Assembly: GCF_014518425.1 (NCBI RefSeq)
Contig: NZ_JACVCU010000005.1
Coordinates: 678 to 64,677 of the forward strand
Origin: Terrabacter sp. MAHUQ-38
GTDB lineage: Bacteria > Actinomycetota > Actinomycetes > Actinomycetales > Dermatophilaceae
Length of the DNA stretch: 64,000 nt
Direction: 5' to 3'
Shown here: in pieces, positions 1 through 64,000 of the stretch
How positions within the stretch are numbered: the first letter of the stretch is position 1
How the letters are laid out: every line of letters begins with the position of its first letter
Translations under genes and position numbers: made by a program
The notes under the pieces: generated by a model
The model's input: the letters and a program-made list of their open reading frames with translations, nothing else
Told to the model about the DNA's origin: nothing
Database searches by the model: none

Positions 1-179
1 GCTCCGCGGGTGGCCGCGACGACCGCGGTGGGTACCGGTCCGACGACCGTCGCTCCGCGGGTGGCCGCGACGACCGCGGTGGGTACCGGTCCGACGACCG
101 TCGCTCCGCGGGTGGCCGCGACGACCGCGGTGGGTACCGGTCCGACGACCGTCGCTCCGCGGGTGGCCGCGACGACCGC
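1..179 (+). repeat. 51-bp tandem repeat (3 full units plus a partial)
   Basis: Three identical 51-bp units lie at 1-51, 52-102 and 103-153. A fourth matches for 26 bases (154-179) and then becomes degenerate through about 290. Because 51 is a multiple of 3 the array stays in frame, adding 17 residues per unit to the TPR protein. The array probably continues to the left of the window. Perfect identity between units indicates recent slippage or unequal crossover, so copy number may vary between strains. Confidence 0.95.
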
Positions 180-1136
180 CGCTCCGGTGGCCGTGACGAC
201 CGTGGCGGCTACCGGTCCGATGACCGGCGCTCCGGCGGCGGGCACCGGTCTGACGACCGTGGACCTCGACGCTTCGACGACCGTCAGCGTGGGGGCGCCG
301 GGCGACCGCAGGACGAGGACCGACGAGGTGGGCCCCGACTGACGCCGAAGTCCCCTCGCAAGCCGGAGCCCGCGATCCGCGAGGGAGTCACGGGCCACGA
401 GGTGGACCGCGGCGTGAAGAACCAGCTGCGCACGCTCTCCAAGGAGAATGCGGAGGGGGTCGCCCAGCACCTCGTCATGGTTGCCGAGCTGCTCGACGTC
501 GACCCGGAGTCGGCCCTCGCGCACGCGGAGACCGCGGTGCGCCGCGCCGGCCGAGTCCCTGCCGCCCGGGAGTCTCTCGGCCTGGTGGCTTACCGCCTCG
601 GCGACTGGGCGCGCGCCTTGGGTGAGTTCCGCACGGTGCGACGGCTCTCCGGCTCGCACCACCTGCTCCCGCTCATGGTCGACTGTGAACGCGCCCTCGG
701 ACGCCACGACAAGGCGCTCGAGCTCGCCCAGTCCGACGAGACGAACAACCTCGCGATCGACGACCGGGTCGAGCTGGCGATCGTCGTCTCGGGCATCCGT
801 CGCGATCTCGGTCAGCTCGATGCGGCCGCAGCCGGCCTCAGCGACCTCGTCAAGCGGATCAACCCGAACCGTCCCTCCGCGGCGCGCCTCTTCTACGCGT
901 ACGCCGACGCGAAGCTCGCCGCGGGAGACGCACAGGCCGCCCGCGACTGGTTCGCCAGGGCAGCGGATGCCGACCACGAGCTCACGACCGACGCGGCCGA
1001 GCGCCTCGAGGAGCTCGATGGCGTCGACGTCACCGACCTGCTCGGAGACGAGGACGACGAAGACCCGGACTACCGGGTCGATGTCGAGGACGACGAGGAC
1101 GACGAGGACGACGAGGATGAGGACGACGCCCGCTGA
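1..1136 (+). CDS. TPR-type protein with Arg/Asp/Gly-rich repeats, 5' truncated
   Basis: The gene is cut by the left window edge and read from base 3; there is no in-frame stop from there to TGA at 1134-1136, so an internal GTG at 402 is not the true start. The visible N-terminal part is a 17-residue repeat (RDDRGGYRSDDRRSAGG) encoded by the 51-bp tandem DNA repeat. A helical, TPR-like segment follows (about 500-1000, with a YRLGDWARALGEFRTV-type helix pair), then an Asp/Glu-only tail. Position directly before a HAD phosphatase, tlyA, nadK and recN matches the M. tuberculosis Rv1691 locus, a TPR protein of unknown role. The basic, disordered repeat arm plus acidic tail suggests a scaffold or nucleic-acid-binding protein; that is inference. 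Confidence 0.82.
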   Translation, partial: SAGGRDDRGGYRSDDRRSAGGRDDRGGYRSDDRRSAGGRDDRGGYRSDDRRSAGGRDDRRSGGRDDRGGYRSDDRRSGGGHRSDDRGPRRFDDRQRGGAGRPQDEDRRGGPRLTPKSPRKPEPAIREGVTGHEVDRGVKNQLRTLSKENAEGVAQHLVMVAELLDVDPESALAHAETAVRRAGRVPAARESLGLVAYRLGDWARALGEFRTVRRLSGSHHLLPLMVDCERALGRHDKALELAQSDETNNLAIDDRVELAIVVSGIRRDLGQLDAAAAGLSDLVKRINPNRPSAARLFYAYADAKLAAGDAQAARDWFARAADADHELTTDAAERLEELDGVDVTDLLGDEDDEDPDYRVDVEDDEDDEDDEDEDDAR

Positions 1137-1188
1137 GACGTGAACCGTCGACAGGTGGCGCCCGCCTAGGGTCGTCGCAGGAGGACAC

Positions 1189-2241
1189 ATGGGCGCACCG
1201 AGCGGGTCCGTGATCGAGCGGTACGACGGGGTCATCTGTGACCTCGACGGGGTCGTCTACCGCGGTGGCGACGCCGTGCCCGGTGCGCCGGCTGCCTTGC
1301 AGGACATGGTCATTCGCGGCGTCCGTGTCGTCTACGCGACGAACAACGCGTCGAGGGTGCCCGCCGAGGTGGCCCGACAGGTCGCCGCCCTCGGCGCGCC
1401 GGCGGCCGCCATGGACGTCGTCTCCAGCGCGCAGGCCGGCGCGGCGCGCCTCCAGGCGCAGCTGCCCGCCGGGGCCAAGGTGTTGGCCCTCGGCGGCGAC
1501 GGCGTCGTCGAGGCCCTCGACCAGGTGGGTCTGGCTCCGGTCCGTCCCGCAGACCTGGACGGGACCGGAGCTGCGGACGTGGCCGCGGTCCTGCAGGGTT
1601 ACGGCAGGCAGCTGCGTGTGTCCGACTTCGAGACCGCCGCGCGCCTGCTCACCCGTGACCTGGCCTGGGTGGCCACGAACGACGACGCCACCCTGCCGCT
1701 CCCATGGGGCGAGTCGCCGGGCAACGGCGCCTACGTCGACCTGCTCGTCACCGCGACCAGGCGCCGGCCCGTCGTCGTCGGCAAGCCGCACCCGCCTCTC
1801 TACCGCCTGGCGCTCGACCATCTCGGCACGTCGCCGTCACGGACGCTGGCGGTCGGCGACCGTCTCGCCACGGACATCGTCGGTGCGGCGACCGCAGGCA
1901 TCCACTCGGCATGGGTGCTGACGGGTGTCGACCGGCCCTCCGACCTCGTCGGGTCGGGTGCCTCGCCGACCTATGTCGTCGCCTCCCTCGCCGAGCTCCT
2001 GCAGCCGTATGCCGTTGCGGAGCGGGATGCGGATGGGTGGCGCTGCGGCGGTGCTTTCGTCCGCGCAGGGGAGGACGGCCTGCAGATCGCGCAGGGGCGT
2101 GGCACTCCTGCGGAGGCCGTGCGCGCGGGGCTCGCCGCGATCGAGGAGGGGGCCCAGGACGGCCGTCCCACGGACCGACTCCGGGAGGAGGCACTCGCGC
2201 TCGACCGCCTCCTCGACCTCGCGCAGGCGTCGAGCCGGTAG
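1189..2241 (+). CDS. HAD-IIA phosphatase (glycerol 3-phosphate phosphatase-like)
   Basis: A 350-residue HAD superfamily subclass IIA phosphatase. Motif I is D18-L-D20-G-V with the nucleophile and acid/base aspartates. Motif II is YATNNAS, motif III lysine is in VGKPHPPLY, and motif IV is VGDRLATDI. The M. tuberculosis counterpart Rv1692 (similar length, same neighbours) is a D,L-glycerol 3-phosphate phosphatase involved in phospholipid polar-head recycling; that substrate is carried over by homology. The ATG at 1189 has a strong Shine-Dalgarno (AGGAGGA, 1179-1185). A TAGGGT -10 box at 1167-1172 suggests its own promoter with a leader of about ten bases. Confidence 0.9.
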   Translation: MGAPSGSVIERYDGVICDLDGVVYRGGDAVPGAPAALQDMVIRGVRVVYATNNASRVPAEVARQVAALGAPAAAMDVVSSAQAGAARLQAQLPAGAKVLALGGDGVVEALDQVGLAPVRPADLDGTGAADVAAVLQGYGRQLRVSDFETAARLLTRDLAWVATNDDATLPLPWGESPGNGAYVDLLVTATRRRPVVVGKPHPPLYRLALDHLGTSPSRTLAVGDRLATDIVGAATAGIHSAWVLTGVDRPSDLVGSGASPTYVVASLAELLQPYAVAERDADGWRCGGAFVRAGEDGLQIAQGRGTPAEAVRAGLAAIEEGAQDGRPTDRLREEALALDRLLDLAQASSR

Positions 2242-2281
2242 CGTGACCTGAGGGCACCAACCACCCGCACGGAGGCAGCAC

Positions 2282-2788
2282 ATGCATGGAGAGAGCGACG
2301 AGCGGCACGACGACCTCGGAGCCGACGAGGGTCTCGGTCTCACGGACGAGCTCGACCCCATGGACGCAGACACCTACGGCGACACGGACGACGACCGGGA
2401 CGACGACGCGTACGGCGGCGACGACTCGGATGCCGACACCGCGGCGCCGGACCCCGTCGGCGACGACTGGGACGCGGCGGACCCCGTCCTCCCCGACGAG
2501 TCGGGAGGTGGAGTCGACGGCGGCGACGACGAGATCGGGAGCGACGAGGACCGCGACGGCTCCGACACCGGCCTCGAGGCGGACACCACTGCCGCCGAGG
2601 TGCCCTACGCGCCACTCGACGCGACACCCGAGACCCCGACGCCTCCGGTCACGGGCGACGAGACCGTCGACGAGGCCATGCTGCGCCTTGCCGAGTCCCA
2701 GGCCGCGTCCTTCGCTGAACGCATCGATGCGGGGGAGCACGCACACCGCAGCCTGCAGAGCCGCCTCGGCGGCCTCGGTGGGGCGTGA
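2282..2788 (+). CDS. Small, extremely acidic hypothetical protein
   Basis: 168 residues, dominated by Asp, Gly and Thr in residues 1-120 with almost no lysine, so probably disordered. The last 45 residues (from about DETVDEAMLRLAES) look like a short amphipathic helix pair. Position between the HAD phosphatase and tlyA matches Rv1693, a much shorter M. tuberculosis hypothetical; only the C-terminal helix looks comparable. The start has SD GGAGG just upstream, and a TAGCGT box around 2239 may be a promoter. The stop overlaps the tlyA GTG start, implying translational coupling. The third-position G/C bias fits a real gene, but no function can be assigned. Confidence 0.75.
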   Translation: MHGESDERHDDLGADEGLGLTDELDPMDADTYGDTDDDRDDDAYGGDDSDADTAAPDPVGDDWDAADPVLPDESGGGVDGGDDEIGSDEDRDGSDTGLEADTTAAEVPYAPLDATPETPTPPVTGDETVDEAMLRLAESQAASFAERIDAGEHAHRSLQSRLGGLGGA

Positions 2789-3588
2789 CGACACGCCGAC
2801 TCGACGTCGAGCTCGTCACGCGCGGCCTGGCCCGCTCACGCGCCCAGGCCCGTGAGCTCATCACGGCCGGCGTCGTCCTCGTCGACGGTCGCCCGGCCGT
2901 CAAGCCGGCCCTCCCGGTCGACGACTCGACCGCGTTGGAGCTGACCCGGGACCCGGACCGGTGGGTAGGGCGAGCGGCGCTGAAGCTGCTGCACGCGCTC
3001 GACGTGTGGCCGATCACGGTCGCGGGCCGGCGCTGCCTCGACGTCGGGGCGAGCACGGGTGGCTTCACGCAGGTGCTCCTCGAGAGGGGCGCCGCCCACG
3101 TCACCGCCCTCGACGTCGGTCACGGCCAGCTCGTCGCGCCGATCGCGACCGACCCACGCGTTCGCGACCTGCCGGGCACGAACATCCGCGACGTCGACGC
3201 CCAGGCACTCGGTGGCCGGTTCGACGTGGTCGTCTCCGACCTCAGCTTCATCTCGCTCACGATCGCCCTGCCGGCCATGCGGCCGCTCGTGACCGACGAA
3301 GGCGACCTCGTCGTGCTCGTCAAGCCGCAGTTCGAGGTGGGGCGCGAGCGCCTGGGCCGTCGCGGCATCGTCACGTCGCGTCGCGAGCATCGTCGGGTGC
3401 TGCGCGACGTCGCCCAGGTGGCGATCGACGAGCACCTCCACCTGCACGGTGCGGCCGCCAGCCCGATCACCGGTGGCGACGGCAACCGCGAGTTCCTCCT
3501 CTGGCTCGCACCACGGCCCGTCCCCGACGCGTCGCGGACGTGGGTGGATGACATGCTGGAGGCCATCGACCTGGAGGGAGACCCGTGA
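2785..3588 (+). CDS. tlyA: TlyA, 16S/23S rRNA 2'-O-methyltransferase (S4 domain)
   Basis: 267 residues. The N-terminal S4 RNA-binding domain (about 4-65, RLDVELVTRGLARSRAQA) is followed by a FtsJ-like SAM methyltransferase fold. The SAM glycine motif is LDVGASTGG at 85-93, and SDLSFIS follows. In mycobacteria TlyA methylates C1409 of 16S and C1920 of 23S rRNA and is needed for capreomycin sensitivity; loss confers resistance. GTG start overlaps the previous stop by four bases (GTGA), and its own stop overlaps nadK in the same way, so it sits in a coupled operon. Confidence 0.95.
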   Translation: MTTRRLDVELVTRGLARSRAQARELITAGVVLVDGRPAVKPALPVDDSTALELTRDPDRWVGRAALKLLHALDVWPITVAGRRCLDVGASTGGFTQVLLERGAAHVTALDVGHGQLVAPIATDPRVRDLPGTNIRDVDAQALGGRFDVVVSDLSFISLTIALPAMRPLVTDEGDLVVLVKPQFEVGRERLGRRGIVTSRREHRRVLRDVAQVAIDEHLHLHGAAASPITGGDGNREFLLWLAPRPVPDASRTWVDDMLEAIDLEGDP

Positions 3589-4532
3589 CGCGCCGGATCC
3601 TGCTCGTCGCCCATCCGAGGCGCCCGGAGGCGCTGGCGGTCGCCAAGGGCGTCGTGGAGCGCCTCACTCATGTCGGCATCGACGTGTCGCTCCAGGCCGA
3701 CGAGGCCGATGCCCTCGACCTCAAGGACAGTGCCCGCGTCCATGTGGCCTCGAAGGAGGAACAGGTCGCCGAGGGCTGCGACCTCGTCGTCGTCCTCGGC
3801 GGGGACGGCACGATCCTGCGCGGCGCGGAGTTCGCACGCAGGGTGGACGTGCCCCTGCTCGGCGTGAACCTCGGTCATGTCGGCTTCCTCGCCGAGGCCG
3901 AACGCGACGACCTCGACGCCACCGTCGAGCACATCGCCAACAAGGACTACGACGTCGAGGAGCGCATGACGCTCCATGTCGACGCCAAGCTGCGTGGCGA
4001 GCTGATCGCCAGCAGCTGGGCGCTCAACGAGGTCACGGTCGAGAAGGCGGCGCGCGAGCGCATGCTGGAGTGCACCATCGAGGTCGACGGGCGGCCGCTG
4101 TCGAGCTGGGGGTGCGACGGTGTCATCGTCTCCACTCCCACGGGCTCGACGGCATACGCGTTCTCGGCCGGCGGCCCCGTCGTGTGGCCTCGGGTCGAAG
4201 CCATGCTCCTGGTCCCGAGCGCCGCCCACGCCCTGTTCGCGCGGCCGCTCGTGCTCGGCCCCGACACGCACCTCGCCGTCGAGATCAAGGCGGCGGCCGA
4301 GGGGGCAGGGGTCATGTGGTGCGACGGCCGGCGGCACGTCGACCTCCCGCCCGGTGCACGCATCGAGGTCCGGCGTGGTCTGCGCCCCGTGCGCCTGGCC
4401 CGCCTCACGAGCGCACCGTTCACCGACCGGCTCGTCGCGAAGTTCGACCTGTCGGTCGCGGGGTGGCGCGGCAACGGCGACACCACGCCCCCGGTGGACG
4501 ACGTCGACGGCGGTGAGGGTGCCCGGCCCTAA
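3585..4532 (+). CDS. nadK: NAD kinase
   Basis: 315 residues. It phosphorylates NAD (poly-P/ATP-type enzyme in actinobacteria) to give NADP. The catalytic GGDG motif is at 72-75 in VVVLGGDGTILRG; NLGHVGFLAE and the conserved PTGSTAYAFSAGGP segment follow. Length is normal for the family. GTG start overlaps tlyA by GTGA. The TAA stop at 4530-4532 is also the first half of a TAAGGT box that looks like the recN -10 promoter element. Confidence 0.96.
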   Translation: MTRRILLVAHPRRPEALAVAKGVVERLTHVGIDVSLQADEADALDLKDSARVHVASKEEQVAEGCDLVVVLGGDGTILRGAEFARRVDVPLLGVNLGHVGFLAEAERDDLDATVEHIANKDYDVEERMTLHVDAKLRGELIASSWALNEVTVEKAARERMLECTIEVDGRPLSSWGCDGVIVSTPTGSTAYAFSAGGPVVWPRVEAMLLVPSAAHALFARPLVLGPDTHLAVEIKAAAEGAGVMWCDGRRHVDLPPGARIEVRRGLRPVRLARLTSAPFTDRLVAKFDLSVAGWRGNGDTTPPVDDVDGGEGARP

Positions 4533-4535
4533 GGT
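4530..4535 (+). promoter_or_regulatory. -10 box TAAGGT for leaderless recN
   Basis: TAAGGT is followed after six bases by the recN GTG (4542). That spacing would put the transcription start on the start codon. The first three bases are the nadK stop codon. No SD precedes the GTG. I saw no convincing SOS box or RecA-independent damage motif upstream. Confidence 0.55.
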
Positions 4536-4541
4536 GGTCCC

Positions 4542-6335
4542 GTGTTCAGCCAGATGAGGATCCGCGGCGTCGGTGTCATCGACGACGCAGTCCTCGAGCT
4601 GAGTCCCGGTCTCAACGTCCTCACCGGCGAGACCGGTGCGGGCAAGACGATGGTGGTGTCCGGGCTCGGTCTGCTGCTCGGTGAGCGCGCCGACTCCGGC
4701 CTCGTCCGCACCGGGTCCGAGTCCGCGCTCGTCGAGGGCGTCGTCCAGCTGCCCCTGGGCCACCCCGCCCTCGTGCGCGCCGAGGAGGCCGGTGCCGACC
4801 ACGAGGACGGCGAGCTCGTGATCGCCCGCACCATCGCGGCGGCCGGTCGCTCACGCGCGCACGTCGGCGGACGCACGGCGCCCGTCTCGGTGCTCGCCGA
4901 GCTCGGTCAGCACCTCGTGGCCGTCCACGGGCAGGCCGACCAGTGGCGCCTCAAGCAGGGCGAGGCCCACCGCGCCGTGCTCGACGACTTCGGCGGCCCC
5001 GACGTCGTGGCGCTGCGCGACCGGGTGGCCGAGCTCCACGACCGCTGGCGCGAGTCGGCGCGCGAGCACGACCGCCTCGTCTCCGAGGCGCGCGAGCGCG
5101 CCCGTGAGATCGACTCACTCACGGCCTCGCTCGAGGAGATCGAGGCCGTCGACCCGCAGCCGCAGGAGGACGTCGCGTTGCGCGCCGAGGACGAGCGCCT
5201 CGCCCACTCCGACACGCTCCGGCTCGCCGCCGCCCAGGCCCTGGCCGACCTCAGCGGCGACGAGTATGCCGCCGAGCCGGCTCCCAACGTGCGTGACCTC
5301 ATCGGGTCGGCTCGCGCCGCCCTGGCGCCGGCCACGGGGCACGACGAGGCGCTGGCCGGACTCGACGAGCGCCTGCACGAGGTGGGCACCCTTGTCACCG
5401 ATCTCTCCGCCGACCTCACGGCATACCTCGACGACGTCGAGCTCGACCCCGACCGCCTCGCGTTCGTCCAGGAGCGCCGGGCTGCGCTCGGCGTGCTCAC
5501 GCGCAAGTACGGCGAGTCGGTCGACGAGGTCCTCGAGTGGTCCGGTCGCAGCGCCGCCCGGCTCGACGAGCTCGTGACGGCTGACGACCGCGTCGAGCGG
5601 CTCGGGGTCGAGGTGGCGCGGCTCGAGGCCGCGGTCGGGGCGGCCGCCGTGGCACTCTCCGATGCGAGGCGCGCCGCGGGCGACGAGTTCGCCACGCGTG
5701 TCTCGGAGGAGCTCGCGCACCTCGCCATGGGCAAGGCTGTCGTTCACGTCGAGGTGCGTCGCCGCCCCGACCCCGACGGTGTCACCCTCGCCGACGGGGA
5801 GCGGGTTCGCCTCTCGCGGCACGGGATCGACGACGTGGAGATCCTCCTGGCCGCCAACCCCGGCGCCTCTCCCCGGTCCGTCGCCAAGGCGGCGTCCGGT
5901 GGCGAGCTGTCCCGCGTCATGCTCGCCCTCGAGGTGGTCGGCGCGCGCACGCCGTCGGGCGAGGGAGTGGCCGGGCCGCCGACGTTCGTCTTCGACGAGG
6001 TGGACGCCGGCGTGGGTGGACGCGCCGCCCTCGACGTCGGCGCACGGCTCGCAGCCCTCGCCGAGCACTCACAGGTCATCGTCGTGACGCACCTCGCTCA
6101 GGTCGCCGCGTTCGCCGACCGGCACCTCGTCGTGCACAAGGCCGACGACGGGCGCATCACGTCCAGCAGCGTGTCCGTCGTCGACGGGGACGCGAGGCTG
6201 CGTGAGCTCTCCCGGATGATGGGCGGCGACCCCGACTCCGAGGCCGGGCTCGCCCATGCCGGCGACCTGCTGGAGCAGACGAGCTCGGTGCGCGGCAGGG
6301 CCGCCGCACCGGCACGCGGCGGCGCCCGAGGCTGA
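4542..6335 (+). CDS. recN: DNA repair protein RecN
   Basis: 597 residues of an SMC-like ATPase acting in double-strand-break repair. The N-terminal Walker A is GETGAGKT at 29-36. A central coiled-coil region (about 160-390) is rich in Glu/Arg/Ala. The C-terminal half has the ABC signature (ASGGELSRVMLALEV), Walker B (FDEVDAGVGG) and a VTHLAQVAAFAD switch. Length is typical. Lack of an SD and the TAAGGT box six bases before the GTG argue for a leaderless transcript in addition to read-through from nadK. Confidence 0.96.
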   Translation: MFSQMRIRGVGVIDDAVLELSPGLNVLTGETGAGKTMVVSGLGLLLGERADSGLVRTGSESALVEGVVQLPLGHPALVRAEEAGADHEDGELVIARTIAAAGRSRAHVGGRTAPVSVLAELGQHLVAVHGQADQWRLKQGEAHRAVLDDFGGPDVVALRDRVAELHDRWRESAREHDRLVSEARERAREIDSLTASLEEIEAVDPQPQEDVALRAEDERLAHSDTLRLAAAQALADLSGDEYAAEPAPNVRDLIGSARAALAPATGHDEALAGLDERLHEVGTLVTDLSADLTAYLDDVELDPDRLAFVQERRAALGVLTRKYGESVDEVLEWSGRSAARLDELVTADDRVERLGVEVARLEAAVGAAAVALSDARRAAGDEFATRVSEELAHLAMGKAVVHVEVRRRPDPDGVTLADGERVRLSRHGIDDVEILLAANPGASPRSVAKAASGGELSRVMLALEVVGARTPSGEGVAGPPTFVFDEVDAGVGGRAALDVGARLAALAEHSQVIVVTHLAQVAAFADRHLVVHKADDGRITSSSVSVVDGDARLRELSRMMGGDPDSEAGLAHAGDLLEQTSSVRGRAAAPARGGARG

Positions 6336-6400
6336 GGGGCTGCCCCCACGGCTCACCCATGGCGTCGCCGACACACCGACGTGGCACGATTGAGGCCATC

Positions 6401-7585
6401 ATGGCCCTCCCCATACGCCGCCGCCGTCCCCACATCCGCGACACCGGTCCCGGCGTCGTCGGCACGGCGCGCGTCGACCGGCGCACCAAGAGCCTGACGA
6501 AGCGGCTCCAGCCCGGCGACATCGCGGTGATCGACCATCCCGACCTCGACAAGGTGAGTGCGGACGCCCTGCTGTCCGCCCGCCCGGCCGGCGTCGTCAA
6601 CGCGAGTGCGTCGATCACCGGCCGCTACCCGAACCTCGGGCCCCAGATCCTGGTCGAGGCGGGCATCCCGGTGCTCGACGCCGCCGGGCCCGACGTCATG
6701 GCGGTCACCGAGGGCCAGGTCCTGCGGCTCGACGGCGCCGACGTGTGGTCGGGCGAGAGCAAGGTGGCGACCGGAACGCTGCTCGACGCCGAGGCCGTGC
6801 AGAGCCAGATGCACGAGGCGCGTGCCGGGCTCGCGGTCCAGATCGAGGCGTTCGCGACAAACACCATGGAGTTCATCCGCAAGGAGCGCGACCTGCTCCT
6901 GGACGGCGTCGGCATCCCGCCGATCACGACCGAGCTCGACGGTCGGCACTGCCTCATCGTGGTCCGCGGCTACCACTACCGCGAGGACCTCGAGACGCTC
7001 CGGCCGTACATCCGCGAGTACCGGCCGGTGCTCATCGGCGTCGACGGGGGAGCCGACGCGATCCTCGAGTCGGGGCACCAGCCAGATCTCATCGTGGGCG
7101 ACATGGACTCGGTCTCCGACGCAGCCCTGCGGTGCGGCGCCGAGGTCGTGGTGCACGCCTACCGCGACGGGCGGGCGCCCGGGCTGGCGCGGGTCGAGAT
7201 GCTCGGGATCGAGCCGGTCGTCTTCCCTGCGGCGGGCACGAGCGAGGACGTCGCGATGCTGCTCGCCGACGACGCCGGCGCCGAGCTCATCGTCGCCGTC
7301 GGCACCCACGTGACCCTCGTCGAGTTCCTCGACAAGGGCCGCGACGGGCAGGCCTCGACCTTCCTGACCCGGCTCCGCGTCGGTGGGAAGCTCGTCGACG
7401 CCAAGGGCGTCAGCCGTCTCTACCGTGCCCGCATCCCGGGCGGGCTGCTCGTCACGATGCTGCTCGTCGGCATGCTCGCCTTCTTCGCCGCGCTCGCCTC
7501 GACGCCGGCGGGCCAGGCGTGGCTCCAGGTGCTCGCAGCCCGGTGGGACGACCTCTGGACCGCCATCGTTGGGATCGTCACGTGA
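6401..7585 (+). CDS. steA: SteA-like cell-separation protein
   Basis: 394 residues. It matches the SteA/Rv1697 family: start-proximal GTARVDRRTKSL, then VNASASITGRYPNLGP, GVDGGADAILESG (a thiamin-pyrophosphokinase-like fold) and one C-terminal membrane helix at about 347-370. In corynebacteria SteA and its partner SteB act in the RipC-FtsEX cell-separation pathway. I chose ATG 6401 rather than an in-frame ATG at 6359. Family members begin close to the GTARVDR motif, and GAGG sits five bases upstream of 6401. The stop overlaps the next gene by GTGA. Confidence 0.88.
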   Translation: MALPIRRRRPHIRDTGPGVVGTARVDRRTKSLTKRLQPGDIAVIDHPDLDKVSADALLSARPAGVVNASASITGRYPNLGPQILVEAGIPVLDAAGPDVMAVTEGQVLRLDGADVWSGESKVATGTLLDAEAVQSQMHEARAGLAVQIEAFATNTMEFIRKERDLLLDGVGIPPITTELDGRHCLIVVRGYHYREDLETLRPYIREYRPVLIGVDGGADAILESGHQPDLIVGDMDSVSDAALRCGAEVVVHAYRDGRAPGLARVEMLGIEPVVFPAAGTSEDVAMLLADDAGAELIVAVGTHVTLVEFLDKGRDGQASTFLTRLRVGGKLVDAKGVSRLYRARIPGGLLVTMLLVGMLAFFAALASTPAGQAWLQVLAARWDDLWTAIVGIVT

Positions 7586-8526
7586 TCGACTTCCGCTACC
7601 ACCTCGTCTCGATCATCTCGGTGTTCCTCGCGCTCGCGGTGGGCATCGTGCTCGGAGCGGGCCCGCTGCAGGCGAACCTCGGTGACCAGCTGACCGACCA
7701 GGTGGCAGCGCTGCGGACCGAGAAGCAGGCCCTCAACGACAAGCTCAGCACGAGCGAGAAGCTCGTCGACGCGTCCGACGAGTACGCCGCCGCCGTGCAG
7801 GGCCGGGTCGTTCGCGGACGTCTCACCGGTCACCGGGCGGTCGTCGTCGCGATGCCGTCGGCGGACGGCACGATGCTGACCAACCTCGAGGCCGTCGTCA
7901 CGCAGAGCGGTGCGTCCCTGACCGGCACCCTGACGATCAGCCCCGACTGGTTCGACCCCAGCCAGGCGGCGGACCGGGGAGAGGCGGCCCGTCAGGCCGC
8001 CTCCGCGCTCGGCCTCGAGTCGAACGCGACCGGCGACGCCTTGCTCACCGACGTCGTGACCGACCTGGCACTCTCGACGACGACCACCGGGGTCTCGAGC
8101 CAGCGTTCGGCAGCGCTCAAGCTGCTCGTCGACGCGGACCTTCTCGACAGCTCGGTCGCCGACCTTCCTCCGGCCGACGTGGCGGTCGTCGTGTCGGGCG
8201 ACTACGCGGGCGCCGAGTCGGCCGTCACCGAGCGGTCCGACGCGATCCGGGCCCTCGTCACGGCGTTCGCCGGGTCGTCTCGGGCAACCGTGGTCGCGGG
8301 TGGCGAGACCGCCGCAGCGGCAGGCCAGCCCATGACCTCCAACGCCGTCCAGGCGGTCCGCGAGAAGTCGGACACGGCGGGGATCGTCTCGACCGTCGAC
8401 CACGCCCGCTCCGGTGACGGCCCGGCCACGGTCGTGCTCGCCGTCGAGGATGCCCTCGACGAGCGGGTGGGGCACTACGGCGTCGCAACCGGGGCCACGG
8501 CGACCGTGCCGAGGGTGCTGCCGTGA
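7582..8526 (+). CDS. mctB: MctB/SteB-like membrane-anchored protein
   Basis: 314 residues. The N-terminus is a family hallmark (MIDFRYHLVSIISVFLALAV), giving one membrane helix at about 7-28. A short coiled coil (35-65) and an alanine/threonine-rich extracytoplasmic domain follow. The M. tuberculosis homologue Rv1698 (also 314 residues) was described as MctB, needed to keep copper low, and earlier as an outer-membrane channel. The corynebacterial one, SteB, works with SteA. The invariant steA-mctB pairing seen here fits the cell-separation role better in an organism that probably lacks a mycolic-acid outer membrane; that is my inference. Confidence 0.87.
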   Translation: MIDFRYHLVSIISVFLALAVGIVLGAGPLQANLGDQLTDQVAALRTEKQALNDKLSTSEKLVDASDEYAAAVQGRVVRGRLTGHRAVVVAMPSADGTMLTNLEAVVTQSGASLTGTLTISPDWFDPSQAADRGEAARQAASALGLESNATGDALLTDVVTDLALSTTTTGVSSQRSAALKLLVDADLLDSSVADLPPADVAVVVSGDYAGAESAVTERSDAIRALVTAFAGSSRATVVAGGETAAAAGQPMTSNAVQAVREKSDTAGIVSTVDHARSGDGPATVVLAVEDALDERVGHYGVATGATATVPRVLP

Positions 8527-9344
8527 CGTCCGCTCGGGCGCGCGACCACCTGCTCACCCTCGCCGCGTCCGCGGCCGCCTCCTGGGCGACGCACCGGCTC
8601 GCCCGACGGCTGCCGCAGCGGATCAGGTCCCCGTGGGAGCGCACCAACCACGCCGGCCGCACCGTGACGCTCCTCGAGGGTCCTGCGTTCGTGGCCGGGG
8701 CGCTCACGGCTGCGACACTCCCCGTCGGCGCACGGCGGGGCCAGCGTGTCGCCGCGGCCGTCACAGCAGGGGTCGCGGGCGCGCTCGGCGCGCTCGACGA
8801 CCTCGCCGGGGGCGCCGCGGACAAGGGGCTGCGCGGACATCTCGCGGCGCTGCGCCGAGGCCAGGTGACGACCGGGGCGGTCAAGGTCGTCGGCCTCGCG
8901 GCCACGGGCCTGGCAGCCGCGGCGCTGACGGACCGAGACCGCCGCGGTCCGCTGTCCACGCTCCTGGGTGGCGCCGTCGTCGCCGGCGCCGCCAACGCCG
9001 TCAACCTCTTCGACCTGCGCCCGGGGCGCGCCCTGAAGGTGACCGTGGCGGCCGGCCTGCCCCTCGTCACCGGCACACCGGGAGCAGCAGCGGTCGGCTC
9101 GTCGCTCGGCGTCATCGGCGACGACCTGGCTGCCCGGTCGATGCTCGGCGACACCGGAGCCAACGCCGCGGGTGCGCTCGTCGGGCTCGCCGTCGTCGAG
9201 CGCACCGGGCTCTTGGGCCGGGCCGTCGCCCTCGCCGGACTCGCCGCGCTGACGCTCGCGTCGGAGCGGGTCAGCTTCACCCGCGTCATCGAGGGCAACG
9301 GCGTGCTGCGGCACCTCGACGAGTGGGGCCGGGAGACCCGATGA
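8523..9344 (+). CDS. MraY/WecA-family polyprenyl-phosphate sugar-phosphate transferase
   Basis: 273 residues, multi-helix membrane protein of glycosyltransferase family 4 (MraY/WecA/TagO). Recognisable parts are the aspartate pair in ALDDLAGG (about 98-101), the NAVNLFDLRPGRALK segment corresponding to the NxxNxxDG motif, and MLGDTGAN. It is shorter than MraY (about 320-360) and its LFDLRPGR differs from the MraY LTDGLDG, so it is not the peptidoglycan MraY. Such enzymes start a lipid-linked glycan. The MurJ-like flippase and GT4 glycosyltransferase directly downstream, all with GTGA/ATGA overlaps, suggest one glycopolymer pathway. Confidence 0.8.
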   Translation: MTSARARDHLLTLAASAAASWATHRLARRLPQRIRSPWERTNHAGRTVTLLEGPAFVAGALTAATLPVGARRGQRVAAAVTAGVAGALGALDDLAGGAADKGLRGHLAALRRGQVTTGAVKVVGLAATGLAAAALTDRDRRGPLSTLLGGAVVAGAANAVNLFDLRPGRALKVTVAAGLPLVTGTPGAAAVGSSLGVIGDDLAARSMLGDTGANAAGALVGLAVVERTGLLGRAVALAGLAALTLASERVSFTRVIEGNGVLRHLDEWGRETR

Positions 9345-11023
9345 GCCAACGCGCTGCGGGCGGGCGCCCTTCGCGCCGTGGGCTGCTCGCCGCCGCCGGG
9401 ACGATCGCGGTCATCACCCTCGTCGCCCGGATCGTCGGCTTCGGCCGCTGGTTCGCCTTCTCGCACTCGGTCGGTGCGACCTGCGTGGGCAGTGTCTACC
9501 AGTCCGTGAACGCCGTGCCGAACGTCCTCTTCGAGATCGCCGCCGGCGGGGTGCTCGCCGCTGTAGCGGTGCCGCTCGTCGCAACATCCCTCGCCCGCGG
9601 TGACCGGTCGCAGGCCGACGCGACAGCCTCCGCGCTGCTCACCTGGGCGGTGGTCGTGCTCGTGCCCCTGGCCATCGTCGTGACACTGGCGGCGCGACCG
9701 ATCGCGGGCGCCCTCCTCGGCACTGGATGTGCGGGCGAGGTCGCCCTCGGCGCGGAGCTGCTCGTCGTCTTCGCCGTCCAGATCCCGCTGTACGGTGTGG
9801 CGATAGTGCTGGCTGGAGTCCTCCAGTCTCATCAGCGGTTCGTCGGGGCGGCCGTCGCCCCATTGCTCTCGAGCCTCGTCGTCATCGCGACGTACCTGCT
9901 CTACCGGTCCCTGGTCCCCCTCCCGGCGGCCGCCATCGCCGACGTCCCGACGGGCGCGGTCGCCGTCCTGGGGGTGGGCACGACGCTCGGCGTCGTGGCA
10001 CTCGGTCTGCCGCTGCTCGTCCCGGTGCGCCGGGCAGGCATCCGGCTGCGCGCGAGGCTGCGCTTCCCCCAGGGAGCGGGTCGTCGCGTCAGGGCGCTCG
10101 CCCTCGCGGGCCTGCTGGCCGTGGCTGGGCAGCAGCTGGCGACCCTCGTCGTCATCCGGATCGCCAACGACCGCGGGGGTCCGGGCACGCTCAACGTCTA
10201 CACCTACGCCCAGGCCGTGACCCTGCTGCCGTATGCCGTGCTGGCCGTGCCGCTCGCGACGGCGGCCTTCCCGTCCCTCGCGGGCGCGCACGCCGCGAGC
10301 AGTGTGCCCGGCGGGGCGCCGGCGGCCGAGGCAACCCTGCGCAGGGCCTGGCTCGCGACCGTGGTCGTGTCGCTCTTCGGGGCTGCCGCCCTCGTCGCCG
10401 TGGCGGTTCCGGTGGGGTCCTTCTTCCAGTCGCTCGACGCCGGCTCGGGGTCCCAGACCTCGCTCCGGACGTTGGCCGCGATGGGCGACGCGGTGACCCT
10501 CTTCGCACCTTCGGTCGTCGCGCTGGCAGTCATCGGGCTGTTGGCCAGGGCGTCCTACGTGCGCGGGGCCGCCCTCGCCGCAGGCGCACTCGCGGCTGCG
10601 GGCTGGCTGGCAACAGCCGTCATGCCGTTGCTGCTGCTCGACCCGGCGGGTGCAAGCGGTCCGGCCACGGTGCGAGCCCTCGGCGCGGGGTCGAGCCTCG
10701 GGCTCGCCCTCGGGGCGGTGCTCCTCGTCGTCCTCGTCGGGCGCACCTGGGGGTGGGCCGCGCTGTCCCTCCCGCCGCGACCCCTGGTGGCGGCACTGAC
10801 CGGTTCGGTGGTGGCTGCCGGGACCGGACGTGCCGTCGCCTCCTGGTTGTCGGTGAGCGGTGTGGGGCACTCGCTCGGGTCGAGCCTGCTCGTCGGAGTG
10901 GGGGTAGGCGTCCTCGCGCTCGCCGTCATGATCGGCCTCGCGCTCGCGGTCGACCCATCGCTCGTCGCCCGCGTACGCCGCGCCCGCGGCGTCCAGGCCG
11001 CGGCGCAGGAGACGGTGCCGTGA
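9341..11023 (+). CDS. MurJ/MviN-like lipid flippase
   Basis: 560 residues with about 13-14 predicted membrane helices. It shows the MOP-superfamily N-terminus LVARIVGFGRWFAF and paired duplicated halves. ATG 9341 overlaps the previous stop (ATGA), which fixes the start despite a longer open frame upstream. MurJ flips lipid II. The neighbouring transferase and glycosyltransferase make a different lipid-linked glycan a reasonable cargo here, and whether this is the essential MurJ cannot be decided from the window. I cannot confirm the arginines of the central MurJ cavity by eye. Confidence 0.82.
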   Translation: MSQRAAGGRPSRRGLLAAAGTIAVITLVARIVGFGRWFAFSHSVGATCVGSVYQSVNAVPNVLFEIAAGGVLAAVAVPLVATSLARGDRSQADATASALLTWAVVVLVPLAIVVTLAARPIAGALLGTGCAGEVALGAELLVVFAVQIPLYGVAIVLAGVLQSHQRFVGAAVAPLLSSLVVIATYLLYRSLVPLPAAAIADVPTGAVAVLGVGTTLGVVALGLPLLVPVRRAGIRLRARLRFPQGAGRRVRALALAGLLAVAGQQLATLVVIRIANDRGGPGTLNVYTYAQAVTLLPYAVLAVPLATAAFPSLAGAHAASSVPGGAPAAEATLRRAWLATVVVSLFGAAALVAVAVPVGSFFQSLDAGSGSQTSLRTLAAMGDAVTLFAPSVVALAVIGLLARASYVRGAALAAGALAAAGWLATAVMPLLLLDPAGASGPATVRALGAGSSLGLALGAVLLVVLVGRTWGWAALSLPPRPLVAALTGSVVAAGTGRAVASWLSVSGVGHSLGSSLLVGVGVGVLALAVMIGLALAVDPSLVARVRRARGVQAAAQETVP

Positions 11024-12162
11024 GAGTCCTCATGCTCCTCGGGCGCTCCACAGGCGGGATCGGCGCCCACGTCGGCGCGCTCGTGGCAGGTCTGCGCGAC
11101 GAGGGGCACGAGGTCCTCGTCGTCACGGCCGACTCGACGGCTGACTCATTCGGCTGGACCGGTGCGGCGCGCCTCTGGCCGGTGCACCGCGGGGCCCGTG
11201 CGCCACGAGGCCTCGTGGACTGGCACCGGATCATGCGGCTGGCCGGCACCGTCGACGTCGTCCACGCCCACGGCCACCAGGCCGCCGTCGTCGCGGCGGC
11301 GGCCGTCGCTCGTGCCCTGCCGAGGCCGCGCTTCGTCGTCTCGCTGCACAACGACCTCCCGCCGTCCGGCCCGTCCACTGCCTCGCGAGCAGCGCAGGGC
11401 GTCCTGCGGTGGACGGTGTCCCGGGCACTGCGCCGCGCCGACCTCGTGACCGGCGCCAGCGAGGACCTCGTCACCCTCGCGAGCACGCTCGGCGCGCGCC
11501 GCACCGAGCTCGCCGAGGTGCCGTCCGCCGGCGTCGCGGGGCTGCTCGACGCGTCCCCACTGGCGCCCGCGGAGCGTGAGGCCCTGCTCGAGGGGGCGAG
11601 TGTGCCCGCAGGCCTACCTGTGGTGCTCACCGTGTCGCGCATCGCGCCGCAGAAGGACCTGCCCACGCTCCTCGAGGCGGCCCGCCTCTCGCGTCAGCCG
11701 GCGACGTGGGTCGTGGTGGGCAGCGGCGACGAACGACTCCGGGCGCGCCTCGAGGAGGCGGCGGGCGGCATACGGCCGGGGGACGCTGATGCGACACGCG
11801 CGGGCGTGCGGTTCGTCGGGGCCCGTGACGACGTGTCCGAGTGGCTTCGGGCGGCCGATGTGTTCGTCCTGACGAGTCGCTGGGAGGCCCGCGCGCTCGT
11901 CGTCCAGGAGGCCATGGCAGCGGGCCTGCCGGTCGTCGCGACCCGGGCCGGAGGCCTGCCGGCACTCGTGGATGGCGCGGGGTCGCTTGTGCCCGTGGGC
12001 GATCCGGCCGCAACGGCCGCCGAGGTCGACCGCCTGCTGGGTGACCGTGCCGAGCGGGCCCGCCTCGGTGCCGCGGCGAGGGTCGTGGCGGCCTCCTGGG
12101 CCTCGCCGGCCGCCGAGGCGCGCCGGTGGGTGGAACGCTACTCCGCGACCCTCCCGGGATGA
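11020..12162 (+). CDS. GT4-family glycosyltransferase
   Basis: 380 residues, GT-B fold. The N-terminal glycine loop is [13 protein letters not shown], a [10 protein letters not shown] strand follows, and the acceptor/donor linker is [14 protein letters not shown]. The C-terminal EX7E motif sits in [19 protein letters not shown] and is followed by [12 protein letters not shown]. It is a retaining nucleotide-sugar transferase; donor and acceptor are unknown. GTG start overlaps the flippase stop by GTGA, so the three genes are translationally coupled. Confidence 0.88.
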
Positions 12163-12164
12163 CG

Positions 12165-12170
12165 TAGACT
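12165..12170 (+). promoter_or_regulatory. -10 box TAGACT for leaderless pyrG
   Basis: TAGACT lies eight bases before the GTG at 12179, with no Shine-Dalgarno between. Spacing is right for transcription to begin at or next to the start codon. Confidence 0.5.
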
Positions 12171-12178
12171 TAAAGCCC

Positions 12179-13954
12179 GTGGTGGAAACGACGAAGCACA
12201 TCTTTGTGACCGGGGGCGTGGCCTCTTCGCTCGGCAAGGGCCTGACGGCCTCAAGCCTCGGACGACTTCTCAGATCGCGTGGCCTCAAGGTCACCATGCA
12301 GAAGCTCGACCCCTACATCAACGTGGACCCCGGGACGATGAACCCGTTCCAGCACGGCGAGGTCTTCGTGACCGACGACGGGGCCGAGACGGACCTCGAC
12401 ATCGGTCACTACGAGCGCTTCCTCGACGTCAACCTCGTCGGCAGCGCCAACGTGACGACCGGCCAGGTCTACAACAACGTCATCGCCAAGGAGCGCCGCG
12501 GCGAGTACCTCGGCGACACGGTCCAGGTGATCCCGCACATCACCAACGAGATCGTGGCCCGCATGCGTGCCCTCGCGACCGGGGGCGCCGATGCGCCGGA
12601 CGTCATCATCACGGAGATCGGCGGCACCGTCGGCGACATCGAGTCGCTGCCGTTCCTCGAGGCCGCACGGCAGGTGCGACACCTCATCGGGCGCGACAAC
12701 AGCTTCTTCCTCCACGTGTCGCTCGTGCCCTACCTCGCCCCGAGCGGCGAGCTCAAGACCAAGCCGACACAGCACTCGGTCGCCGCGCTGCGCCAGGTCG
12801 GCATCCAGCCCGACGGTCTCGTGCTGCGCGCAGACCGCGAGATCCCCGAGCCGATCAAGCGCAAGATCTCGCTCATGTGCGACGTCGACGTGACCGCCGT
12901 CGCTGCTGCCGTCGACGCGCCGAGCATCTACGACATCCCCAAGGTGCTGCACCGCGAGGGGCTCGACGCGTACGTCATCCGGCGCCTCGGTCTCAACTTC
13001 CGCGACGTCGACTGGACCGAGTGGGACCAGCTGCTGCAACGCGTGCACGACCCCGAGCACGACATCGAGATCGCGCTCGTGGGCAAGTACATCGACCTGC
13101 CCGACGCCTACCTCTCGGTGACCGAGGCGCTGCGCGCGGGCGGCTTCCACCACGACGCCAAGGTCAACATCCGCTGGGTCGCCAGTGACGAGTGCCAGAC
13201 CCAGGCGGGAGCGCAGCGCGCCCTCGGCGGCGTCGACGCGGTCCTGGTCCCGGGTGGGTTCGGCGTGCGCGGCATCGAGGGCAAGCTCGGCGCGCTGCGC
13301 TGGGCCCGTGAGAAGCAGGTGCCGACCCTCGGCATCTGCCTGGGCCTGCAGTGCATGGTCATCGAGTACGCCCGCACCGTCCTCGGCAACGACGGCGCGA
13401 GCTCGACCGAGTTCGACCCCGAGACCTCGCACCCCGTCATCGCCACGATGGAGGAGCAGAAGGCCTTCGTCGAGGGCGCCGGCGACCTCGGCGGCACCAT
13501 GCGCCTCGGCCTCTACCCGGCGGCCCTCAAGGAGGGCAGCGTGATCCGCGACGCGTACGGCGCGGCCGAGGTCGAGGAGCGCCACCGCCACCGCTACGAG
13601 GTCAACAACGCCTATCGCGACGACCTCGAGCAGGCGGGTCTCGTCTTCTCCGGCACGTCGCCGGACGGCACCCTCGTCGAGTTCGTCGAGCTGCCGCGTG
13701 ACGTGCACCCGTACTACGTGTCGACGCAGGCGCACCCGGAGTTCCTGTCACGCCCGAACCGCGCGCACCCGCTCTTCGCGGGTCTCGTCGGTGCCGCCCT
13801 CGAGCGCCAGCGCAGCGAGCGGCTCGTCGAGGTCGAGCGCCACCGCAGCGCCGTCGACGCGGGCCAGGCCGAGCGCGCCGAGGACGGCGCCGACGGGCGT
13901 GCGAGCGACGAGTACGCGTTGTCCGCCTCGGCGGGCACCACGGACGCCGACTGA
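12179..13954 (+). CDS. pyrG: CTP synthase
   Basis: 591 residues. It aminates UTP to CTP with glutamine and ATP. The N-terminal synthetase domain has the P-loop-like [13 protein letters not shown] and the UTP/CTP-binding GGTVGDIES. The C-terminal class I glutaminase has the Cys387 nucleophile in LGICLGLQ and a His-Pro-Glu in [11 protein letters not shown]-terminal tail of about 40 acidic/alanine-rich residues goes beyond the E. coli enzyme but is common in actinobacteria. Two adjacent GTG codons (12179, 12182) are possible starts; the first fits the leaderless promoter. It joins the UMP pathway further along the window functionally but not physically. Confidence 0.96.
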
Positions 13955-13970
13955 GCCGGGTGCACGCAGC

Positions 13971-14648
13971 TTGAGCATCGACGCGCCGATCGGCACCGGG
14001 GCGGACGTCGTCGAGGAGTGGACCGGGGAGCCGGTGCTCGAGTCGACGACGCCGTTCGCGGGGATCATCTTCGACGTCGTTCGCGAGCGCGTCGACCTCG
14101 GCGCCGGGGGAGTCGTCACGCGTGACTACGTGACGCACCCCGGGGCCGTCGCCGTGCTCGCCCTGCGCGAGGTCGACGGCGTCGACCACGTGCTGCTGAT
14201 CCGGCAGTACCGGCACGCGAGCGGCGGGCACGTGTGGGAGCTGCCCGCCGGCCTGCTCGACGTCGACGGCGAACCGCCCCGGGACGCAGCCGCGCGTGAG
14301 CTGGCCGAGGAGGTCGACCTCGTCGCCGACGAGTGGCACGTGCTCGCCGACGACGTGACGTCGCCGGGAGCCTTCCCCGAGACCGTCCGCGTGTTCCTCG
14401 CCCGCGGCCTGCGCGACGTCACGGCGGCGCAGGCCCACCAGCGCACGGCCGAGGAGCTGACCCTGCGGCCGCTGTGGCTGCCCCTCGACGATGCCGTCGA
14501 CGCCGCCCTCGCCGGTCGGATCAGCAACTCCGCCACGCTCGTCGGACTCCTGAGCGCCGGCCTGTCCCGCGACCGCGGCTGGTCGACGCTGCGCCCGCCG
14601 GACGCCCCGTGGCCCGCCCATGAGGCGCAGCGCGCCCGCCACGGGTGA
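13971..14648 (+). CDS. Nudix hydrolase (ADP-ribose pyrophosphatase-like)
   Basis: 225 residues. The sequence RQYRHASGGHVWELPAGLLD leads into a Nudix box ending RELAEEV, the layout of ADP-ribose/nucleoside-diphosphate-sugar pyrophosphatases. M. tuberculosis Rv1700, also just after pyrG, is such an ADP-ribose hydrolase. The box has D where the canonical motif has G (EEVDL), so substrate assignment is tentative. The only in-frame start between genes is TTG 13971, with no clear SD; translation may depend on read-through from pyrG. The stop overlaps the next GTG. Confidence 0.85.
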   Translation: MSIDAPIGTGADVVEEWTGEPVLESTTPFAGIIFDVVRERVDLGAGGVVTRDYVTHPGAVAVLALREVDGVDHVLLIRQYRHASGGHVWELPAGLLDVDGEPPRDAAARELAEEVDLVADEWHVLADDVTSPGAFPETVRVFLARGLRDVTAAQAHQRTAEELTLRPLWLPLDDAVDAALAGRISNSATLVGLLSAGLSRDRGWSTLRPPDAPWPAHEAQRARHG

Positions 14649-15073
14649 CGCGACACGCCTTCGGGGCACGCGCGCACCGGCGGTGTCCCTGCGGCAGCGG
14701 CGAGTCGTATGCGGCGTGCTGCGGGCCGCTCCTCGACGGAGATCGGACGGCCGGCACCGCCGAGGAGCTCATGCGCTCGCGCTACACCGCCTTCGCGACG
14801 GGTGACGCCGACCACCTCGTGCGCACGTGGCACCCGCGCACCCGTCCGGACGACGTCGGGCTCGACCCGGCGACCCGCTGGACCGGGCTCACGGTGCTGC
14901 GCACGGTGGGTGGCGACGTGGGCGACGACGACGGTGTCGTCGAGTTCGTGGCCACGTGGGTCGAGTCGTCAGCGGGGCGCCGAGGACCCGGTGCCGGGGG
15001 CGAGCTGCACGAGGTCAGCCGCTTCGTCCGGCGGGCCGGCCGCTGGCTCTACCTCGACGGGGAGCACGGCTGA
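14645..15073 (+). CDS. YchJ-like SEC-C motif protein
   Basis: 142 residues, UPF0225/YchJ family. The N-terminal zinc-binding SEC-C motif has Cys-Pro-Cys-Gly-Ser-Gly and then a Cys-Cys pair (RRCPCGSGESYAACCGP). The NTF2-like domain follows (ELMRSRYTAFATGDADHL ... FVRRAGRWLYLDGE). Function is unknown. GTG 14645 overlaps the Nudix stop. The last 105 bases overlap the convergent EamA gene. Confidence 0.87.
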   Translation: MTRHAFGARAHRRCPCGSGESYAACCGPLLDGDRTAGTAEELMRSRYTAFATGDADHLVRTWHPRTRPDDVGLDPATRWTGLTVLRTVGGDVGDDDGVVEFVATWVESSAGRRGPGAGGELHEVSRFVRRAGRWLYLDGEHG

Positions 15074-15973
15074 GCCGTCCCCGGGCAACCCCGCGGTGGC
15101 GCCGCCCCGGCGCAGTACGGCGACGGCGACCCCGGCGAGCAGCACGGCGCCACCGGCTAGCTCGAGGGCGCTCGGCCGCTCACCGAAGGCGACGGCCGCC
15201 GCCGCCATGCCGAAGACGGGCACGAGCATCGCGAAGGGCGTCACTCGAGCGACCGGGTGCCGGCTGAGCAGGGTGTTCCAGATGCCGTAGCCCACGAGCG
15301 ACGACAGGTAGGCCGTGTACGCCGTCGACACGACGGCCGGCCACTGCACGTGGCCCAGTGCGGCGCCGATCGCCGCGGGACCCTCGAAGGCGAACGACAG
15401 GACGAGGGCCGGGACCGGTACCACCAGACCCGACCAGACCGTGACGGCCAGGCCGGCGCCCGGGGTCACCGCGCGGGCACGTCGGGTCAGCACGTTGCCG
15501 ACAGCCCACGACACGGCCGCTAGGACGAGGACGACGAGGGGCAGCAGGGGAGCCGACAGGCCGCGTCCGGCGGCGATCGTCAGCAGGCCGGCGCCGCCGA
15601 GCGCCACACCGAGCCGCTGGGCGGTCGAGGGGCGCTCTCGGAGCCACACGGCGGCGATGACCACGGTGAACAGCACCTGGGCCTGGAGCACGAGTGAAGA
15701 CAGGCCTGGCGGCATGCCGAGGTGCAGCGCGAGGTACATGAGCGCGAACTGGCCCAGGCTCGTGAACAGGCCGATCAGCGCGAGGTCGTGCCACGGGACG
15801 TTCGGGCGCCGCACGAAGAAGACGGCGGGGACGCAGACGACGACGAAGCGGACCGCGAGGAACAACAGCGGCGGGACCGAGTCGAGGCCGGTCCGGATCG
15901 CGACGAAGTTCGTGCCCCAGATGAGGGCGACGAGGACGGCGAGGGCGGTGTCACGACGGCGCATGTCGCCCAT
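14969..15973 (-). CDS. EamA/DMT-family exporter
   Basis: 334 residues, ten membrane helices in two EamA repeats. The N-terminal LAVLVALIWGTNFVAIRTG and SLVLQAQVLFTVVIAA are typical of O-acetylserine/cysteine- or amino-acid-type exporters. The last 40 residues are a cytoplasmic Ala/Pro/Glu-rich tail with no family equivalent, encoded in DNA that overlaps the YchJ gene by 105 bases. ATG 15973 or 15964 could start it. It is divergent from the LysR regulator with a 65-base shared promoter region, so that regulator probably controls it. Confidence 0.85.
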   Translation of the reverse strand: MGDMRRRDTALAVLVALIWGTNFVAIRTGLDSVPPLLFLAVRFVVVCVPAVFFVRRPNVPWHDLALIGLFTSLGQFALMYLALHLGMPPGLSSLVLQAQVLFTVVIAAVWLRERPSTAQRLGVALGGAGLLTIAAGRGLSAPLLPLVVLVLAAVSWAVGNVLTRRARAVTPGAGLAVTVWSGLVVPVPALVLSFAFEGPAAIGAALGHVQWPAVVSTAYTAYLSSLVGYGIWNTLLSRHPVARVTPFAMLVPVFGMAAAAVAFGERPSALELAGGAVLLAGVAVAVLRRGGATAGLPGDGSAVLPVEVEPAAGPPDEAADLVQLAPGTGSSAPR

Positions 15974-15999
15974 CGTGCGGCGTCCCGACCATTCACGTC

Positions 16000-16012
16000 C
16001 ATCAAACTGATG
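16000..16012. promoter_or_regulatory. Candidate LysR operator, CATCAAACTGATG
   Basis: A perfect 13-base palindrome (CATCA-AAC-TGATG) lies in the 65-base gap between the divergent EamA and LysR genes. It is 14 bases upstream of the LysR -10 box, so it overlaps that promoter's -35 region. The position suits a site for autorepression plus divergent activation. Confidence 0.5.
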
Positions 16013-16026
16013 TGCGCTCGACTGTG

Positions 16027-16032
16027 TAGCAT
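16027..16032 (+). promoter_or_regulatory. -10 box TAGCAT for leaderless LysR gene
   Basis: TAGCAT is followed by six bases and the ATG at 16039, with no SD. This is the actinobacterial leaderless pattern. Confidence 0.55.
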
Positions 16033-16038
16033 CGCTGC

Positions 16039-16947
16039 ATGATCGATCCTGTCGCTCTGCGCTCGCTGGTCGCCGTCGAGTCGTACGGGTCCGTCGGAGC
16101 CGCTGCGGCGGCGCTCGACTACACGCCGAGTGCCGTCTCGCAGCAGATCAAGCGTCTGGAGACCCAGACCGGGGTCCAGCTGCTCGAGCGCCAGGGCCGC
16201 GGCGTCCTGCTCACCGAGGCCGGTCGCACGCTGTCCGAGTCGGCACGCGACCTGCTCTCACACATGGAACGGCTCGAGTCGCGGGTGCACGGCGTGAGCG
16301 GCGAGACGGTCGGCACGGTGCGCCTGGCGACGTTCGCGACGGCATACCGGGGAATCGTCGTCGGGGCGATCGGCCGGCTGCGGGCCACAGCCCCGGACGT
16401 CGTCCTGCGGCCCGACGAGATCGACCCGTGGGACGCGGTCGACGCCGTCGCCTCCGGCTCCCACGACCTCGCGCTCGTGCACAACTGGGAGCCGCTGCCG
16501 CTCGCCATTCCCGACCACCTCGACGTGCGCCACCTCGGCCGCGACCGGGCCGACGTCCTCGTGCACGTCGACCATCCGCTCGCCGCGCGCCGGACCATCG
16601 GCGTGGCCGACGTTCTCGACGAGGACTGGGCGAGCGTCGCGCCGGGCTCGATCTGCCACCAGTGGCTGCAGAAGATGTTCTTCGACGTCGGCCGGGCCCC
16701 ACGCATCACCCATGTCGCCCTCGAGTTCGCCACCCACATCGCGCTCGCCGCGCGTGGCGAGTGCATCGCCCTCGTGCCACGCCTGGGGCGCGGCCCGCTG
16801 CCCACCGATGTCGTCGCGGTTCCCATCGTCGAGCCCGTCTCCGAGAGGACGGTGAGCCTCGTGTGGCGTCGAACCATGACCGACCGCCCAGCGCTCGCGG
16901 CCACGGTCGAAGCCCTTGCCGCAGAAGGCTCTCGGGACCTCACCTGA
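16039..16947 (+). CDS. LysR-family transcriptional regulator
   Basis: 302 residues. The N-terminal winged helix-turn-helix (about 4-62) reads VAVESYGSVGAAAAALDYTPSA and then VSQQIKRLE. The C-terminal half is a periplasmic-binding-protein-like effector domain. It is divergent from an EamA exporter, the usual arrangement for a LysR activator and its target. The effector may be an amino acid or related metabolite (ArgP/LysG-LysE logic), but nothing in the sequence fixes it. Confidence 0.9.
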   Translation: MIDPVALRSLVAVESYGSVGAAAAALDYTPSAVSQQIKRLETQTGVQLLERQGRGVLLTEAGRTLSESARDLLSHMERLESRVHGVSGETVGTVRLATFATAYRGIVVGAIGRLRATAPDVVLRPDEIDPWDAVDAVASGSHDLALVHNWEPLPLAIPDHLDVRHLGRDRADVLVHVDHPLAARRTIGVADVLDEDWASVAPGSICHQWLQKMFFDVGRAPRITHVALEFATHIALAARGECIALVPRLGRGPLPTDVVAVPIVEPVSERTVSLVWRRTMTDRPALAATVEALAAEGSRDLT

Positions 16948-16974
16948 CGCACAGCTCCCTCGCCGCCCTGACCC

Positions 16975-19188
16975 TCAGGGGCTCGTGAGGACCACGAGCT
17001 GCTGGGTCGCGCGCGTCATCGCGACGTAGCGGTCGACCGCCCCCTCGATGCCGGTGCCGAAGGCCTCGGGGTCGACGAGGACGACGAGGTCGAACTCGAG
17101 CCCCTTGGACAGCTCCGGAGCCAGTGACCGGACGCGCGACGTCTCGCGGAAGGTCGGGTCGCCGATGACGCAGGCGGTCCCGTCGGCGTGCGCGGCGAGC
17201 CACGTGGCCAGGACCGAACCCAGGTCCGTCGTCGACCCGTGCCTGACGGGGACGCCGCTCTCGCGGATCGAGGTCGGGACGTTGGCATCCGGCAGGACCG
17301 ACCGGATGACGGGCTCGGCCTCCTGCATGACCTCCGCCGGGGTCCGGTAGTTGATGCTCAGGGAGGCCGACGCGATCCGGTCGAGCCCGACCCGTTCGAG
17401 CCGCTCCTCCCACGGCTCGGTGAACCCGTGCCGGGCCTGCGCACGGTCGCCGACGATGGTGAAGCTGCGGGACGGGCACCGGGCCAGCAGCATCTGCCAC
17501 TCGGCGTCGGTCAGCTCCTGGGCCTCGTCCACGACCACGTGTGCGAACGGCCCGGCGAGCAGGTGGGGGTCGGTGTCGGGCTCTCCCGCCACGTCGACCA
17601 GGGCGCCGCGCAGGTCCTGGCCGCGCAGCATCGACATGACGTGCATGTCCGAGTCGTCGGTCGCGATGAGGTGGTCGACGACGTTGGCCATCTCCGCCTG
17701 TTCGGCAGCGAGGACCGCATCGCGCTGGCGCTTGCGCCGTGACGCCTCAGGGTCGCCGAGCCGCAGCCGGGCCGCGTCGAGGAGCGGCAGGTCCGACACC
17801 GTCCAGGCGTGGGGCTTCGCGCGCTGGAGCGCTCGGACCTGCTCGATGCTCAGGCCGGGAGCGCAGCGACGCAGGTAGGCGGGGACCGACCACAGGTCAC
17901 CGACGAGGTCGGTCGCCTCCAGCATCGGCCAGGCGCGGTTCAGGGTCGTGCGCAGCTCGCGGTCCTGCTCCAGGGACCTGCGGACCACCTCCGGTGGGGC
18001 CTCCTCGTCGTCGTGCTTGTCCACGAGGATGCTCAGCAGCTCCTCCCAGATGACGTCACGCGCCTCGTTGTGCGGGGTGCCGGGCGGCGGCGCGTCGAAC
18101 GCCGCTGCCCAGTCGTCGGCGCTGAGCCAGACGTCGGACCAGGGTGTCGTGACCTCCATCCCCTCGGTCGGGGGCTCCTCGTACAGCCGCACGGCCGGCT
18201 CGATCGCACCCACCATGTGAACCGACGCCTTGAGGCGCGCGACGTCGGGATCGCTCTCGTCCGGAGCCCCGGCCCCCTCGGCGACGAGGTCGCGCACGGT
18301 GCAGGTCTGCACACCCTCCTCGCCGAGGCTCGGCAGGACGTCGGCGACGTAGGCCAGGTAGGGCTGGTGCGGGCCGACGAACAGCAGGCCGCCACGCCGG
18401 TGACCGAGACGCGGGTCGGAGTAGAGGAGGTAGGCGGAACGGTGCAGGGCGACAACGGTCTTGCCCGTGCCCGGCCCGCCGTCGACGACGAGGGCGCCGC
18501 GGGACCCTGCACGGATGATGGCGTCCTGGTCGGCCTGGATGGTGCCGAGCACGTCCCGCATCCGGGGGGACCGGCTGCTGCCGAGGCTGGCGATGAACGC
18601 GGACTGGTCGTCCAGCGCGGCGTTGCTCTCCAGTCCCTCCGGGGTGAAGACCTCGTCCCAGTAGTCGCTGACCCGACCTCGGGTCCATCGATACCGGCGC
18701 CGGTTCGCCAGACCCATCGGGTTGGCGTGTGTCGCTCCGAAGAACGGCTCCGCTGCCGGGGATCGCCAGTCGACGAGCAGCCGGCGACCCTCCTCGTCGG
18801 TGAGGCCGAGGCGTCCGACGTACACCGGGTCGCGGTCGTCCCCGCCCACCATCCGACCGAGGCAGAGGTCCAGGCCGAATCGGCTGAGGGTGCGCAGGCG
18901 TGCCGTCAGCCGGTGGACCTCCTGGTCGCGGTCCAGCGCCGCCTGGCCCCTGCCACCGGGTGCCCGGCGTGCCGCGTCGAGGCGGTCCGACAGGTCGGCG
19001 ATCGACCGGTCGAGAGTGTGCGCGATGGCGGCGAAGTGCTCGTCGTCGCGGGCGATGAGTGTGGGGTCGGCCTTGGGGGAGAGGTGGTCGGGAAGGTCGA
19101 ACGCACTGGTCGTCAGGGGGTTCACGTCGTCAGCTCCGATCAGGTTCGTGACCTCGGTCTTGGGCCTCGACCGGCGATTCTGGGTCAT
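16975..19188 (-). CDS. helR: HelR-type RNA polymerase recycling ATPase
   Basis: 737 residues, UvrD/Rep-like superfamily 1 ATPase of the HelD family. The N-terminal coiled-coil arm (about 45-105) is followed by VDWRSPAAEPFF. Walker A is GGPGTGKT at 237-244, Walker B is VVVDEAQELTD, and the C-terminal motif is AMTRATQQLVVL. HelD proteins push arms into the primary and secondary channels of RNA polymerase and release stalled complexes. In Streptomyces, HelR displaces rifamycins and gives rifampicin tolerance. The HelR call rests on overall similarity plus the rifamycin-associated element in the promoter. A second HelD lies at 47330-49375. Confidence 0.85.
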   Translation of the reverse strand: MTQNRRSRPKTEVTNLIGADDVNPLTTSAFDLPDHLSPKADPTLIARDDEHFAAIAHTLDRSIADLSDRLDAARRAPGGRGQAALDRDQEVHRLTARLRTLSRFGLDLCLGRMVGGDDRDPVYVGRLGLTDEEGRRLLVDWRSPAAEPFFGATHANPMGLANRRRYRWTRGRVSDYWDEVFTPEGLESNAALDDQSAFIASLGSSRSPRMRDVLGTIQADQDAIIRAGSRGALVVDGGPGTGKTVVALHRSAYLLYSDPRLGHRRGGLLFVGPHQPYLAYVADVLPSLGEEGVQTCTVRDLVAEGAGAPDESDPDVARLKASVHMVGAIEPAVRLYEEPPTEGMEVTTPWSDVWLSADDWAAAFDAPPPGTPHNEARDVIWEELLSILVDKHDDEEAPPEVVRRSLEQDRELRTTLNRAWPMLEATDLVGDLWSVPAYLRRCAPGLSIEQVRALQRAKPHAWTVSDLPLLDAARLRLGDPEASRRKRQRDAVLAAEQAEMANVVDHLIATDDSDMHVMSMLRGQDLRGALVDVAGEPDTDPHLLAGPFAHVVVDEAQELTDAEWQMLLARCPSRSFTIVGDRAQARHGFTEPWEERLERVGLDRIASASLSINYRTPAEVMQEAEPVIRSVLPDANVPTSIRESGVPVRHGSTTDLGSVLATWLAAHADGTACVIGDPTFRETSRVRSLAPELSKGLEFDLVVLVDPEAFGTGIEGAVDRYVAMTRATQQLVVLTSP

Positions 19189-19193
19189 GACCG

Positions 19194-19212
19194 GGGCCTT
19201 GCCGCAAGCCCC
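19194..19212 (-). promoter_or_regulatory. Rifamycin-associated element (RAE)
   Basis: Read on the minus strand this is GGGGCTTGCGGCAAGGCCC, with the inverted core CTTGC-G-GCAAG. It matches, as I recall it, the RAE found upstream of rifamycin-resistance genes in actinobacteria. It lies between the likely -10 box and the helR ATG, occupying about the first 20 transcribed bases. Confidence 0.75.
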
Positions 19213-19219
19213 CGGGTGC

Positions 19220-19247
19220 GCTATACGTTGGGAGTGGAGAGGGACAA
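19220..19247 (-). promoter_or_regulatory. helR promoter
   Basis: On the minus strand there is TTGTCC (19247-19242), 16 bases, then TATAGC (19225-19220). Transcription would begin near 19213, at the edge of the RAE. Confidence 0.5.
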
Positions 19248-19442
19248 CCCCTCTCCTTCTTGCTGTCTGGTTCTCGACACCCTGCGCCTGCGACTCCGCA
19301 CCGAGACGCGCCGAAGTCCGGCAAAGGGCGAAAACCCTTGCGCAGCAGACATGTCGGGCATCGCCAGTGAGCGATCCAACGCACGCCTACCGTGGAAGTG
19401 GCGGCCGCGTGACACGTCCCTTGCGGCGCCAAGGGGTGCGAC

Positions 19443-22400
19443 ATGCGACGACTTCGGGCCTCGGGGGAAACAAGCAGCGCGCGCGGTCGCAGCATGCTCG
19501 TGGGGCTCGTGGGGCTCGTGGCGCCGGTGCTGGTGGCCAGCACCGCGCTGGTCATCGGGTCCGGTCGGGATGCGGAAGCGGCCACGACCCTGCCGGCGGG
19601 GTTCATCCTGCAGGACCTCGCCACCGGGATGGTTCCGCAGTCGGCCACCGGACCGGGCGACCTGCTGACCGACTTCGCGTACCTGCCGGACGAGAGCCTG
19701 ATCGCGGTCGGAAAGTACGGGCGCGTGCAATGGGTCCCGCGCACCGGGACGCCGCGCCGGATCGCCACGCTGCCGGTGAACTCGACGTCGGACCTCGGGC
19801 TCATCAGCGTCGCCGTCGCCGCCGACTACGAGACCACGCGTCACGTCTACACGGCGCGAGCCGTGGCCAGCACGGCCGCCGGGTCCGGCGCCAACGGCAT
19901 CCTCCGGCTCAGCAGATGGACCGTCACGATCGGTGGTGACGGTGGGCCCACCGCGCTGGGCAGCGAGGTGCCGGTGCTCGAGACGTCGGCCGACGCGCCG
20001 ATCCACTCGTTCGGATCCGTCATCGCCGACCGTGACGGGTCGGTGTGGCTGACCATCGGCGACGGGACGGCGAACCGCATCGAGACCCAGGGCCTGCGTG
20101 CCCTGGACATCAACGACGTGCACGGCAAGGTCCTGCGCATCCGACCCGACGGCTCGGGCGTCTCCGACAACCCGTTCTACGACCCGGGCAGGCCACGAGC
20201 AGCCCGCAGCCTCGTCTTCGCCAGCGGCCTGCGCAGTCCGTTCCGGTTCAGCCTCGACCCGGGCACCGGACTGCCGATCCTCGGCGACGTCGGGAAGAAC
20301 ACGACCGAGGAGATCGACCTCATCCGTCCCGGGTACTCGTTCGGCTGGCCGTGCTGGGAGGGATCGAGGCCGACCGTCGGCTACACGGACCTGACGCAGT
20401 GCTCCGGTGTCACGACGACGCCGCCGCTGTGGGAGTACCAGCACGACGGCAGCGGCGCCTCCGTGACCGGCGGCGTGGTCTACGCCGGTACCTCCTACCC
20501 GGCCGCCTACCGCGGCCGCTACTTCTTCGGTGACTACATCGACCAGAAGCTCTGGACGCTTGCCTTTTCGGCCACGGGAGCGCTGACGACCGCACCGGAG
20601 CCGGCCGGCTTCGGCAGCGGCATCGGCCGGCCGGTCCGCTTCGCGACGACCCCCGGCGGGGACGTGGTCTTCGCCGACATCGCCACCGCCCGGCTGCGCC
20701 GCCTCGTGTACGCGCCGGGGAACCGTCCTCCCACCGCGGCATTCACAGCCGGCGCGGTGCCCACGACCCGGGTCGTGACCCTCGACGCCGCGGCCTCGAC
20801 CGACCCCGACGGGGACCTCCTCTCCTTCAGCTGGGACCTCGGCGACGGCACGACGGCCACGGGCCAGTCGCTCACCCACACCTACTCGACCGACACGGAC
20901 CAGTTCGACGTCACGCTCACGGTCCGGGACCCTCTCGGCGCGACTGCCTCGACCATGGAGACGGTGTATCCCGGCAACCATCCCCCCGTGCTCTCCGTGG
21001 ACTGGCCGGACCCGGCACGGACCTACGCCGTCGGGGAGCTGGTCCACGCGGCTGCGGGCGCCACCGACCAGGAGGACGGCACCGTGCAGGTGACGTGGAC
21101 GTCCCGACTCGTCCACTGCTATGCGGTCACGGACTGCCACGACCACTTCGGCGCCACGACGACCGGCCCGACGCTCGACCTCCTCATGGACGGCCACGAA
21201 GGAGACACCGAGCTGCGCATCAGTGCGTCTGCCACGGACAGCCGCGGAGCAGCGGTGAGCGACGAGCTCGTCGTCCTGCCCCGACAGCACCACGTCGGCA
21301 TCAGCAGCAACTGGCCGGCGGCGTTCACCATCGGCGACGAGCAGGTCTCCTCGGGCCTGTTCACCGAGGGGCTCGTGCTCACCCTGGTGGCGCCCGAGCA
21401 CGGTCATGACGGTCTCTCGGCGTTCCACGCATGGGGCGACGGGGTGACGACGCGGTCCCGACAGCTGACCGTCGGCAGCGGGGACGTGACGCTCGACGTC
21501 GAGTACCGGACTCCCATCGGTGCCCGCTACGCGACCGACACGGCCTTCCGTTCCCGCCTCGGGTCTCCTGTCGGCGTCGAACAGGGCGATCTGGGCCTGC
21601 GGTCACGGGTCTACGCCGGAGGCGTCGCGCACTGGTCACCGGAGACGGGGGTCCACTTCGTGGCCGGAGCCATCGGACGCCGTTACGCCGTGCTGGGCGG
21701 GCCGGCCTGGTGTGGACCGCCAACCAGCGACGAACAGCGCACGGCCGGGCTGGACGGCTATTTCAACCACTTCTCCAGGGGATGCTCGATCTTCTGGAGC
21801 TCGGTGGGAGGGACGCGCTGGGTCAACGGCCACATCCGCACGCTGTGGGCGAGCCTCGGCTGGGAACGATCCTTCCTCGGCTATCCGCTGACCGACGTCG
21901 TGAAGACCGCATCGGGTACGGGCTGGATGACGCGTTTCGAGGGCGGGACCGTCTTCTGGTCGTCGGCGACGGGGGCTCGTTACGTCCGGGGCGCCACCCT
22001 GACGAAGTACACGGCGATGCAGGCCGAAGCGTCGCTGCTGAGGTACCCCACGACGCACACGACGGCCACGGTGGCGAAGGACGGGACGTGGCAGCACTTC
22101 CAGAACGGCTCCATCTTCTGGAGCGGTACCACGGGCGCCCACTGGGTCAACGGTCACATCCGCACGTTGTGGGCCGACCTCGGCTGGGAGCGGTCCCTGC
22201 TGCGCTACCCGGTGGCCGACCTGTCGAGGACACCGTCCGGCAACGGCTACCTGACGCGCTTCCAGGGCGGCACGATCTACTGGTCCAGTGCCACCGGCGC
22301 TCACTACCTCACCGGTGCCACGCTGACGAAGTACACGGCGATGGGGGCCGAGGCCACCGTCCTGCGCTACCCCACGACCAACACGACCCGGACGATCAAC

Positions 22401-22640
22401 GGTGACGGCACCTACCAACACTTCCAGGGCGGGTCGATCTTCTGGAGCGGGCCCTCTGGCGCGCACCCCGTGACGGGGGCGATCCGGTCGAAGTGGGCCT
22501 CCCTCGGTTGGGAGCGCTCGTGGCTGGGCTATCCGACGAGCGACCCGTTCACCGTCACGGTCGGCAGGCGGCAGAACTTCCAGCACGGCAACCTCGTGTG
22601 GAACCGGAGCACCGGGACGGTGACCGCCTACCGGACGTGA
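19443..22640 (+). CDS. Secreted PQQ-type sugar dehydrogenase/PKD/LGFP-repeat protein
   Basis: 1065 residues. Residues 1-46 form a signal peptide ending near DAEA. Residues about 50-420 are a soluble aldose/glucose dehydrogenase beta-propeller (GSVWLTIGDGTANR, GKVLRIRPDGSGVSDNPF, SGLRSPFRFSLDP, GYSFGWPCWEG). Residues about 427-512 form a PKD domain (DPDGDLLSFSWDLGDG), and a second Ig-like segment reaches about 610. Residues about 725-1060 carry six LGFP-type repeats (SLGWERSFLGYP type). LGFP modules are associated with cell-wall attachment in actinobacteria. The whole looks like a wall-bound sugar-oxidising or carbohydrate-binding protein. SD AAGGGG precedes the ATG. The 3' end overlaps the acyltransferase gene by 13 bases. 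Confidence 0.82.
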   Translation: MRRLRASGETSSARGRSMLVGLVGLVAPVLVASTALVIGSGRDAEAATTLPAGFILQDLATGMVPQSATGPGDLLTDFAYLPDESLIAVGKYGRVQWVPRTGTPRRIATLPVNSTSDLGLISVAVAADYETTRHVYTARAVASTAAGSGANGILRLSRWTVTIGGDGGPTALGSEVPVLETSADAPIHSFGSVIADRDGSVWLTIGDGTANRIETQGLRALDINDVHGKVLRIRPDGSGVSDNPFYDPGRPRAARSLVFASGLRSPFRFSLDPGTGLPILGDVGKNTTEEIDLIRPGYSFGWPCWEGSRPTVGYTDLTQCSGVTTTPPLWEYQHDGSGASVTGGVVYAGTSYPAAYRGRYFFGDYIDQKLWTLAFSATGALTTAPEPAGFGSGIGRPVRFATTPGGDVVFADIATARLRRLVYAPGNRPPTAAFTAGAVPTTRVVTLDAAASTDPDGDLLSFSWDLGDGTTATGQSLTHTYSTDTDQFDVTLTVRDPLGATASTMETVYPGNHPPVLSVDWPDPARTYAVGELVHAAAGATDQEDGTVQVTWTSRLVHCYAVTDCHDHFGATTTGPTLDLLMDGHEGDTELRISASATDSRGAAVSDELVVLPRQHHVGISSNWPAAFTIGDEQVSSGLFTEGLVLTLVAPEHGHDGLSAFHAWGDGVTTRSRQLTVGSGDVTLDVEYRTPIGARYATDTAFRSRLGSPVGVEQGDLGLRSRVYAGGVAHWSPETGVHFVAGAIGRRYAVLGGPAWCGPPTSDEQRTAGLDGYFNHFSRGCSIFWSSVGGTRWVNGHIRTLWASLGWERSFLGYPLTDVVKTASGTGWMTRFEGGTVFWSSATGARYVRGATLTKYTAMQAEASLLRYPTTHTTATVAKDGTWQHFQNGSIFWSGTTGAHWVNGHIRTLWADLGWERSLLRYPVADLSRTPSGNGYLTRFQGGTIYWSSATGAHYLTGATLTKYTAMGAEATVLRYPTTNTTRTINGDGTYQHFQGGSIFWSGPSGAHPVTGAIRSKWASLGWERSWLGYPTSDPFTVTVGRRQNFQHGNLVWNRSTGTVTAYRT
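21828..22460 (+). repeat. Internal ~315-bp duplication in the LGFP region
   Basis: The segment around 21828 (encoding VNGHIRTLWASLGWERS) recurs about 316 bases later (VNGHIRTLWADLGWERS). The LTKYTAM block at about 22003 recurs near 22321. LGFP repeats therefore come as an A-B pair of about 105 residues that was duplicated as a unit. Confidence 0.75.
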
Positions 22641-23695
22641 GCCGGCCGCTCCTGCACGAAGCGCTCCTGGCGGCGCGAGGGCTGGTCGAGGCGGAGCCGA
22701 CCGCGGAGTCGGCCGAGCGGGCGTTCGACGAGCACCCACGACAGCCACGACACGAGCACCGCGGCGGTGATGAGGGCCAGATTGCGCGGCGTCGTGTGCT
22801 CGCCGAGCAGGAGGCTGTTGATGAAGGTCTGGTGCCAGAGGTACAGCGCGTAGCTGATCGTGCCGAAGAAGACCAAGACGCGTGAGCCCACGACGCGCGA
22901 ATGACCCGATACGGCGGCATACACCAGCCAGACCCCGATCATCGCGTAGACGGCACCCAGGGGCCGGAAGAGCGGGTGGTCGACCTCGAGGCCGTGCCCC
23001 GGAAAGGCCGACACGGCCACGAGGACGACGAACGGCACGAGCGGGCTCGTGGCGGGCACGTCCCAGCCGCGCACGCTGACGGCTGCGAGGGCGAACGCGA
23101 GGGCGACCCCGAGGAGGAGGGCGAACGCGTTCGTCTCGGTCGAGATGTCGAGGCGGATCGCGCTGCCCTGCGTCCAGACCGAGTAGAACGTGGCGAGCGC
23201 CGCGAGGCCGAGGACGACCGCGAGGGCGCGGCTGCGCAGCCACGTCATGAGGCCGATGAACACCGCGGGCCAGACGACGTAGAACTGCTCCTCGACGGAC
23301 AGCGACCACAGGTGGTTGAGCACGCCGAGGTCGGTGCCGGTGATGCGCACCCAGTTGCCGACGTAGAAGAGCGAGGCGATGGCAGCCGTCGGGTAGGTCG
23401 AGAGCCGGTCGTCTCCCGTGGCCCACAGCAGCAGCGGGACCAGGGCGAGGAGCACCGCGAGCGCCGGCAGGAGGCGCAGGGCGCGGCGGCCCCAGAAGCG
23501 CCACAGGCTGATGGAGCCCCAGCGGTCCCACTCGCGGATGAGCAGGCTGGTGATGAGGTAGCCGGACAGCACGAAGAAGAGGGTGACGCCCGACAGCCCG
23601 CCCCAGCGCACCGGCAGCCCGGAGTGCGCTGCGACGACGAGGAGGATGGCTAGTCCCCGGACGCCGTCGAGGTCGCGGTTGCGGGAGTGCTGCAC
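22628..23695 (-). CDS. OafA-like membrane acyltransferase (acyltransferase 3)
   Basis: 355 residues, ten membrane helices. The N-terminal [20 protein letters not shown] carries the catalytic His, and [10 protein letters not shown] and [15 protein letters not shown] follow, as in the OafA/OatA family. These proteins O-acylate cell-surface glycans, antibiotics or lipids; the acceptor is unknown and no SGNH domain is fused. GTG 23695 is preceded at seven bases by TAGGCT on the minus strand and by no SD, so I take it as a leaderless start. A much longer open frame upstream on this strand is the shadow of aspS. Confidence 0.85.
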
Positions 23696-23702
23696 GGCGA
23701 AG

Positions 23703-23708
23703 AGCCTA
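23703..23708 (-). promoter_or_regulatory. -10 box TAGGCT for leaderless acyltransferase
   Basis: Minus-strand TAGGCT lies seven bases before GTG 23695. A plus-strand TAGGAT at 23722-23727 probably serves aspS in the opposite direction, giving back-to-back promoters. Confidence 0.5.
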
Positions 23709-23821
23709 GGTGCAGGCGGTCTAGGATTGGTCCTCGGTGCCCGTGGCCGACCAGCGGCCGGGCACCTGCCCAGCCCCGGCGGCCGCTGCGCCGCCCGAAC
23801 CACGTCCCGGAAGGACCCTCC

Positions 23822-25651
23822 GTGCTCCGCACTCACGAGGCCGGCACCCTGCGTGCCGACCACGCAGGCCAGACCGTCACGCTCACCGGCTGGGTGGCGA
23901 GGCGTCGAGACCACGGCGGGGTCGCCTTCCTCGATCTGCGCGACGCCTCGGGCGTGGCCCAGGTCGTCGCGCGAGACGAGGTGCTCGCCGAGGGCGGAGC
24001 GCACGACGTGCGCAACGAGTTCTGCGTGAAGGTGACCGGGGCGGTGCGCACGCGCCCGGAGGGCAACGCCAACCCCGACCTGCCCACCGGCGAGATCGAG
24101 GTGATCGTCAGCGAGCTCGAGGTGCTCAACCCGGCTGCGCCGCTGCCGTTCCAGATCGACGAGCGAGTCTCCGTCGGCGAGGAGGCGCGCCTCAAGCACC
24201 GCTACCTCGACCTTCGCCGCCCGGGCACCAGCTCCGCCGGAGCCGCGATCCGCTTGCGTTCCAAGGTGAACGCCGCGGCGCGTGAGGTCCTCGGCGCCCG
24301 CGACTTCGTCGAGATCGAGACGCCGACGCTGACCCGCTCGACGCCAGAGGGTGCCCGCGACTTCCTCGTGCCGGCTCGCCTCGCGCCGGGCTCGTGGTAC
24401 GCCCTGCCCCAGAGCCCCCAGCTGTTCAAGCAGCTGCTCATGGTCGCCGGCATGGAGCGCTACTACCAGATCGCCCGGTGCTACCGCGACGAGGACTTCC
24501 GCGCCGACCGCCAGCCCGAGTTCACCCAGCTCGACATCGAGATGAGCTTCGTCGAGCAGGACGACGTCATCGAGCTGGGCGAGTCGATCATCCAGGCCCT
24601 GTGGCGCCTCATCGGGGTCGAGCTGGACGCGCCGTTCCAGCGCATGACGTACGCCGACGCCATGGCGCGTTACGGCTCCGACAAGCCCGACCTGCGCTTC
24701 GGCAACGAGCTCGTCGAGTGCACCGAGTACTTCGCGCAGACCCCCTTCCGCGTCTTCCAGTCCGACTACGTCGGCGCCGTCGTCATGCCAGGCGGCGCCG
24801 GCCAGCCGCGCAAGCAGCTCGACGCCTGGCAGGAGTGGGCCAAGCAGCGCGGCGCGCGCGGTCTCGCGTACGTCCTCGTCCAGCAGGACGGCGAGCTCGG
24901 CGGCCCGGTGGCCAAGAACCTCACCGATGCCGAGCGCGGCGGGCTCCCCGCCCACGTCGGCGCCGAGCCCGGCGACTGCATCTTCTTCGCCGCAGGTGCC
25001 GCCAAGCCGTCGCGCGCTCTCCTCGGTGCCGCCCGCCTCGAGATCGGCCGCCGCTGCGAGCTCATCGACGAGAACGCGTGGAACTTCCTCTGGGTCGTCG
25101 ACGCCCCGCTCTTCGAGCCGGCCGCCGACGCGGTCGCCTCGGGCGACGTCGCCGTCGGCGCCGGTGCCTGGACCGCCGTCCACCACGCGTTCACCTCGCC
25201 CAAGGCCGAGTTCCTGGACACGTTCGACACCGACCCCGGGCCGGCGCTCGCCTACGCGTACGACATCGTCTGCAACGGCAACGAGATCGGCGGCGGCTCG
25301 ATCCGTATCCACCAGCGCGACGTGCAGGAGCGGGTCTTCAAGGTCATGGGCCTGTCGGAGGAGGACGCGCAGGAGAAGTTCGGCTTCCTGCTCGACGCCT
25401 TCCAGTACGGCGCGCCGCCGCACGGCGGTATCGCCTTCGGCTGGGACCGCATCGTCTCGCTGCTCGCCCGCACGGACTCGATCCGCGACGTCATCGCGTT
25501 CCCGAAGTCCGGCGGTGGCTACGACCCGTTGACGGCGGCCCCGGCTCCGATCACTCCGGAGCAGCGCAAGGAGGCCGGCGTCGACGCGAAGCCTCCGGCG
25601 GACGCCCCCGCACCCCTGGGCGCACCCGAGGTCAGCCCGGTGCGCAGCTGA
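23822..25651 (+). CDS. aspS: Aspartyl-tRNA synthetase
   Basis: 609 residues, class II synthetase of bacterial type. The N-terminal OB anticodon-binding domain (about 1-110) contains [20 protein letters not shown]. Motif 2 is [19 protein letters not shown], a GAD insertion follows, and motif 3 is [14 protein letters not shown] start with SD GGAAGGA at 23809-23815. Whether it also charges tRNA-Asn depends on gatCAB elsewhere. A C-terminal Pro/Ala-rich tail of about 40 residues follows the catalytic core. Confidence 0.96.
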
Positions 25652-25674
25652 CCTCCGGGTCGCCCGTCCGTCGT

Positions 25675-25710
25675 GGAGGGTTGTCGTCGCCCAGGTGACT
25701 CCAACCCTCC
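25675..25710. terminator. Bidirectional terminator between aspS and GNAT gene
   Basis: GGAGGGTTG (25675-25683) pairs with CAACCCTCC (25702-25710) around an 18-base loop, in the 81-base gap between convergent genes. A GTATGCCG octamer copy sits just beside it (25715). Confidence 0.6.
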
Positions 25711-25732
25711 GCGGGTATGCCGCGTGGCGGCG

Positions 25733-26518
25733 TCAGCGCGCGACGACCACGGGGCGACTGGCCCAGGCGGCCACGACGGCGTAGCCGAGGGACCGGTACA
25801 GCCGGCGGCCGACGTCGTTGTGCGAGTACATCCCGAGAGTGCAGACACCCGTCTCGGCAACAGCCATCCGGGTCAGTGCTCCGGCGACGGTGCGTCCGAG
25901 GCCACGGCCGCGCAGGGTCGAGTCGACGGCCACGGAGGACAGGTGCGGCGCGCCGGCGCCGGTCGTGCCCCAGGCGGCGACGGCCGCGAGCGACCCGTCG
26001 GGGGCCTCGACGGCGAACCACCGCTCGCCGGTGCCCGGTTCGGTGTCGGCCGTGGGGGAGTGGGCCGCGAGGAACGCGGACACCTCCTCGGCGTGGGCGA
26101 CGTCGTCGAGTGGTCGCACGAGGTCGTGGGAGGGGTCGGCCGCGGGCGCCACAGTCGTGTGGAGCCACTCCCAGTCACCGCCCTCCATGATCCGGTAGCG
26201 CTCCCGAAGCCGCGGCTCCAGATGCTGGGGCACGCTGACGGAGAAGGCCTTTCGCTCCGGATCGACGGTGGCCGCGATGAGAGGCAGCGCGTCGATCAGC
26301 TTCGTGGCCCCGTCGTCGTCGCCGAGGATGTTGACCGTCCGACGAACGGCCTTCCGGGTGCGTTGGAAGGCCACGGCGTCACCCGCCCGCCACCAGGTGT
26401 CGGCGAGGTCGGGCGTCACCTCCCAGCGCACGAAGGGGTGGTCTCCGGTCGCGTCCAGCAGGCCGGGGAGCCCGTGACCGGTCGTCACGTCCGCAGTCGC
26501 GGACCCGTGCGGGCTCAC
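25733..26518 (-). CDS. GNAT-family N-acetyltransferase
   Basis: 261 residues. The C-terminal GNAT domain has a beta4-alpha3 acetyl-CoA motif (SSVAVDSTLRGRGLGRTVAGAL) and ends with SHNDVGRRLYRSLGYAV. The N-terminal 110 residues resemble a second, degenerate GNAT-like lobe without the pyrophosphate loop. I use GTG 26518, which overlaps the MMPL stop by GTGA, instead of an upstream ATG at 26569 inside the MMPL gene. Co-transcription with the MMPL transporter suggests modification of, or resistance to, what it exports. Substrate unknown. Confidence 0.82.
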   Translation of the reverse strand: MSPHGSATADVTTGHGLPGLLDATGDHPFVRWEVTPDLADTWWRAGDAVAFQRTRKAVRRTVNILGDDDGATKLIDALPLIAATVDPERKAFSVSVPQHLEPRLRERYRIMEGGDWEWLHTTVAPAADPSHDLVRPLDDVAHAEEVSAFLAAHSPTADTEPGTGERWFAVEAPDGSLAAVAAWGTTGAGAPHLSSVAVDSTLRGRGLGRTVAGALTRMAVAETGVCTLGMYSHNDVGRRLYRSLGYAVVAAWASRPVVVAR

Positions 26519-28710
26519 TCGACGATCCCGAAACGGTCGTGCACGCGCCGCAGCGGCGCGGGCGCCCACCAGTTCCAGCGGCCGAGCAGGGTCATCGTCG
26601 CCGGGACGAGCAGCATGCGCACGAGCGTGGCGTCGATGGCGACGGCTGCGACGAGAGCGACACCCATCTGCTTGATGATGAGGATGTCACCTGCGACGAA
26701 GCCGGCGAAGACGATGACGATGAGCAGTGCCGCCGACGTGATGATCCGGCCCGTGCGCTGCAGCCCGAGCGAGACCGACCGGTCGTTGCCCGCGCCGTGG
26801 CGGTGGAACTCCACGATCCGTGACAGCAGGAACACCTCGTAGTCCATCGACAGGCCGAAGCCGAACGCAAGGACGAGGAAGGGGACCATCGACTCGACCG
26901 CCCCGACCGAGCCGAAGCGGAGCAGCCCCTCGAGGTGGCCCTCCTGGAAGATCCACACGACGACGCCGAGTGCAGCACCGAGCGAGATCACGTTGAGGAC
27001 CAGGGCCTTGACCGGAACCACGACCGAGCCGGTCATGAGGAAGAGCAGCACGAACGTGCCGAGCACGACGAGCCCCACGGCATACGGCGCCCTCGCCCCC
27101 ATGGAGTGGAGGAAGTCGATCTGACCTGCGGCCTGCCCGGTCGTCAACGTCCCGAAGCCGGCGGGCGCGTCGCGTACTCGGGCGACGAGCTCCTGGGCCG
27201 CGTCGGAGGTCGGCGGGCCCTCGACCCGGAGGTCGACGCGCTGGTGGCTCGCGCCGAGCGGCTGCACGGTGACCGACTCGACGCCTGCAGCCGTGCGGAA
27301 CTGGTCGGCCCAGCGGGTCACACCGGCAGTGTCGGCGGAGTCCGCGACGACGGTCACCTCCGGCGCCGAGAGCGTCGGGTAGTCGCGGGCCAGCTGGTCG
27401 AAGAAGACACGCTGCTGGGCCTGCTTCGGGAGAAGCTCGGTGCCCGAGGAGGTGAGCCGCGTCGAGAGCGTCGGCAGCGCCAGGGCCACCAGCACCACGA
27501 CGACACCGAGGATGACGAGGACCGGCCGACGCTGGACCACAGCCGCAAGGCGCGAGAAGACACCAACGTCGGGGGCCTGCTCGACCGCCTTGCGCGACAG
27601 GCGTTTTGCCCCGACGACGCAGAGGGCCGGCACGAGCGTGATCGCGACGACCATCGCGACGAGCACGACGCTGACACCGGCGACGCCGATGGCCCGCATG
27701 ATCGGCGCCTCGAAGAGGAGTAGCCCGGACAGGGCGATCGCGACGGTGAGCCCTGAGAAGAGGACGGTGCGTCCCGCGGTCGCGACCGTCCGCTCCGTGG
27801 CCACGGCCACCTCCTCGCGGGTCGGCACGTCGTGCCGCCGATGCGCGAGCTCCTCGCGGAACCGGCTCACGGTGAGCAGCCCGTAGTCGATCGAGAGGCC
27901 GAGACCGAGCAGCGTCACGATGTTGACCACGGTCGCGTCGAGCTCGACGGCGTGCGAGAAGCCGAAGAGCGAGAGCAGCGCCCCGCCGATGGAGACGACC
28001 GCCCCGACGATCGGCAGGCCGGCGGCGACGAACCCGCCGAACACGAACACCATGACGAGGAACGTCAGCGGCAGCGCGATGCCCTCGCCACGCAGCAGGT
28101 CGCGCTCGACGGTGGTCGTGATGGCCGTGATGACCTTGCTCGTGCTGCCGACCGACCCCTGTCCGTCCACCGCCTCCGCGACCTCGAGCAGTGCGGCCTC
28201 GGCCGCGGCCTCGGCCGCGTCGAAGGCGCTCTCGCCGAGCCCGGGCTCGAAGTCGACGACCGTGACGAAGCCTCCGGCGGCTGCTGTCCCTCCCTCGAGG
28301 AGCGCGGCCACCGCCGGGTCGGACGGACCCCGGGGCGTCAGGAGCGGTGAGCGAACGTCCCTGACCCCGGGCAGCTGCGCGACCGCCCGGGTCGCGGCGG
28401 CGCCGTCCCGGACCGTGGCCGGGCCGGAGAGGTCGGCGCCGGTCACCTGCAGCGTCAGCGTCTGGAGGGCAGGGCGGCTCTCGGCGATGACCCCCTGTGC
28501 GCGGGAGGACTCGGAGTCGACCGTCGGGGCGCCGGAGTGGAGGCGCTCGAACAGGGACTCGCCCGTCACGCCGCCGACGGCAACGGCGAAGCACACGACG
28601 GCCGCGACGGCCCAGGCCGCGGCCCAGGAGCGCGGGTGCCGGGCGAGGACTCCTCCGAGGCGGGCCAGCCGGGTGCGCGGGACCGGCCCTGCCGGTGAGG
28701 GGTTCTGCAC
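26515..28710 (-). CDS. MMPL/RND-type membrane transporter
   Basis: 731 residues with 12 helices in the two-fold MMPL layout: TM1, an extracytoplasmic loop, TM2-6, TM7, a second loop, TM8-12. The Asp-Tyr pairs of the family appear in LGLSIDYGLLTVSRFREE and FGLSMDYEVFLLSRI. MMPL proteins use proton flux to move lipids, siderophores or drugs. It is divergent from rarA, with 17 bases between start codons. It probably forms an operon with the overlapping GNAT gene. Confidence 0.88.
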   Translation of the reverse strand: MQNPSPAGPVPRTRLARLGGVLARHPRSWAAAWAVAAVVCFAVAVGGVTGESLFERLHSGAPTVDSESSRAQGVIAESRPALQTLTLQVTGADLSGPATVRDGAAATRAVAQLPGVRDVRSPLLTPRGPSDPAVAALLEGGTAAAGGFVTVVDFEPGLGESAFDAAEAAAEAALLEVAEAVDGQGSVGSTSKVITAITTTVERDLLRGEGIALPLTFLVMVFVFGGFVAAGLPIVGAVVSIGGALLSLFGFSHAVELDATVVNIVTLLGLGLSIDYGLLTVSRFREELAHRRHDVPTREEVAVATERTVATAGRTVLFSGLTVAIALSGLLLFEAPIMRAIGVAGVSVVLVAMVVAITLVPALCVVGAKRLSRKAVEQAPDVGVFSRLAAVVQRRPVLVILGVVVVLVALALPTLSTRLTSSGTELLPKQAQQRVFFDQLARDYPTLSAPEVTVVADSADTAGVTRWADQFRTAAGVESVTVQPLGASHQRVDLRVEGPPTSDAAQELVARVRDAPAGFGTLTTGQAAGQIDFLHSMGARAPYAVGLVVLGTFVLLFLMTGSVVVPVKALVLNVISLGAALGVVVWIFQEGHLEGLLRFGSVGAVESMVPFLVLAFGFGLSMDYEVFLLSRIVEFHRHGAGNDRSVSLGLQRTGRIITSAALLIVIVFAGFVAGDILIIKQMGVALVAAVAIDATLVRMLLVPATMTLLGRWNWWAPAPLRRVHDRFGIVE

Positions 28711-28715
28711 GCGGA

Positions 28716-28721
28716 TAGCCT
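28716..28721 (+). promoter_or_regulatory. -10 box TAGCCT for leaderless rarA
   Basis: TAGCCT is followed by six bases and GTG 28728. ATG 28731 is nine bases away. No SD is present. Confidence 0.5.
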
Positions 28722-28727
28722 TCCACA

Positions 28728-30131
28728 GTGATGTCGAACAGCCCGGAGGACCTCTTCGGCGCGGCCTCGGCCGCCGACCGCGGCGAGCAGCCCGCCTCGG
28801 CAGGTGTCGCGCCCCTCGCCGTGCGGATGCGCCCCCGTTCGCTCGAGGAGGTCCGCGGACAGGCCAAGGTGCTGCGACCGGGTAGCCCGCTGCGTCGCCT
28901 CATCGAGGGTTCGGGAGGTGCGGCCGGTCCGCTGTCCGCGATCCTCTGGGGCCCGCCGGGCACCGGGAAGACGACGCTCGCGCACCTCGTCGCGACCGCG
29001 GCCGACCGCCGCTTCGTCGAGCTGTCGGCCGTGACGGCCGGCGTCAAGGACGTGCGCGCCGTCATGGACTCGGCCGTGCGCGAGCGGGACCTCTACGCGC
29101 GGCAGACCGTGCTCTTCCTCGACGAGATCCACCGCTTCACCAAGGCGCAGCAGGACGCGCTGCTGCCCGGCGTCGAGAACCGCACGGTCATCCTCGTCGC
29201 GGCGACGACGGAGAACCCGTCCTTCAGCATCATCTCGCCACTGCTGTCGCGCTCGGTCCTCGTGACCCTCGAGCCGCTCACGGACTCCGAGATCGCCGAC
29301 CTCCTTGCAGCGGCCCTCACCGACGAACGCGGCTTCGACGGCGAGCACACCCTCGCAGTGGACGCTTGCGACCATCTCGTGCGGATGGCCGGCGGCGACG
29401 CCCGGCGGGCCCTCACCTCGCTCGAGGCGGCCGCGGGGGTCGCCCTCGACGCGCAGCCGGCCGGGCGCACCTCGGACGACCCCGTCGAGATCACCCTGGC
29501 CCACGTCGAACAGGCCGTGGCGCAGGCCGCCGTCCGATACGACCGCGCGGGGGACCAGCACTACGACGTCGCGAGTGCACTCATCAAGTCGATGCGGGGC
29601 AGCGACGTCGACGCGGCCCTGCACTACCTCGCCCGGATGCTCGAGGCGGGGGAGGACCCGCGCTTCATCGCCCGCCGCATCGTCATCTCCGCGAGCGAGG
29701 ACGTCGGGATGGGCGACCCGACCGCCCTGCAGACCGCAGTCGCAGCGATGCACGCGGTGTCCCAGATCGGGATGCCCGAGGCGCGCATCATCCTCGCCCA
29801 GGCGGTCGTGCACAACGCCATGGCGCCCAAGTCCAACGCGGCATACGTCGGCATCAACGAGGCGATCGCCGACGTACGGGCCGGCCGGGGTGGCGTCGTG
29901 CCCGCCCACCTGCGGGGGAGCGGGTACGCCGGCGCCGAGCGGCTCGGGCACGGCAAGGGGTATGTCTACGCCCATGACGAGCCCGACGGTGTGGCGGCCC
30001 AGCAGTACCTCCCCGACGACCTCCACGACACCGTCAGCTACTACCGCCCGACGGACCGGGGTTTCGAGGAGCGCCTCCGGGCGCGGTGGGAGTGGCTGTC
30101 GGGGCGTCTGGGGCGCACGCGCGGACAGTGA
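28728..30131 (+). CDS. rarA: Replication-associated recombination protein RarA
   Basis: 467 residues, AAA+ ATPase of the RarA/MgsA/WRNIP1 family acting at stalled forks. After the N-terminal [16 protein letters not shown] comes Walker [13 protein letters not shown], Walker [11 protein letters not shown] and sensor 1 ATTENPSF. The C-terminal tetramerisation part ([23 protein letters not shown] and [10 protein letters not shown]) is complete. GTG 28728 or ATG 28731 can start it; the promoter spacing favours GTG. Confidence 0.95.
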
Positions 30132-30252
30132 CGCGGGGTCCCCTCGGCGAGCGCCTCGTCGTGATTGTTACGGCCACGGAGAGCCTCAGCGGACATTGTC
30201 TCGTGCAGGCCTTTACTCGGTAACGATTTGTCATCCATGCACGTCTCGATGC

Positions 30253-30281
30253 TTGGACAGGGCGAGACTGTGTGGCAGGCT
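30253..30281 (+). promoter_or_regulatory. Promoter of the ABC importer operon
   Basis: TTGGAC (30253-30258), 17 bases, CAGGCT (30276-30281), in the 262-base gap after rarA. It would give a leader of about 105 bases. Upstream, GTTAC near 30166 and GTAAC near 30222 form a loose inverted pair that could bind a regulator; I see nothing else in the gap. Confidence 0.45.
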
Positions 30282-30393
30282 CGCGTCGTCCCGGCGGGGG
30301 TGGCATCCGGATCATCTGGTGCGCCCGACGAGGGGCGGCTCGAGTGACGTACCGCCGAGTCGGATGTGATCCCACAAGGATGGAGACAACGCG

Positions 30394-31431
30394 TTGAACG
30401 CAATGCCGGAGCCCTCAGCAACGCTGACCGAGGTATCCGAGGAGAAGGCTTCGACGACGGCCCCCGCTCACAAGGAGGTCCGCACCGGTCGGTCTCCCGG
30501 ACAGGTCGCCTGGGCCCGGCTGAAGCAGGACAAGGTCGCCATCGTCTGCTCCGTCATCATCCTGTTCTTCATTCTCGTCGCGCTCTTCGCGCCACTGCTC
30601 ACCTCGCTCCAGTCCGTCGACCCGATCACCGGCACCAAGGCCAGCGTCTCCGACGTCCACACCGAGCTCGTCGACTTCAACGGACTCCCCAAGGTCGGCA
30701 CGAGCTCGGCCCACTGGCTCGGTGTCGAGCCGCGACTCGGCCGTGACCTGTTCGCCCGCTGGGCCTACGGCGCGCGCCCGTCCCTCATCATCGGCTTCGT
30801 CGCAGCGGCGGCCTCGACCCTCATCGGTGTGACCCTCGGCCTCGTGGCCGGCTACCTCGGCGGCATCGCCGACAAGATCATCTCCTGGGTCATCGACTTC
30901 TTCCTGTCGCTGCCGATCCTGTTGCTCGTGCTCGCGATCGTCCCGATCATGCAGAAGAGCCTCGCGGCCGGCGGCGACCTCACGGCGGCGCAGGTGTCGC
31001 AGATCCGCTTCTGGGTGCTCATCGTCATCCTCTTCGTCTTCGGGTGGATGGGTCTGGCCCGTCTGGTCCGCGGCGAGGTCAAGAGCCTGCGTGAGCGCGA
31101 GTTCGTGCAGGCGGCCCGCGCGATCGGTGTGCCGACCCGCGCGATCCTCTTCCGCGAGATCCTGCCCAACCTCGTCGGCCCGATCATCGTCTCCGCGTCG
31201 ATCGCGGTCCCGGCCTACATCACCTACGAGGCCACGCTGAGCTACCTCGGCGCCGGCCTCGTGGAGCCCACCGCGTCGTGGGGTCGCACGATCGCCGACG
31301 CGCAGAACCTCTTCGCCACGTACCCGTTGTGGTTGTGGCCCTCGGTCATCGGCCTGTCGCTCCTCGTGCTCGCCCTGAGCCTGCTCGGCGACTCGATCCG
31401 CGACGCCTTCGACCCCACCAGTCGCCGATAG
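30394..31431 (+). CDS. Peptide-type ABC permease (DppC/OppC-like)
   Basis: 345 residues. A cytoplasmic N-terminal stretch is followed by TM1 (VCSVIILFFILVALFAPLL), then five more helices in the C-terminal half. The inner-membrane EAA loop reads EFVQAARAIGVPTRAILFREILPN. DppC/OppC subunits carry a periplasmic domain between TM1 and TM2, present here. TTG 30394 has TGGAGAC six bases upstream; ATG 30403 is the alternative. It is first in the operon, whereas OppC normally comes after OppB. Confidence 0.88.
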   Translation: MNAMPEPSATLTEVSEEKASTTAPAHKEVRTGRSPGQVAWARLKQDKVAIVCSVIILFFILVALFAPLLTSLQSVDPITGTKASVSDVHTELVDFNGLPKVGTSSAHWLGVEPRLGRDLFARWAYGARPSLIIGFVAAAASTLIGVTLGLVAGYLGGIADKIISWVIDFFLSLPILLLVLAIVPIMQKSLAAGGDLTAAQVSQIRFWVLIVILFVFGWMGLARLVRGEVKSLREREFVQAARAIGVPTRAILFREILPNLVGPIIVSASIAVPAYITYEATLSYLGAGLVEPTASWGRTIADAQNLFATYPLWLWPSVIGLSLLVLALSLLGDSIRDAFDPTSRR

Positions 31432-31461
31432 CCCCACCCGGTTCGTCGGTCAACAGATGTT

Positions 31462-31478
31462 CCCGGCAAAACGCCGGG
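31462..31478 (+). terminator. Intercistronic stem-loop before the SBP gene
   Basis: CCCGGC-AAAAC-GCCGGG, a compact hairpin in the 72-base gap between the permease and the binding-protein gene. It has no T-run, so it more likely trims or stabilises mRNA than stops transcription. SD AGGGAG follows near 31489. Confidence 0.45.
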
Positions 31479-31503
31479 ACAAGCAACAAAGGGAGCAACA
31501 ACA

Positions 31504-33282
31504 ATGCGCTGGACCAAAGTCCTGACCGTGGGAGCCGCGGCTTCCCTCGGCTTCGTCGCGGCCTGCGGCGCTCCGGCTGCCAACCAGGGGGGAGCCGGCA
31601 ACGGCACCAACGGTGGCAACAAGCCGGTCGAAGGGGCGGCCGCGGCCCTCGACCCGAACGCCAAGGGCCCGGCCCCGGAGATCCCCGGTGCCAAGCGCGG
31701 CGGCATCCTCACGGTTGCCTACTCGGCCGTGCCGTCCAACTTCGACCCGAGCGACCAGTTCTACCAGGACACGGCGGTCATCTTCTCGCTGACGCACCGC
31801 GCCCTCACGACGTTCACCTGGAAAGACAACAAGATGGTCCTCGTCCCGGACCTCGCCACGGACCTCGGCAAGCAGTCCGAGGACGGCCTGACCTGGACGT
31901 TCACCCTCAAGGACGGCGTCAAGTTCGAGGACGGCACGCCGGTCAAGGCGCAGGACATCGTCTTCGCCGCCAAGCGTTCGTTCGACCCGGACCTCGCGGC
32001 CAACGGCCCGACGTACCAGCGCGAGTTCTTCAAGGGTGGCGCCGACTACCAGGGCCCCTACAAGGGCGACAAGAACTGGAAGGGCGTCGAGGCCACCGAC
32101 GACAAGACGATCGTCTTCCACCTCGAGAAGCGCTTCGAGACGCTGCCCTACTTCGTCTCCTTCAACCAGTTCACGCCGATCCCCGAGGCGAAGGACAAGA
32201 AGGCCGACTACCAGCTGCACCCGCTCGCCACCGGCCCGTACATGTTCGACAAGTACACGCCGGGCACCGAGCTGACGCTGAAGCGCAACCCCAACTGGGA
32301 CAAGAACACCGACCCCGCGCGCAACGACTACCCGGACGGCTACCACTTCAAGTGGGGCGTCGACGACCTCAAGACGCAGACGGCCATCCTCGCCTCCAAC
32401 GGCGACGACGCCACGACGCTCAACTGGAGCCCGATCGACTCCTCGCTGATCCCGCAGATCGAGGGCGACAAGAAGGCGCAGTACGCCGAGGGTCCGTCCT
32501 CGTGCGTGATCATGGTCAACATGGACGCGCGCAAGATCCCGCTCGAGGTGCGCAAGGCCATCGCCGTCGCCTACCCGTTCGACTCGATGCACAAGGCGCT
32601 GGGCGAGACGACGCACTCGTTCTCGCCCGCCAGCACCATCATCCCGCCGCAGATCCCCGGCCACCTCGACTACGAGGCCGAGGCCGCCCCGGGCTTCAAG
32701 ATGAACGGCCAGGGCGACGGCAACCCCACCATGGCCAAGGAGATGCTCGCCAAGGCCGGCTACGGGCCAGACAAGCCCTTCGAGCTCGTCTACTACTACA
32801 CGAACGACGACGACTCTGCGCAGAAGGCCAACCAGGTCCGCAAGCAGAAGCTCGAGGCCGCCGGCTTCAAGGTCCAGGACATCGGTGTTCCCGGCGCCGA
32901 GCGTCGCAAGCTCGTCGGCGACCCCAAGGGCAAGTACAACATGCTCCAGTCGCCGCGCGGCTGGTGCTTCGACTGGCCGTCGGCCGACTCGATCATCCCG
33001 CCGACCTTCGGCTCGATCTCGCTCTCGCAGGGCGGCACGTCGTTCGGCAACTTCTCCGACGCGAAGATCGACGCCGAGATCAAGCGCATCCAGAACCTCT
33101 CCATCACGGAGCAGGGACCGGAGTGGGGCAAGATGGACAAGTGGCTGACGGAGAACTACCTGCTGGCCATCCCGGACTACAACGACAAGGGAAACTTCGT
33201 CTTCGGCACGAAGGTCAAGAACGTCATCCCCAACCCGAACAAGGGCATGCCCGAGATCACGAAGATCTGGCTGGACCAGTAA
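31504..33282 (+). CDS. Family 5 solute-binding lipoprotein
   Basis: 592 residues. The signal peptide has a lipobox (GFVAAC), with Cys21 as the lipidated residue. A Gly/Asn/Ala-rich linker follows, then an SBP family 5 fold (RGGILTVAYSAVPSNFDPSD, DGLTWTFTLKDGVKFEDGTPV, ATGPYMFDKYTPGTELTLKRNP). Such proteins bind oligopeptides, dipeptides, nickel or opines; ligand unknown. It is unusually lysine-rich for the window (Lys/Asp/Phe), as in many highly expressed binding proteins. Stem-loops on both sides suggest that its mRNA segment accumulates relative to the permeases. Confidence 0.92.
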   Translation: MRWTKVLTVGAAASLGFVAACGAPAANQGGAGNGTNGGNKPVEGAAAALDPNAKGPAPEIPGAKRGGILTVAYSAVPSNFDPSDQFYQDTAVIFSLTHRALTTFTWKDNKMVLVPDLATDLGKQSEDGLTWTFTLKDGVKFEDGTPVKAQDIVFAAKRSFDPDLAANGPTYQREFFKGGADYQGPYKGDKNWKGVEATDDKTIVFHLEKRFETLPYFVSFNQFTPIPEAKDKKADYQLHPLATGPYMFDKYTPGTELTLKRNPNWDKNTDPARNDYPDGYHFKWGVDDLKTQTAILASNGDDATTLNWSPIDSSLIPQIEGDKKAQYAEGPSSCVIMVNMDARKIPLEVRKAIAVAYPFDSMHKALGETTHSFSPASTIIPPQIPGHLDYEAEAAPGFKMNGQGDGNPTMAKEMLAKAGYGPDKPFELVYYYTNDDDSAQKANQVRKQKLEAAGFKVQDIGVPGAERRKLVGDPKGKYNMLQSPRGWCFDWPSADSIIPPTFGSISLSQGGTSFGNFSDAKIDAEIKRIQNLSITEQGPEWGKMDKWLTENYLLAIPDYNDKGNFVFGTKVKNVIPNPNKGMPEITKIWLDQ

Positions 33283-33332
33283 GTCGGCAGTGACAGCGCT
33301 CCCTCGGGAGAGCAAGATCTGAACCGATAGCC

Positions 33333-33367
33333 GTGGTGGGGGCCCGGGTATTCCGGGCCCCCACCAC
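33333..33367 (+). terminator. Strong stem-loop after the SBP gene
   Basis: A perfect 15-bp stem (33333-33347 with 33353-33367) around a GTATT loop, in the 114-base gap before the next permease. It has no T-run. Likely a partial terminator or a 3' stabiliser that raises binding-protein level over the downstream subunits. Confidence 0.65.
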
Positions 33368-33396
33368 CGGCGCCCACCTCGTTTGGAAGGCAAACC

Positions 33397-34383
33397 GTGC
33401 TCACGTACATCCTCAGGCGGGTGGCTCTCGCCCTGAGCGTCATCCTGGCCACGCTGGTCTCGGCGTTCCTGCTGTTCTTCGCGGGCCCCTCCGACCCGGC
33501 GCAGGCCATGTGCCCCGAGACCCGGTGCAACGCGCAGCGGCTCGAGGCCATCACGAAGAGCCTGGGTCTCGACAAGCCCCTGACCGCGCAGTTCCTCGAC
33601 TACTTCAAGGGACTCTTCGCCGGTCGCGACTTCCTCTACGCCGGCGACACGGTGCACTGCAGCGCCCCTTGCCTGGGCTTCTCCTTCGTGACGCGTCGGT
33701 CCGTCAACGAGGAGCTCTTCACGCGTTTCCCCAACACGGTCGTGTTGGCCCTCATGGCCGCCGTCGTGTTCGTCACGCTCGGCGTCACGCTCGGCATCTT
33801 CGCCGCGACCCGGCGCGGGACCCCGACCGACCGCGCCGTCGTCGGCGCCTCGCAGGTGCTCGGCTCCATCCCGTACTACGTCCTCGCGCTCCTCGTCGCC
33901 CTCTACCCGGTGATCCTCTGGGGCGTTCTCCCGCAGTACTCCTCGCTGTCTTCCGGCGTCGGCCCGTACTTCATCGGCATGCTCGCCCCCGCGTTGATCC
34001 TCGGCCTCGTGACGTCCGCGTCGTACGTGCGTTACACCCGAAACTCGATGATCGAGACGCTCTCGATGGACTACATCCGCACCGCGCGCTCCAAGGGGAT
34101 CAGCGAGCGCACCGTCCTGTTCAAGCACGGCTTCCGCGCCGCGATGAGCCCGATCGCCACGATCCTGGGCCTCGACATCGCCGCGCTCCTCGTCGGAACC
34201 CTCATCACCGAGCAGATCTTCGGAGTCGACGGCATCGGCCGTCGCGGGCTCGCGGCCCTGAGGTCGCAGGACCTGCCCGTGATCATGGGCACCGTACTCA
34301 TCGGAGCGGTCGTCGTCGTGATCATGAACCTCCTCGTCGACATCGCGTACTCCTTCATCGACCCGCGAGTGAGGCTCTCGTGA
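33397..34383 (+). CDS. Peptide-type ABC permease (DppB/OppB-like)
   Basis: 328 residues. TM1 (RRVALALSVILATLVSAFLLFF) is followed by five further helices. The EAA loop reads YIRTARSKGISERTVLFKHGFR. A Cys-containing loop at about 50-90 (MCPETRCN, then HCSAPC) is unusual for this family and may form disulphides outside the membrane. GTG start with SD GGAAGG; the stop overlaps the next gene by GTGA. Confidence 0.9.
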   Translation: MLTYILRRVALALSVILATLVSAFLLFFAGPSDPAQAMCPETRCNAQRLEAITKSLGLDKPLTAQFLDYFKGLFAGRDFLYAGDTVHCSAPCLGFSFVTRRSVNEELFTRFPNTVVLALMAAVVFVTLGVTLGIFAATRRGTPTDRAVVGASQVLGSIPYYVLALLVALYPVILWGVLPQYSSLSSGVGPYFIGMLAPALILGLVTSASYVRYTRNSMIETLSMDYIRTARSKGISERTVLFKHGFRAAMSPIATILGLDIAALLVGTLITEQIFGVDGIGRRGLAALRSQDLPVIMGTVLIGAVVVVIMNLLVDIAYSFIDPRVRLS

Positions 34384-35450
34384 CCGCGACCGCCTCCACC
34401 ATCTCGACCCAGGGCCGGGAGGCTCGCGACGCCGGCGACGTGGTGCTCGACGTCAACGACCTCTCCGTCGCCTTCCCGACGGAGGAAGGAGTCGTCAAGG
34501 CCGTTTCCAACCTCTCCTACCAGGCCCGCCTCGGGCGCACGCTCGCCATCGTCGGTGAGTCCGGCTCGGGCAAGTCGGTGAGCAGCATGGCCGTCCTCGG
34601 CCTGCACAACATGAAGCGCACCCAGATCACGGGCAGCATCAAGCTCGACGGCCTCGAGCTGGTCGGCGCCCCGGCCTCGACGTTCCAGAAGGTCCGCAGC
34701 ACGAAGGCCGCCATGGTCTTCCAGGACCCGCAGAGCTCGCTGCACCCGTTCCACAAGGTCGGCAAGCAGATCGCCGAGGCGTACCAGGCGCACAACAAGG
34801 TGAGCAAGCAGATCGCCTACAAGCGCGCCGTCGAGATGCTCGACCTCGTCGGCATCCCGAACCCGCAGCGGCGGGCGAACCAGTACCCGCACGAGTTCTC
34901 CGGCGGTATGCGGCAGCGCGCGATGATCGCGCTCGGCCTCGTCAACAACCCGAAGCTGCTCATCGCCGACGAGCCGACGACGGCGCTCGACGTCACGGTG
35001 CAAGCCCAGATCCTCGACCTCGTCAACGACCTCCAGAAGGAGTTCGGCTCGGCGGTCATCCTCATCACGCACGACCTCGCGGTCGTCGCCGAGACGGCCG
35101 ACGACATCCTCGTGATGTACGCCGGCCGAGGTGTCGAGAAGGGCGACGCGAAGGAGGTGCTGGCCCAGCCGTCCATGCCCTACACGTACGGGCTGCTCCA
35201 GTCGCTGCCCTCGCACTCGGAGGATCTCGCCGAGCTCAAGGCGATCAAGGGCACGCCGCCCAGCCTGCTCAACCTGCCCAGCGGCTGCTCGTTCCACCCC
35301 CGCTGCGAGTTCAAGGACCAGGTGCCGGGTGACGCCTGCTGGACCACGCTGCCGGAGCTGCGCCCCACCCCGGGCCTGCCCAACCGACAGCTCCGCTGCC
35401 ACCTGCCCGACCCGGTGGCCACGCTCCAGAACGCCGAGGGAGTCCGATGA
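34380..35450 (+). CDS. Peptide-type ABC ATPase (DppD/OppD-like)
   Basis: 356 residues. Walker A is GESGSGKS, the Q-loop is [11 protein letters not shown], the ABC signature is [12 protein letters not shown], Walker B is [12 protein letters not shown] and the H-loop is [12 protein letters not shown]. The C-terminal OppD/F cysteine segment ([16 protein letters not shown] ... DACW) can hold an iron-sulphur cluster in relatives. GTG 34380 overlaps the permease stop; a longer frame upstream is a shadow of the permease gene. Confidence 0.93.
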
Positions 35451-36502
35451 CCGACCACACGCTGCTCAAGGTCACCGACCTCCAGCGCCACTTCCCGTTC
35501 CGTGAGGTCCAGGGCCTGAAGATGGTGCGGGCCACCGTCCGCGCCGTCGACGGCATCAGCTTCACCGTCAAGGAGGGCCAGACCCTCGGCCTCGTCGGCG
35601 AGTCGGGTTGCGGCAAGTCGACGACCTCGCGGCTCGTGACGCGCCTCGACGAGCCGACCGGCGGCACGATCGAGTTCGAGGGGCGTGACATCACGCACCT
35701 CAAGGAACACGAGCTGCGCGGCATCCGTCGCGACGTGCAGATGATCTTCCAGGACCCGTACTCCTCGCTGAACCCGAGGCACACGGTCGGCTCGATCCTC
35801 ACCACGCCGCTGCGCGTGCACGGCCTGCACAAGGGCAAGGAGAAGGCCCGGGTCCAGGAGCTGCTCGAGCTCGTCGGCCTCAACCCGGAGCACATCAACC
35901 GCTACCCGTCGGAGTTCTCGGGTGGCCAGCGCCAGCGCATCGGCATCGCCCGCGCGCTCGCGGTCGAGCCGAAGCTGATCATCGCCGACGAGCCGGTCTC
36001 GGCCCTCGACGTGTCGATCCAGGCACAGGTGATGAACCTGCTGGCCAAGCTGCGCAACGAGCTCGACCTCGCGTTCATCTTCGTCGCCCACGACCTCGGC
36101 GTCGTGCGTCACTTCTGTGACCAGGTCGCGGTGATGTACCTCGGCAAGATCGTCGAGTACGGCGACAAGAAGAAGATCTACGAGGAGCCGGAGCACCCGT
36201 ACACCCAGGCCCTGCTGTCGGCGGCGCCCGACATCAACGTCGCGCGTGGCATCGCACCGAAGGAGCGGATCCGGCTCGTCGGCGACGTGCCGAGCCCGAT
36301 CGACCCGCCGAGCGGGTGCCGCTTCCGCACCCGCTGCTGGAAGGCCCAGGACGTCTGCGCGCAGGTGGAGCCGCCGCTGGTCCCCTCCGAGGCGGCCCTG
36401 GCGCCGGTTCGCTCGAAGCGCGAGAGCGGCAAGCACATCCAGGCCTGCCACTTCCCCGAGATCAAGACGGACCTCGTGGCGGAGGTCGAGCACACGGCCT
36501 GA
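35447..36502 (+). CDS. Peptide-type ABC ATPase (DppF/OppF-like)
   Basis: 351 residues. Walker [11 protein letters not shown]-loop [15 protein letters not shown], signature [15 protein letters not shown], Walker [15 protein letters not shown] and H-loop [14 protein letters not shown] are all present. The C-terminal OppF segment ([12 protein letters not shown] ... CAQVEPPL) is complete. ATG overlaps the preceding stop by ATGA. With the other four genes it makes a complete importer. Confidence 0.93.
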
Positions 36503-36528
36503 CCCGCGCGAGCGGTCACGACGCGCAG

Positions 36529-36578
36529 CGTATGCCGCTGGGCCGGCTCCCGCACGGGAGCCGGCCCAGCGGCATACG
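36529..36578 (+). terminator. Operon terminator with octamer at both ends
   Basis: A perfect 23-bp stem (36529-36551 with 36556-36578) with a four-base loop, 26 bases after the last ABC gene. Its two ends are the GTATGCCG octamer and its complement. It has no T-run, as is usual in high-GC actinobacteria. Confidence 0.85.
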
Positions 36579-36602
36579 TGCACAACGGCGTGGGACTGGC
36601 GT

Positions 36603-36848
36603 GTCGAGGTCCGTTAGGGTTGAACCACCTCGGTGCACACGCGAGTGAGTGCGCGCCGACGAACGAAGGACGATGAACGTGGCCCAGATGGGACCCAGGG
36701 TGACCCTGCGCCCGACCCTGCAGCCGGCGAGCCGAGCTCCCCGGGGGTCAGCCGCGCCCGTGTGAGCGCAGGGCTGACCCCGCCCCGCCGGCCCGGTCGC
36801 GCGTGCGACGGGCTACCCGCAGACCACCCGTCGACCCAAGGACTACTC
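36603..36848 (+). promoter_or_regulatory. alaS promoter and leader
   Basis: This is most of the 346-base gene-free stretch before alaS (36503-36848); the terminator above fills its start. TAGGGT at 36615-36620 is a likely -10 box, giving a leader of about 220 bases. Inside lie a possible 30-codon upstream frame (36673-36765, SD GAAGGA three bases before its ATG). A 10-bp hairpin (36744-36753 with 36772-36781) holds the upstream stop codon in its loop. The frame upstream of alaS itself is also open back to GTG 36633, which I judge to be chance. Confidence 0.45.
36673..36765 (+). CDS. Possible 30-residue alaS leader peptide
   Basis: ATG 36673 to TGA 36763-36765, preceded by GAAGGA. Five of its 30 residues are alanine, two adjacent just before the stop (GSAAPV). 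The stop codon lies in the loop of the leader hairpin. This could be a ribosome-mediated alanine sensor, or simply a chance frame in GC-rich DNA. Confidence 0.25.
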
Positions 36849-39521
36849 ATGGAAACCGCTGAGATCAGGCGTCGCTGGCTCACCTACTTCGGCAGCCGCG
36901 GCCACACCGTCGTACCGAGCGCCCCGCTCGTCCACGACGACCCCAACCTGCTGTTCGTCAATGCCGGCATGGTCCCGTTCAAGCCGTACTTCCTCGGCCA
37001 GGAGACCCCGCAGTTCACGCGCGCGACGAGCGTGCAGAAGTGCGTGCGCACCCTCGACATCGAGGAGGTCGGCAAGACCACGCGCCACGGCACCTTCTTC
37101 CAGATGAACGGCAACTTCAGCTTCGGTGACTACTTCAAGGAGGGTGCGATCGAGCTCGCCTGGGAGCTCGTCACGCGCCCGCAGGACCAGGGCGGCTACG
37201 GCTTCGAGGAGAAGGACCTCTACGCCTCGGTGTACCACGAGGACGACGAGGCGATCGCGATCTGGAAGCGCGTCGCCGGCCTGCCCGACGAGCGCATCGT
37301 CCGTCTCGGCAAGAAGGACAACTACTGGAACATGGGCGTGCCGGGCCCGGGCGGCCCGTGCTCCGAGATCCTCATCGACCGCGGCCCGGCGTTCGGCGCG
37401 GACCGGGACTGGGAGGCGGGCGACCGCTACCTCGAGTTCTGGAACCTCGTCTTCATGCAGGACGACCTTTCGGCGGTTCGCTCCAAGGAGGACTTCGACA
37501 TCGACGGCCCGCTGCCCAAGCGCAACATCGACACCGGCATGGGGCTCGAACGCGTCGCCTTCCTGCTCCAGGGCGTCGACAACCTCTACGAGATCGACGA
37601 GGTCTTCCCCGTCATCGCCGCCGCCGAGGACCTCTCGGGCCGCCGCTACGGCGCGGACCACGAGGACGACGTGCGCTTCCGCGTCATTGCCGACCACGTG
37701 CGCTCCTCGCTCATGCTCATCGGCGACGGCGTCACGCCGGGCAACGAGGGCGGCGGCTACGTGCTGCGCCGGCTGCTGCGACGCGCGGTGCGCTCCATGC
37801 GCCTGCTGGGTGTCGACGCGCCGACGCTGGAGCACCTGCTGCCCGTCAGCATGGAGCGGATGAAGGCGTCCTACCCCGAGCTCGAGCACGACTTCCACCG
37901 GATCGGTCAGGTCGCCTACGCCGAGGAGGACGCGTTCCGTCGCACGCTGAGCTCCGGCACGACGATCCTCGACACGGCGGTCGCCCGCGCGAAGTCGTCG
38001 GGGGCGAGCACGCTCGGCGGCGCGGAGGCGTTCGCCCTCCACGACACGTACGGCTTCCCGATCGACCTCACGCTCGAGATGGCGGCGGAGCAGGGGCTGC
38101 AGGTCGACGAGGCGGGTTTCCGCCGGCTCATGGCGCAGCAGCGCGACCGGGCGAAGGCCGACGCGAAGGCGAAGAAGTCCGCGCACGGCGACACGAGCGT
38201 CTACCGCCAGCTGTCCGACCTGCTCGGTCGCGACGTCGAGTTCACCGGCTACGACCAGACGGTCACCGACACGCGGGTGCGCGGACTCATCCGCGACGGC
38301 GCCGTCGTCGACCGGGTCGGCCCGGGCGAGCAGATCGAGCTCGTGCTCGACCGCACGCCCCTCTATGCCGAGTCGGGTGGACAGCAGGCCGACCACGGTC
38401 GGCTCCGTCTCGCGAACGGCGCCCTCATCGAGATCTCCGACGTGCAGCGCCCGATCACCGGGCTCGTCGTGCACCGCGCGACGGTGCTCGAGGGCGACGT
38501 CGCTGTCGGCGAGGAGGCCGAGGCCGAGGTCGACGTCGTGCGGCGCCGGTCGATCTCGCGCGCCCACACGGCGACCCACATGGTGCACCAGGCGCTGCGC
38601 GACGAGCTCGGCAGCACGGCGACCCAGGCAGGTTCGGAGAACTCGCCCGGTCGTCTCCGCTTCGACTTCAAGTCCCTGCAGGCGGTCCCCACCGCGGCGA
38701 TGGGCGAGATCGAGGCGCGGATCAACGCCGTGCTGCTCGACGACCTCCCCGTGACAGCCGACATCATGGACCTCGACGCCGCGAAGAAGCTCGGCGCGAT
38801 GGCGCTGTTCGGCGAGAAGTACGGCGAGCGGGTCCGTGTCGTGTCGATCGGCGAGTGGTCTCGCGAGCTGTGCGTCGGCACACACACGCCCCGCGTCGGC
38901 CAGATCGGCGTCGTCAAGCTGCTCGGTGAGAGCTCGATCGGCTCGGGGGTGCGCCGCGTCGAGGCCCTCGTAGGTGCCGACGCGTACTCGCACCTCGCCC
39001 GCGAGGCCACGATCGTCAGCCAGCTCACCGACACGCTCGGCGTGCGCCGCGACGAGCTGCCAGACCGCATCGCTGCGATCCTCGGTCGTCTCAGGGATGC
39101 CGAGAAGGAGATCGCCGCCGTGCGCCAGAGCCAGGTGCTCGGCGCTGCCGCCGGCCTCGTCTCCTCGGCACGTGACATCGGCGGCGTGACGTTCGTGAGC
39201 CACGACGCCGGTGCCGGCGTGACGGGCGATGACCTGCGCAAGCTCGTCACCGACGTGCGCGGACGGCTGGGCAACGACCGTCCGGTCCTCGTCTCGATGG
39301 CGGCGGTGTCGGGGGACCGGCCGGTCGTCGTCGTCGCGACCAACGAGCGGGCGCGCGAGGCGGGTCTCAAGGCGGGCGCGTTCGTCAAGGCCGCCGCCGG
39401 GGCCCTCGGCGGTGGCGGCGGCGGCAAGGACGACCTCGCCCAGGGCGGCGGCACCGACCCGAGCCGGGTGTCCGCGGCCCTCGGCACGGTCGAGGACGCG
39501 CTGCGCAGCCGGGGCGCGTGA
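36849..39521 (+). CDS. alaS: Alanyl-tRNA synthetase
   Basis: 890 residues. The class II catalytic core begins [20 protein letters not shown], with [20 protein letters not shown] and a normal tRNA-recognition region. The editing domain has the zinc-binding pair HTATHMVH and, later, [10 protein letters not shown]. The C-Ala domain ends with [18 protein letters not shown] 36849 is chosen because the family begins at this [10 protein letters not shown] point; no stop separates it from GTG 36633 upstream. The stop overlaps ruvX by GTGA. Confidence 0.96.
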
Positions 39522-40027
39522 CCTTGAGCTCTCCCGGACGGCCAGGAGTACGCGTCGGCGTCGACGTGGGCAGTGCCCGCGTCGGCGTCGCCGCCTCGGA
39601 CGCCTCCGGGACGTTCGCGCACCCGGTGCGCACCCTGCCACGAGACCCCGACGCCGACACCGACGTCGCGGCCATCGTGGCGCTCGTGGCCGAGCTGGGG
39701 GCGATCGAGGTCGTCGTCGGCCTGCCACGGCTGCTCTCGGGGCAGGAGGGCGAGGCGGCACGAATCGCGCGCGAGTACGGCGGTCGTCTTGCGGGACGGC
39801 TGGGTACGGTGGGGGTGCGCATGGTCGATGAACGCTTGACCACTGTGGACGCGCATCGCAGACTGCGTGACAGTGGAGTGCCGGGCCGAGGGCAGCGAGC
39901 CGTCGTCGACCAGGCCGCAGCCGTGCTCATCCTGCAGTCGGCCCTCGACACGGAGGCGCTGTCGGGCAGGCCGCCCGGCGAGACCGTCTCAGCGGGGGGC
40001 AAACGGAAGAAGGAACGTCGTCGATGA
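39518..40027 (+). CDS. ruvX: RuvX/YqgF Holliday-junction resolvase-like protein
   Basis: 169 residues, RNase H-like fold. [17 protein letters not shown] carries the first catalytic Asp, [11 protein letters not shown] the second strand, and [10 protein letters not shown] the Glu/Asp pair. It acts in 16S rRNA processing or recombination in other bacteria. The C-terminal lysine/arginine tail is typical of actinobacteria. Its order after alaS and before mltG-aroE is conserved in actinobacteria. GTG start overlaps alaS, and the stop overlaps mltG by ATGA. Confidence 0.93.
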
Positions 40028-41247
40028 AGGACCATCTCGAGACATCCATCTTCGGCGACCACGAAGACACCCTGGAGCACCACGAGGACCCGCACGCCCC
40101 GGTCCTCACGAGCCGGCGCGAGCTGCGCGAGCAAGAGCTCGCTGCCCGCAGGCGCGGCAGGCGTGGCGGGCGCCCCGCGGGCGCCGCACCGACGGGCCGC
40201 GGCAAGCCGTCGGTCCTGCGCCGGATCCTCGTCATCGTGCTGGCGCTCGCGGTCATCGGCGGCGGCGTCGCCGTGGCCTTCACGGCGCTGCGCCCCGTGG
40301 TCGAGGGCCTCCTCGAGTCGAACGACTACCCCGGCCCCGGCACCGGCGAGGTCCGAGTGACCGTCGAGCAGGGGGCCGGTGGCAGTGCCATCGCGAAGGT
40401 GCTCGTGGACGAGGACGTCGTCAAGTCGAGCAAGGCCTTCATCGAGGCCGCCAACGATGACCCGAAGAGCGCCGGCATCCAGCCCGGGGTCTACGAGATG
40501 AAGAAGCAGATGAAGGCGTCGGACGCCCTGGCGATCCTCGTCGACCCGAAGAACCGGATGATCACGCGCGTCGTCATCCCCGAGGGCCTGTGGGCGACCG
40601 AGATCTTCGGCCGCCTCTCGAAGTCGTCCGGCATCCCCGTCGCCCAGTACACCGCCGCCTCGAAGAAGGTCGCAGACCTCGGCCTGCCGGCGTCGGCCAA
40701 GGGCAACATCGAGGGGTACCTTTTCCCCGCGAGCTACGAGTTCGGCCCGACCGCCACGGCGCTCGACCAGCTCAAGCAGATGGTCGCCGAGTCCACGAAG
40801 CGTCTCGACGCCCTCGGCATCTCGCCCGCCCAGATGGAGCGCGTCGTCACGGTGGCGAGCCTCGTCGAGGGGGAGGCGCAGACAGAGGGTGACCGCTCCA
40901 AGGTGGCCCGGGTCATCGAGAACCGCCTCGCCGCGAAGATGTCGCTGGGCATGGACTCGACGGTCAACTACATCTTCAAGAAGCGCGGCGTGCCGACGCA
41001 GCAGATGCTCGACAGCGACAACCCGTACAACACGCGCCGGTTCACGGGCCTGCCGCCCGGCCCGATCTCCAACCCCGGGGAGAGCGCCCTCAAGGCGGCG
41101 GCCGGCCCCGCCCCCGGCAGCTGGCTCTACTTCGTGACGGTCAACCTCGACACCGGTGCGACGAAGTTCGCCGCGACCTACGAGGAGCACCAGCGCTATG
41201 TCGCGGAGTTCCGGCAGTGGTGCTCCGACAACAAGGGCAAGTGCTGA
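40024..41247 (+). CDS. mltG: MltG endolytic murein transglycosylase
   Basis: 407 residues. It has a basic cytoplasmic arm (about 30-62), a membrane helix at about 65-88, a LysM-like subdomain and a YceG domain with IEGYLFPASYEF. The catalytic glutamate is Glu282 in ASLVEGEAQ, equivalent to E. coli Glu218. The RFTGLPPGPISNPGESAL segment is also diagnostic. MltG cleaves nascent glycan strands next to the membrane and sets their length. Confidence 0.94.
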   Translation: MKDHLETSIFGDHEDTLEHHEDPHAPVLTSRRELREQELAARRRGRRGGRPAGAAPTGRGKPSVLRRILVIVLALAVIGGGVAVAFTALRPVVEGLLESNDYPGPGTGEVRVTVEQGAGGSAIAKVLVDEDVVKSSKAFIEAANDDPKSAGIQPGVYEMKKQMKASDALAILVDPKNRMITRVVIPEGLWATEIFGRLSKSSGIPVAQYTAASKKVADLGLPASAKGNIEGYLFPASYEFGPTATALDQLKQMVAESTKRLDALGISPAQMERVVTVASLVEGEAQTEGDRSKVARVIENRLAAKMSLGMDSTVNYIFKKRGVPTQQMLDSDNPYNTRRFTGLPPGPISNPGESALKAAAGPAPGSWLYFVTVNLDTGATKFAATYEEHQRYVAEFRQWCSDNKGKC

Positions 41248-42131
41248 CCGGCGAACCGGGGGACAGCCGAGACGGGGGGCCGCGCGACGTGCTTCGCATC
41301 GCGCACCGCTGCGCCGTGTGGGGCAGCCCCATCGAGCACTCCCTCTCACCGGTGCTGCACCGCGCCGCCTACGCCGCTCTCGGTCTGGAGGACTGGGCCT
41401 ACGGCCGACGCGAGGTGGACACGACGACGTTCGCGCAGGCCTTCGCGGACCTGGACGAGACGTGGCGCGGGCTCTCGCTCACGATGCCGCTCAAGGAGGT
41501 CGCCCTGGCCGCCGCGGGCACGGTCAGCCCCACGGCGGCCGCCACCGGGGCAGCCAACACGCTCGTCCGCGACGCGGACGACGCATCGAGATGGACCGCC
41601 CACAACACCGACGTCCACGGCATCACGATGGCCCTGCGCGTCGCCGGCTGCGTGGAGCTCTCGAGCCTGCTCGTCGTCGGCTCCGGGGCGACGGCCCGCT
41701 CGGCCCTGGCGGCCGTCACCGCTCCGCAGGCCCGGGTGGTGCTCATGGTCCGCGACCGCGCACGGCCCGAGACCATGGCACAGGCCGAGGCGGCCGGGCT
41801 GCGCGTCGAGGTCGTCGCGATGGGGGACTGGTCTGCGGCGACCGGCGTTGACGCCGTCGTGAGCACGGTGCCCCCGGCCTCGGTGCCGGCACTCCAGCTC
41901 CTCCCCGCGGTGACCGGGGCCCGGCCTCCCGTCGTCCTCGACGTCGTCTACGGGTCGGGCACGACCCCGCTCCAGGACGCGGCCCGCGCGCGCGGGTGGG
42001 GCATCGCCGAGGGCACCGACATGCTGCTTCACCAGGCCACCGAGCAGGTGCGCCTCATGACCGGGCAGCCCGCACCCCTGCGGGCGATGGCCTCGGCGCT
42101 CCGCGACGCCCTGACGGACCGCGCCCGGTGA
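41241..42131 (+). CDS. aroE: Shikimate dehydrogenase
   Basis: 296 residues from GTG 41241. The substrate pocket motif is WGSPIEHSLSP, the catalytic Lys is in LTMPLKEVAL, and AHNTDVHGI holds the conserved Asp. The nucleotide site LLVVGSGATARSALAA is followed by MVRDRARPE. It reduces 3-dehydroshikimate with NADPH. The start is uncertain: 41241 overlaps mltG by seven bases, while GTG 41289 would begin just before the first strand. It is the first of five contiguous shikimate-pathway genes, with a prepilin peptidase inserted after it. Confidence 0.92.
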   Translation: MLTGEPGDSRDGGPRDVLRIAHRCAVWGSPIEHSLSPVLHRAAYAALGLEDWAYGRREVDTTTFAQAFADLDETWRGLSLTMPLKEVALAAAGTVSPTAAATGAANTLVRDADDASRWTAHNTDVHGITMALRVAGCVELSSLLVVGSGATARSALAAVTAPQARVVLMVRDRARPETMAQAEAAGLRVEVVAMGDWSAATGVDAVVSTVPPASVPALQLLPAVTGARPPVVLDVVYGSGTTPLQDAARARGWGIAEGTDMLLHQATEQVRLMTGQPAPLRAMASALRDALTDRAR

Positions 42132-42841
42132 TCCTGCCGGTGACGTGGGTCCAGGCGCCGGGGGCGCCGTGGTGGTTCGTCGTGCTGGTCGCCGTCGCGG
42201 GCGCGCTCGTCGGGGAGGTGCTCCGGCGCCGGCTCGCCACGGGCGGCTACCGGGTCGACGACGAGACCGGGCCGCTGCCGCGGGTGCCGTCGACGTCCCT
42301 GCCCGTGGTGCTGGCCGTGCTCTGGGCGCTGTTCGCCTGGCGCTTCGGGCCGCTCTCGGACTGGGCGCTCGCGCCCGCCTACCTCGGCTTCGCCTTCGTG
42401 GCGGTCGCACTGGCCTGGATCGACGCCGACGTGCACCGCCTCCCACGCGGGCTGACGCGGCCGGCATACCCCATGCTCGTCGGCCAGCTGGCGATCGCCT
42501 CCCTCGCCTCCGGCGACTGGGAGGCCCTGCGGCGGGCCGCGATCGCCGGTGCCGTGCTGTGGGGCATCTACTTCGTGCTCGCCCTCGTGGCGGCGCTGCT
42601 CGGCAGCGGCTTCGGCTTCGGTGACGTCACGCTCGCCGGACTCGTCGGCCTCGCCACCGGCTACGTCAGCGTCTCGACGACGCTCGTCGCGTCGTACGCC
42701 GCGTTCATCCTCGCGGGCATCTACGGCCTCGCGCGCCTCGTGCTGCGGCGGGGCACGCGCAAGGACGACATCGCGTTCGGGCCGTGGATGCTCGTCGGCC
42801 TCCTCGTCGCGCTCGTCGTGCAGGTGCGGCCGCTCTACTGA
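42128..42841 (+). CDS. A24 prepilin peptidase (short form)
   Basis: 237 residues, about six to seven membrane helices. The two catalytic aspartates of GxGD aspartyl proteases are visible: AWIDADVHRLP and GSGFGFGDVTLAG. The N-terminal methylase domain of PilD-type enzymes and its cysteines are missing, as in many actinobacterial versions. These enzymes process type IV or Tad pilins and pseudopilins, including those of competence systems. GTG overlaps aroE by GTGA, so it is co-transcribed with aro genes though unrelated to them. No pilin gene is in the window. Confidence 0.88.
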   Translation: MILPVTWVQAPGAPWWFVVLVAVAGALVGEVLRRRLATGGYRVDDETGPLPRVPSTSLPVVLAVLWALFAWRFGPLSDWALAPAYLGFAFVAVALAWIDADVHRLPRGLTRPAYPMLVGQLAIASLASGDWEALRRAAIAGAVLWGIYFVLALVAALLGSGFGFGDVTLAGLVGLATGYVSVSTTLVASYAAFILAGIYGLARLVLRRGTRKDDIAFGPWMLVGLLVALVVQVRPLY

Positions 42842-42913
42842 GCGCCTGGGTCGGGTGGTCCCGCGGAGCGGGCGGGTCAGGTCCGCCTCCGGCACGCATG
42901 GGAGGATCGAGGC

Positions 42914-44134
42914 ATGTTGCGTTGGTTGACGGCCGGTGAGTCGCACGGGCCCGCACTCGTCGCCATGATCGAGGGCCTCCCGGCAGGAGTCGAGGTCGGC
43001 GCGAAGGACCTGCAGGCCGCCCTGGCCCGCCGCCGCCTCGGCTACGGTCGCGGCGCCCGGATGAAGTTCGAGCAGGACGAGGTCGAGTTCCTCGGCGGGC
43101 TGCGCCACGGGGTGACCATCGGCTCGCCGATCGCGGTCCGCATCGGCAACAGCGAGTGGCCGAAGTGGACGACCGTGATGAGCCCGGAGGCGGTCACCGA
43201 CGAGGCGTATGCCGCGTCCGACGACGTCAACGCCGAGAAGGAGGTCGCGCGCAACAAGCCGCTCACGCGGCCGCGTCCCGGTCACGCCGACCTCGTCGGC
43301 ATGCAGAAGTACGGCCACGAGGACGCCCGCCCCGTCCTCGAGCGGGCGTCGGCCCGCGAGACCGCGGCCCGCGTCGCGCTCGGCGAGGTGGCGGCGCGCT
43401 TCCTCGAGCAGGCCTACGGCATCCGTCTCGTGTCGCACACGGTGGCGATCGGCACCGCGTCGGTGGGTTCCGGCGCCGAGCTGCCGACGCCCGACGACCT
43501 CGAGCGCCTCGACGCCGACCCCGTGCGCGCCTTCGACGCCGAGGGGTCGGCCGCGATGGTCGCCGAGGTCGATGCCGCGAAGAAGGACGGTGACACGCTC
43601 GGTGGCGTCGTCGAGGTGCTGGCCTACGGGCTGCCGCCGGGTCTGGGCTCGCACGTCCACTGGGACCGCAAGCTCGACGCGCAGCTCGCACAGGCGCTCA
43701 TGAGCATCCAGGCGATCAAGGGCGTCGAGGTCGGCGACGGCTTCGAGACCGCTCGGCGGCGCGGCTCGCAGGCGCACGACGAGATGGAGCTCGTCGACGG
43801 AGTCATCACCCGCCGCACGGGTCGCGCCGGCGGCACCGAGGGCGGCATGTCGACGGGCCAGGTGCTCCGCGTGCGCGCCGCGATGAAGCCGATCAGCACC
43901 GTGCCCAGGGCCCTGTCGACCGTCGATGTGGCCACGGGCGAGGCCGCGACGGCCATCCACCAGCGTTCGGACGTGTGCGCCGTGCCGGCAGCCGGCGTCG
44001 TCGCCGAGGCCATGGTCGCGCTCGTCCTGGCGCAGGCCTGCCTCGAGAAGTTCGGGGGCGACTCCGTCACCGAGACGGCCCGCAACCACACGGCATACCT
44101 CGAGGGCATCCGCGAGGGGCTGCGCACGTGGTGA
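42914..44134 (+). CDS. aroC: Chorismate synthase
   Basis: 406 residues. It converts EPSP to chorismate using reduced FMN. Conserved stretches are [56 protein letters not shown], and the C-terminal [22 protein letters not shown] 42914 is preceded by GGGAGG. The stop overlaps aroK by GTGA. Confidence 0.97.
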
Positions 44135-44661
44135 ACGCCGCACCCCGCACACGGCCCGTCGCCGTCGTCGTCGGACCGCCCGGGGCAGGCAAGACGACCG
44201 TCGGGAAGGCGCTCGCCGCACGCCTGGGCGTCGGCTTCCACGACGTCGACGCCGCCATCGAGGCGACGCAGGGCCGCCCCATCTCCGACATCTTCGTCGA
44301 CGACGGCGAGGCCTTCTTCCGCGACCTCGAGCGCGTCGAGGTCGCCCGCTCGCTCGCCGAGGAGACCGGCGTCGTGTCGCTCGGCGGGGGCGCTGTCATG
44401 GACCCGCTCACCGAGCAGGCGCTGGCCGGACACGTCGTCGTGTTCCTCGACGTCGCGATCGCCGACGCGAGCAAGCGCATCGGCTTCGACCGCTCGCGTC
44501 CGCTGCTGTCGGTGAACCCACGGGCCTCGTGGGTCGCGATGATGAACCAGCGCCGCCCGATCTACGAGCGGGTCGCGACGCTGCGTGTCGACACCGCCGG
44601 CCGCACCGCCGACGAGGTCGCCGACGTCGTCGTCGCCGAGCTCGAGGAGGCCCGCGCGTGA
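44131..44661 (+). CDS. aroK: Shikimate kinase
   Basis: 176 residues. P-loop [11 protein letters not shown], shikimate-binding [18 protein letters not shown], the [13 protein letters not shown] arginine region, the VSLGGGAV motif and the lid RSRPLL are all present. It phosphorylates shikimate with ATP. GTG start overlaps aroC, and the stop overlaps aroB, both by GTGA. Confidence 0.95.
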
Positions 44662-45785
44662 CCGACCGCACCCTGCCGACCACGATCTCCGTCGGAGGCG
44701 ACTACGACGTCGTCATCGGCGCCGGCGTCCTCGAGAGGGTCACCGACCTGCTCGGCGCCGACGTCGCGCGAGTGCTCGTCGTGCACCCGCCCACCCTGGC
44801 CGCCCTCACCGGCCGGGTCACCGGCGCGCTCGAGGCCAAGGGGTATGCCGTCCACGTCGCGGAGGTGCCCGACGCCGAGGCAGCGAAGACCGCCGGCGTC
44901 GCAGCCGAGCTCTGGGGCGTCCTGGGCCGCGCCGGCTTCACCCGCACCGACGCCGTCGTCGGCGTGGGTGGCGGCACCGTCACCGACCTCGCCGGCTTCG
45001 TGGCCGCGTCGTGGCTGCGTGGTGTCAAGGTCGTGCAGGTGCCGACGACGCTCCTCGGCATGGTCGACGCAGCGGTCGGTGGCAAGACGGGCATCAACAC
45101 CCCGGAGGGCAAGAACCTCGTGGGTGCCTTCCACCCGCCTGCGGGTGTGCTCTGCGACGTCGACGTCCTCGTCACCCTGCCGCAGGCCGACCTCGTCGCA
45201 GGCCTCGCCGAGGTCGTCAAGTGCGGCTTCATCGCCGACCCCGCCATCCTCGACCTCGTCGAGGCGTCGGTCGCCGCCGACCCCGACACCGCTCGCAGCG
45301 CCGACAACCCGCACCTGCGAGAGCTCATCGAGCGCGCGATCCGGGTCAAGGCCGACGTCGTCGCCGCGGACCTTCGCGAGAGCTCGCTGCGCGAGATCCT
45401 CAACTACGGCCACACGTTCGCCCACGCGATCGAGCAGGTCGAGCAGTACTCCTGGCGACACGGCGAGGCGGTCAGCGTCGGCATGGTCTACGTGGCCGAG
45501 CTGGCCCGCCTCACCGGACACCTCGCAGGCCCGGACGGTGACGCGCTCGTGGCCCGGCACCGCGCCGTGCTCGAGTCGCTCGGCCTGCCCACGACGTACA
45601 CCCCGGGTCGCTGGGACGAGCTGTTGACCGCGATGCGCCGCGACAAGAAGTCGCGGGGCTCGACGCTGCGCTTCGTCGTGCTCGACGACCTCGCCAGGCC
45701 CACCCGCCTGGCCGGCCCGGACGACGTGCTGCTCCAGGCGGCATACGGCCTCGTGTCCCGGGCCGTCACGGCTCCCGCTCACTAG
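44658..45785 (+). CDS. aroB: 3-dehydroquinate synthase
   Basis: 375 residues. Motifs are [14 protein letters not shown] (NAD site), [20 protein letters not shown], the metal ligands Glu in AEVVKCG and His in [11 protein letters not shown], and HGEAVSVGM. It closes DAHP to dehydroquinate. The TAG stop (45783-45785) is the first half of TAGACT, a likely -10 box for aroQ. Confidence 0.97.
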
Positions 45786-45788
45786 ACT
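45783..45788 (+). promoter_or_regulatory. -10 box TAGACT for leaderless aroQ
   Basis: TAGACT is followed by seven bases and ATG 45796, with no SD. Its first three bases are the aroB stop codon, the same layout as nadK/recN. Confidence 0.55.
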
Positions 45789-45795
45789 CGCGGCC

Positions 45796-46233
45796 ATGAC
45801 GGCACCCACGGTCTTCGTCCTTTCGGGCCCCAACCTCAACCGTCTCGGCACGCGTGAGCCAGAGGTCTACGGCTCCGACACGCTCGACGACATCCACGTC
45901 GCCGTCGTCCGCGAGGCTCGTGACCTCGGCCTCGTCGCCGACTGCCGCCAGACCAACCACGAGGGCGAGCTCGTCGACTGGCTCCACGAGGCCGTCGACA
46001 CCGGGGCCGACGTCGTGCTCAACCCGGGAGCCTTCACCCACTACTCGTATGCCGTCCGCGACGCCTGCGCGATCGTCACGACGAGCGGCCGCAGCCTCGT
46101 CGAGGTGCACCTGTCCAACCCTGCCGCGCGCGAGGAGTTCCGGCACACCTCGGTCGTGGCAGGTGTCGCGACCGGGACCATCGCGGGGTTCGGGCTGCAG
46201 TCGTACCTGCTGGCCCTGCGCGCCCTCGTCTGA
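45796..46233 (+). CDS. aroQ: Type II 3-dehydroquinate dehydratase
   Basis: 145 residues, the flavodoxin-like dodecameric type. SGPNLNRLGTREPEVYG contains the lid Arg and catalytic Tyr. NPGAFTHYSYAVRDA and VEVHLSNPAAREEFRHTS (His-bearing) complete the site. It dehydrates dehydroquinate to dehydroshikimate, the substrate of the AroE in the same cluster. Possibly transcribed both with aroB and from its own leaderless promoter. Confidence 0.96.
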   Translation: MTAPTVFVLSGPNLNRLGTREPEVYGSDTLDDIHVAVVREARDLGLVADCRQTNHEGELVDWLHEAVDTGADVVLNPGAFTHYSYAVRDACAIVTTSGRSLVEVHLSNPAAREEFRHTSVVAGVATGTIAGFGLQSYLLALRALV

Positions 46234-46346
46234 GGTCCGCCCGCAGGCACAGGACGCGCACAGCAGTCGCACCGAAGCTGCATGGCCGCGCCACCCAGAC
46301 TCCTCTCAGGAGGGGCTGGCCCGGCCCCGCGACGGAAGGCACGACG

Positions 46347-47246
46347 ATGGCACCCAGCACGTCCGAGCGCGAGTGGCTCGACGAGAACGGCAACGAGATC
46401 GAGGACCACGACCGCGGTCTCGTCTTCGACATCCAGACGTTGGTGGACCGCCGCCGGGCGCTGATCCTGTTCGGTGGCCTCGGTGTGGCCGGTGCCCTCG
46501 CCGCGTGCAGCAGCGGCTCCCCGGCCACGACCGGCAGCACCTCCACCGCTGCTGCATCGAGCGCCACGACGACCGCAGCGACCTCGGCCACGTCGACGAC
46601 GTCCGCCGCTGCCGACGGCAACCTCGTCGAGGCGCCGGACGAGACGGCCGGCCCGTACCCCGGTGACGGCTCGAACGGGCAGAACGCGCTCGACGACTCC
46701 GGCATCGTGCGCCAGGACATCCGCAGCAGCTTCGGCACCTCGACGACGACGGCCGAGGGCGTCCCGCTGACGATCAAGCTCACGGTCAAGGACCTCTCCT
46801 CGAGCTCGGCCCTCGTCGGGGCCGCCGTCTATGCGTGGCACTGCGACCGTGAGGGCAGGTACTCGATGTACAGCCAGGGCGTGGAGGACGAGAACTACCT
46901 GCGCGGTGTGCAGGCCACCGACGAGTCCGGCACCGCGACGTTCAGCTCGATCTTCCCGGCCTGCTACGCGGGCCGCTGGCCGCACATCCACTTCGAGGTC
47001 TACGAGAAGGTCGCCGACGCCACGTCGAGCGGGCCGATCGTCAAGACGTCGCAGATCGCGCTGCCCAGGGCGGCCTGCGAGACGGTCTACGCCACGAGCG
47101 GCTACGAGCAGAGCGTCGGCAACCTGTCGCAGGTGAGCCTCGAACGTGACAACGTGTTCGGCGACGACGCCGGCGTGCACCAGCTCGCGACGATGTCGGG
47201 CAGCGTCTCGTCCGGCTACACCGCAGCGCTGACCATCGGCGTCTGA
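46347..47246 (+). CDS. Intradiol dioxygenase-fold lipoprotein
   Basis: 299 residues. A cytoplasmic N-terminus leads to a twin-arginine-like RRRALILFGGLGVAGALAAC with a lipobox Cys. A Ser/Thr/Ala linker (about 55-95) is followed by a domain like protocatechuate/catechol 1,2-dioxygenases. The candidate Fe(III) ligands are visible: Tyr in AAVYAWHCD, a second Tyr in DENYLRGVQ, and His-x-His in GRWPHIHFEVY. Similar exported dioxygenase-like proteins are common in actinobacteria and mostly uncharacterised. The hairpin at 47256-47322 ends the transcript. Substrate and even activity are unknown. Confidence 0.8.
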   Translation: MAPSTSEREWLDENGNEIEDHDRGLVFDIQTLVDRRRALILFGGLGVAGALAACSSGSPATTGSTSTAAASSATTTAATSATSTTSAAADGNLVEAPDETAGPYPGDGSNGQNALDDSGIVRQDIRSSFGTSTTTAEGVPLTIKLTVKDLSSSSALVGAAVYAWHCDREGRYSMYSQGVEDENYLRGVQATDESGTATFSSIFPACYAGRWPHIHFEVYEKVADATSSGPIVKTSQIALPRAACETVYATSGYEQSVGNLSQVSLERDNVFGDDAGVHQLATMSGSVSSGYTAALTIGV

Positions 47247-47255
47247 GTCCAGCTC

Positions 47256-47322
47256 ACGGTGGAAGGTGCCCACTCGACGGGGGAGGGGGAGTGGCCTGCG
47301 TCGAGTGGGCACCTTCCACCGT
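47256..47322. terminator. 24-bp perfect hairpin between convergent genes
   Basis: The arms 47256-47279 and 47299-47322 are perfectly complementary over 24 bases, with a 19-base loop. It lies nine bases after the dioxygenase stop and seven bases from the helD stop on the other strand. A bidirectional terminator is the simplest reading. Confidence 0.7.
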
Positions 47323-47329
47323 GGGCACC

Positions 47330-49375
47330 TCAGGTGAGGGCGCTCGGCAGGGGTTCGGCGTGCACGATCGTCAGCTCCGACACGGCGCGGGTCAGCACGA
47401 TGTAGAGGCGGCGCAGGCCGGTGCGCTCGTCGGGTTCGGCCCTCGCGATGGCAGCGGGCTCGACGACGACCGTCCGGTCGAACTCCAGACCCTTCGCGAC
47501 GGTAGCGGGCACGACCTCGACCTGGTGGTCCTCGTCGTCGCCGTGGTCGACGTCGAGCCGGCCGTGCGACACCGAGGCCGACGTGAGTGCGGCGCAGACC
47601 GTCCCGACCATCGCGTCCGGCGCGATGACGCCCACCGACCCCGGCGTGGCCGCTGCCGCCTCCACGGCACGGACCACCACCGCCTCCAGCGATCCCGGGT
47701 CCGCCGGCCGCAGCTCGAGGCGGCCCGGGTTGTCGCGCACCGACACGGGCGCTCCGAGACCGGGGGCCATGGCGGGCAGCAGCCTGGCGGCGTACTCGAT
47801 GACGACGGCCGGCACGCGGAACCCGCGGTCGAGCACGACGAGGTCGTGGTCGTCCTTCCCGAGGTGGCGCATCGCCTCCTCCCACGATGCCGTCGCCCAT
47901 GGCGTCGTGCCCTGTGCGATGTCGCCGAGCACGGTTACCGACCCCGTGGAGGCGCGCCGGCCCACCGCGCGCAGCTGCATGGGGGAGAGGTCCTGCGCCT
48001 CGTCGAGCACGACGTGCCCGAGGCTCGGCACTCGGCGCAGGAGGTCGTCGAGCTCGTCGAGCAGCGCCATGTCTGCCCGTGACCATCGGGCCGCTCCCTT
48101 GGTGCGAGCGGGCTTGTGCCACAAGAGCATCGCCTGCTCGTCGGCACTGAGATCGTCGCACGCAGCGGCGCGAAGCGCGTCGGGGTCGGACCAGAGGCGG
48201 TGCAGGACGGCCTGCGGGTCGAGCGCGGGCCAGACCGACCTGACGTACGCCTTCACGGCCGGCGACTTCGCCACGGCGTCCTGGACGCGGTCGTCCGGCG
48301 CCTCCCCGGCGCGCTCCATCTCGAGCAGCACGTGGTGGGCGAGACGCTGGGGGAGCAGGTCGCGCGCGGCGGAGTAGCGCACGCCGCGGGCCCCGAGCTC
48401 GTCGAGGATCACCTGCACCTCGTATGCCGGCACGCGCCACCTGCGCACGCCGCGCGGCACCACGAGCGCCTCCGTGGGACGCGCGACCTGCGACCAGACG
48501 GCACGACGCAGCACCGTGGCGAGGCGCGGGTCGCCCTTGAGGGTCGCGACGTCGGCGGGCTCGTCCGCGCGCACGCGCCCGTGGTCGAGGAGCGTCTCGA
48601 TCGTCGCGTGACCGACGCGGACCTCGCCGAGCGACGGGAGGACCGCTCCGATGTGGTCGAGGAAGGCCCGGTTCGGTCCGACGACGAGAACGCCCGAGCG
48701 GTCGAGGCGGTCCCGGAAGGAGTAGAGCAGCCAGGCCGCTCGGTGCAGGCCGACCGCCGTCTTGCCGGTGCCCGGTGCGCCCTGGACGCACACGCTGACG
48801 GCGACGTCGCTGCGCACGATCTCGTCCTGCTCGGGCTGGATCGTCGAGACGATGTCGCGCATCGGGCCGGTACGCGGCCGTTCGATCTCTGCGGCGAGCA
48901 GGGACCCGGTCGTCGCGTCGTCCGACACCTGCGGCTCGCGCAGGTGCTCGTCCTCGAGGGCGGTGAGGCGACCACGGTCGACGCCGAACCGGCGGCGGAG
49001 CACGACGTCCATCGGATCGAGCCGCGACGCCCGGTAGAACGCCGTGGAGATCGGCGCACGCCAGTCGACGACGACCGGGTCGCCCGCTTCGTCGGACACG
49101 TGACGCCGGCCGATGTGGAAGCGCTCGGCCGGTCCGCCCGGAGGGTCGAGGTCGATGCGGCCGAAGAAGAGCGTGGTCCGCGGGTCGTCCTGCAGCGAGG
49201 CGATGCGACGTGCGAGCACCCAGCCGAGGACCTCGCCCGAGACGGCGTCACTGGCCTTCGACGCGTCGAGCGACTCGGCGAGCCGACGCATCCGGCCGAG
49301 CTGCTCGCGAGCATCCTCGAGGTAGGCCTGCTCCCGGGCGAGCTCGGCGGCGAGAGCGGTGTCGGGCGCGGGCAC
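47330..49375 (-). CDS. helD: HelD-family RNA polymerase recycling ATPase
   Basis: 681 residues. A short N-terminal coiled coil (about 8-40) is followed by VVDWRAPISTAFYRAS. Walker A is GAPGTGKT at 199-206, Walker B is VVLDEAQDLSPMQL, and the C-terminal motif is LYIVLTRAVSELTIVH. HelD frees RNA polymerase from stalled or idle complexes. It is shorter than the HelR paralogue at 16975-19188 and lacks the rifamycin-associated element. GTG 49375 is preceded by AAAGG eight bases upstream; an open frame continues to 49612 but runs through the leader inverted repeat, so I reject it. Confidence 0.86.
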   Translation of the reverse strand: MPAPDTALAAELAREQAYLEDAREQLGRMRRLAESLDASKASDAVSGEVLGWVLARRIASLQDDPRTTLFFGRIDLDPPGGPAERFHIGRRHVSDEAGDPVVVDWRAPISTAFYRASRLDPMDVVLRRRFGVDRGRLTALEDEHLREPQVSDDATTGSLLAAEIERPRTGPMRDIVSTIQPEQDEIVRSDVAVSVCVQGAPGTGKTAVGLHRAAWLLYSFRDRLDRSGVLVVGPNRAFLDHIGAVLPSLGEVRVGHATIETLLDHGRVRADEPADVATLKGDPRLATVLRRAVWSQVARPTEALVVPRGVRRWRVPAYEVQVILDELGARGVRYSAARDLLPQRLAHHVLLEMERAGEAPDDRVQDAVAKSPAVKAYVRSVWPALDPQAVLHRLWSDPDALRAAACDDLSADEQAMLLWHKPARTKGAARWSRADMALLDELDDLLRRVPSLGHVVLDEAQDLSPMQLRAVGRRASTGSVTVLGDIAQGTTPWATASWEEAMRHLGKDDHDLVVLDRGFRVPAVVIEYAARLLPAMAPGLGAPVSVRDNPGRLELRPADPGSLEAVVVRAVEAAAATPGSVGVIAPDAMVGTVCAALTSASVSHGRLDVDHGDDEDHQVEVVPATVAKGLEFDRTVVVEPAAIARAEPDERTGLRRLYIVLTRAVSELTIVHAEPLPSALT

Positions 49376-49395
49376 GCGAAAGGCCTTTCTGCATC

Positions 49396-49466
49396 GCAAC
49401 ACACCGAGCAACTCACAACCCACCGGGGTCGGACGCCGGTGTGCTGTCGGTTGCTCGGTGTGTTGC
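49396..49466 (-). promoter_or_regulatory. Large inverted repeat in the helD leader
   Basis: GCAACACACCGAGCAAC (49396-49412) and its exact complement (49450-49466) are 17-bp arms. A second inner pair, CACCGG/CCGGTG (49421-49426 and 49436-49441), continues the structure. On the minus strand it follows a TACGCT -10-like box (49492-49487) and ends just before the helD SD, so the mRNA leader would fold into a long hairpin next to the ribosome site. Confidence 0.7.
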
Positions 49467-49549
49467 GGGGATGGGGGGAACGGGCCAGCGTACACCGGCG
49501 TCGTGGGGGCGCGGCGCCCGGCGATTCCGCGTTCAGCGGCCCGCGCGGC

Positions 49550-49555
49550 TAGACT
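49550..49555 (+). promoter_or_regulatory. -10 box TAGACT for efp
   Basis: TAGACT about 95 bases before the efp ATG. The leader contains a GTATGCCG octamer in reverse (49627-49633 core). Confidence 0.4.
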
Positions 49556-49651
49556 TGCGCGGCAAACTCCCCCAGACAGCGAACGTCCGGTCCCCGGCGT
49601 GCAGATCGTCACGCCCGCGGCCGACCGGCATACGAAAGTGGTTCAGAAACG

Positions 49652-50215
49652 ATGGCTACGACCAACGACCTGAAGAACGGCATGGTGCTCAACATCGAGG
49701 GACAGCTCTGGTCCGTCGTCGAGTTCCAGCACGTGAAGCCCGGCAAGGGCCCCGCCTTCGTGCGCACCAAGCTCAAGGCCGTCCTCTCCGGCAAGGTCGT
49801 CGACAAGACGTTCAACGCCGGCACCAAGGTGGAGACGAGCAACGTCGACAAGCGCACGATGCAGTACCTCTACAAGGACGGTACCGACTTCGTCTTCATG
49901 GACATCGACACCTACGACCAGCTCCACGTGTCGGAGACCGTCGTCGGTGACGCCGCGAACTACCTGCTCGAGAACCAGAACGCCATCGTCGCCACGAACG
50001 AGGGGCTGCCGCTCTACGTCGAGCTGCCCGCGTCGGTCGTCCTCGAGATCACGCACACCGAACCGGGCCTGCAGGGCGACCGCTCGACCGGCGGCACCAA
50101 GCCGGCCACGCTCGAGACCGGTGCCCAGATCAACGTGCCGCTCTTCCTCGAGAGCGGCACGCGCGTCAAGGTCGACACGCGCGACGGGTCGTACCTCGGC
50201 CGCGTCAACGACTGA
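49652..50215 (+). CDS. efp: Translation elongation factor P
   Basis: 187 residues in the usual three beta-barrel domains. The tip loop is [10 protein letters not shown] with Lys32 at the position modified in other bacteria; no modification genes are visible here. The C-terminal motif [17 protein letters not shown] is intact. EF-P rescues ribosomes stalled at polyproline. It sits before nusB, an order conserved in actinobacteria. Confidence 0.97.
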
Positions 50216-50231
50216 GCGGACGCGAACTCCC

Positions 50232-50645
50232 TTGGCAGCACGCAGCAAGGCCCGTTCGCGGGCCCTCGACATCCTCTTCGAGGCGGACCAGCGCGGCATG
50301 AACGCCGAGACGCTCCTCGACGAGCGCCTGCTCGACCGCGAGTCGAGAGCCGCGAACAACCCCTACACCGCGGACCTGGTGCGCGGCGTGGTCGCCAGGT
50401 GGAACGACATCAACGCGGCGCTGACCGACTACAGCCAGGGCTGGACCCTCGACCGGATGCCGGCCGTCGACCGTGCGGTGCTGCGGCTCGGCGCGTGGGA
50501 GGTCCTCTGGAACGACGAGATCCCCGACGCCGTCGCGATCTCCGAGGCCGTGGCGCTCGCGACCGACCTGTCGACCGACGAGTCCCCGGGGTTCGTCAAC
50601 GGGCTGCTGGCCCGGCTGGCCGAGGTCAAGGCGACCATCGTCTAG
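50232..50645 (+). CDS. nusB: Transcription antitermination factor NusB
   Basis: 137 residues, all-helical. SKARSRALDILFEADQRG at the N-terminus is the Arg-rich RNA-binding helix, and the core helices AVDRAVLRLGAWEVLW and PGFVNGLLARLAEV complete the fold. With NusE it binds boxA in rRNA leaders. TTG 50232 is the only usable start between efp and the first helix; there is no clear SD, so translation may depend on efp read-through. Confidence 0.94.
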   Translation: MAARSKARSRALDILFEADQRGMNAETLLDERLLDRESRAANNPYTADLVRGVVARWNDINAALTDYSQGWTLDRMPAVDRAVLRLGAWEVLWNDEIPDAVAISEAVALATDLSTDESPGFVNGLLARLAEVKATIV

Positions 50646-50681
50646 TCCGACGGGCATGCCGCCTCCCCGCGACACCAGCAT

Positions 50682-50760
50682 GGAACGAAGCCACCCCCGC
50701 GCGGGTGGCTTCGTGCGTTCCGGGTGGCTTCGTGCGTTCCGGGTGGCTTCGTACGGTTCG
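50682..50760 (+). terminator. Terminator hairpin with a triplicated right arm
   Basis: The left arm GGAACGAAGCCACCC (50682-50696) pairs with GGGTGGCTTCG. That right arm occurs as a 19-base direct repeat: 50703-50721 and 50722-50740 are identical, and 50741-50760 differs at a few bases. The left arm can pair with only one copy at a time. The array ends the efp-nusB transcript and lies about 50 bases before the pyrR promoter. Confidence 0.8.
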
Positions 50761-50812
50761 GGTGCGACGGGCCGAGGCGCGGACCCGTGTCAGGAGCGGA
50801 GCCGGGCCGCGT

Positions 50813-50818
50813 TAGACT
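50813..50818 (+). promoter_or_regulatory. -10 box TAGACT of the pyr operon
   Basis: TAGACT places transcription start near 50825, just before the PyrR-binding leader. I see no good -35 hexamer. Confidence 0.6.
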
Positions 50819-50830
50819 CCCTCGCGAAGA

Positions 50831-52493
<1,663 letters not shown>

Positions 52494-52497
<4 letters not shown>

Positions 52498-53831
52498 ACC
52501 GCCTCGTGATCCGTGGCGCCCGCCTGCTCGGTGCCCAGGCTGCCGACCTGCTCGTCGAGGACGGCGTCATCACCGAGGTCGGCTCGGTCTCCGTGCCGCG
52601 CGACGCCGATGTGCTGGACGCCGACGGGCTCGTGGCGCTGCCGGGCCTCGTCGACCTGCACGTGCACCTCCGCGAGCCGGGTCGCGAGGACGCCGAGACG
52701 ATCGCGACCGGTTCGGCCGCGGCCGCCGCCGGCGGCTTCACGGCCGTCTTCGCGATGGCCAACACCAACCCCGTCACCGACACCGCAGAGGCGGCCGAAC
52801 GCGTGCACGACCTCGGGCATGCCTGCGGGCTCACCGAGGTGGTCCCGGTCGGCGCCGTGACGAAGGGCCTCGAGGGCGCCGAGCTCGCGGAGCTCGGCCT
52901 CATGGCGCGCTCCCGCGCGAAGGTCCGCGTCTTCAGCGACGACGGCCACTGCGTCCACGACGCGCGGATCATGCGGCGCGCGCTCGAGTACGTCAAGCCA
53001 TTCGGCGGCGTCATCAGCCAGCACGCGCAGGACCCGCGCCTCGCCGGCCGTGAGGCCTGCTGCCACGAGGGGGAGGTCTCGGGTCGCCTGGGACTCCCCG
53101 GCTGGCCCGGCATCGCCGAGGAGTCGATCGTGGCCCGCGACGTCATGCTCGCCCGGCACACCGGCTCGCGCGTCCACGTCGCGCACGTGTCGACGGCCGG
53201 CACGGTCGAGGTGCTCCGATGGGCCAAGGCGCAGGGCATCGCGGTCACGGCCGAGGTCACGCCTCACCACCTGGTCCTCACGACCGACCTGCTGGCGGGC
53301 TACGACCCCGTCTACAAGGTCAACCCGCCGCTGCGCCCGGCCGAGGACGTCGAGGCACTCCGGGAGGCCCTCGTCGACGGGACCATCGACGCCGTCGCCA
53401 CCGACCACGCACCCCACGCCCGGCACGACAAGGAGCACGCCTTCGTCGACGCGGCGTTCGGCATGCTCGGGCTCGAGACGGCGCTGTCGGTCGTGAGCGA
53501 CGTGCTCGTGCAGCCGGGCCGGCTCGCCTGGTCCGACGTGGCGCGCGTCATGTCGACCGCGCCGGCCCGCATCGGCGGGCTGTCCGACCAGGGGCAGGGC
53601 CTTGCCGTCGGCAGCCCGGCCCACGTGACCCTCGTCGACCCCGACCGCGAGGTCACGGTCGACGCCGCCGCGAGCCGCAGCCGCTCGCGCAACAACCCGT
53701 GGCACGGGCGCACCCTGCAAGGAGCCGTCCTGGCGACGGTCTTCGCCGGGCGCGTCACCCACGACGTCCGCAACGGCGCGGGCACCCGACGAGAACTGAC
53801 GAACGCGACGACCTCAGGGGCAGACCTGTGA
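52494..53831 (+). CDS. pyrC: Dihydroorotase
   Basis: 445 residues, amidohydrolase type I. The zinc ligands are in [10 protein letters not shown], the His after [20 protein letters not shown] and the catalytic Asp in [22 protein letters not shown]-like [13 protein letters not shown] closes the family signature. It cyclises carbamoyl-aspartate to dihydroorotate. ATG overlaps pyrB, and the stop overlaps carA by GTGA. Confidence 0.97.
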
Positions 53832-55086
53832 CGACCCAGACACCGCTCACCGTGCCGAGCCGAGACGGACGGCCCGGCCGCACGCGCGAGGGAGCCATCC
53901 TCGTCCTCGAGGACGGCCGAACCTTCCGCGGCGCGTCCTACGGCGCCGTCGGCGAGACCGTCGGCGAGGCGGTCTTCTCGACCGGCATGACCGGCTACCA
54001 GGAGACGCTGACCGACCCGAGCTACCACCGGCAGGTCATCGTCATGACCGCGCCGCACGTGGGGAACACGGGCGTCAACACCGAGGACGACGAGAGCACC
54101 CGCATCTGGGTGGCCGGCTACGTCGTGCGGGACCCCGCGATCCGCTCGTCGAACTGGCGGGCCACCCGCGACCTCGAGGACGAGCTCGACGAGCAGGGCG
54201 TCGTCGGCATCTGCGAGCTCGACACGCGCGCCCTGACGCGCCACCTGCGCGAGCGCGGCGCGATGCGCGTCGGGATCTTCAGCGGCCAGGCCGCCCACCG
54301 ACCCGAGGGCGAGCTGCTCGACGCCGTGCGCACGAGCCCCCAGATGGCGGGCGCCGCCCTCGCCGCCGAGGTCACGACCACCGAGCCGTATGCCGTCGGC
54401 GCCGTGGGCGAGAAGCGCTTCACCGTCGCGGCCGTCGACCTCGGCATCAAGGCGATGACGCCGCACCTCATGGCCCAGCGCGGCATCGAGGTGCACGTGC
54501 TGCCGGCCACCGCAACGATCGACGACGTGCTCGCGGTGGGGGAGGACGGCCCCGACGGCGTGTTCTTCTCCAACGGCCCCGGCGACCCTGCGACGGCCGA
54601 GCGCGAGGTCGAGCTGCTGCGCGAGGTGCTCGACCGCGGCGTGCCGTTCTTCGGCATCTGTTTCGGCAACCAGCTCCTCGGACGGGCGCTCGGCTTCGGC
54701 ACGTACAAGCTGAAGTACGGCCACCGCGGCATCAACCAGCCGGTCATGGACCGCACGACGGGCAAGGTCGAGGTGACCGCCCACAACCACGGCTTCGCCG
54801 TCGACGCCCCGCTCGACGGGGACAGCGACACGGCATACGGCCGCGTCCGGGTCTCGCACGTGTGCCTCAACGACGACGTCGTCGAGGGCCTCGAGTGCCT
54901 CGACCGCCCGGCGTACTCCGTCCAGTACCACCCCGAGGCTGCCGCCGGCCCGCACGACGCCGCCTACCTCTTCGACCGCTTCGTGGAGCTCATGGAAACC
55001 AGACAGACAACCCACCAGAGGAGTTCGGCGCGCGTCGCGCCCGGACTGACGAGCGAAGCCAGCGACAAGCAGGGCGGGAGCAGGTA

Positions 55087-55087
<1 letters not shown>
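53828..55087 (+). CDS. carA: Carbamoyl-phosphate synthase, small (glutaminase) subunit
   Basis: 419 residues. After the N-terminal [20 protein letters not shown] comes the class I glutaminase with SNGPGDPAT, nucleophile Cys in [23 protein letters not shown] and the [13 protein letters not shown] triad end. A tail of about 25 Ser/Thr/Arg/Gln-rich residues follows the fold. The stop and the carB start share one base (TAATG), giving strict coupling to the large subunit. Confidence 0.96.
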
Positions 55088-58415
<3,328 letters not shown>

Positions 58416-58419
<4 letters not shown>

Positions 58420-59306
58420 GCGAGGCCACCCTGCGCGCCCGCGTCGCCCAGGAGGTGGCCGAGGTCATCGCGACCCGCCGGGTCGGCGCCTACCAGCACC
58501 TCACCGTCGTCGCACCCGGGGTCGCCGAGCTCGCCCGACCGGGCCAGTTCGTCGCCCTGGCGGTCGGCGGCGAGACGTCGGGCACGCTGCTCCGGCGCTC
58601 GTTCTCGATCCACAAGGTCAGCCCCTCTGGCACCTACGGCGGCACCGTCGAGATCGTCGTCTCGGCGGTCGGCAGCGGTACGCAGTGGATCGTGGACCGC
58701 GCCCCGCACGACACGATCGACGTCGTCGGCCCGCTCGGCAAGGCGTTCCCGCTGCCGACCGACCCGGTGGCGTGCGTGCTCGTCGGCGGCGGCTACGGCA
58801 GTGCTCCCCTCTTCTGGCTCGCCCGGGATCTGCGCGAGCGCGGCTGTCACGTCGAGATGGTGCTCGGCGCCGCGAGCGAGGACCGTCTCTTCGGCGTCGT
58901 CGAAGCGCGCCGGAGCAGCGACGGCGTCACGGTCACCACCGACGACGGCTCGGCCGGCCAGCAGGGCTGGGTGAGCGACGTCCTGCCCGAGATCATCACC
59001 CGCACCAAGGCGGGGGTCGTCTACGGCTGCGGCCCGATGGGCATGCTGCACTCGATCACCCAGGTGGCCGAGGCGCACGGCGCCGTGGCCCAGGTCGCCG
59101 TCGAGGAGTCGATGGCGTGCGGCGTGGGCGTCTGCATGACCTGCGTCATGCCCGTCGTCGGTGCCGACGGCACCACGCGCATGGTGCGCTCGTGCGTCGA
59201 GGGCCCGGTCTTCCGCGGTGACCGCGTCCGCTGGGACGCCTTCGACGGAGGGCATGCCCGCGTGCCCGACGACGCCGTCGGCGCCCCCAAGGTGGGGGGT
59301 CACTGA
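58416..59306 (+). CDS. pyrK: Dihydroorotate dehydrogenase electron-transfer subunit (PyrK)
   Basis: 296 residues. The FAD-binding motif [10 protein letters not shown] is followed by an NAD-binding fold ([26 protein letters not shown]). A [2Fe-2S] segment has four cysteines: three in [13 protein letters not shown] and one in RSCVEGP. It passes electrons from PyrD to NAD+. Its presence next to PyrD defines a class 1B enzyme. ATG overlaps carB by ATGA, and the stop overlaps pyrD (TGATG). Confidence 0.93.
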
Positions 59307-60256
59307 TGGTGGACCTCTCCGTCGACCTCGGCGGCGGACGCCGCCTGCCCAACCCGCTCATGACGGCATCGGGCTGCGCCGCGAACGGTCGTGAGCTGCA
59401 CCGCTTCTTCGACGTCGCCGAGCTCGGTGCCTTCGTCACCAAGTCCGTCATGGCTGACCCCCGCTCCGGCCGGGGCACGCCGCGCATGGCCGAGACCCCG
59501 TCAGGCATGCTCAACTCGATCGGCCTGCAGGGCCCCGGGATCGACGTCTTCGTCGACGAGGACCTTCCCTGGCTGCAGTCGGTCGGTGCGCGCGTGCTCC
59601 CGTCCATCGCCGGCAGCTCGAGCACCGAGTACGCCCACGTCGCGGCGACCCTGCGCGCGAGCCGCGCCTTCGACGCCGTCGTCGGTGTCGAGGTCAACAT
59701 CTCGTGTCCCAACGTCGCCAACCGCGGCCTCGTCTTCGCGTGCGACCCGATGGCCTCGGCCAAGGTCATCGCGCTCGTGCGAGAGCAGCTGCCCCGCGAC
59801 ATCCCCGTCTTCGCCAAGCTGAGCCCCGACGTCACGGACATCACGGCTATCGCGGCGGCATGCGTCAAAGCCGGAGCTGACGGACTCACCATGATCAACA
59901 CCCTCCTCGGCATGGTCATCGACACCGACCGGATGAGGCCGCAGCTCGGGGGCGTCACGGGTGGTCTGTCCGGTCCCGGCATCCGGCCCGTCGCCGTCCG
60001 GGCCATCTGGCAGGTGCGTCAGGCGATGTTCGACGGGCGCATCCCGACCGTGCCGATCATCGGCGTCGGGGGAGTGCGCACGGGCCGCGACGCCCTCGAG
60101 CTCGTCGCCGCCGGCGCCAGCGCGATCCAGGTCGGGACCGTCGTCTTCAACGACCCCTCGGCACCCGTGCGGGTCCTGCGCGAGCTGTGCGAGCTGCTCG
60201 AGTCCAAGGGCTACGCCCACTTCACCGACGCCGTCGCCGTGGCCCACGGCCGCTGA
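59306..60256 (+). CDS. pyrD: Dihydroorotate dehydrogenase, class 1B catalytic subunit
   Basis: 316 residues, FMN-binding TIM barrel. The catalytic base is Cys in VEVNISCPNV, the class 1 signature. NPLMTASGCAANG, AKLSPDVTDI and IGVGGVRTGRDALE line the flavin site. There is no N-terminal membrane helix, unlike the class 2 quinone-linked enzyme of mycobacteria. With PyrK it should be cytosolic and NAD+-linked. Confidence 0.95.
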   Translation: MVDLSVDLGGGRRLPNPLMTASGCAANGRELHRFFDVAELGAFVTKSVMADPRSGRGTPRMAETPSGMLNSIGLQGPGIDVFVDEDLPWLQSVGARVLPSIAGSSSTEYAHVAATLRASRAFDAVVGVEVNISCPNVANRGLVFACDPMASAKVIALVREQLPRDIPVFAKLSPDVTDITAIAAACVKAGADGLTMINTLLGMVIDTDRMRPQLGGVTGGLSGPGIRPVAVRAIWQVRQAMFDGRIPTVPIIGVGGVRTGRDALELVAAGASAIQVGTVVFNDPSAPVRVLRELCELLESKGYAHFTDAVAVAHGR

Positions 60257-60284
60257 CGGCGAGCGACCAGAGAACGGAGCCGAC

Positions 60285-61142
60285 GTGACACAGCCCCACG
60301 TGACGCAGCCCTTCGGAGCCCGGCTACAGCGCGCCATGCGCGCGCACGCTCCGTTGTGCGCTGGCATCGACCCGCACCGCCGGCTCGTCGAGTCCTGGGG
60401 ACTGACCTACGACGTCGCCGGTCTCGAGCGCTTCGCCCTGACGTGCGTCGAGGCCTTCGCCGGGCGGGTCGCGGCCGTGAAGCCGCAGTCGGCGTTCTTC
60501 GAGGTGTTCGGCAGCCGGGGCATCGCCGTCCTCGAGCGCGTGCTCACCGAGCTGCGCGAGGCGGGAACGCTGACGATCCTCGACGCAAAGCGCGGCGACA
60601 TCGGCTCGACCATGACCGCCTACGCCGAGGCGTACCTCGGCAAGGACGCCGTGGCACCGCCCGACGCGCTCACGGTGAGCCCGTACCTCGGCTACGAGTC
60701 GCTACGCCCGGCGATCGACCTCGCGGAACAGACCGGCCGCGGCCTCTTCGTCCTCGCCCTCACGTCGAACCCCGAGGGCGCGAGCGTCCAGCACGCGACC
60801 CGTGACGGCGAGTACGTCGCCGGGTCGATGGTGCGTGGTGCCGGCGCCGACAACGCCTCCGCACGCCTCCGCGGCGAGCTCGGCAGCGTCGGCCTCGTCA
60901 TCGGCGCCACGGTGGGCACCGCGGTGCACGACCTCGGTCTCGACCTCGTCGCGGCGGCGACCCCGGTGCTCGCGCCTGGCTTCGGTGCGCAGGGCGGCAC
61001 CGTCGAGTCCCTCGCGCACACGTTCGGGAGCGCACGCGACCAGGTCCTGGTCGCCTCGAGCCGCGAGATCCTGGCGGTCGGCCCCGAGCCGAGCCGCCTC
61101 GTCGGGCAGCTGGGACGGGTCGCGGACGCGCTGCGCCCCTGA
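60285..61142 (+). CDS. pyrF: Orotidine 5'-phosphate decarboxylase
   Basis: 285 residues, the longer actinobacterial type. LCAGIDPHRRLVESWGL, VKPQSAFFEVFGSRG, and the catalytic Lys in LDAKRGDIGSTMTAYAEAYL are conserved. APGFGAQGGTVESL binds phosphate. It yields UMP, the last step of the pathway and the PyrR co-repressor. GTG 60285 has GGAG six bases upstream. The frame upstream is a pyrD shadow. Confidence 0.96.
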   Translation: MTQPHVTQPFGARLQRAMRAHAPLCAGIDPHRRLVESWGLTYDVAGLERFALTCVEAFAGRVAAVKPQSAFFEVFGSRGIAVLERVLTELREAGTLTILDAKRGDIGSTMTAYAEAYLGKDAVAPPDALTVSPYLGYESLRPAIDLAEQTGRGLFVLALTSNPEGASVQHATRDGEYVAGSMVRGAGADNASARLRGELGSVGLVIGATVGTAVHDLGLDLVAAATPVLAPGFGAQGGTVESLAHTFGSARDQVLVASSREILAVGPEPSRLVGQLGRVADALRP

Positions 61143-61175
61143 GGGCCGCTGGTCCTGCGCGGGTATGAGCCGCGC

Positions 61176-61634
61176 ATGACCCAGCGTATGGCTCACGCCG
61201 TGTCACCTCGCCGACTGCTCGCCGTCGCCGCGATCGCCCTGACCGTGCCGTTCGCCGCCGCGTGCGCGTCGAGTGTGCCGCCGACCACGGGGTCCTCGAG
61301 CGCGTCAGCTGCCCCGACGACGTCGAGCGTGACGGCGACCGCCGCAGGCGACGCGTACTGCGACGCGCTCAAGGACGGCCAGAAGGAGCTCGAGTCGATC
61401 TCGAGCAACATCACCGACCAGGCGGCGCTCAAGCAGGGCCTGGCCGTGCTCCAGAAGATCAGGGCTTCGGCGCCGCCCGAGGTCGAGCATGCCTGGGACG
61501 ACTTCATCGCGTTCGTCGACGCGGCAGCCGCCGGCAACACGAGCGCCATCGTCGGGGCCCTGGAGAAGATGCAGGCGGCCGGGACGACGATCGAGACCCA
61601 CGCGAAGGCGACGTGCAACATCGACATGCAGTGA
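61176..61634 (+). CDS. Small lipoprotein, paralogue 1
   Basis: 152 residues. The signal peptide has a lipobox FAAAC, then a Ser/Thr/Ala linker to about residue 57. The mature helical domain carries YCDALKDGQKELES, PPEVEHAWDDFIAFVD and ETHAKATCNID. Two cysteines (after the linker and near the end) probably form a disulphide. The next gene encodes a clear relative. Start is ATG 61176 or 61188. Function unknown. Confidence 0.8.
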   Translation: MTQRMAHAVSPRRLLAVAAIALTVPFAAACASSVPPTTGSSSASAAPTTSSVTATAAGDAYCDALKDGQKELESISSNITDQAALKQGLAVLQKIRASAPPEVEHAWDDFIAFVDAAAAGNTSAIVGALEKMQAAGTTIETHAKATCNIDMQ

Positions 61635-61694
61635 CGCGGTCCTGACGCCCGCTCGCGAGCCCGGGCCCGCCGGGACGACCCGACGCCCACGGCA

Positions 61695-61700
61695 TACGGT
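61695..61700 (+). promoter_or_regulatory. -10 box TACGGT for leaderless lipoprotein gene
   Basis: TACGGT lies six bases before ATG 61707 and overlaps a GTATGCCG octamer copy (core 61691-61697, reverse). Confidence 0.45.
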
Positions 61701-61706
61701 GTCCCC

Positions 61707-62108
61707 ATGCGAACGACCGCCTTGAGCGCGCGCCGGTCGAGCCGGTCGAGCCGGTGGGTGGCCCTCCTCCTGCTGTCGACGGTCCTGCCCGTCGCGTCCT
61801 GCTCCAACGGCTCCACGTCGTACTGCGACGCGGTCAGGGACGCCGAGCAGGAGTGGAGCGAGGCGGGCGCGAGCCTGCAGGACCCCGCTGCCGCGGCCCG
61901 GCTCGTGACGACCGTCCGACGCATCGAGGCGAGCCCGCCCGACGAGGTCAGGGCCGACTGGAGGAAGCTGCTCGACCTCTTCGAGCGGTTCACCGTCGAC
62001 AACCCGGACCTCAGCTCTCTCACGAAACAGCTGGCGGGGCTCGAGAGCGCGGCGAAACGGGTCGAGACGCACGCGAAGGAGACCTGCGGGGTCGACCTCG
62101 GTCGCTGA
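61707..62108 (+). CDS. Small lipoprotein, paralogue 2
   Basis: 133 residues. The signal peptide has lipobox VASC. The mature part shares the layout of paralogue 1: YCDAVRDAEQEWSE, PPDEVRADWRKLLDLFE and ETHAKETCGVDL. It lacks the long linker. The pair looks like an old tandem duplication. No SD is visible, and the TACGGT box six bases upstream suggests a leaderless transcript. Function unknown. Confidence 0.8.
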   Translation: MRTTALSARRSSRSSRWVALLLLSTVLPVASCSNGSTSYCDAVRDAEQEWSEAGASLQDPAAAARLVTTVRRIEASPPDEVRADWRKLLDLFERFTVDNPDLSSLTKQLAGLESAAKRVETHAKETCGVDLGR

Positions 62109-62154
62109 CACCACGACGTGGAGCACGTCTCGCCTGCCACGCTGGCACCCCGCG

Positions 62155-62184
62155 TTGCGGCGCGGACGGACGACTGGCTAGGTT
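62155..62184 (+). promoter_or_regulatory. mihF promoter
   Basis: TTGCGG (62155-62160), 18 bases, TAGGTT (62179-62184). The leader of about 70 bases ends with SD AAGGAG near 62247. Confidence 0.45.
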
Positions 62185-62262
62185 CGGCGGAGACAACACG
62201 CGAGGCGTGAAGGACGGCGGGGCGCACGGGCGTTTCCGCAGGCAGCAAGGAGACCGAAGACC

Positions 62263-62580
62263 GTGGCGCTTCCACCGCTCACCCCCGAGCAACGGGCCGC
62301 AGCACTCGACAAGGCTGCAGCCGCACGTCGGGAGCGAGCCGCGGTCAAGAACCGGCTCAAGTACTCCAGCGGCTCGCTCGCCGAGGTCCTCGAGGACGGC
62401 AAGGCCGACCCGGTCATCGGCAAGATGAAGGTCACCGAGCTGCTCGAGTCGATGCCCGGTGTCGGTCGCGTCCGGGCCAGGGCGATCATGACCGAGGTCG
62501 GCATCGCGGAGTCGCGCCGCGTCCGCGGCCTGGGCGCCAACCAGGTCGCTGCGCTGCTGCGCCGCTTCGAGAAGCCGTGA
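62263..62580 (+). CDS. mihF: Actinobacterial integration host factor (mIHF)
   Basis: 105 residues, the mycobacterial-type nucleoid protein unrelated to enterobacterial IHF. The N-terminal helix is basic (PEQRAAALDKAAAARRERA). The helix-two-turn-helix core reads LLESMPGVGRVRARAIMTEV, then GIAESRRVRGLGANQVAALL. It bends and compacts DNA. Its place before gmk-rpoZ is conserved throughout actinobacteria. GTG start; the stop overlaps the gmk start. Confidence 0.95.
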   Translation: MALPPLTPEQRAAALDKAAAARRERAAVKNRLKYSSGSLAEVLEDGKADPVIGKMKVTELLESMPGVGRVRARAIMTEVGIAESRRVRGLGANQVAALLRRFEKP

Positions 62581-63197
62581 TGTCGGCTGAGCAGACCGCG
62601 GAGACGACCCAGCACGACGCACCCGAGCGACCGCGCGGCCGCCTGACGGTGCTGGCCGGACCGACCGCTGTCGGCAAGGGGACCATCGCCGCCTACGTGC
62701 GCACCCACTTTCCAGGTGTCTGGTTCTCGGTCTCGATGACGACGCGTCACCCGCGCCCGGGCGAGGTCGACGGCGTGCACTACCACTTCGTCGACGACCA
62801 CGAGTTCGACCGCCTCGTCGAGGCGGGGGAGTTTCTCGAGTACGCCGTCGTGCACGGCGCTGCGAAGTACGGCACGCCGCGCGGCCCCGTCGAGCGGGTC
62901 ATCCGCGAAGGCCGTGACGCCCTCCTCGAGATCGACCTTCAGGGCGCGCGCCAGGTGCGTGAGACCTGGCCCGACGCCCTCTTCGTGTTCCTCGAGCCCC
63001 CGAGCTGGGACGAGCTCGTCCGCCGTCTCGTCGGCCGGGGCACCGAGGGGGAGGCCGAGCGTGAGCGGCGCCTGTCGACCGCGCGGGCCGAGCTGGCGGC
63101 CAGGAGCGAGTTCGACGAGGTCGTCGTCAACGACGATGTTCGTCGTGCGAGCGAAGAACTCGTATCATTGATGAGGTCGGGACGCGCCGAACGGTGA
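62580..63197 (+). CDS. gmk: Guanylate kinase
   Basis: 205 residues. The P-loop is AGPTAVGKGTI, slightly altered from the usual GPSGVGKST. The GMP-binding part SVSMTTRHPRPGEVDGVHYHF and EYAVVHGAAKYGTP follow, then LLEIDLQGARQV. It phosphorylates GMP. ATG 62580 overlaps the mihF stop; GTG 62577 one codon earlier is equally possible. The rpoZ promoter lies inside its 3' end. Confidence 0.95.
   Translation: MSAEQTAETTQHDAPERPRGRLTVLAGPTAVGKGTIAAYVRTHFPGVWFSVSMTTRHPRPGEVDGVHYHFVDDHEFDRLVEAGEFLEYAVVHGAAKYGTPRGPVERVIREGRDALLEIDLQGARQVRETWPDALFVFLEPPSWDELVRRLVGRGTEGEAERERRLSTARAELAARSEFDEVVVNDDVRRASEELVSLMRSGRAER
63139..63168 (+). promoter_or_regulatory. rpoZ promoter inside gmk
   Basis: TTCGTC (63139-63144), 18 bases, TATCAT (63163-63168), giving a leader of about 120 bases to the rpoZ start. 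Confidence 0.45.
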
Positions 63198-63297
63198 GTC
63201 CCGACCTGATGTGTGCACGCTGAGCGGCGCGATCCGCACCCGGCCGACGTCCCAGCGCACACCTCGAACCCGCTGAAACCAACGAAACGAGATCACT

Positions 63298-63561
63298 GTG
63301 TCCGGTACCCAGGCTGCTCCCATCGGCATCACCAACCCGCCGATCGACGACCTCCTGACCGCCGCCGACTCGAAGTACGCGCTCGTCATCTACTCCGCCA
63401 AGCGCGCCCGTCAGATCAACGCGTACTACTCCCAGCTCCAGGAGGGACTGCTCGACTACGTCGGCCCCCTCGTCGAGACCGAGGTCCACGAGAAGCCCAT
63501 GTCGATCGCCCTGCGCGAGATCAACGAGGGCCTGCTGACCTCCACTCCGACCGAGGCCTGA
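63298..63561 (+). CDS. rpoZ: RNA polymerase omega subunit
   Basis: 87 residues. The conserved helical core is [20 protein letters not shown] then [14 protein letters not shown], with the actinobacterial end [16 protein letters not shown]. It helps fold and hold beta-prime. GTG 63298 lies near an AACGAAACGAGA stretch with only a weak SD. Following gmk and preceding coaBC is the standard actinobacterial order. Confidence 0.95.
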
Positions 63562-63589
63562 GCCCCTCCCGGGCCGGCCGGTGCCGCAG

Positions 63590-64000
63590 ATGCGTGTCGT
63601 CCTCGGCGTGAGCGGTGGGATCGCCGCCTACAAGGCCGCGTCCCTGCTGCGGCTCTTCACCGAGCACGGCCATGACGTCACGGTCGTGCCCACCGCGGCG
63701 GCGCTCCGGTTCGTGGGAGCGCCGACGTGGTCGGCGCTGTCGGGCAAGCCGGTCAGCACCGACGTCTGGACGTCGGTGCACGAGGTCCCGCACGTACGCA
63801 TCGCCCAGTCCGCCGACCTCGTCGTCGTCGCGCCGGCCACGGCCGACCTGCTCGCCAAGGCCGCGCACGGCCTCGCCGACGACCTGCTGACCAACACCCT
63901 GCTCACCGCCCGGTGCCCCGTCGCGTTCGCCCCGGCGATGCACACCGAGATGTGGGAGCACCCGGCCACGCAGGCCAACGTCGAGCTGCTGCGCTCGCGC
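63590..64000 (+). CDS. coaBC: CoaBC (Dfp), 3' truncated by window end
   Basis: 137 residues are visible of a protein usually around 400. This is the CoaC flavoprotein half: GVSGGIAAYKAASLLR binds FMN, FVGAPTWSALSGKPV follows, the catalytic His is in VPHVRIAQSADLVV, and PAMHTEMWEHPAT is the substrate-recognition clamp. CoaC decarboxylates phosphopantothenoylcysteine; the CoaB half lies beyond the window. ATG 63590 is preferred; GTG 63581 is in frame. Confidence 0.94.
   Translation, partial: MRVVLGVSGGIAAYKAASLLRLFTEHGHDVTVVPTAAALRFVGAPTWSALSGKPVSTDVWTSVHEVPHVRIAQSADLVVVAPATADLLAKAAHGLADDLLTNTLLTARCPVAFAPAMHTEMWEHPATQANVELLRSR

Follow-up and report, generated by a model that had tools for sequence, protein, structure and literature searches.

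An octamer with one-base dialects in Terrabacter and related genera is a probable DNA uptake sequence

The window analysed here is a stretch of 64,000 nucleotides from Terrabacter sp. MAHUQ-38. It contains 25 copies of the octamer GTATGCCG (11 forward and 14 reverse), two of which form an intergenic inverted pair, and a gene for a prepilin peptidase. Copies of the octamer are numbered by position in the window.

2007..2014, forward, copy 1
4150..4157, reverse, copy 2
5264..5271, forward, copy 3
5419..5426, reverse, copy 4, 155 bp from copy 3 on the other strand
10231..10238, forward, copy 5
11766..11773, reverse, copy 6
16340..16347, reverse, copy 7
22915..22922, reverse, copy 8
25715..25722, forward, copy 9
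27078..27085, reverse, copy 10
29839..29846, reverse, copy 11
36530..36537, forward, copy 12, left hairpin arm
36570..36577, reverse, copy 13, right hairpin arm
36530..36577, no strand, intergenic inverted pair that folds as a perfect stem-loop, flanked by alaS and the gene of an oligopeptide-type ABC ATPase (Pfam)
41996..42841, forward, Peptidase_A24 prepilin peptidase (Pfam PF01478, E 1.3e-7); coordinates of the longest ORF, start provisional
42462..42469, reverse, copy 14, within the prepilin peptidase gene
43207..43214, forward, copy 15, in aroC
44091..44098, reverse, copy 16, in aroC
44843..44850, forward, copy 17
45739..45746, reverse, copy 18
46047..46054, forward, copy 19
48422..48429, forward, copy 20
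49626..49633, reverse, copy 21, directly upstream of efp
54388..54395, forward, copy 22
54831..54838, reverse, copy 23
56594..56601, forward, copy 24
61690..61697, reverse, copy 25

The prepilin peptidase reported in the first-pass annotation is thus present, and it is a candidate maturase of Tad/Flp pilins. The heptamer GTATGCC is part of GTATGCCG in all 25 cases, as had been stated, and the counts and coordinates hold, except that the minus-strand octamers begin one base below the heptamer positions originally quoted (11766, not 11767). The original division into five intergenic copies, two in other frames and 18 that force disfavoured codons was checked in part; a crude gene caller, which gives the wrong strand for a few ORFs, places 8 of the 25 outside predicted genes.

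Dinucleotide shuffles of the window contain a mean of 0.74 copies of GTATGCCG (maximum 3) and 1.78 of GTATGCC (maximum 5), so the octamer is indeed more frequent than chance predicts; by an order-1 Markov score, it and its complement rank first among the octamers of the window. The whole genome carries 1006 + 1018 copies (2024 in total), and the reversed word, used as a control, occurs 167 + 142 times, a count that is inflated because GCC preceding a GTATGCCG copy creates the reversed word. In 13 samples of this genome (304 kb, the window among them), 106 coding copies were found versus 7.4 ± 2.8 under synonymous shuffling (maximum 14 in 100 shuffles), and 31 intergenic copies versus 0.5 expected. 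The excess is therefore genome-wide and directly observed to be independent of codon usage, in line with the initial claim that codon preference does not account for it. The density is about one copy per 2.5 kb in this genome and about one per 1.3 kb in samples of Phycicoccus elongatus. Copies are 1.5-fold denser between genes. Sequences flanking the octamer are mostly unrelated from copy to copy and vary by lineage, and the idea that all genera share a flank consensus was rejected. Mutational bias or an artefact of codons or of a repeat family, the default to be excluded, found no supporting point, and its probability is negligible: it is contradicted by synonymous shuffling, by the 25 copies versus 0.74 in the window, by the intergenic excess, by the unrelated flanks, and by the lack of GTATGCCG enrichment in any of the 362 genomes sampled from 19 further families, which marks the limits of the motif within the sampled order.

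A comparison with related genera, proposed at the outset, revealed that the motif is common to them. The nine genomes of the window's genus have 1423-2358 copies of GTATGCCG each, and the octamer or a one-letter variant is present across most genera of the family of Terrabacter, Intrasporangiaceae. At least three one-base dialects exist, GTATGCCG, GGATGCCG (2099-4480 copies in marked genomes) and GTACGCCG (1359-4185), and the excess of the latter two survives the same synonymous-shuffling test in sampled species. Two species of one genus (g15) have two dialects each. Some whole genera lack the motif, close relatives differ by one base, and two genomes, G016 (g4) and G122 (g42), are without it, unlike their congeners. 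Asymmetric words of such length are typical of Type III or BREX-type systems, and dialects could track changes of enzyme, as would be expected if methylation or restriction enzymes recognised the octamer, for instance on one strand. However, restriction-modification systems do not usually raise the number of their own sites in a host by more than 10-fold, and they turn over quickly, whereas the enrichment of the octamer spans dozens of genera; this explanation is remote.

The octamer is scarce in low-GC DNA, which served as a proxy for acquired DNA. Among 5-kb bins of the Terrabacter genome, the lowest-GC fifth contains 0.47 copies per bin (zero in 11 of 15), as against 2.39 in the remaining bins (zero in 1 of 57). 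The genome G111 agrees in direction (Spearman p 8e-6), and so does G173, though only as a trend (p 0.07). The suggested contrast between core and acquired regions thus emerges as a depletion in presumably acquired DNA, which is a mere trend in one of three genomes.

With regard to orientation, the strands are balanced, as had been noted for the window (11 versus 14) in distinction from Chi; the whole genome has 1006 versus 1018 copies, and in P. elongatus 135 of 266 copies lie on one strand, with near-even numbers in each of 17 stretches, all counted without reference to a mapped origin. The spacing of copies, on the other hand, depends on strand. In 79 pooled samples (1.574 Mb, 1045 sites), pairs 10-1000 bp apart comprise 237 on the same strand versus 464 on opposite strands. 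The resulting ratio is the lowest among 214 octamers (GTATGCCG counted in), and none of 2000 orientation permutations gave 237 or fewer same-strand pairs. This avoidance is directly seen inside genes and also between them, and it persists in pairs of which a member is intergenic; in the window, all eight neighbour pairs less than 1 kb apart are on opposite strands. The rule is weaker in G111 (125 same versus 176 opposite), and the samples classed as "other" (10 versus 16) are not significant alone. Avoidance within about 1 kb affects same-strand but not opposite-strand copies, and the signal therefore probably has a polarity in the way it is read. Opposite-strand pairs reach 1.24 times the expectation at 10-1000 bp, an excess that a simple redundancy model does not demand. 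Regular gaps with strands pooled were discarded as an inconsistent signal (CV 0.86-1.25 versus 1.03 ± 0.06 for random placement, G173).

The spacing rule would suit any signal that is read on one strand, including a Chi-like recombination signal recognised by a helicase-nuclease of the RecBCD, AddAB or AdnAB type or by a RecA loader, which would be strand-specific without uptake. Chi, which varies among species, is like GTATGCCG a short, non-palindromic, genome-enriched word read on one strand. In contrast to Chi, the orientation of GTATGCCG is unbiased, and it does not follow RecC, the Chi reader of Escherichia coli: RecC is found in 89 of 186 genomes, is missing from eight of the nine motif-rich genomes of g1 (the exception being the window's strain), and is present in most motif-free genomes of g27. 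RecBCD-type Chi was rejected on this mismatch, and a Chi-like role in the wider sense is unlikely. The even spread, the balanced strands and the above-chance regularity of gaps within strands could also point to a binding site for a nucleoid-associated protein, or for one that organises the chromosome, with regular copies required on both strands. Against this, the octamer is non-palindromic and lies mostly within genes, pair distances have no sharp preference beyond the main signal of same-strand avoidance within about 1 kb, and the motif-free genera and one-base changes between close relatives are unlike a core chromosome function, which makes such a site very unlikely.

Inverted pairs had been put forward as a habit of uptake sequences, with the pair at 36530-36577 as a perfect terminator stem. 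The stem is perfect (fold -60.8 kcal/mol, z -9.5), but no T run follows it, which leaves its role as a terminator putative. Hairpin pairs do exist, with 14 intergenic inverted pairs of up to 60 bp among the 1045 sites, nine of them convergent; the excess at 10-100 bp, however, is only mild (27 convergent and 15 divergent pairs, each versus 17.4 expected), and this habit is the weakest point of the uptake-sequence reading.

Genes for ComEA, ComEC and Tad/Flp loci are present, together with TadE-like, second TadE-like and TadG-like proteins. Competence genes are thus found, as anticipated, but the pilus they point to is a Tad/Flp rather than a classical type IV one, and in Terrabacter sp. MAHUQ-38 the tadA of the locus linked to prfB is interrupted. 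The same kinds of parts are described for Micrococcus luteus, which is transformed by means of a Flp/Tad pilus and has comEA/comEC, tad loci and a Flp prepilin peptidase outside the tad loci (PMC4322843); it differs in that the term "uptake sequence" is absent from the main text of that paper, and a search for the term in a 2026 article on M. luteus competence (PMC12849477) likewise gave no occurrence. Title listings of open-licence papers included none on an uptake sequence in actinobacteria.

According to PMC3630211, the DNA uptake sequence (DUS) of Neisseriaceae occurs in thousands of copies per genome on both strands, its dialects run along lineages, an obvious DUS is missing from some relatives, and two dialects can share a genome; GTATGCCG resembles it in each of these respects. 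The DUS differs in sequence and goes with type IVa pili and the receptor ComP, whereas the present, putative case concerns Gram-positive actinobacteria with Tad/Flp pili, in which no ComP was found; its inverted pairs are numerous according to the same paper and those of GTATGCCG only mildly enriched, and same-strand avoidance over about 1 kb is documented for GTATGCCG. The uptake signal sequence (USS) of Pasteurellaceae, reported to have a spacing of about 1000 bp, inverted pairs and generally unbiased orientation (PMC7811141, PMC2346458), is comparable to GTATGCCG in density, in the occurrence of inverted pairs (only mildly enriched for GTATGCCG) and in the lack of a general orientation bias, but has another sequence and other uptake machinery; a minor pilin as its receptor is only a prediction (PMC12616744).

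The excess, the depletion in low-GC DNA, the dialects and the competence genes together support, at the level of genome evidence, the initial proposal of a DNA uptake sequence. As such, GTATGCCG would be a mark of self by which natural transformation prefers DNA from the own species or its relatives, a reading to which we assign a probability of about 0.75; RecBCD-type Chi, restriction and chromosome architecture fit less well. Briefly, a competence pilus of the Tad/Flp type, probably encoded by the prfB-linked locus, would bind octamer-containing fragments, with a minor pilin or a protein associated with it as the putative receptor. The DNA would pass to ComEA, one strand would be imported by ComEC, and RecA would recombine it, so that biased uptake would spread every new copy (molecular drive). 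The octamer would be read with polarity, which would probably set which strand or direction enters. A fuller scheme, in which a polar Tad/Flp-pilus uptake signal of Gram-positive bacteria requires its own copy on each strand every 1 kb or more, dialects split the family into mating groups and mobile elements disable the pilus gene, is proposed tentatively, at somewhat less than even odds. If the reading is true, a third case, Gram-positive and with a Tad/Flp pilus, would join the two Gram-negative families known to have uptake sequences, and sequence-tagged sex would have arisen again with other machinery. Several dialects and motif-free relatives would allow a comparative search for the receptor, tagged donor DNA would be a practical handle for transforming actinobacteria from soil and wastewater, and the spacing rule makes it testable whether an uptake signal chooses the entering strand.

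No gene among those compared tracks the motif tightly. ComEC is out as the determinant, since 180 of 186 genomes have it whether they carry the motif or not, and so is ComEA, conserved in motif-bearing and motif-free genomes alike. The L041-type Tad locus was rejected too, because many motif-rich genera have no close match to its TadA and motif-free genera do. At 25 loci, species with and without the motif are not told apart by the presence of TadE-like, second TadE-like and TadG-like proteins; minor pilin gene content was rejected as the determinant, the prfB-linked locus having a complete set in motif-free G060 and G064 (g27) and G162 (g47). Full-length TadA is kept in the motif-free G016 and G122, the former also with full-length ComEC; the truncated ComEC of G122 is uninformative as a cause of motif loss, since the match ends near the edge of an 8504-bp contig. 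Nine motif-bearing genomes, among them five with a completeness of 99% or more, have no match at E <= 1e-100 to TadA, the pilus ATPase of the prfB-linked locus (G081, G082, G109, G126 and G129 as listed, and G130, G132, G138 and G181 by elimination). Ten genera have a Tad locus without a strong motif. The prfB-linked TadA occurs in 162 of 186 genomes, and a Tad/Flp locus adjoining prfB is found in at least one species of 37/37 strong-motif genera versus 10/16 others. The genus-level association between the motif and prfB-linked TadA has a Fisher p of 3.5e-4, with kinship ignored and with cut-offs for a strong motif that were chosen once the counts were seen. Two genera, g13 (up to 322 copies of GTATGCCG) and g10, lie just below these cut-offs, and p becomes 1.3e-4 when both are moved.

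The first-pass annotation had reported 25 copies of GTATGCC in the window, all within the octamer GTATGCCG and far above chance. On recounting, all 25 heptamers (11 forward, 14 reverse) extend to the octamer, while dinucleotide-preserving shuffles of the window average 0.74 octamers and 1.78 heptamers, and GTATGCCG ranks first among the window's octamers by an order-1 Markov score. The excess is genome-wide, with 1006 + 1018 copies in MAHUQ-38 (5.16 Mb, 18 contigs) and 1423 to 2358 per genome across its genus (n = 9 genomes). Codon preference, already discounted in the annotation, provides no explanation: when synonymous codons were shuffled and the proteins kept, 7.4 ± 2.8 coding copies (maximum 14 of 100) were obtained in 13 samples of this genome, versus 106 observed. 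The intergenic DNA of these samples holds 31 copies versus 0.5 expected; the gene caller used for the coding/intergenic split is crude, and the excess is far larger than its errors. Among 186 genomes of the family (Intrasporangiaceae; Dermatophilaceae in GTDB), counts are bimodal. In an order-wide sample of 396 genomes, the 362 from 19 other families carry at most 180 copies each, and fewer than 100 wherever the count is more than three times that of the reversed word.

Most genera of the family carry GTATGCCG or a one-base dialect, GGATGCCG or GTACGCCG. Octamers were counted de novo in samples (20 or 40 kb) from 20 species whose GTATGCCG counts were not high; GGATGCCG was the top octamer of genomes G178 and G042, GTACGCCG was raised in G010, G023, G098, G022, and G092, and inspection of the counts revealed no comparable conspicuous word in the remaining species. 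Codon-aware tests gave 42 vs. 5.9 (G042) and 28 vs. 5.4 (G178) for GGATGCCG, and 28 vs. 7.0 (G010), 26 vs. 6.7 (G023), 18 vs. 3.6 (G098), and 14 vs. 5.1 (G022) for GTACGCCG, each exceeding the largest of 100 shuffles, as well as 13 vs. 5.3 (maximum 12) for G092. In family scans, GGATGCCG reaches 3619-4480 copies in genera g9 and g51 and in two of the four species of g15, the other two combining both dialects (2099-2195 GGATGCCG and approximately 1200 GTATGCCG). GTACGCCG reaches 2111-4185 copies in g35, 2216-2618 in g7, two g3 species, and one g5 species, and 1359 in g6; G092 has 1463, whereas its sister species use GTATGCCG. Flank preferences also vary by lineage: in intergenic copies, the 5′ base is C in MAHUQ-38 and G in Phycicoccus elongatus Lp2, and the 3′ bases are T and CGG, respectively, and CG in G111. 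The string ATGCCG, present in all window copies and often followed by TC in MAHUQ-38, also occurs, possibly by chance, within the neisserial 12-mer AT-DUS, which begins with AT; PMC6370729 quotes GCCGTCTGAA. A separate word, GCACGGCAAC, unrelated to the octamer, has 11 copies in 40 kb of G178 (two samples, L056 and L057) versus 0.2 expected.

With regard to position, the octamer is depleted in low-GC DNA, taken as a proxy for acquired DNA. In MAHUQ-38, the lowest-GC fifth of 5-kb bins averages 0.47 copies versus 2.39 in the rest, and bins without any copy comprise 11 of 15 in that fifth and 1 of 57 elsewhere; the same scarcity is found in G111 (Spearman p = 8e-6) and only as a trend in P. elongatus (p = 0.07). 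One 66% GC stretch of 20 kb (G000:C13:300001-320000), with ORFs of low third-position GC and no copy, was probably acquired. In pooled samples, 252 of 1045 sites fall in predicted intergenic DNA, which makes up 16.2% of bases, and 14 intergenic inverted pairs lie within 60 bp, nine of them convergent and several forming perfect hairpins. The pair in the window, previously described as a perfect terminator stem, does form a perfect stem at 36530-36577 (-60.8 kcal/mol, z -9.5) but is not followed by a T run. The inverted-pair habit is mild, because in all DNA at 10-100 bp there are 27 convergent pairs vs. 17.4 expected, and 15 divergent ones vs. the same 17.4. There is no overall orientation bias in P. 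elongatus (135 of 266 forward), and orientations are near-even within each of its 17 stretches.

Neighbouring copies alternate between strands. Opposite-strand neighbours account for 159/249 in P. elongatus, 84/129 in MAHUQ-38, and 150/222 in named relatives (a set sharing one locus with that of P. elongatus), for 106/167 of GGATGCCG and 68/116 of GTACGCCG (p 0.08), and for 8/8 window pairs less than 1 kb apart. The main cause is a shortage of same-strand pairs within approximately 1 kb. Pairs 10-1000 bp apart number 237 on the same strand (0.63 of expectation) and 464 on opposite strands (1.24 of expectation) in 79 samples totalling 1.574 Mb and 1045 sites, and the deficit fades out near 1 kb. 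The same/opposite ratio of 0.51 is the lowest among 214 non-palindromic octamers with 500-1500 copies in the same DNA, GTATGCCG included (next, its own overlapping shift, 0.63; median 1.15), and none of 2000 permutations of orientation over fixed positions yielded 237 or fewer same-strand pairs. Since the rule holds for pairs inside a single gene (107:201), for pairs split between genes (55:113), and for pairs that include an intergenic member (75:150), it is a property of DNA and not of proteins. By set, the same:opposite counts are 10:48 in MAHUQ-38, 57:141 in P. elongatus, 35:83 in named relatives, 125:176 in G111 (equally low in 14 of 2000 permutations), and 10:16 in other samples, which is not significant (238 of 2000).

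This spacing suggests that the octamer is read with polarity. If each copy served a single strand for roughly 1 kb, a second same-strand copy would add nothing and the other strand would need its own; the mild excess of opposite-strand pairs is not accounted for by such polarity. The title of one study refers to a strand preference in gonococcal transformation. In Haemophilus influenzae, as described in PMC7811141, USS are spaced at about 1 kb, and two USS less than 100 bp apart give no detectable rise in uptake. As far as genomes can show, GTATGCCG works like DUS and USS and is a candidate member of that class, the resemblance being one of genome-level behaviour. In open-licence papers, our search found none on an actinobacterial uptake sequence, and an earlier report may exist elsewhere; a 2019 type IV filament review names none for Micrococcus luteus in the passages covered.

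The octamer is probably the self-mark of Tad-pilus-dependent transformation, which biased uptake would spread. MAHUQ-38 encodes ComEA (SLBB + HHH) and a full ComEC (78% identity over the best segment with the Terrabacter sp. Root85 protein, and further close matches in Terracoccus, Humibacillus, and Intrasporangium), and the prepilin peptidase noted earlier in the window is a Peptidase_A24 gene at 41996-42841. It has three Tad/Flp-type loci: L041, L040 (a TadA-family ATPase and an Ssd-like protein), and one beside prfB. In P. elongatus, the last reads TadA (T2SSE), a T2SSF protein, a gap corresponding to the second T2SSF gene of G094, a putative Flp of 62 residues without Pfam match, two TadE-like proteins, a TadG-like protein, and prfB. 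In M. luteus, transformation is linked to comEA/comEC, to two tad loci, and to a prepilin peptidase that lies elsewhere (PMC4322843). At E ≤ 1e-100, the prfB-linked TadA is detected in 162 of 186 genomes, which represent 47 of 53 genera. At least one species has the locus in 37/37 strongly marked genera (one species with at least 340 GTATGCCG, 2000 GGATGCCG, or 1000 GTACGCCG, cut-offs chosen after the counts were seen) and in 10/16 others (Fisher p = 3.5e-4, uncorrected for kinship); the genera lacking it (g2, g12, g16, g28, g29, and g38) are all outside the marked set. No such association with the motif was found for ComEC in the family genomes or, judged by eye, for the L041-type locus.

Against the Tad link stand ten genera with the locus and no strong motif, two genomes (G016 and G122) that keep TadA and lack the motif of their congeners, and nine motif-bearing genomes (five listed, four by elimination) without a prfB-linked TadA match at that threshold; no octamer receptor was identified in the genomes examined. 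In MAHUQ-38 itself, the prfB-linked tadA is split by a lower-GC element (~8.7 kb; L200:~103-8826; G000:C13:117103-125826) that carries a large serine recombinase and contains one GTATGCCG; in a comparison with Terracoccus sp. 273MFTsu3.1, about 10 bp of target appear on either side of it. In its congener G004, tadA is interrupted at the corresponding point by roughly 10 kb of inserted DNA (L202:9913 onward; G004:C8, up to ~359450), TadA matches in G172 and G072 stop near the same codon, and others lack the 5′ part; mobile elements may insert repeatedly in tadA. The interruption in MAHUQ-38 is consistent with a competence gene having been hit recently by an insertion and may equally mean that the strain is not competent now.

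Several minor features were also observed. In G178 and G092, foreign-looking ORFs follow TadC and TadB within the Tad loci (L191 and L193), one of those in G178 bearing repeated 'VPDWQRQLFQ' units. ComEC matches of G076 lie 28 kb apart (C1:2175144-2176736 and 2204464-2204862), and ComEC of the GTACGCCG species G092 (C1:107075-109566) is in several pieces, one with an internal TGA. RecC is present in MAHUQ-38 and absent in the other eight genomes of its genus, which suggests that its RecBCD locus was acquired.
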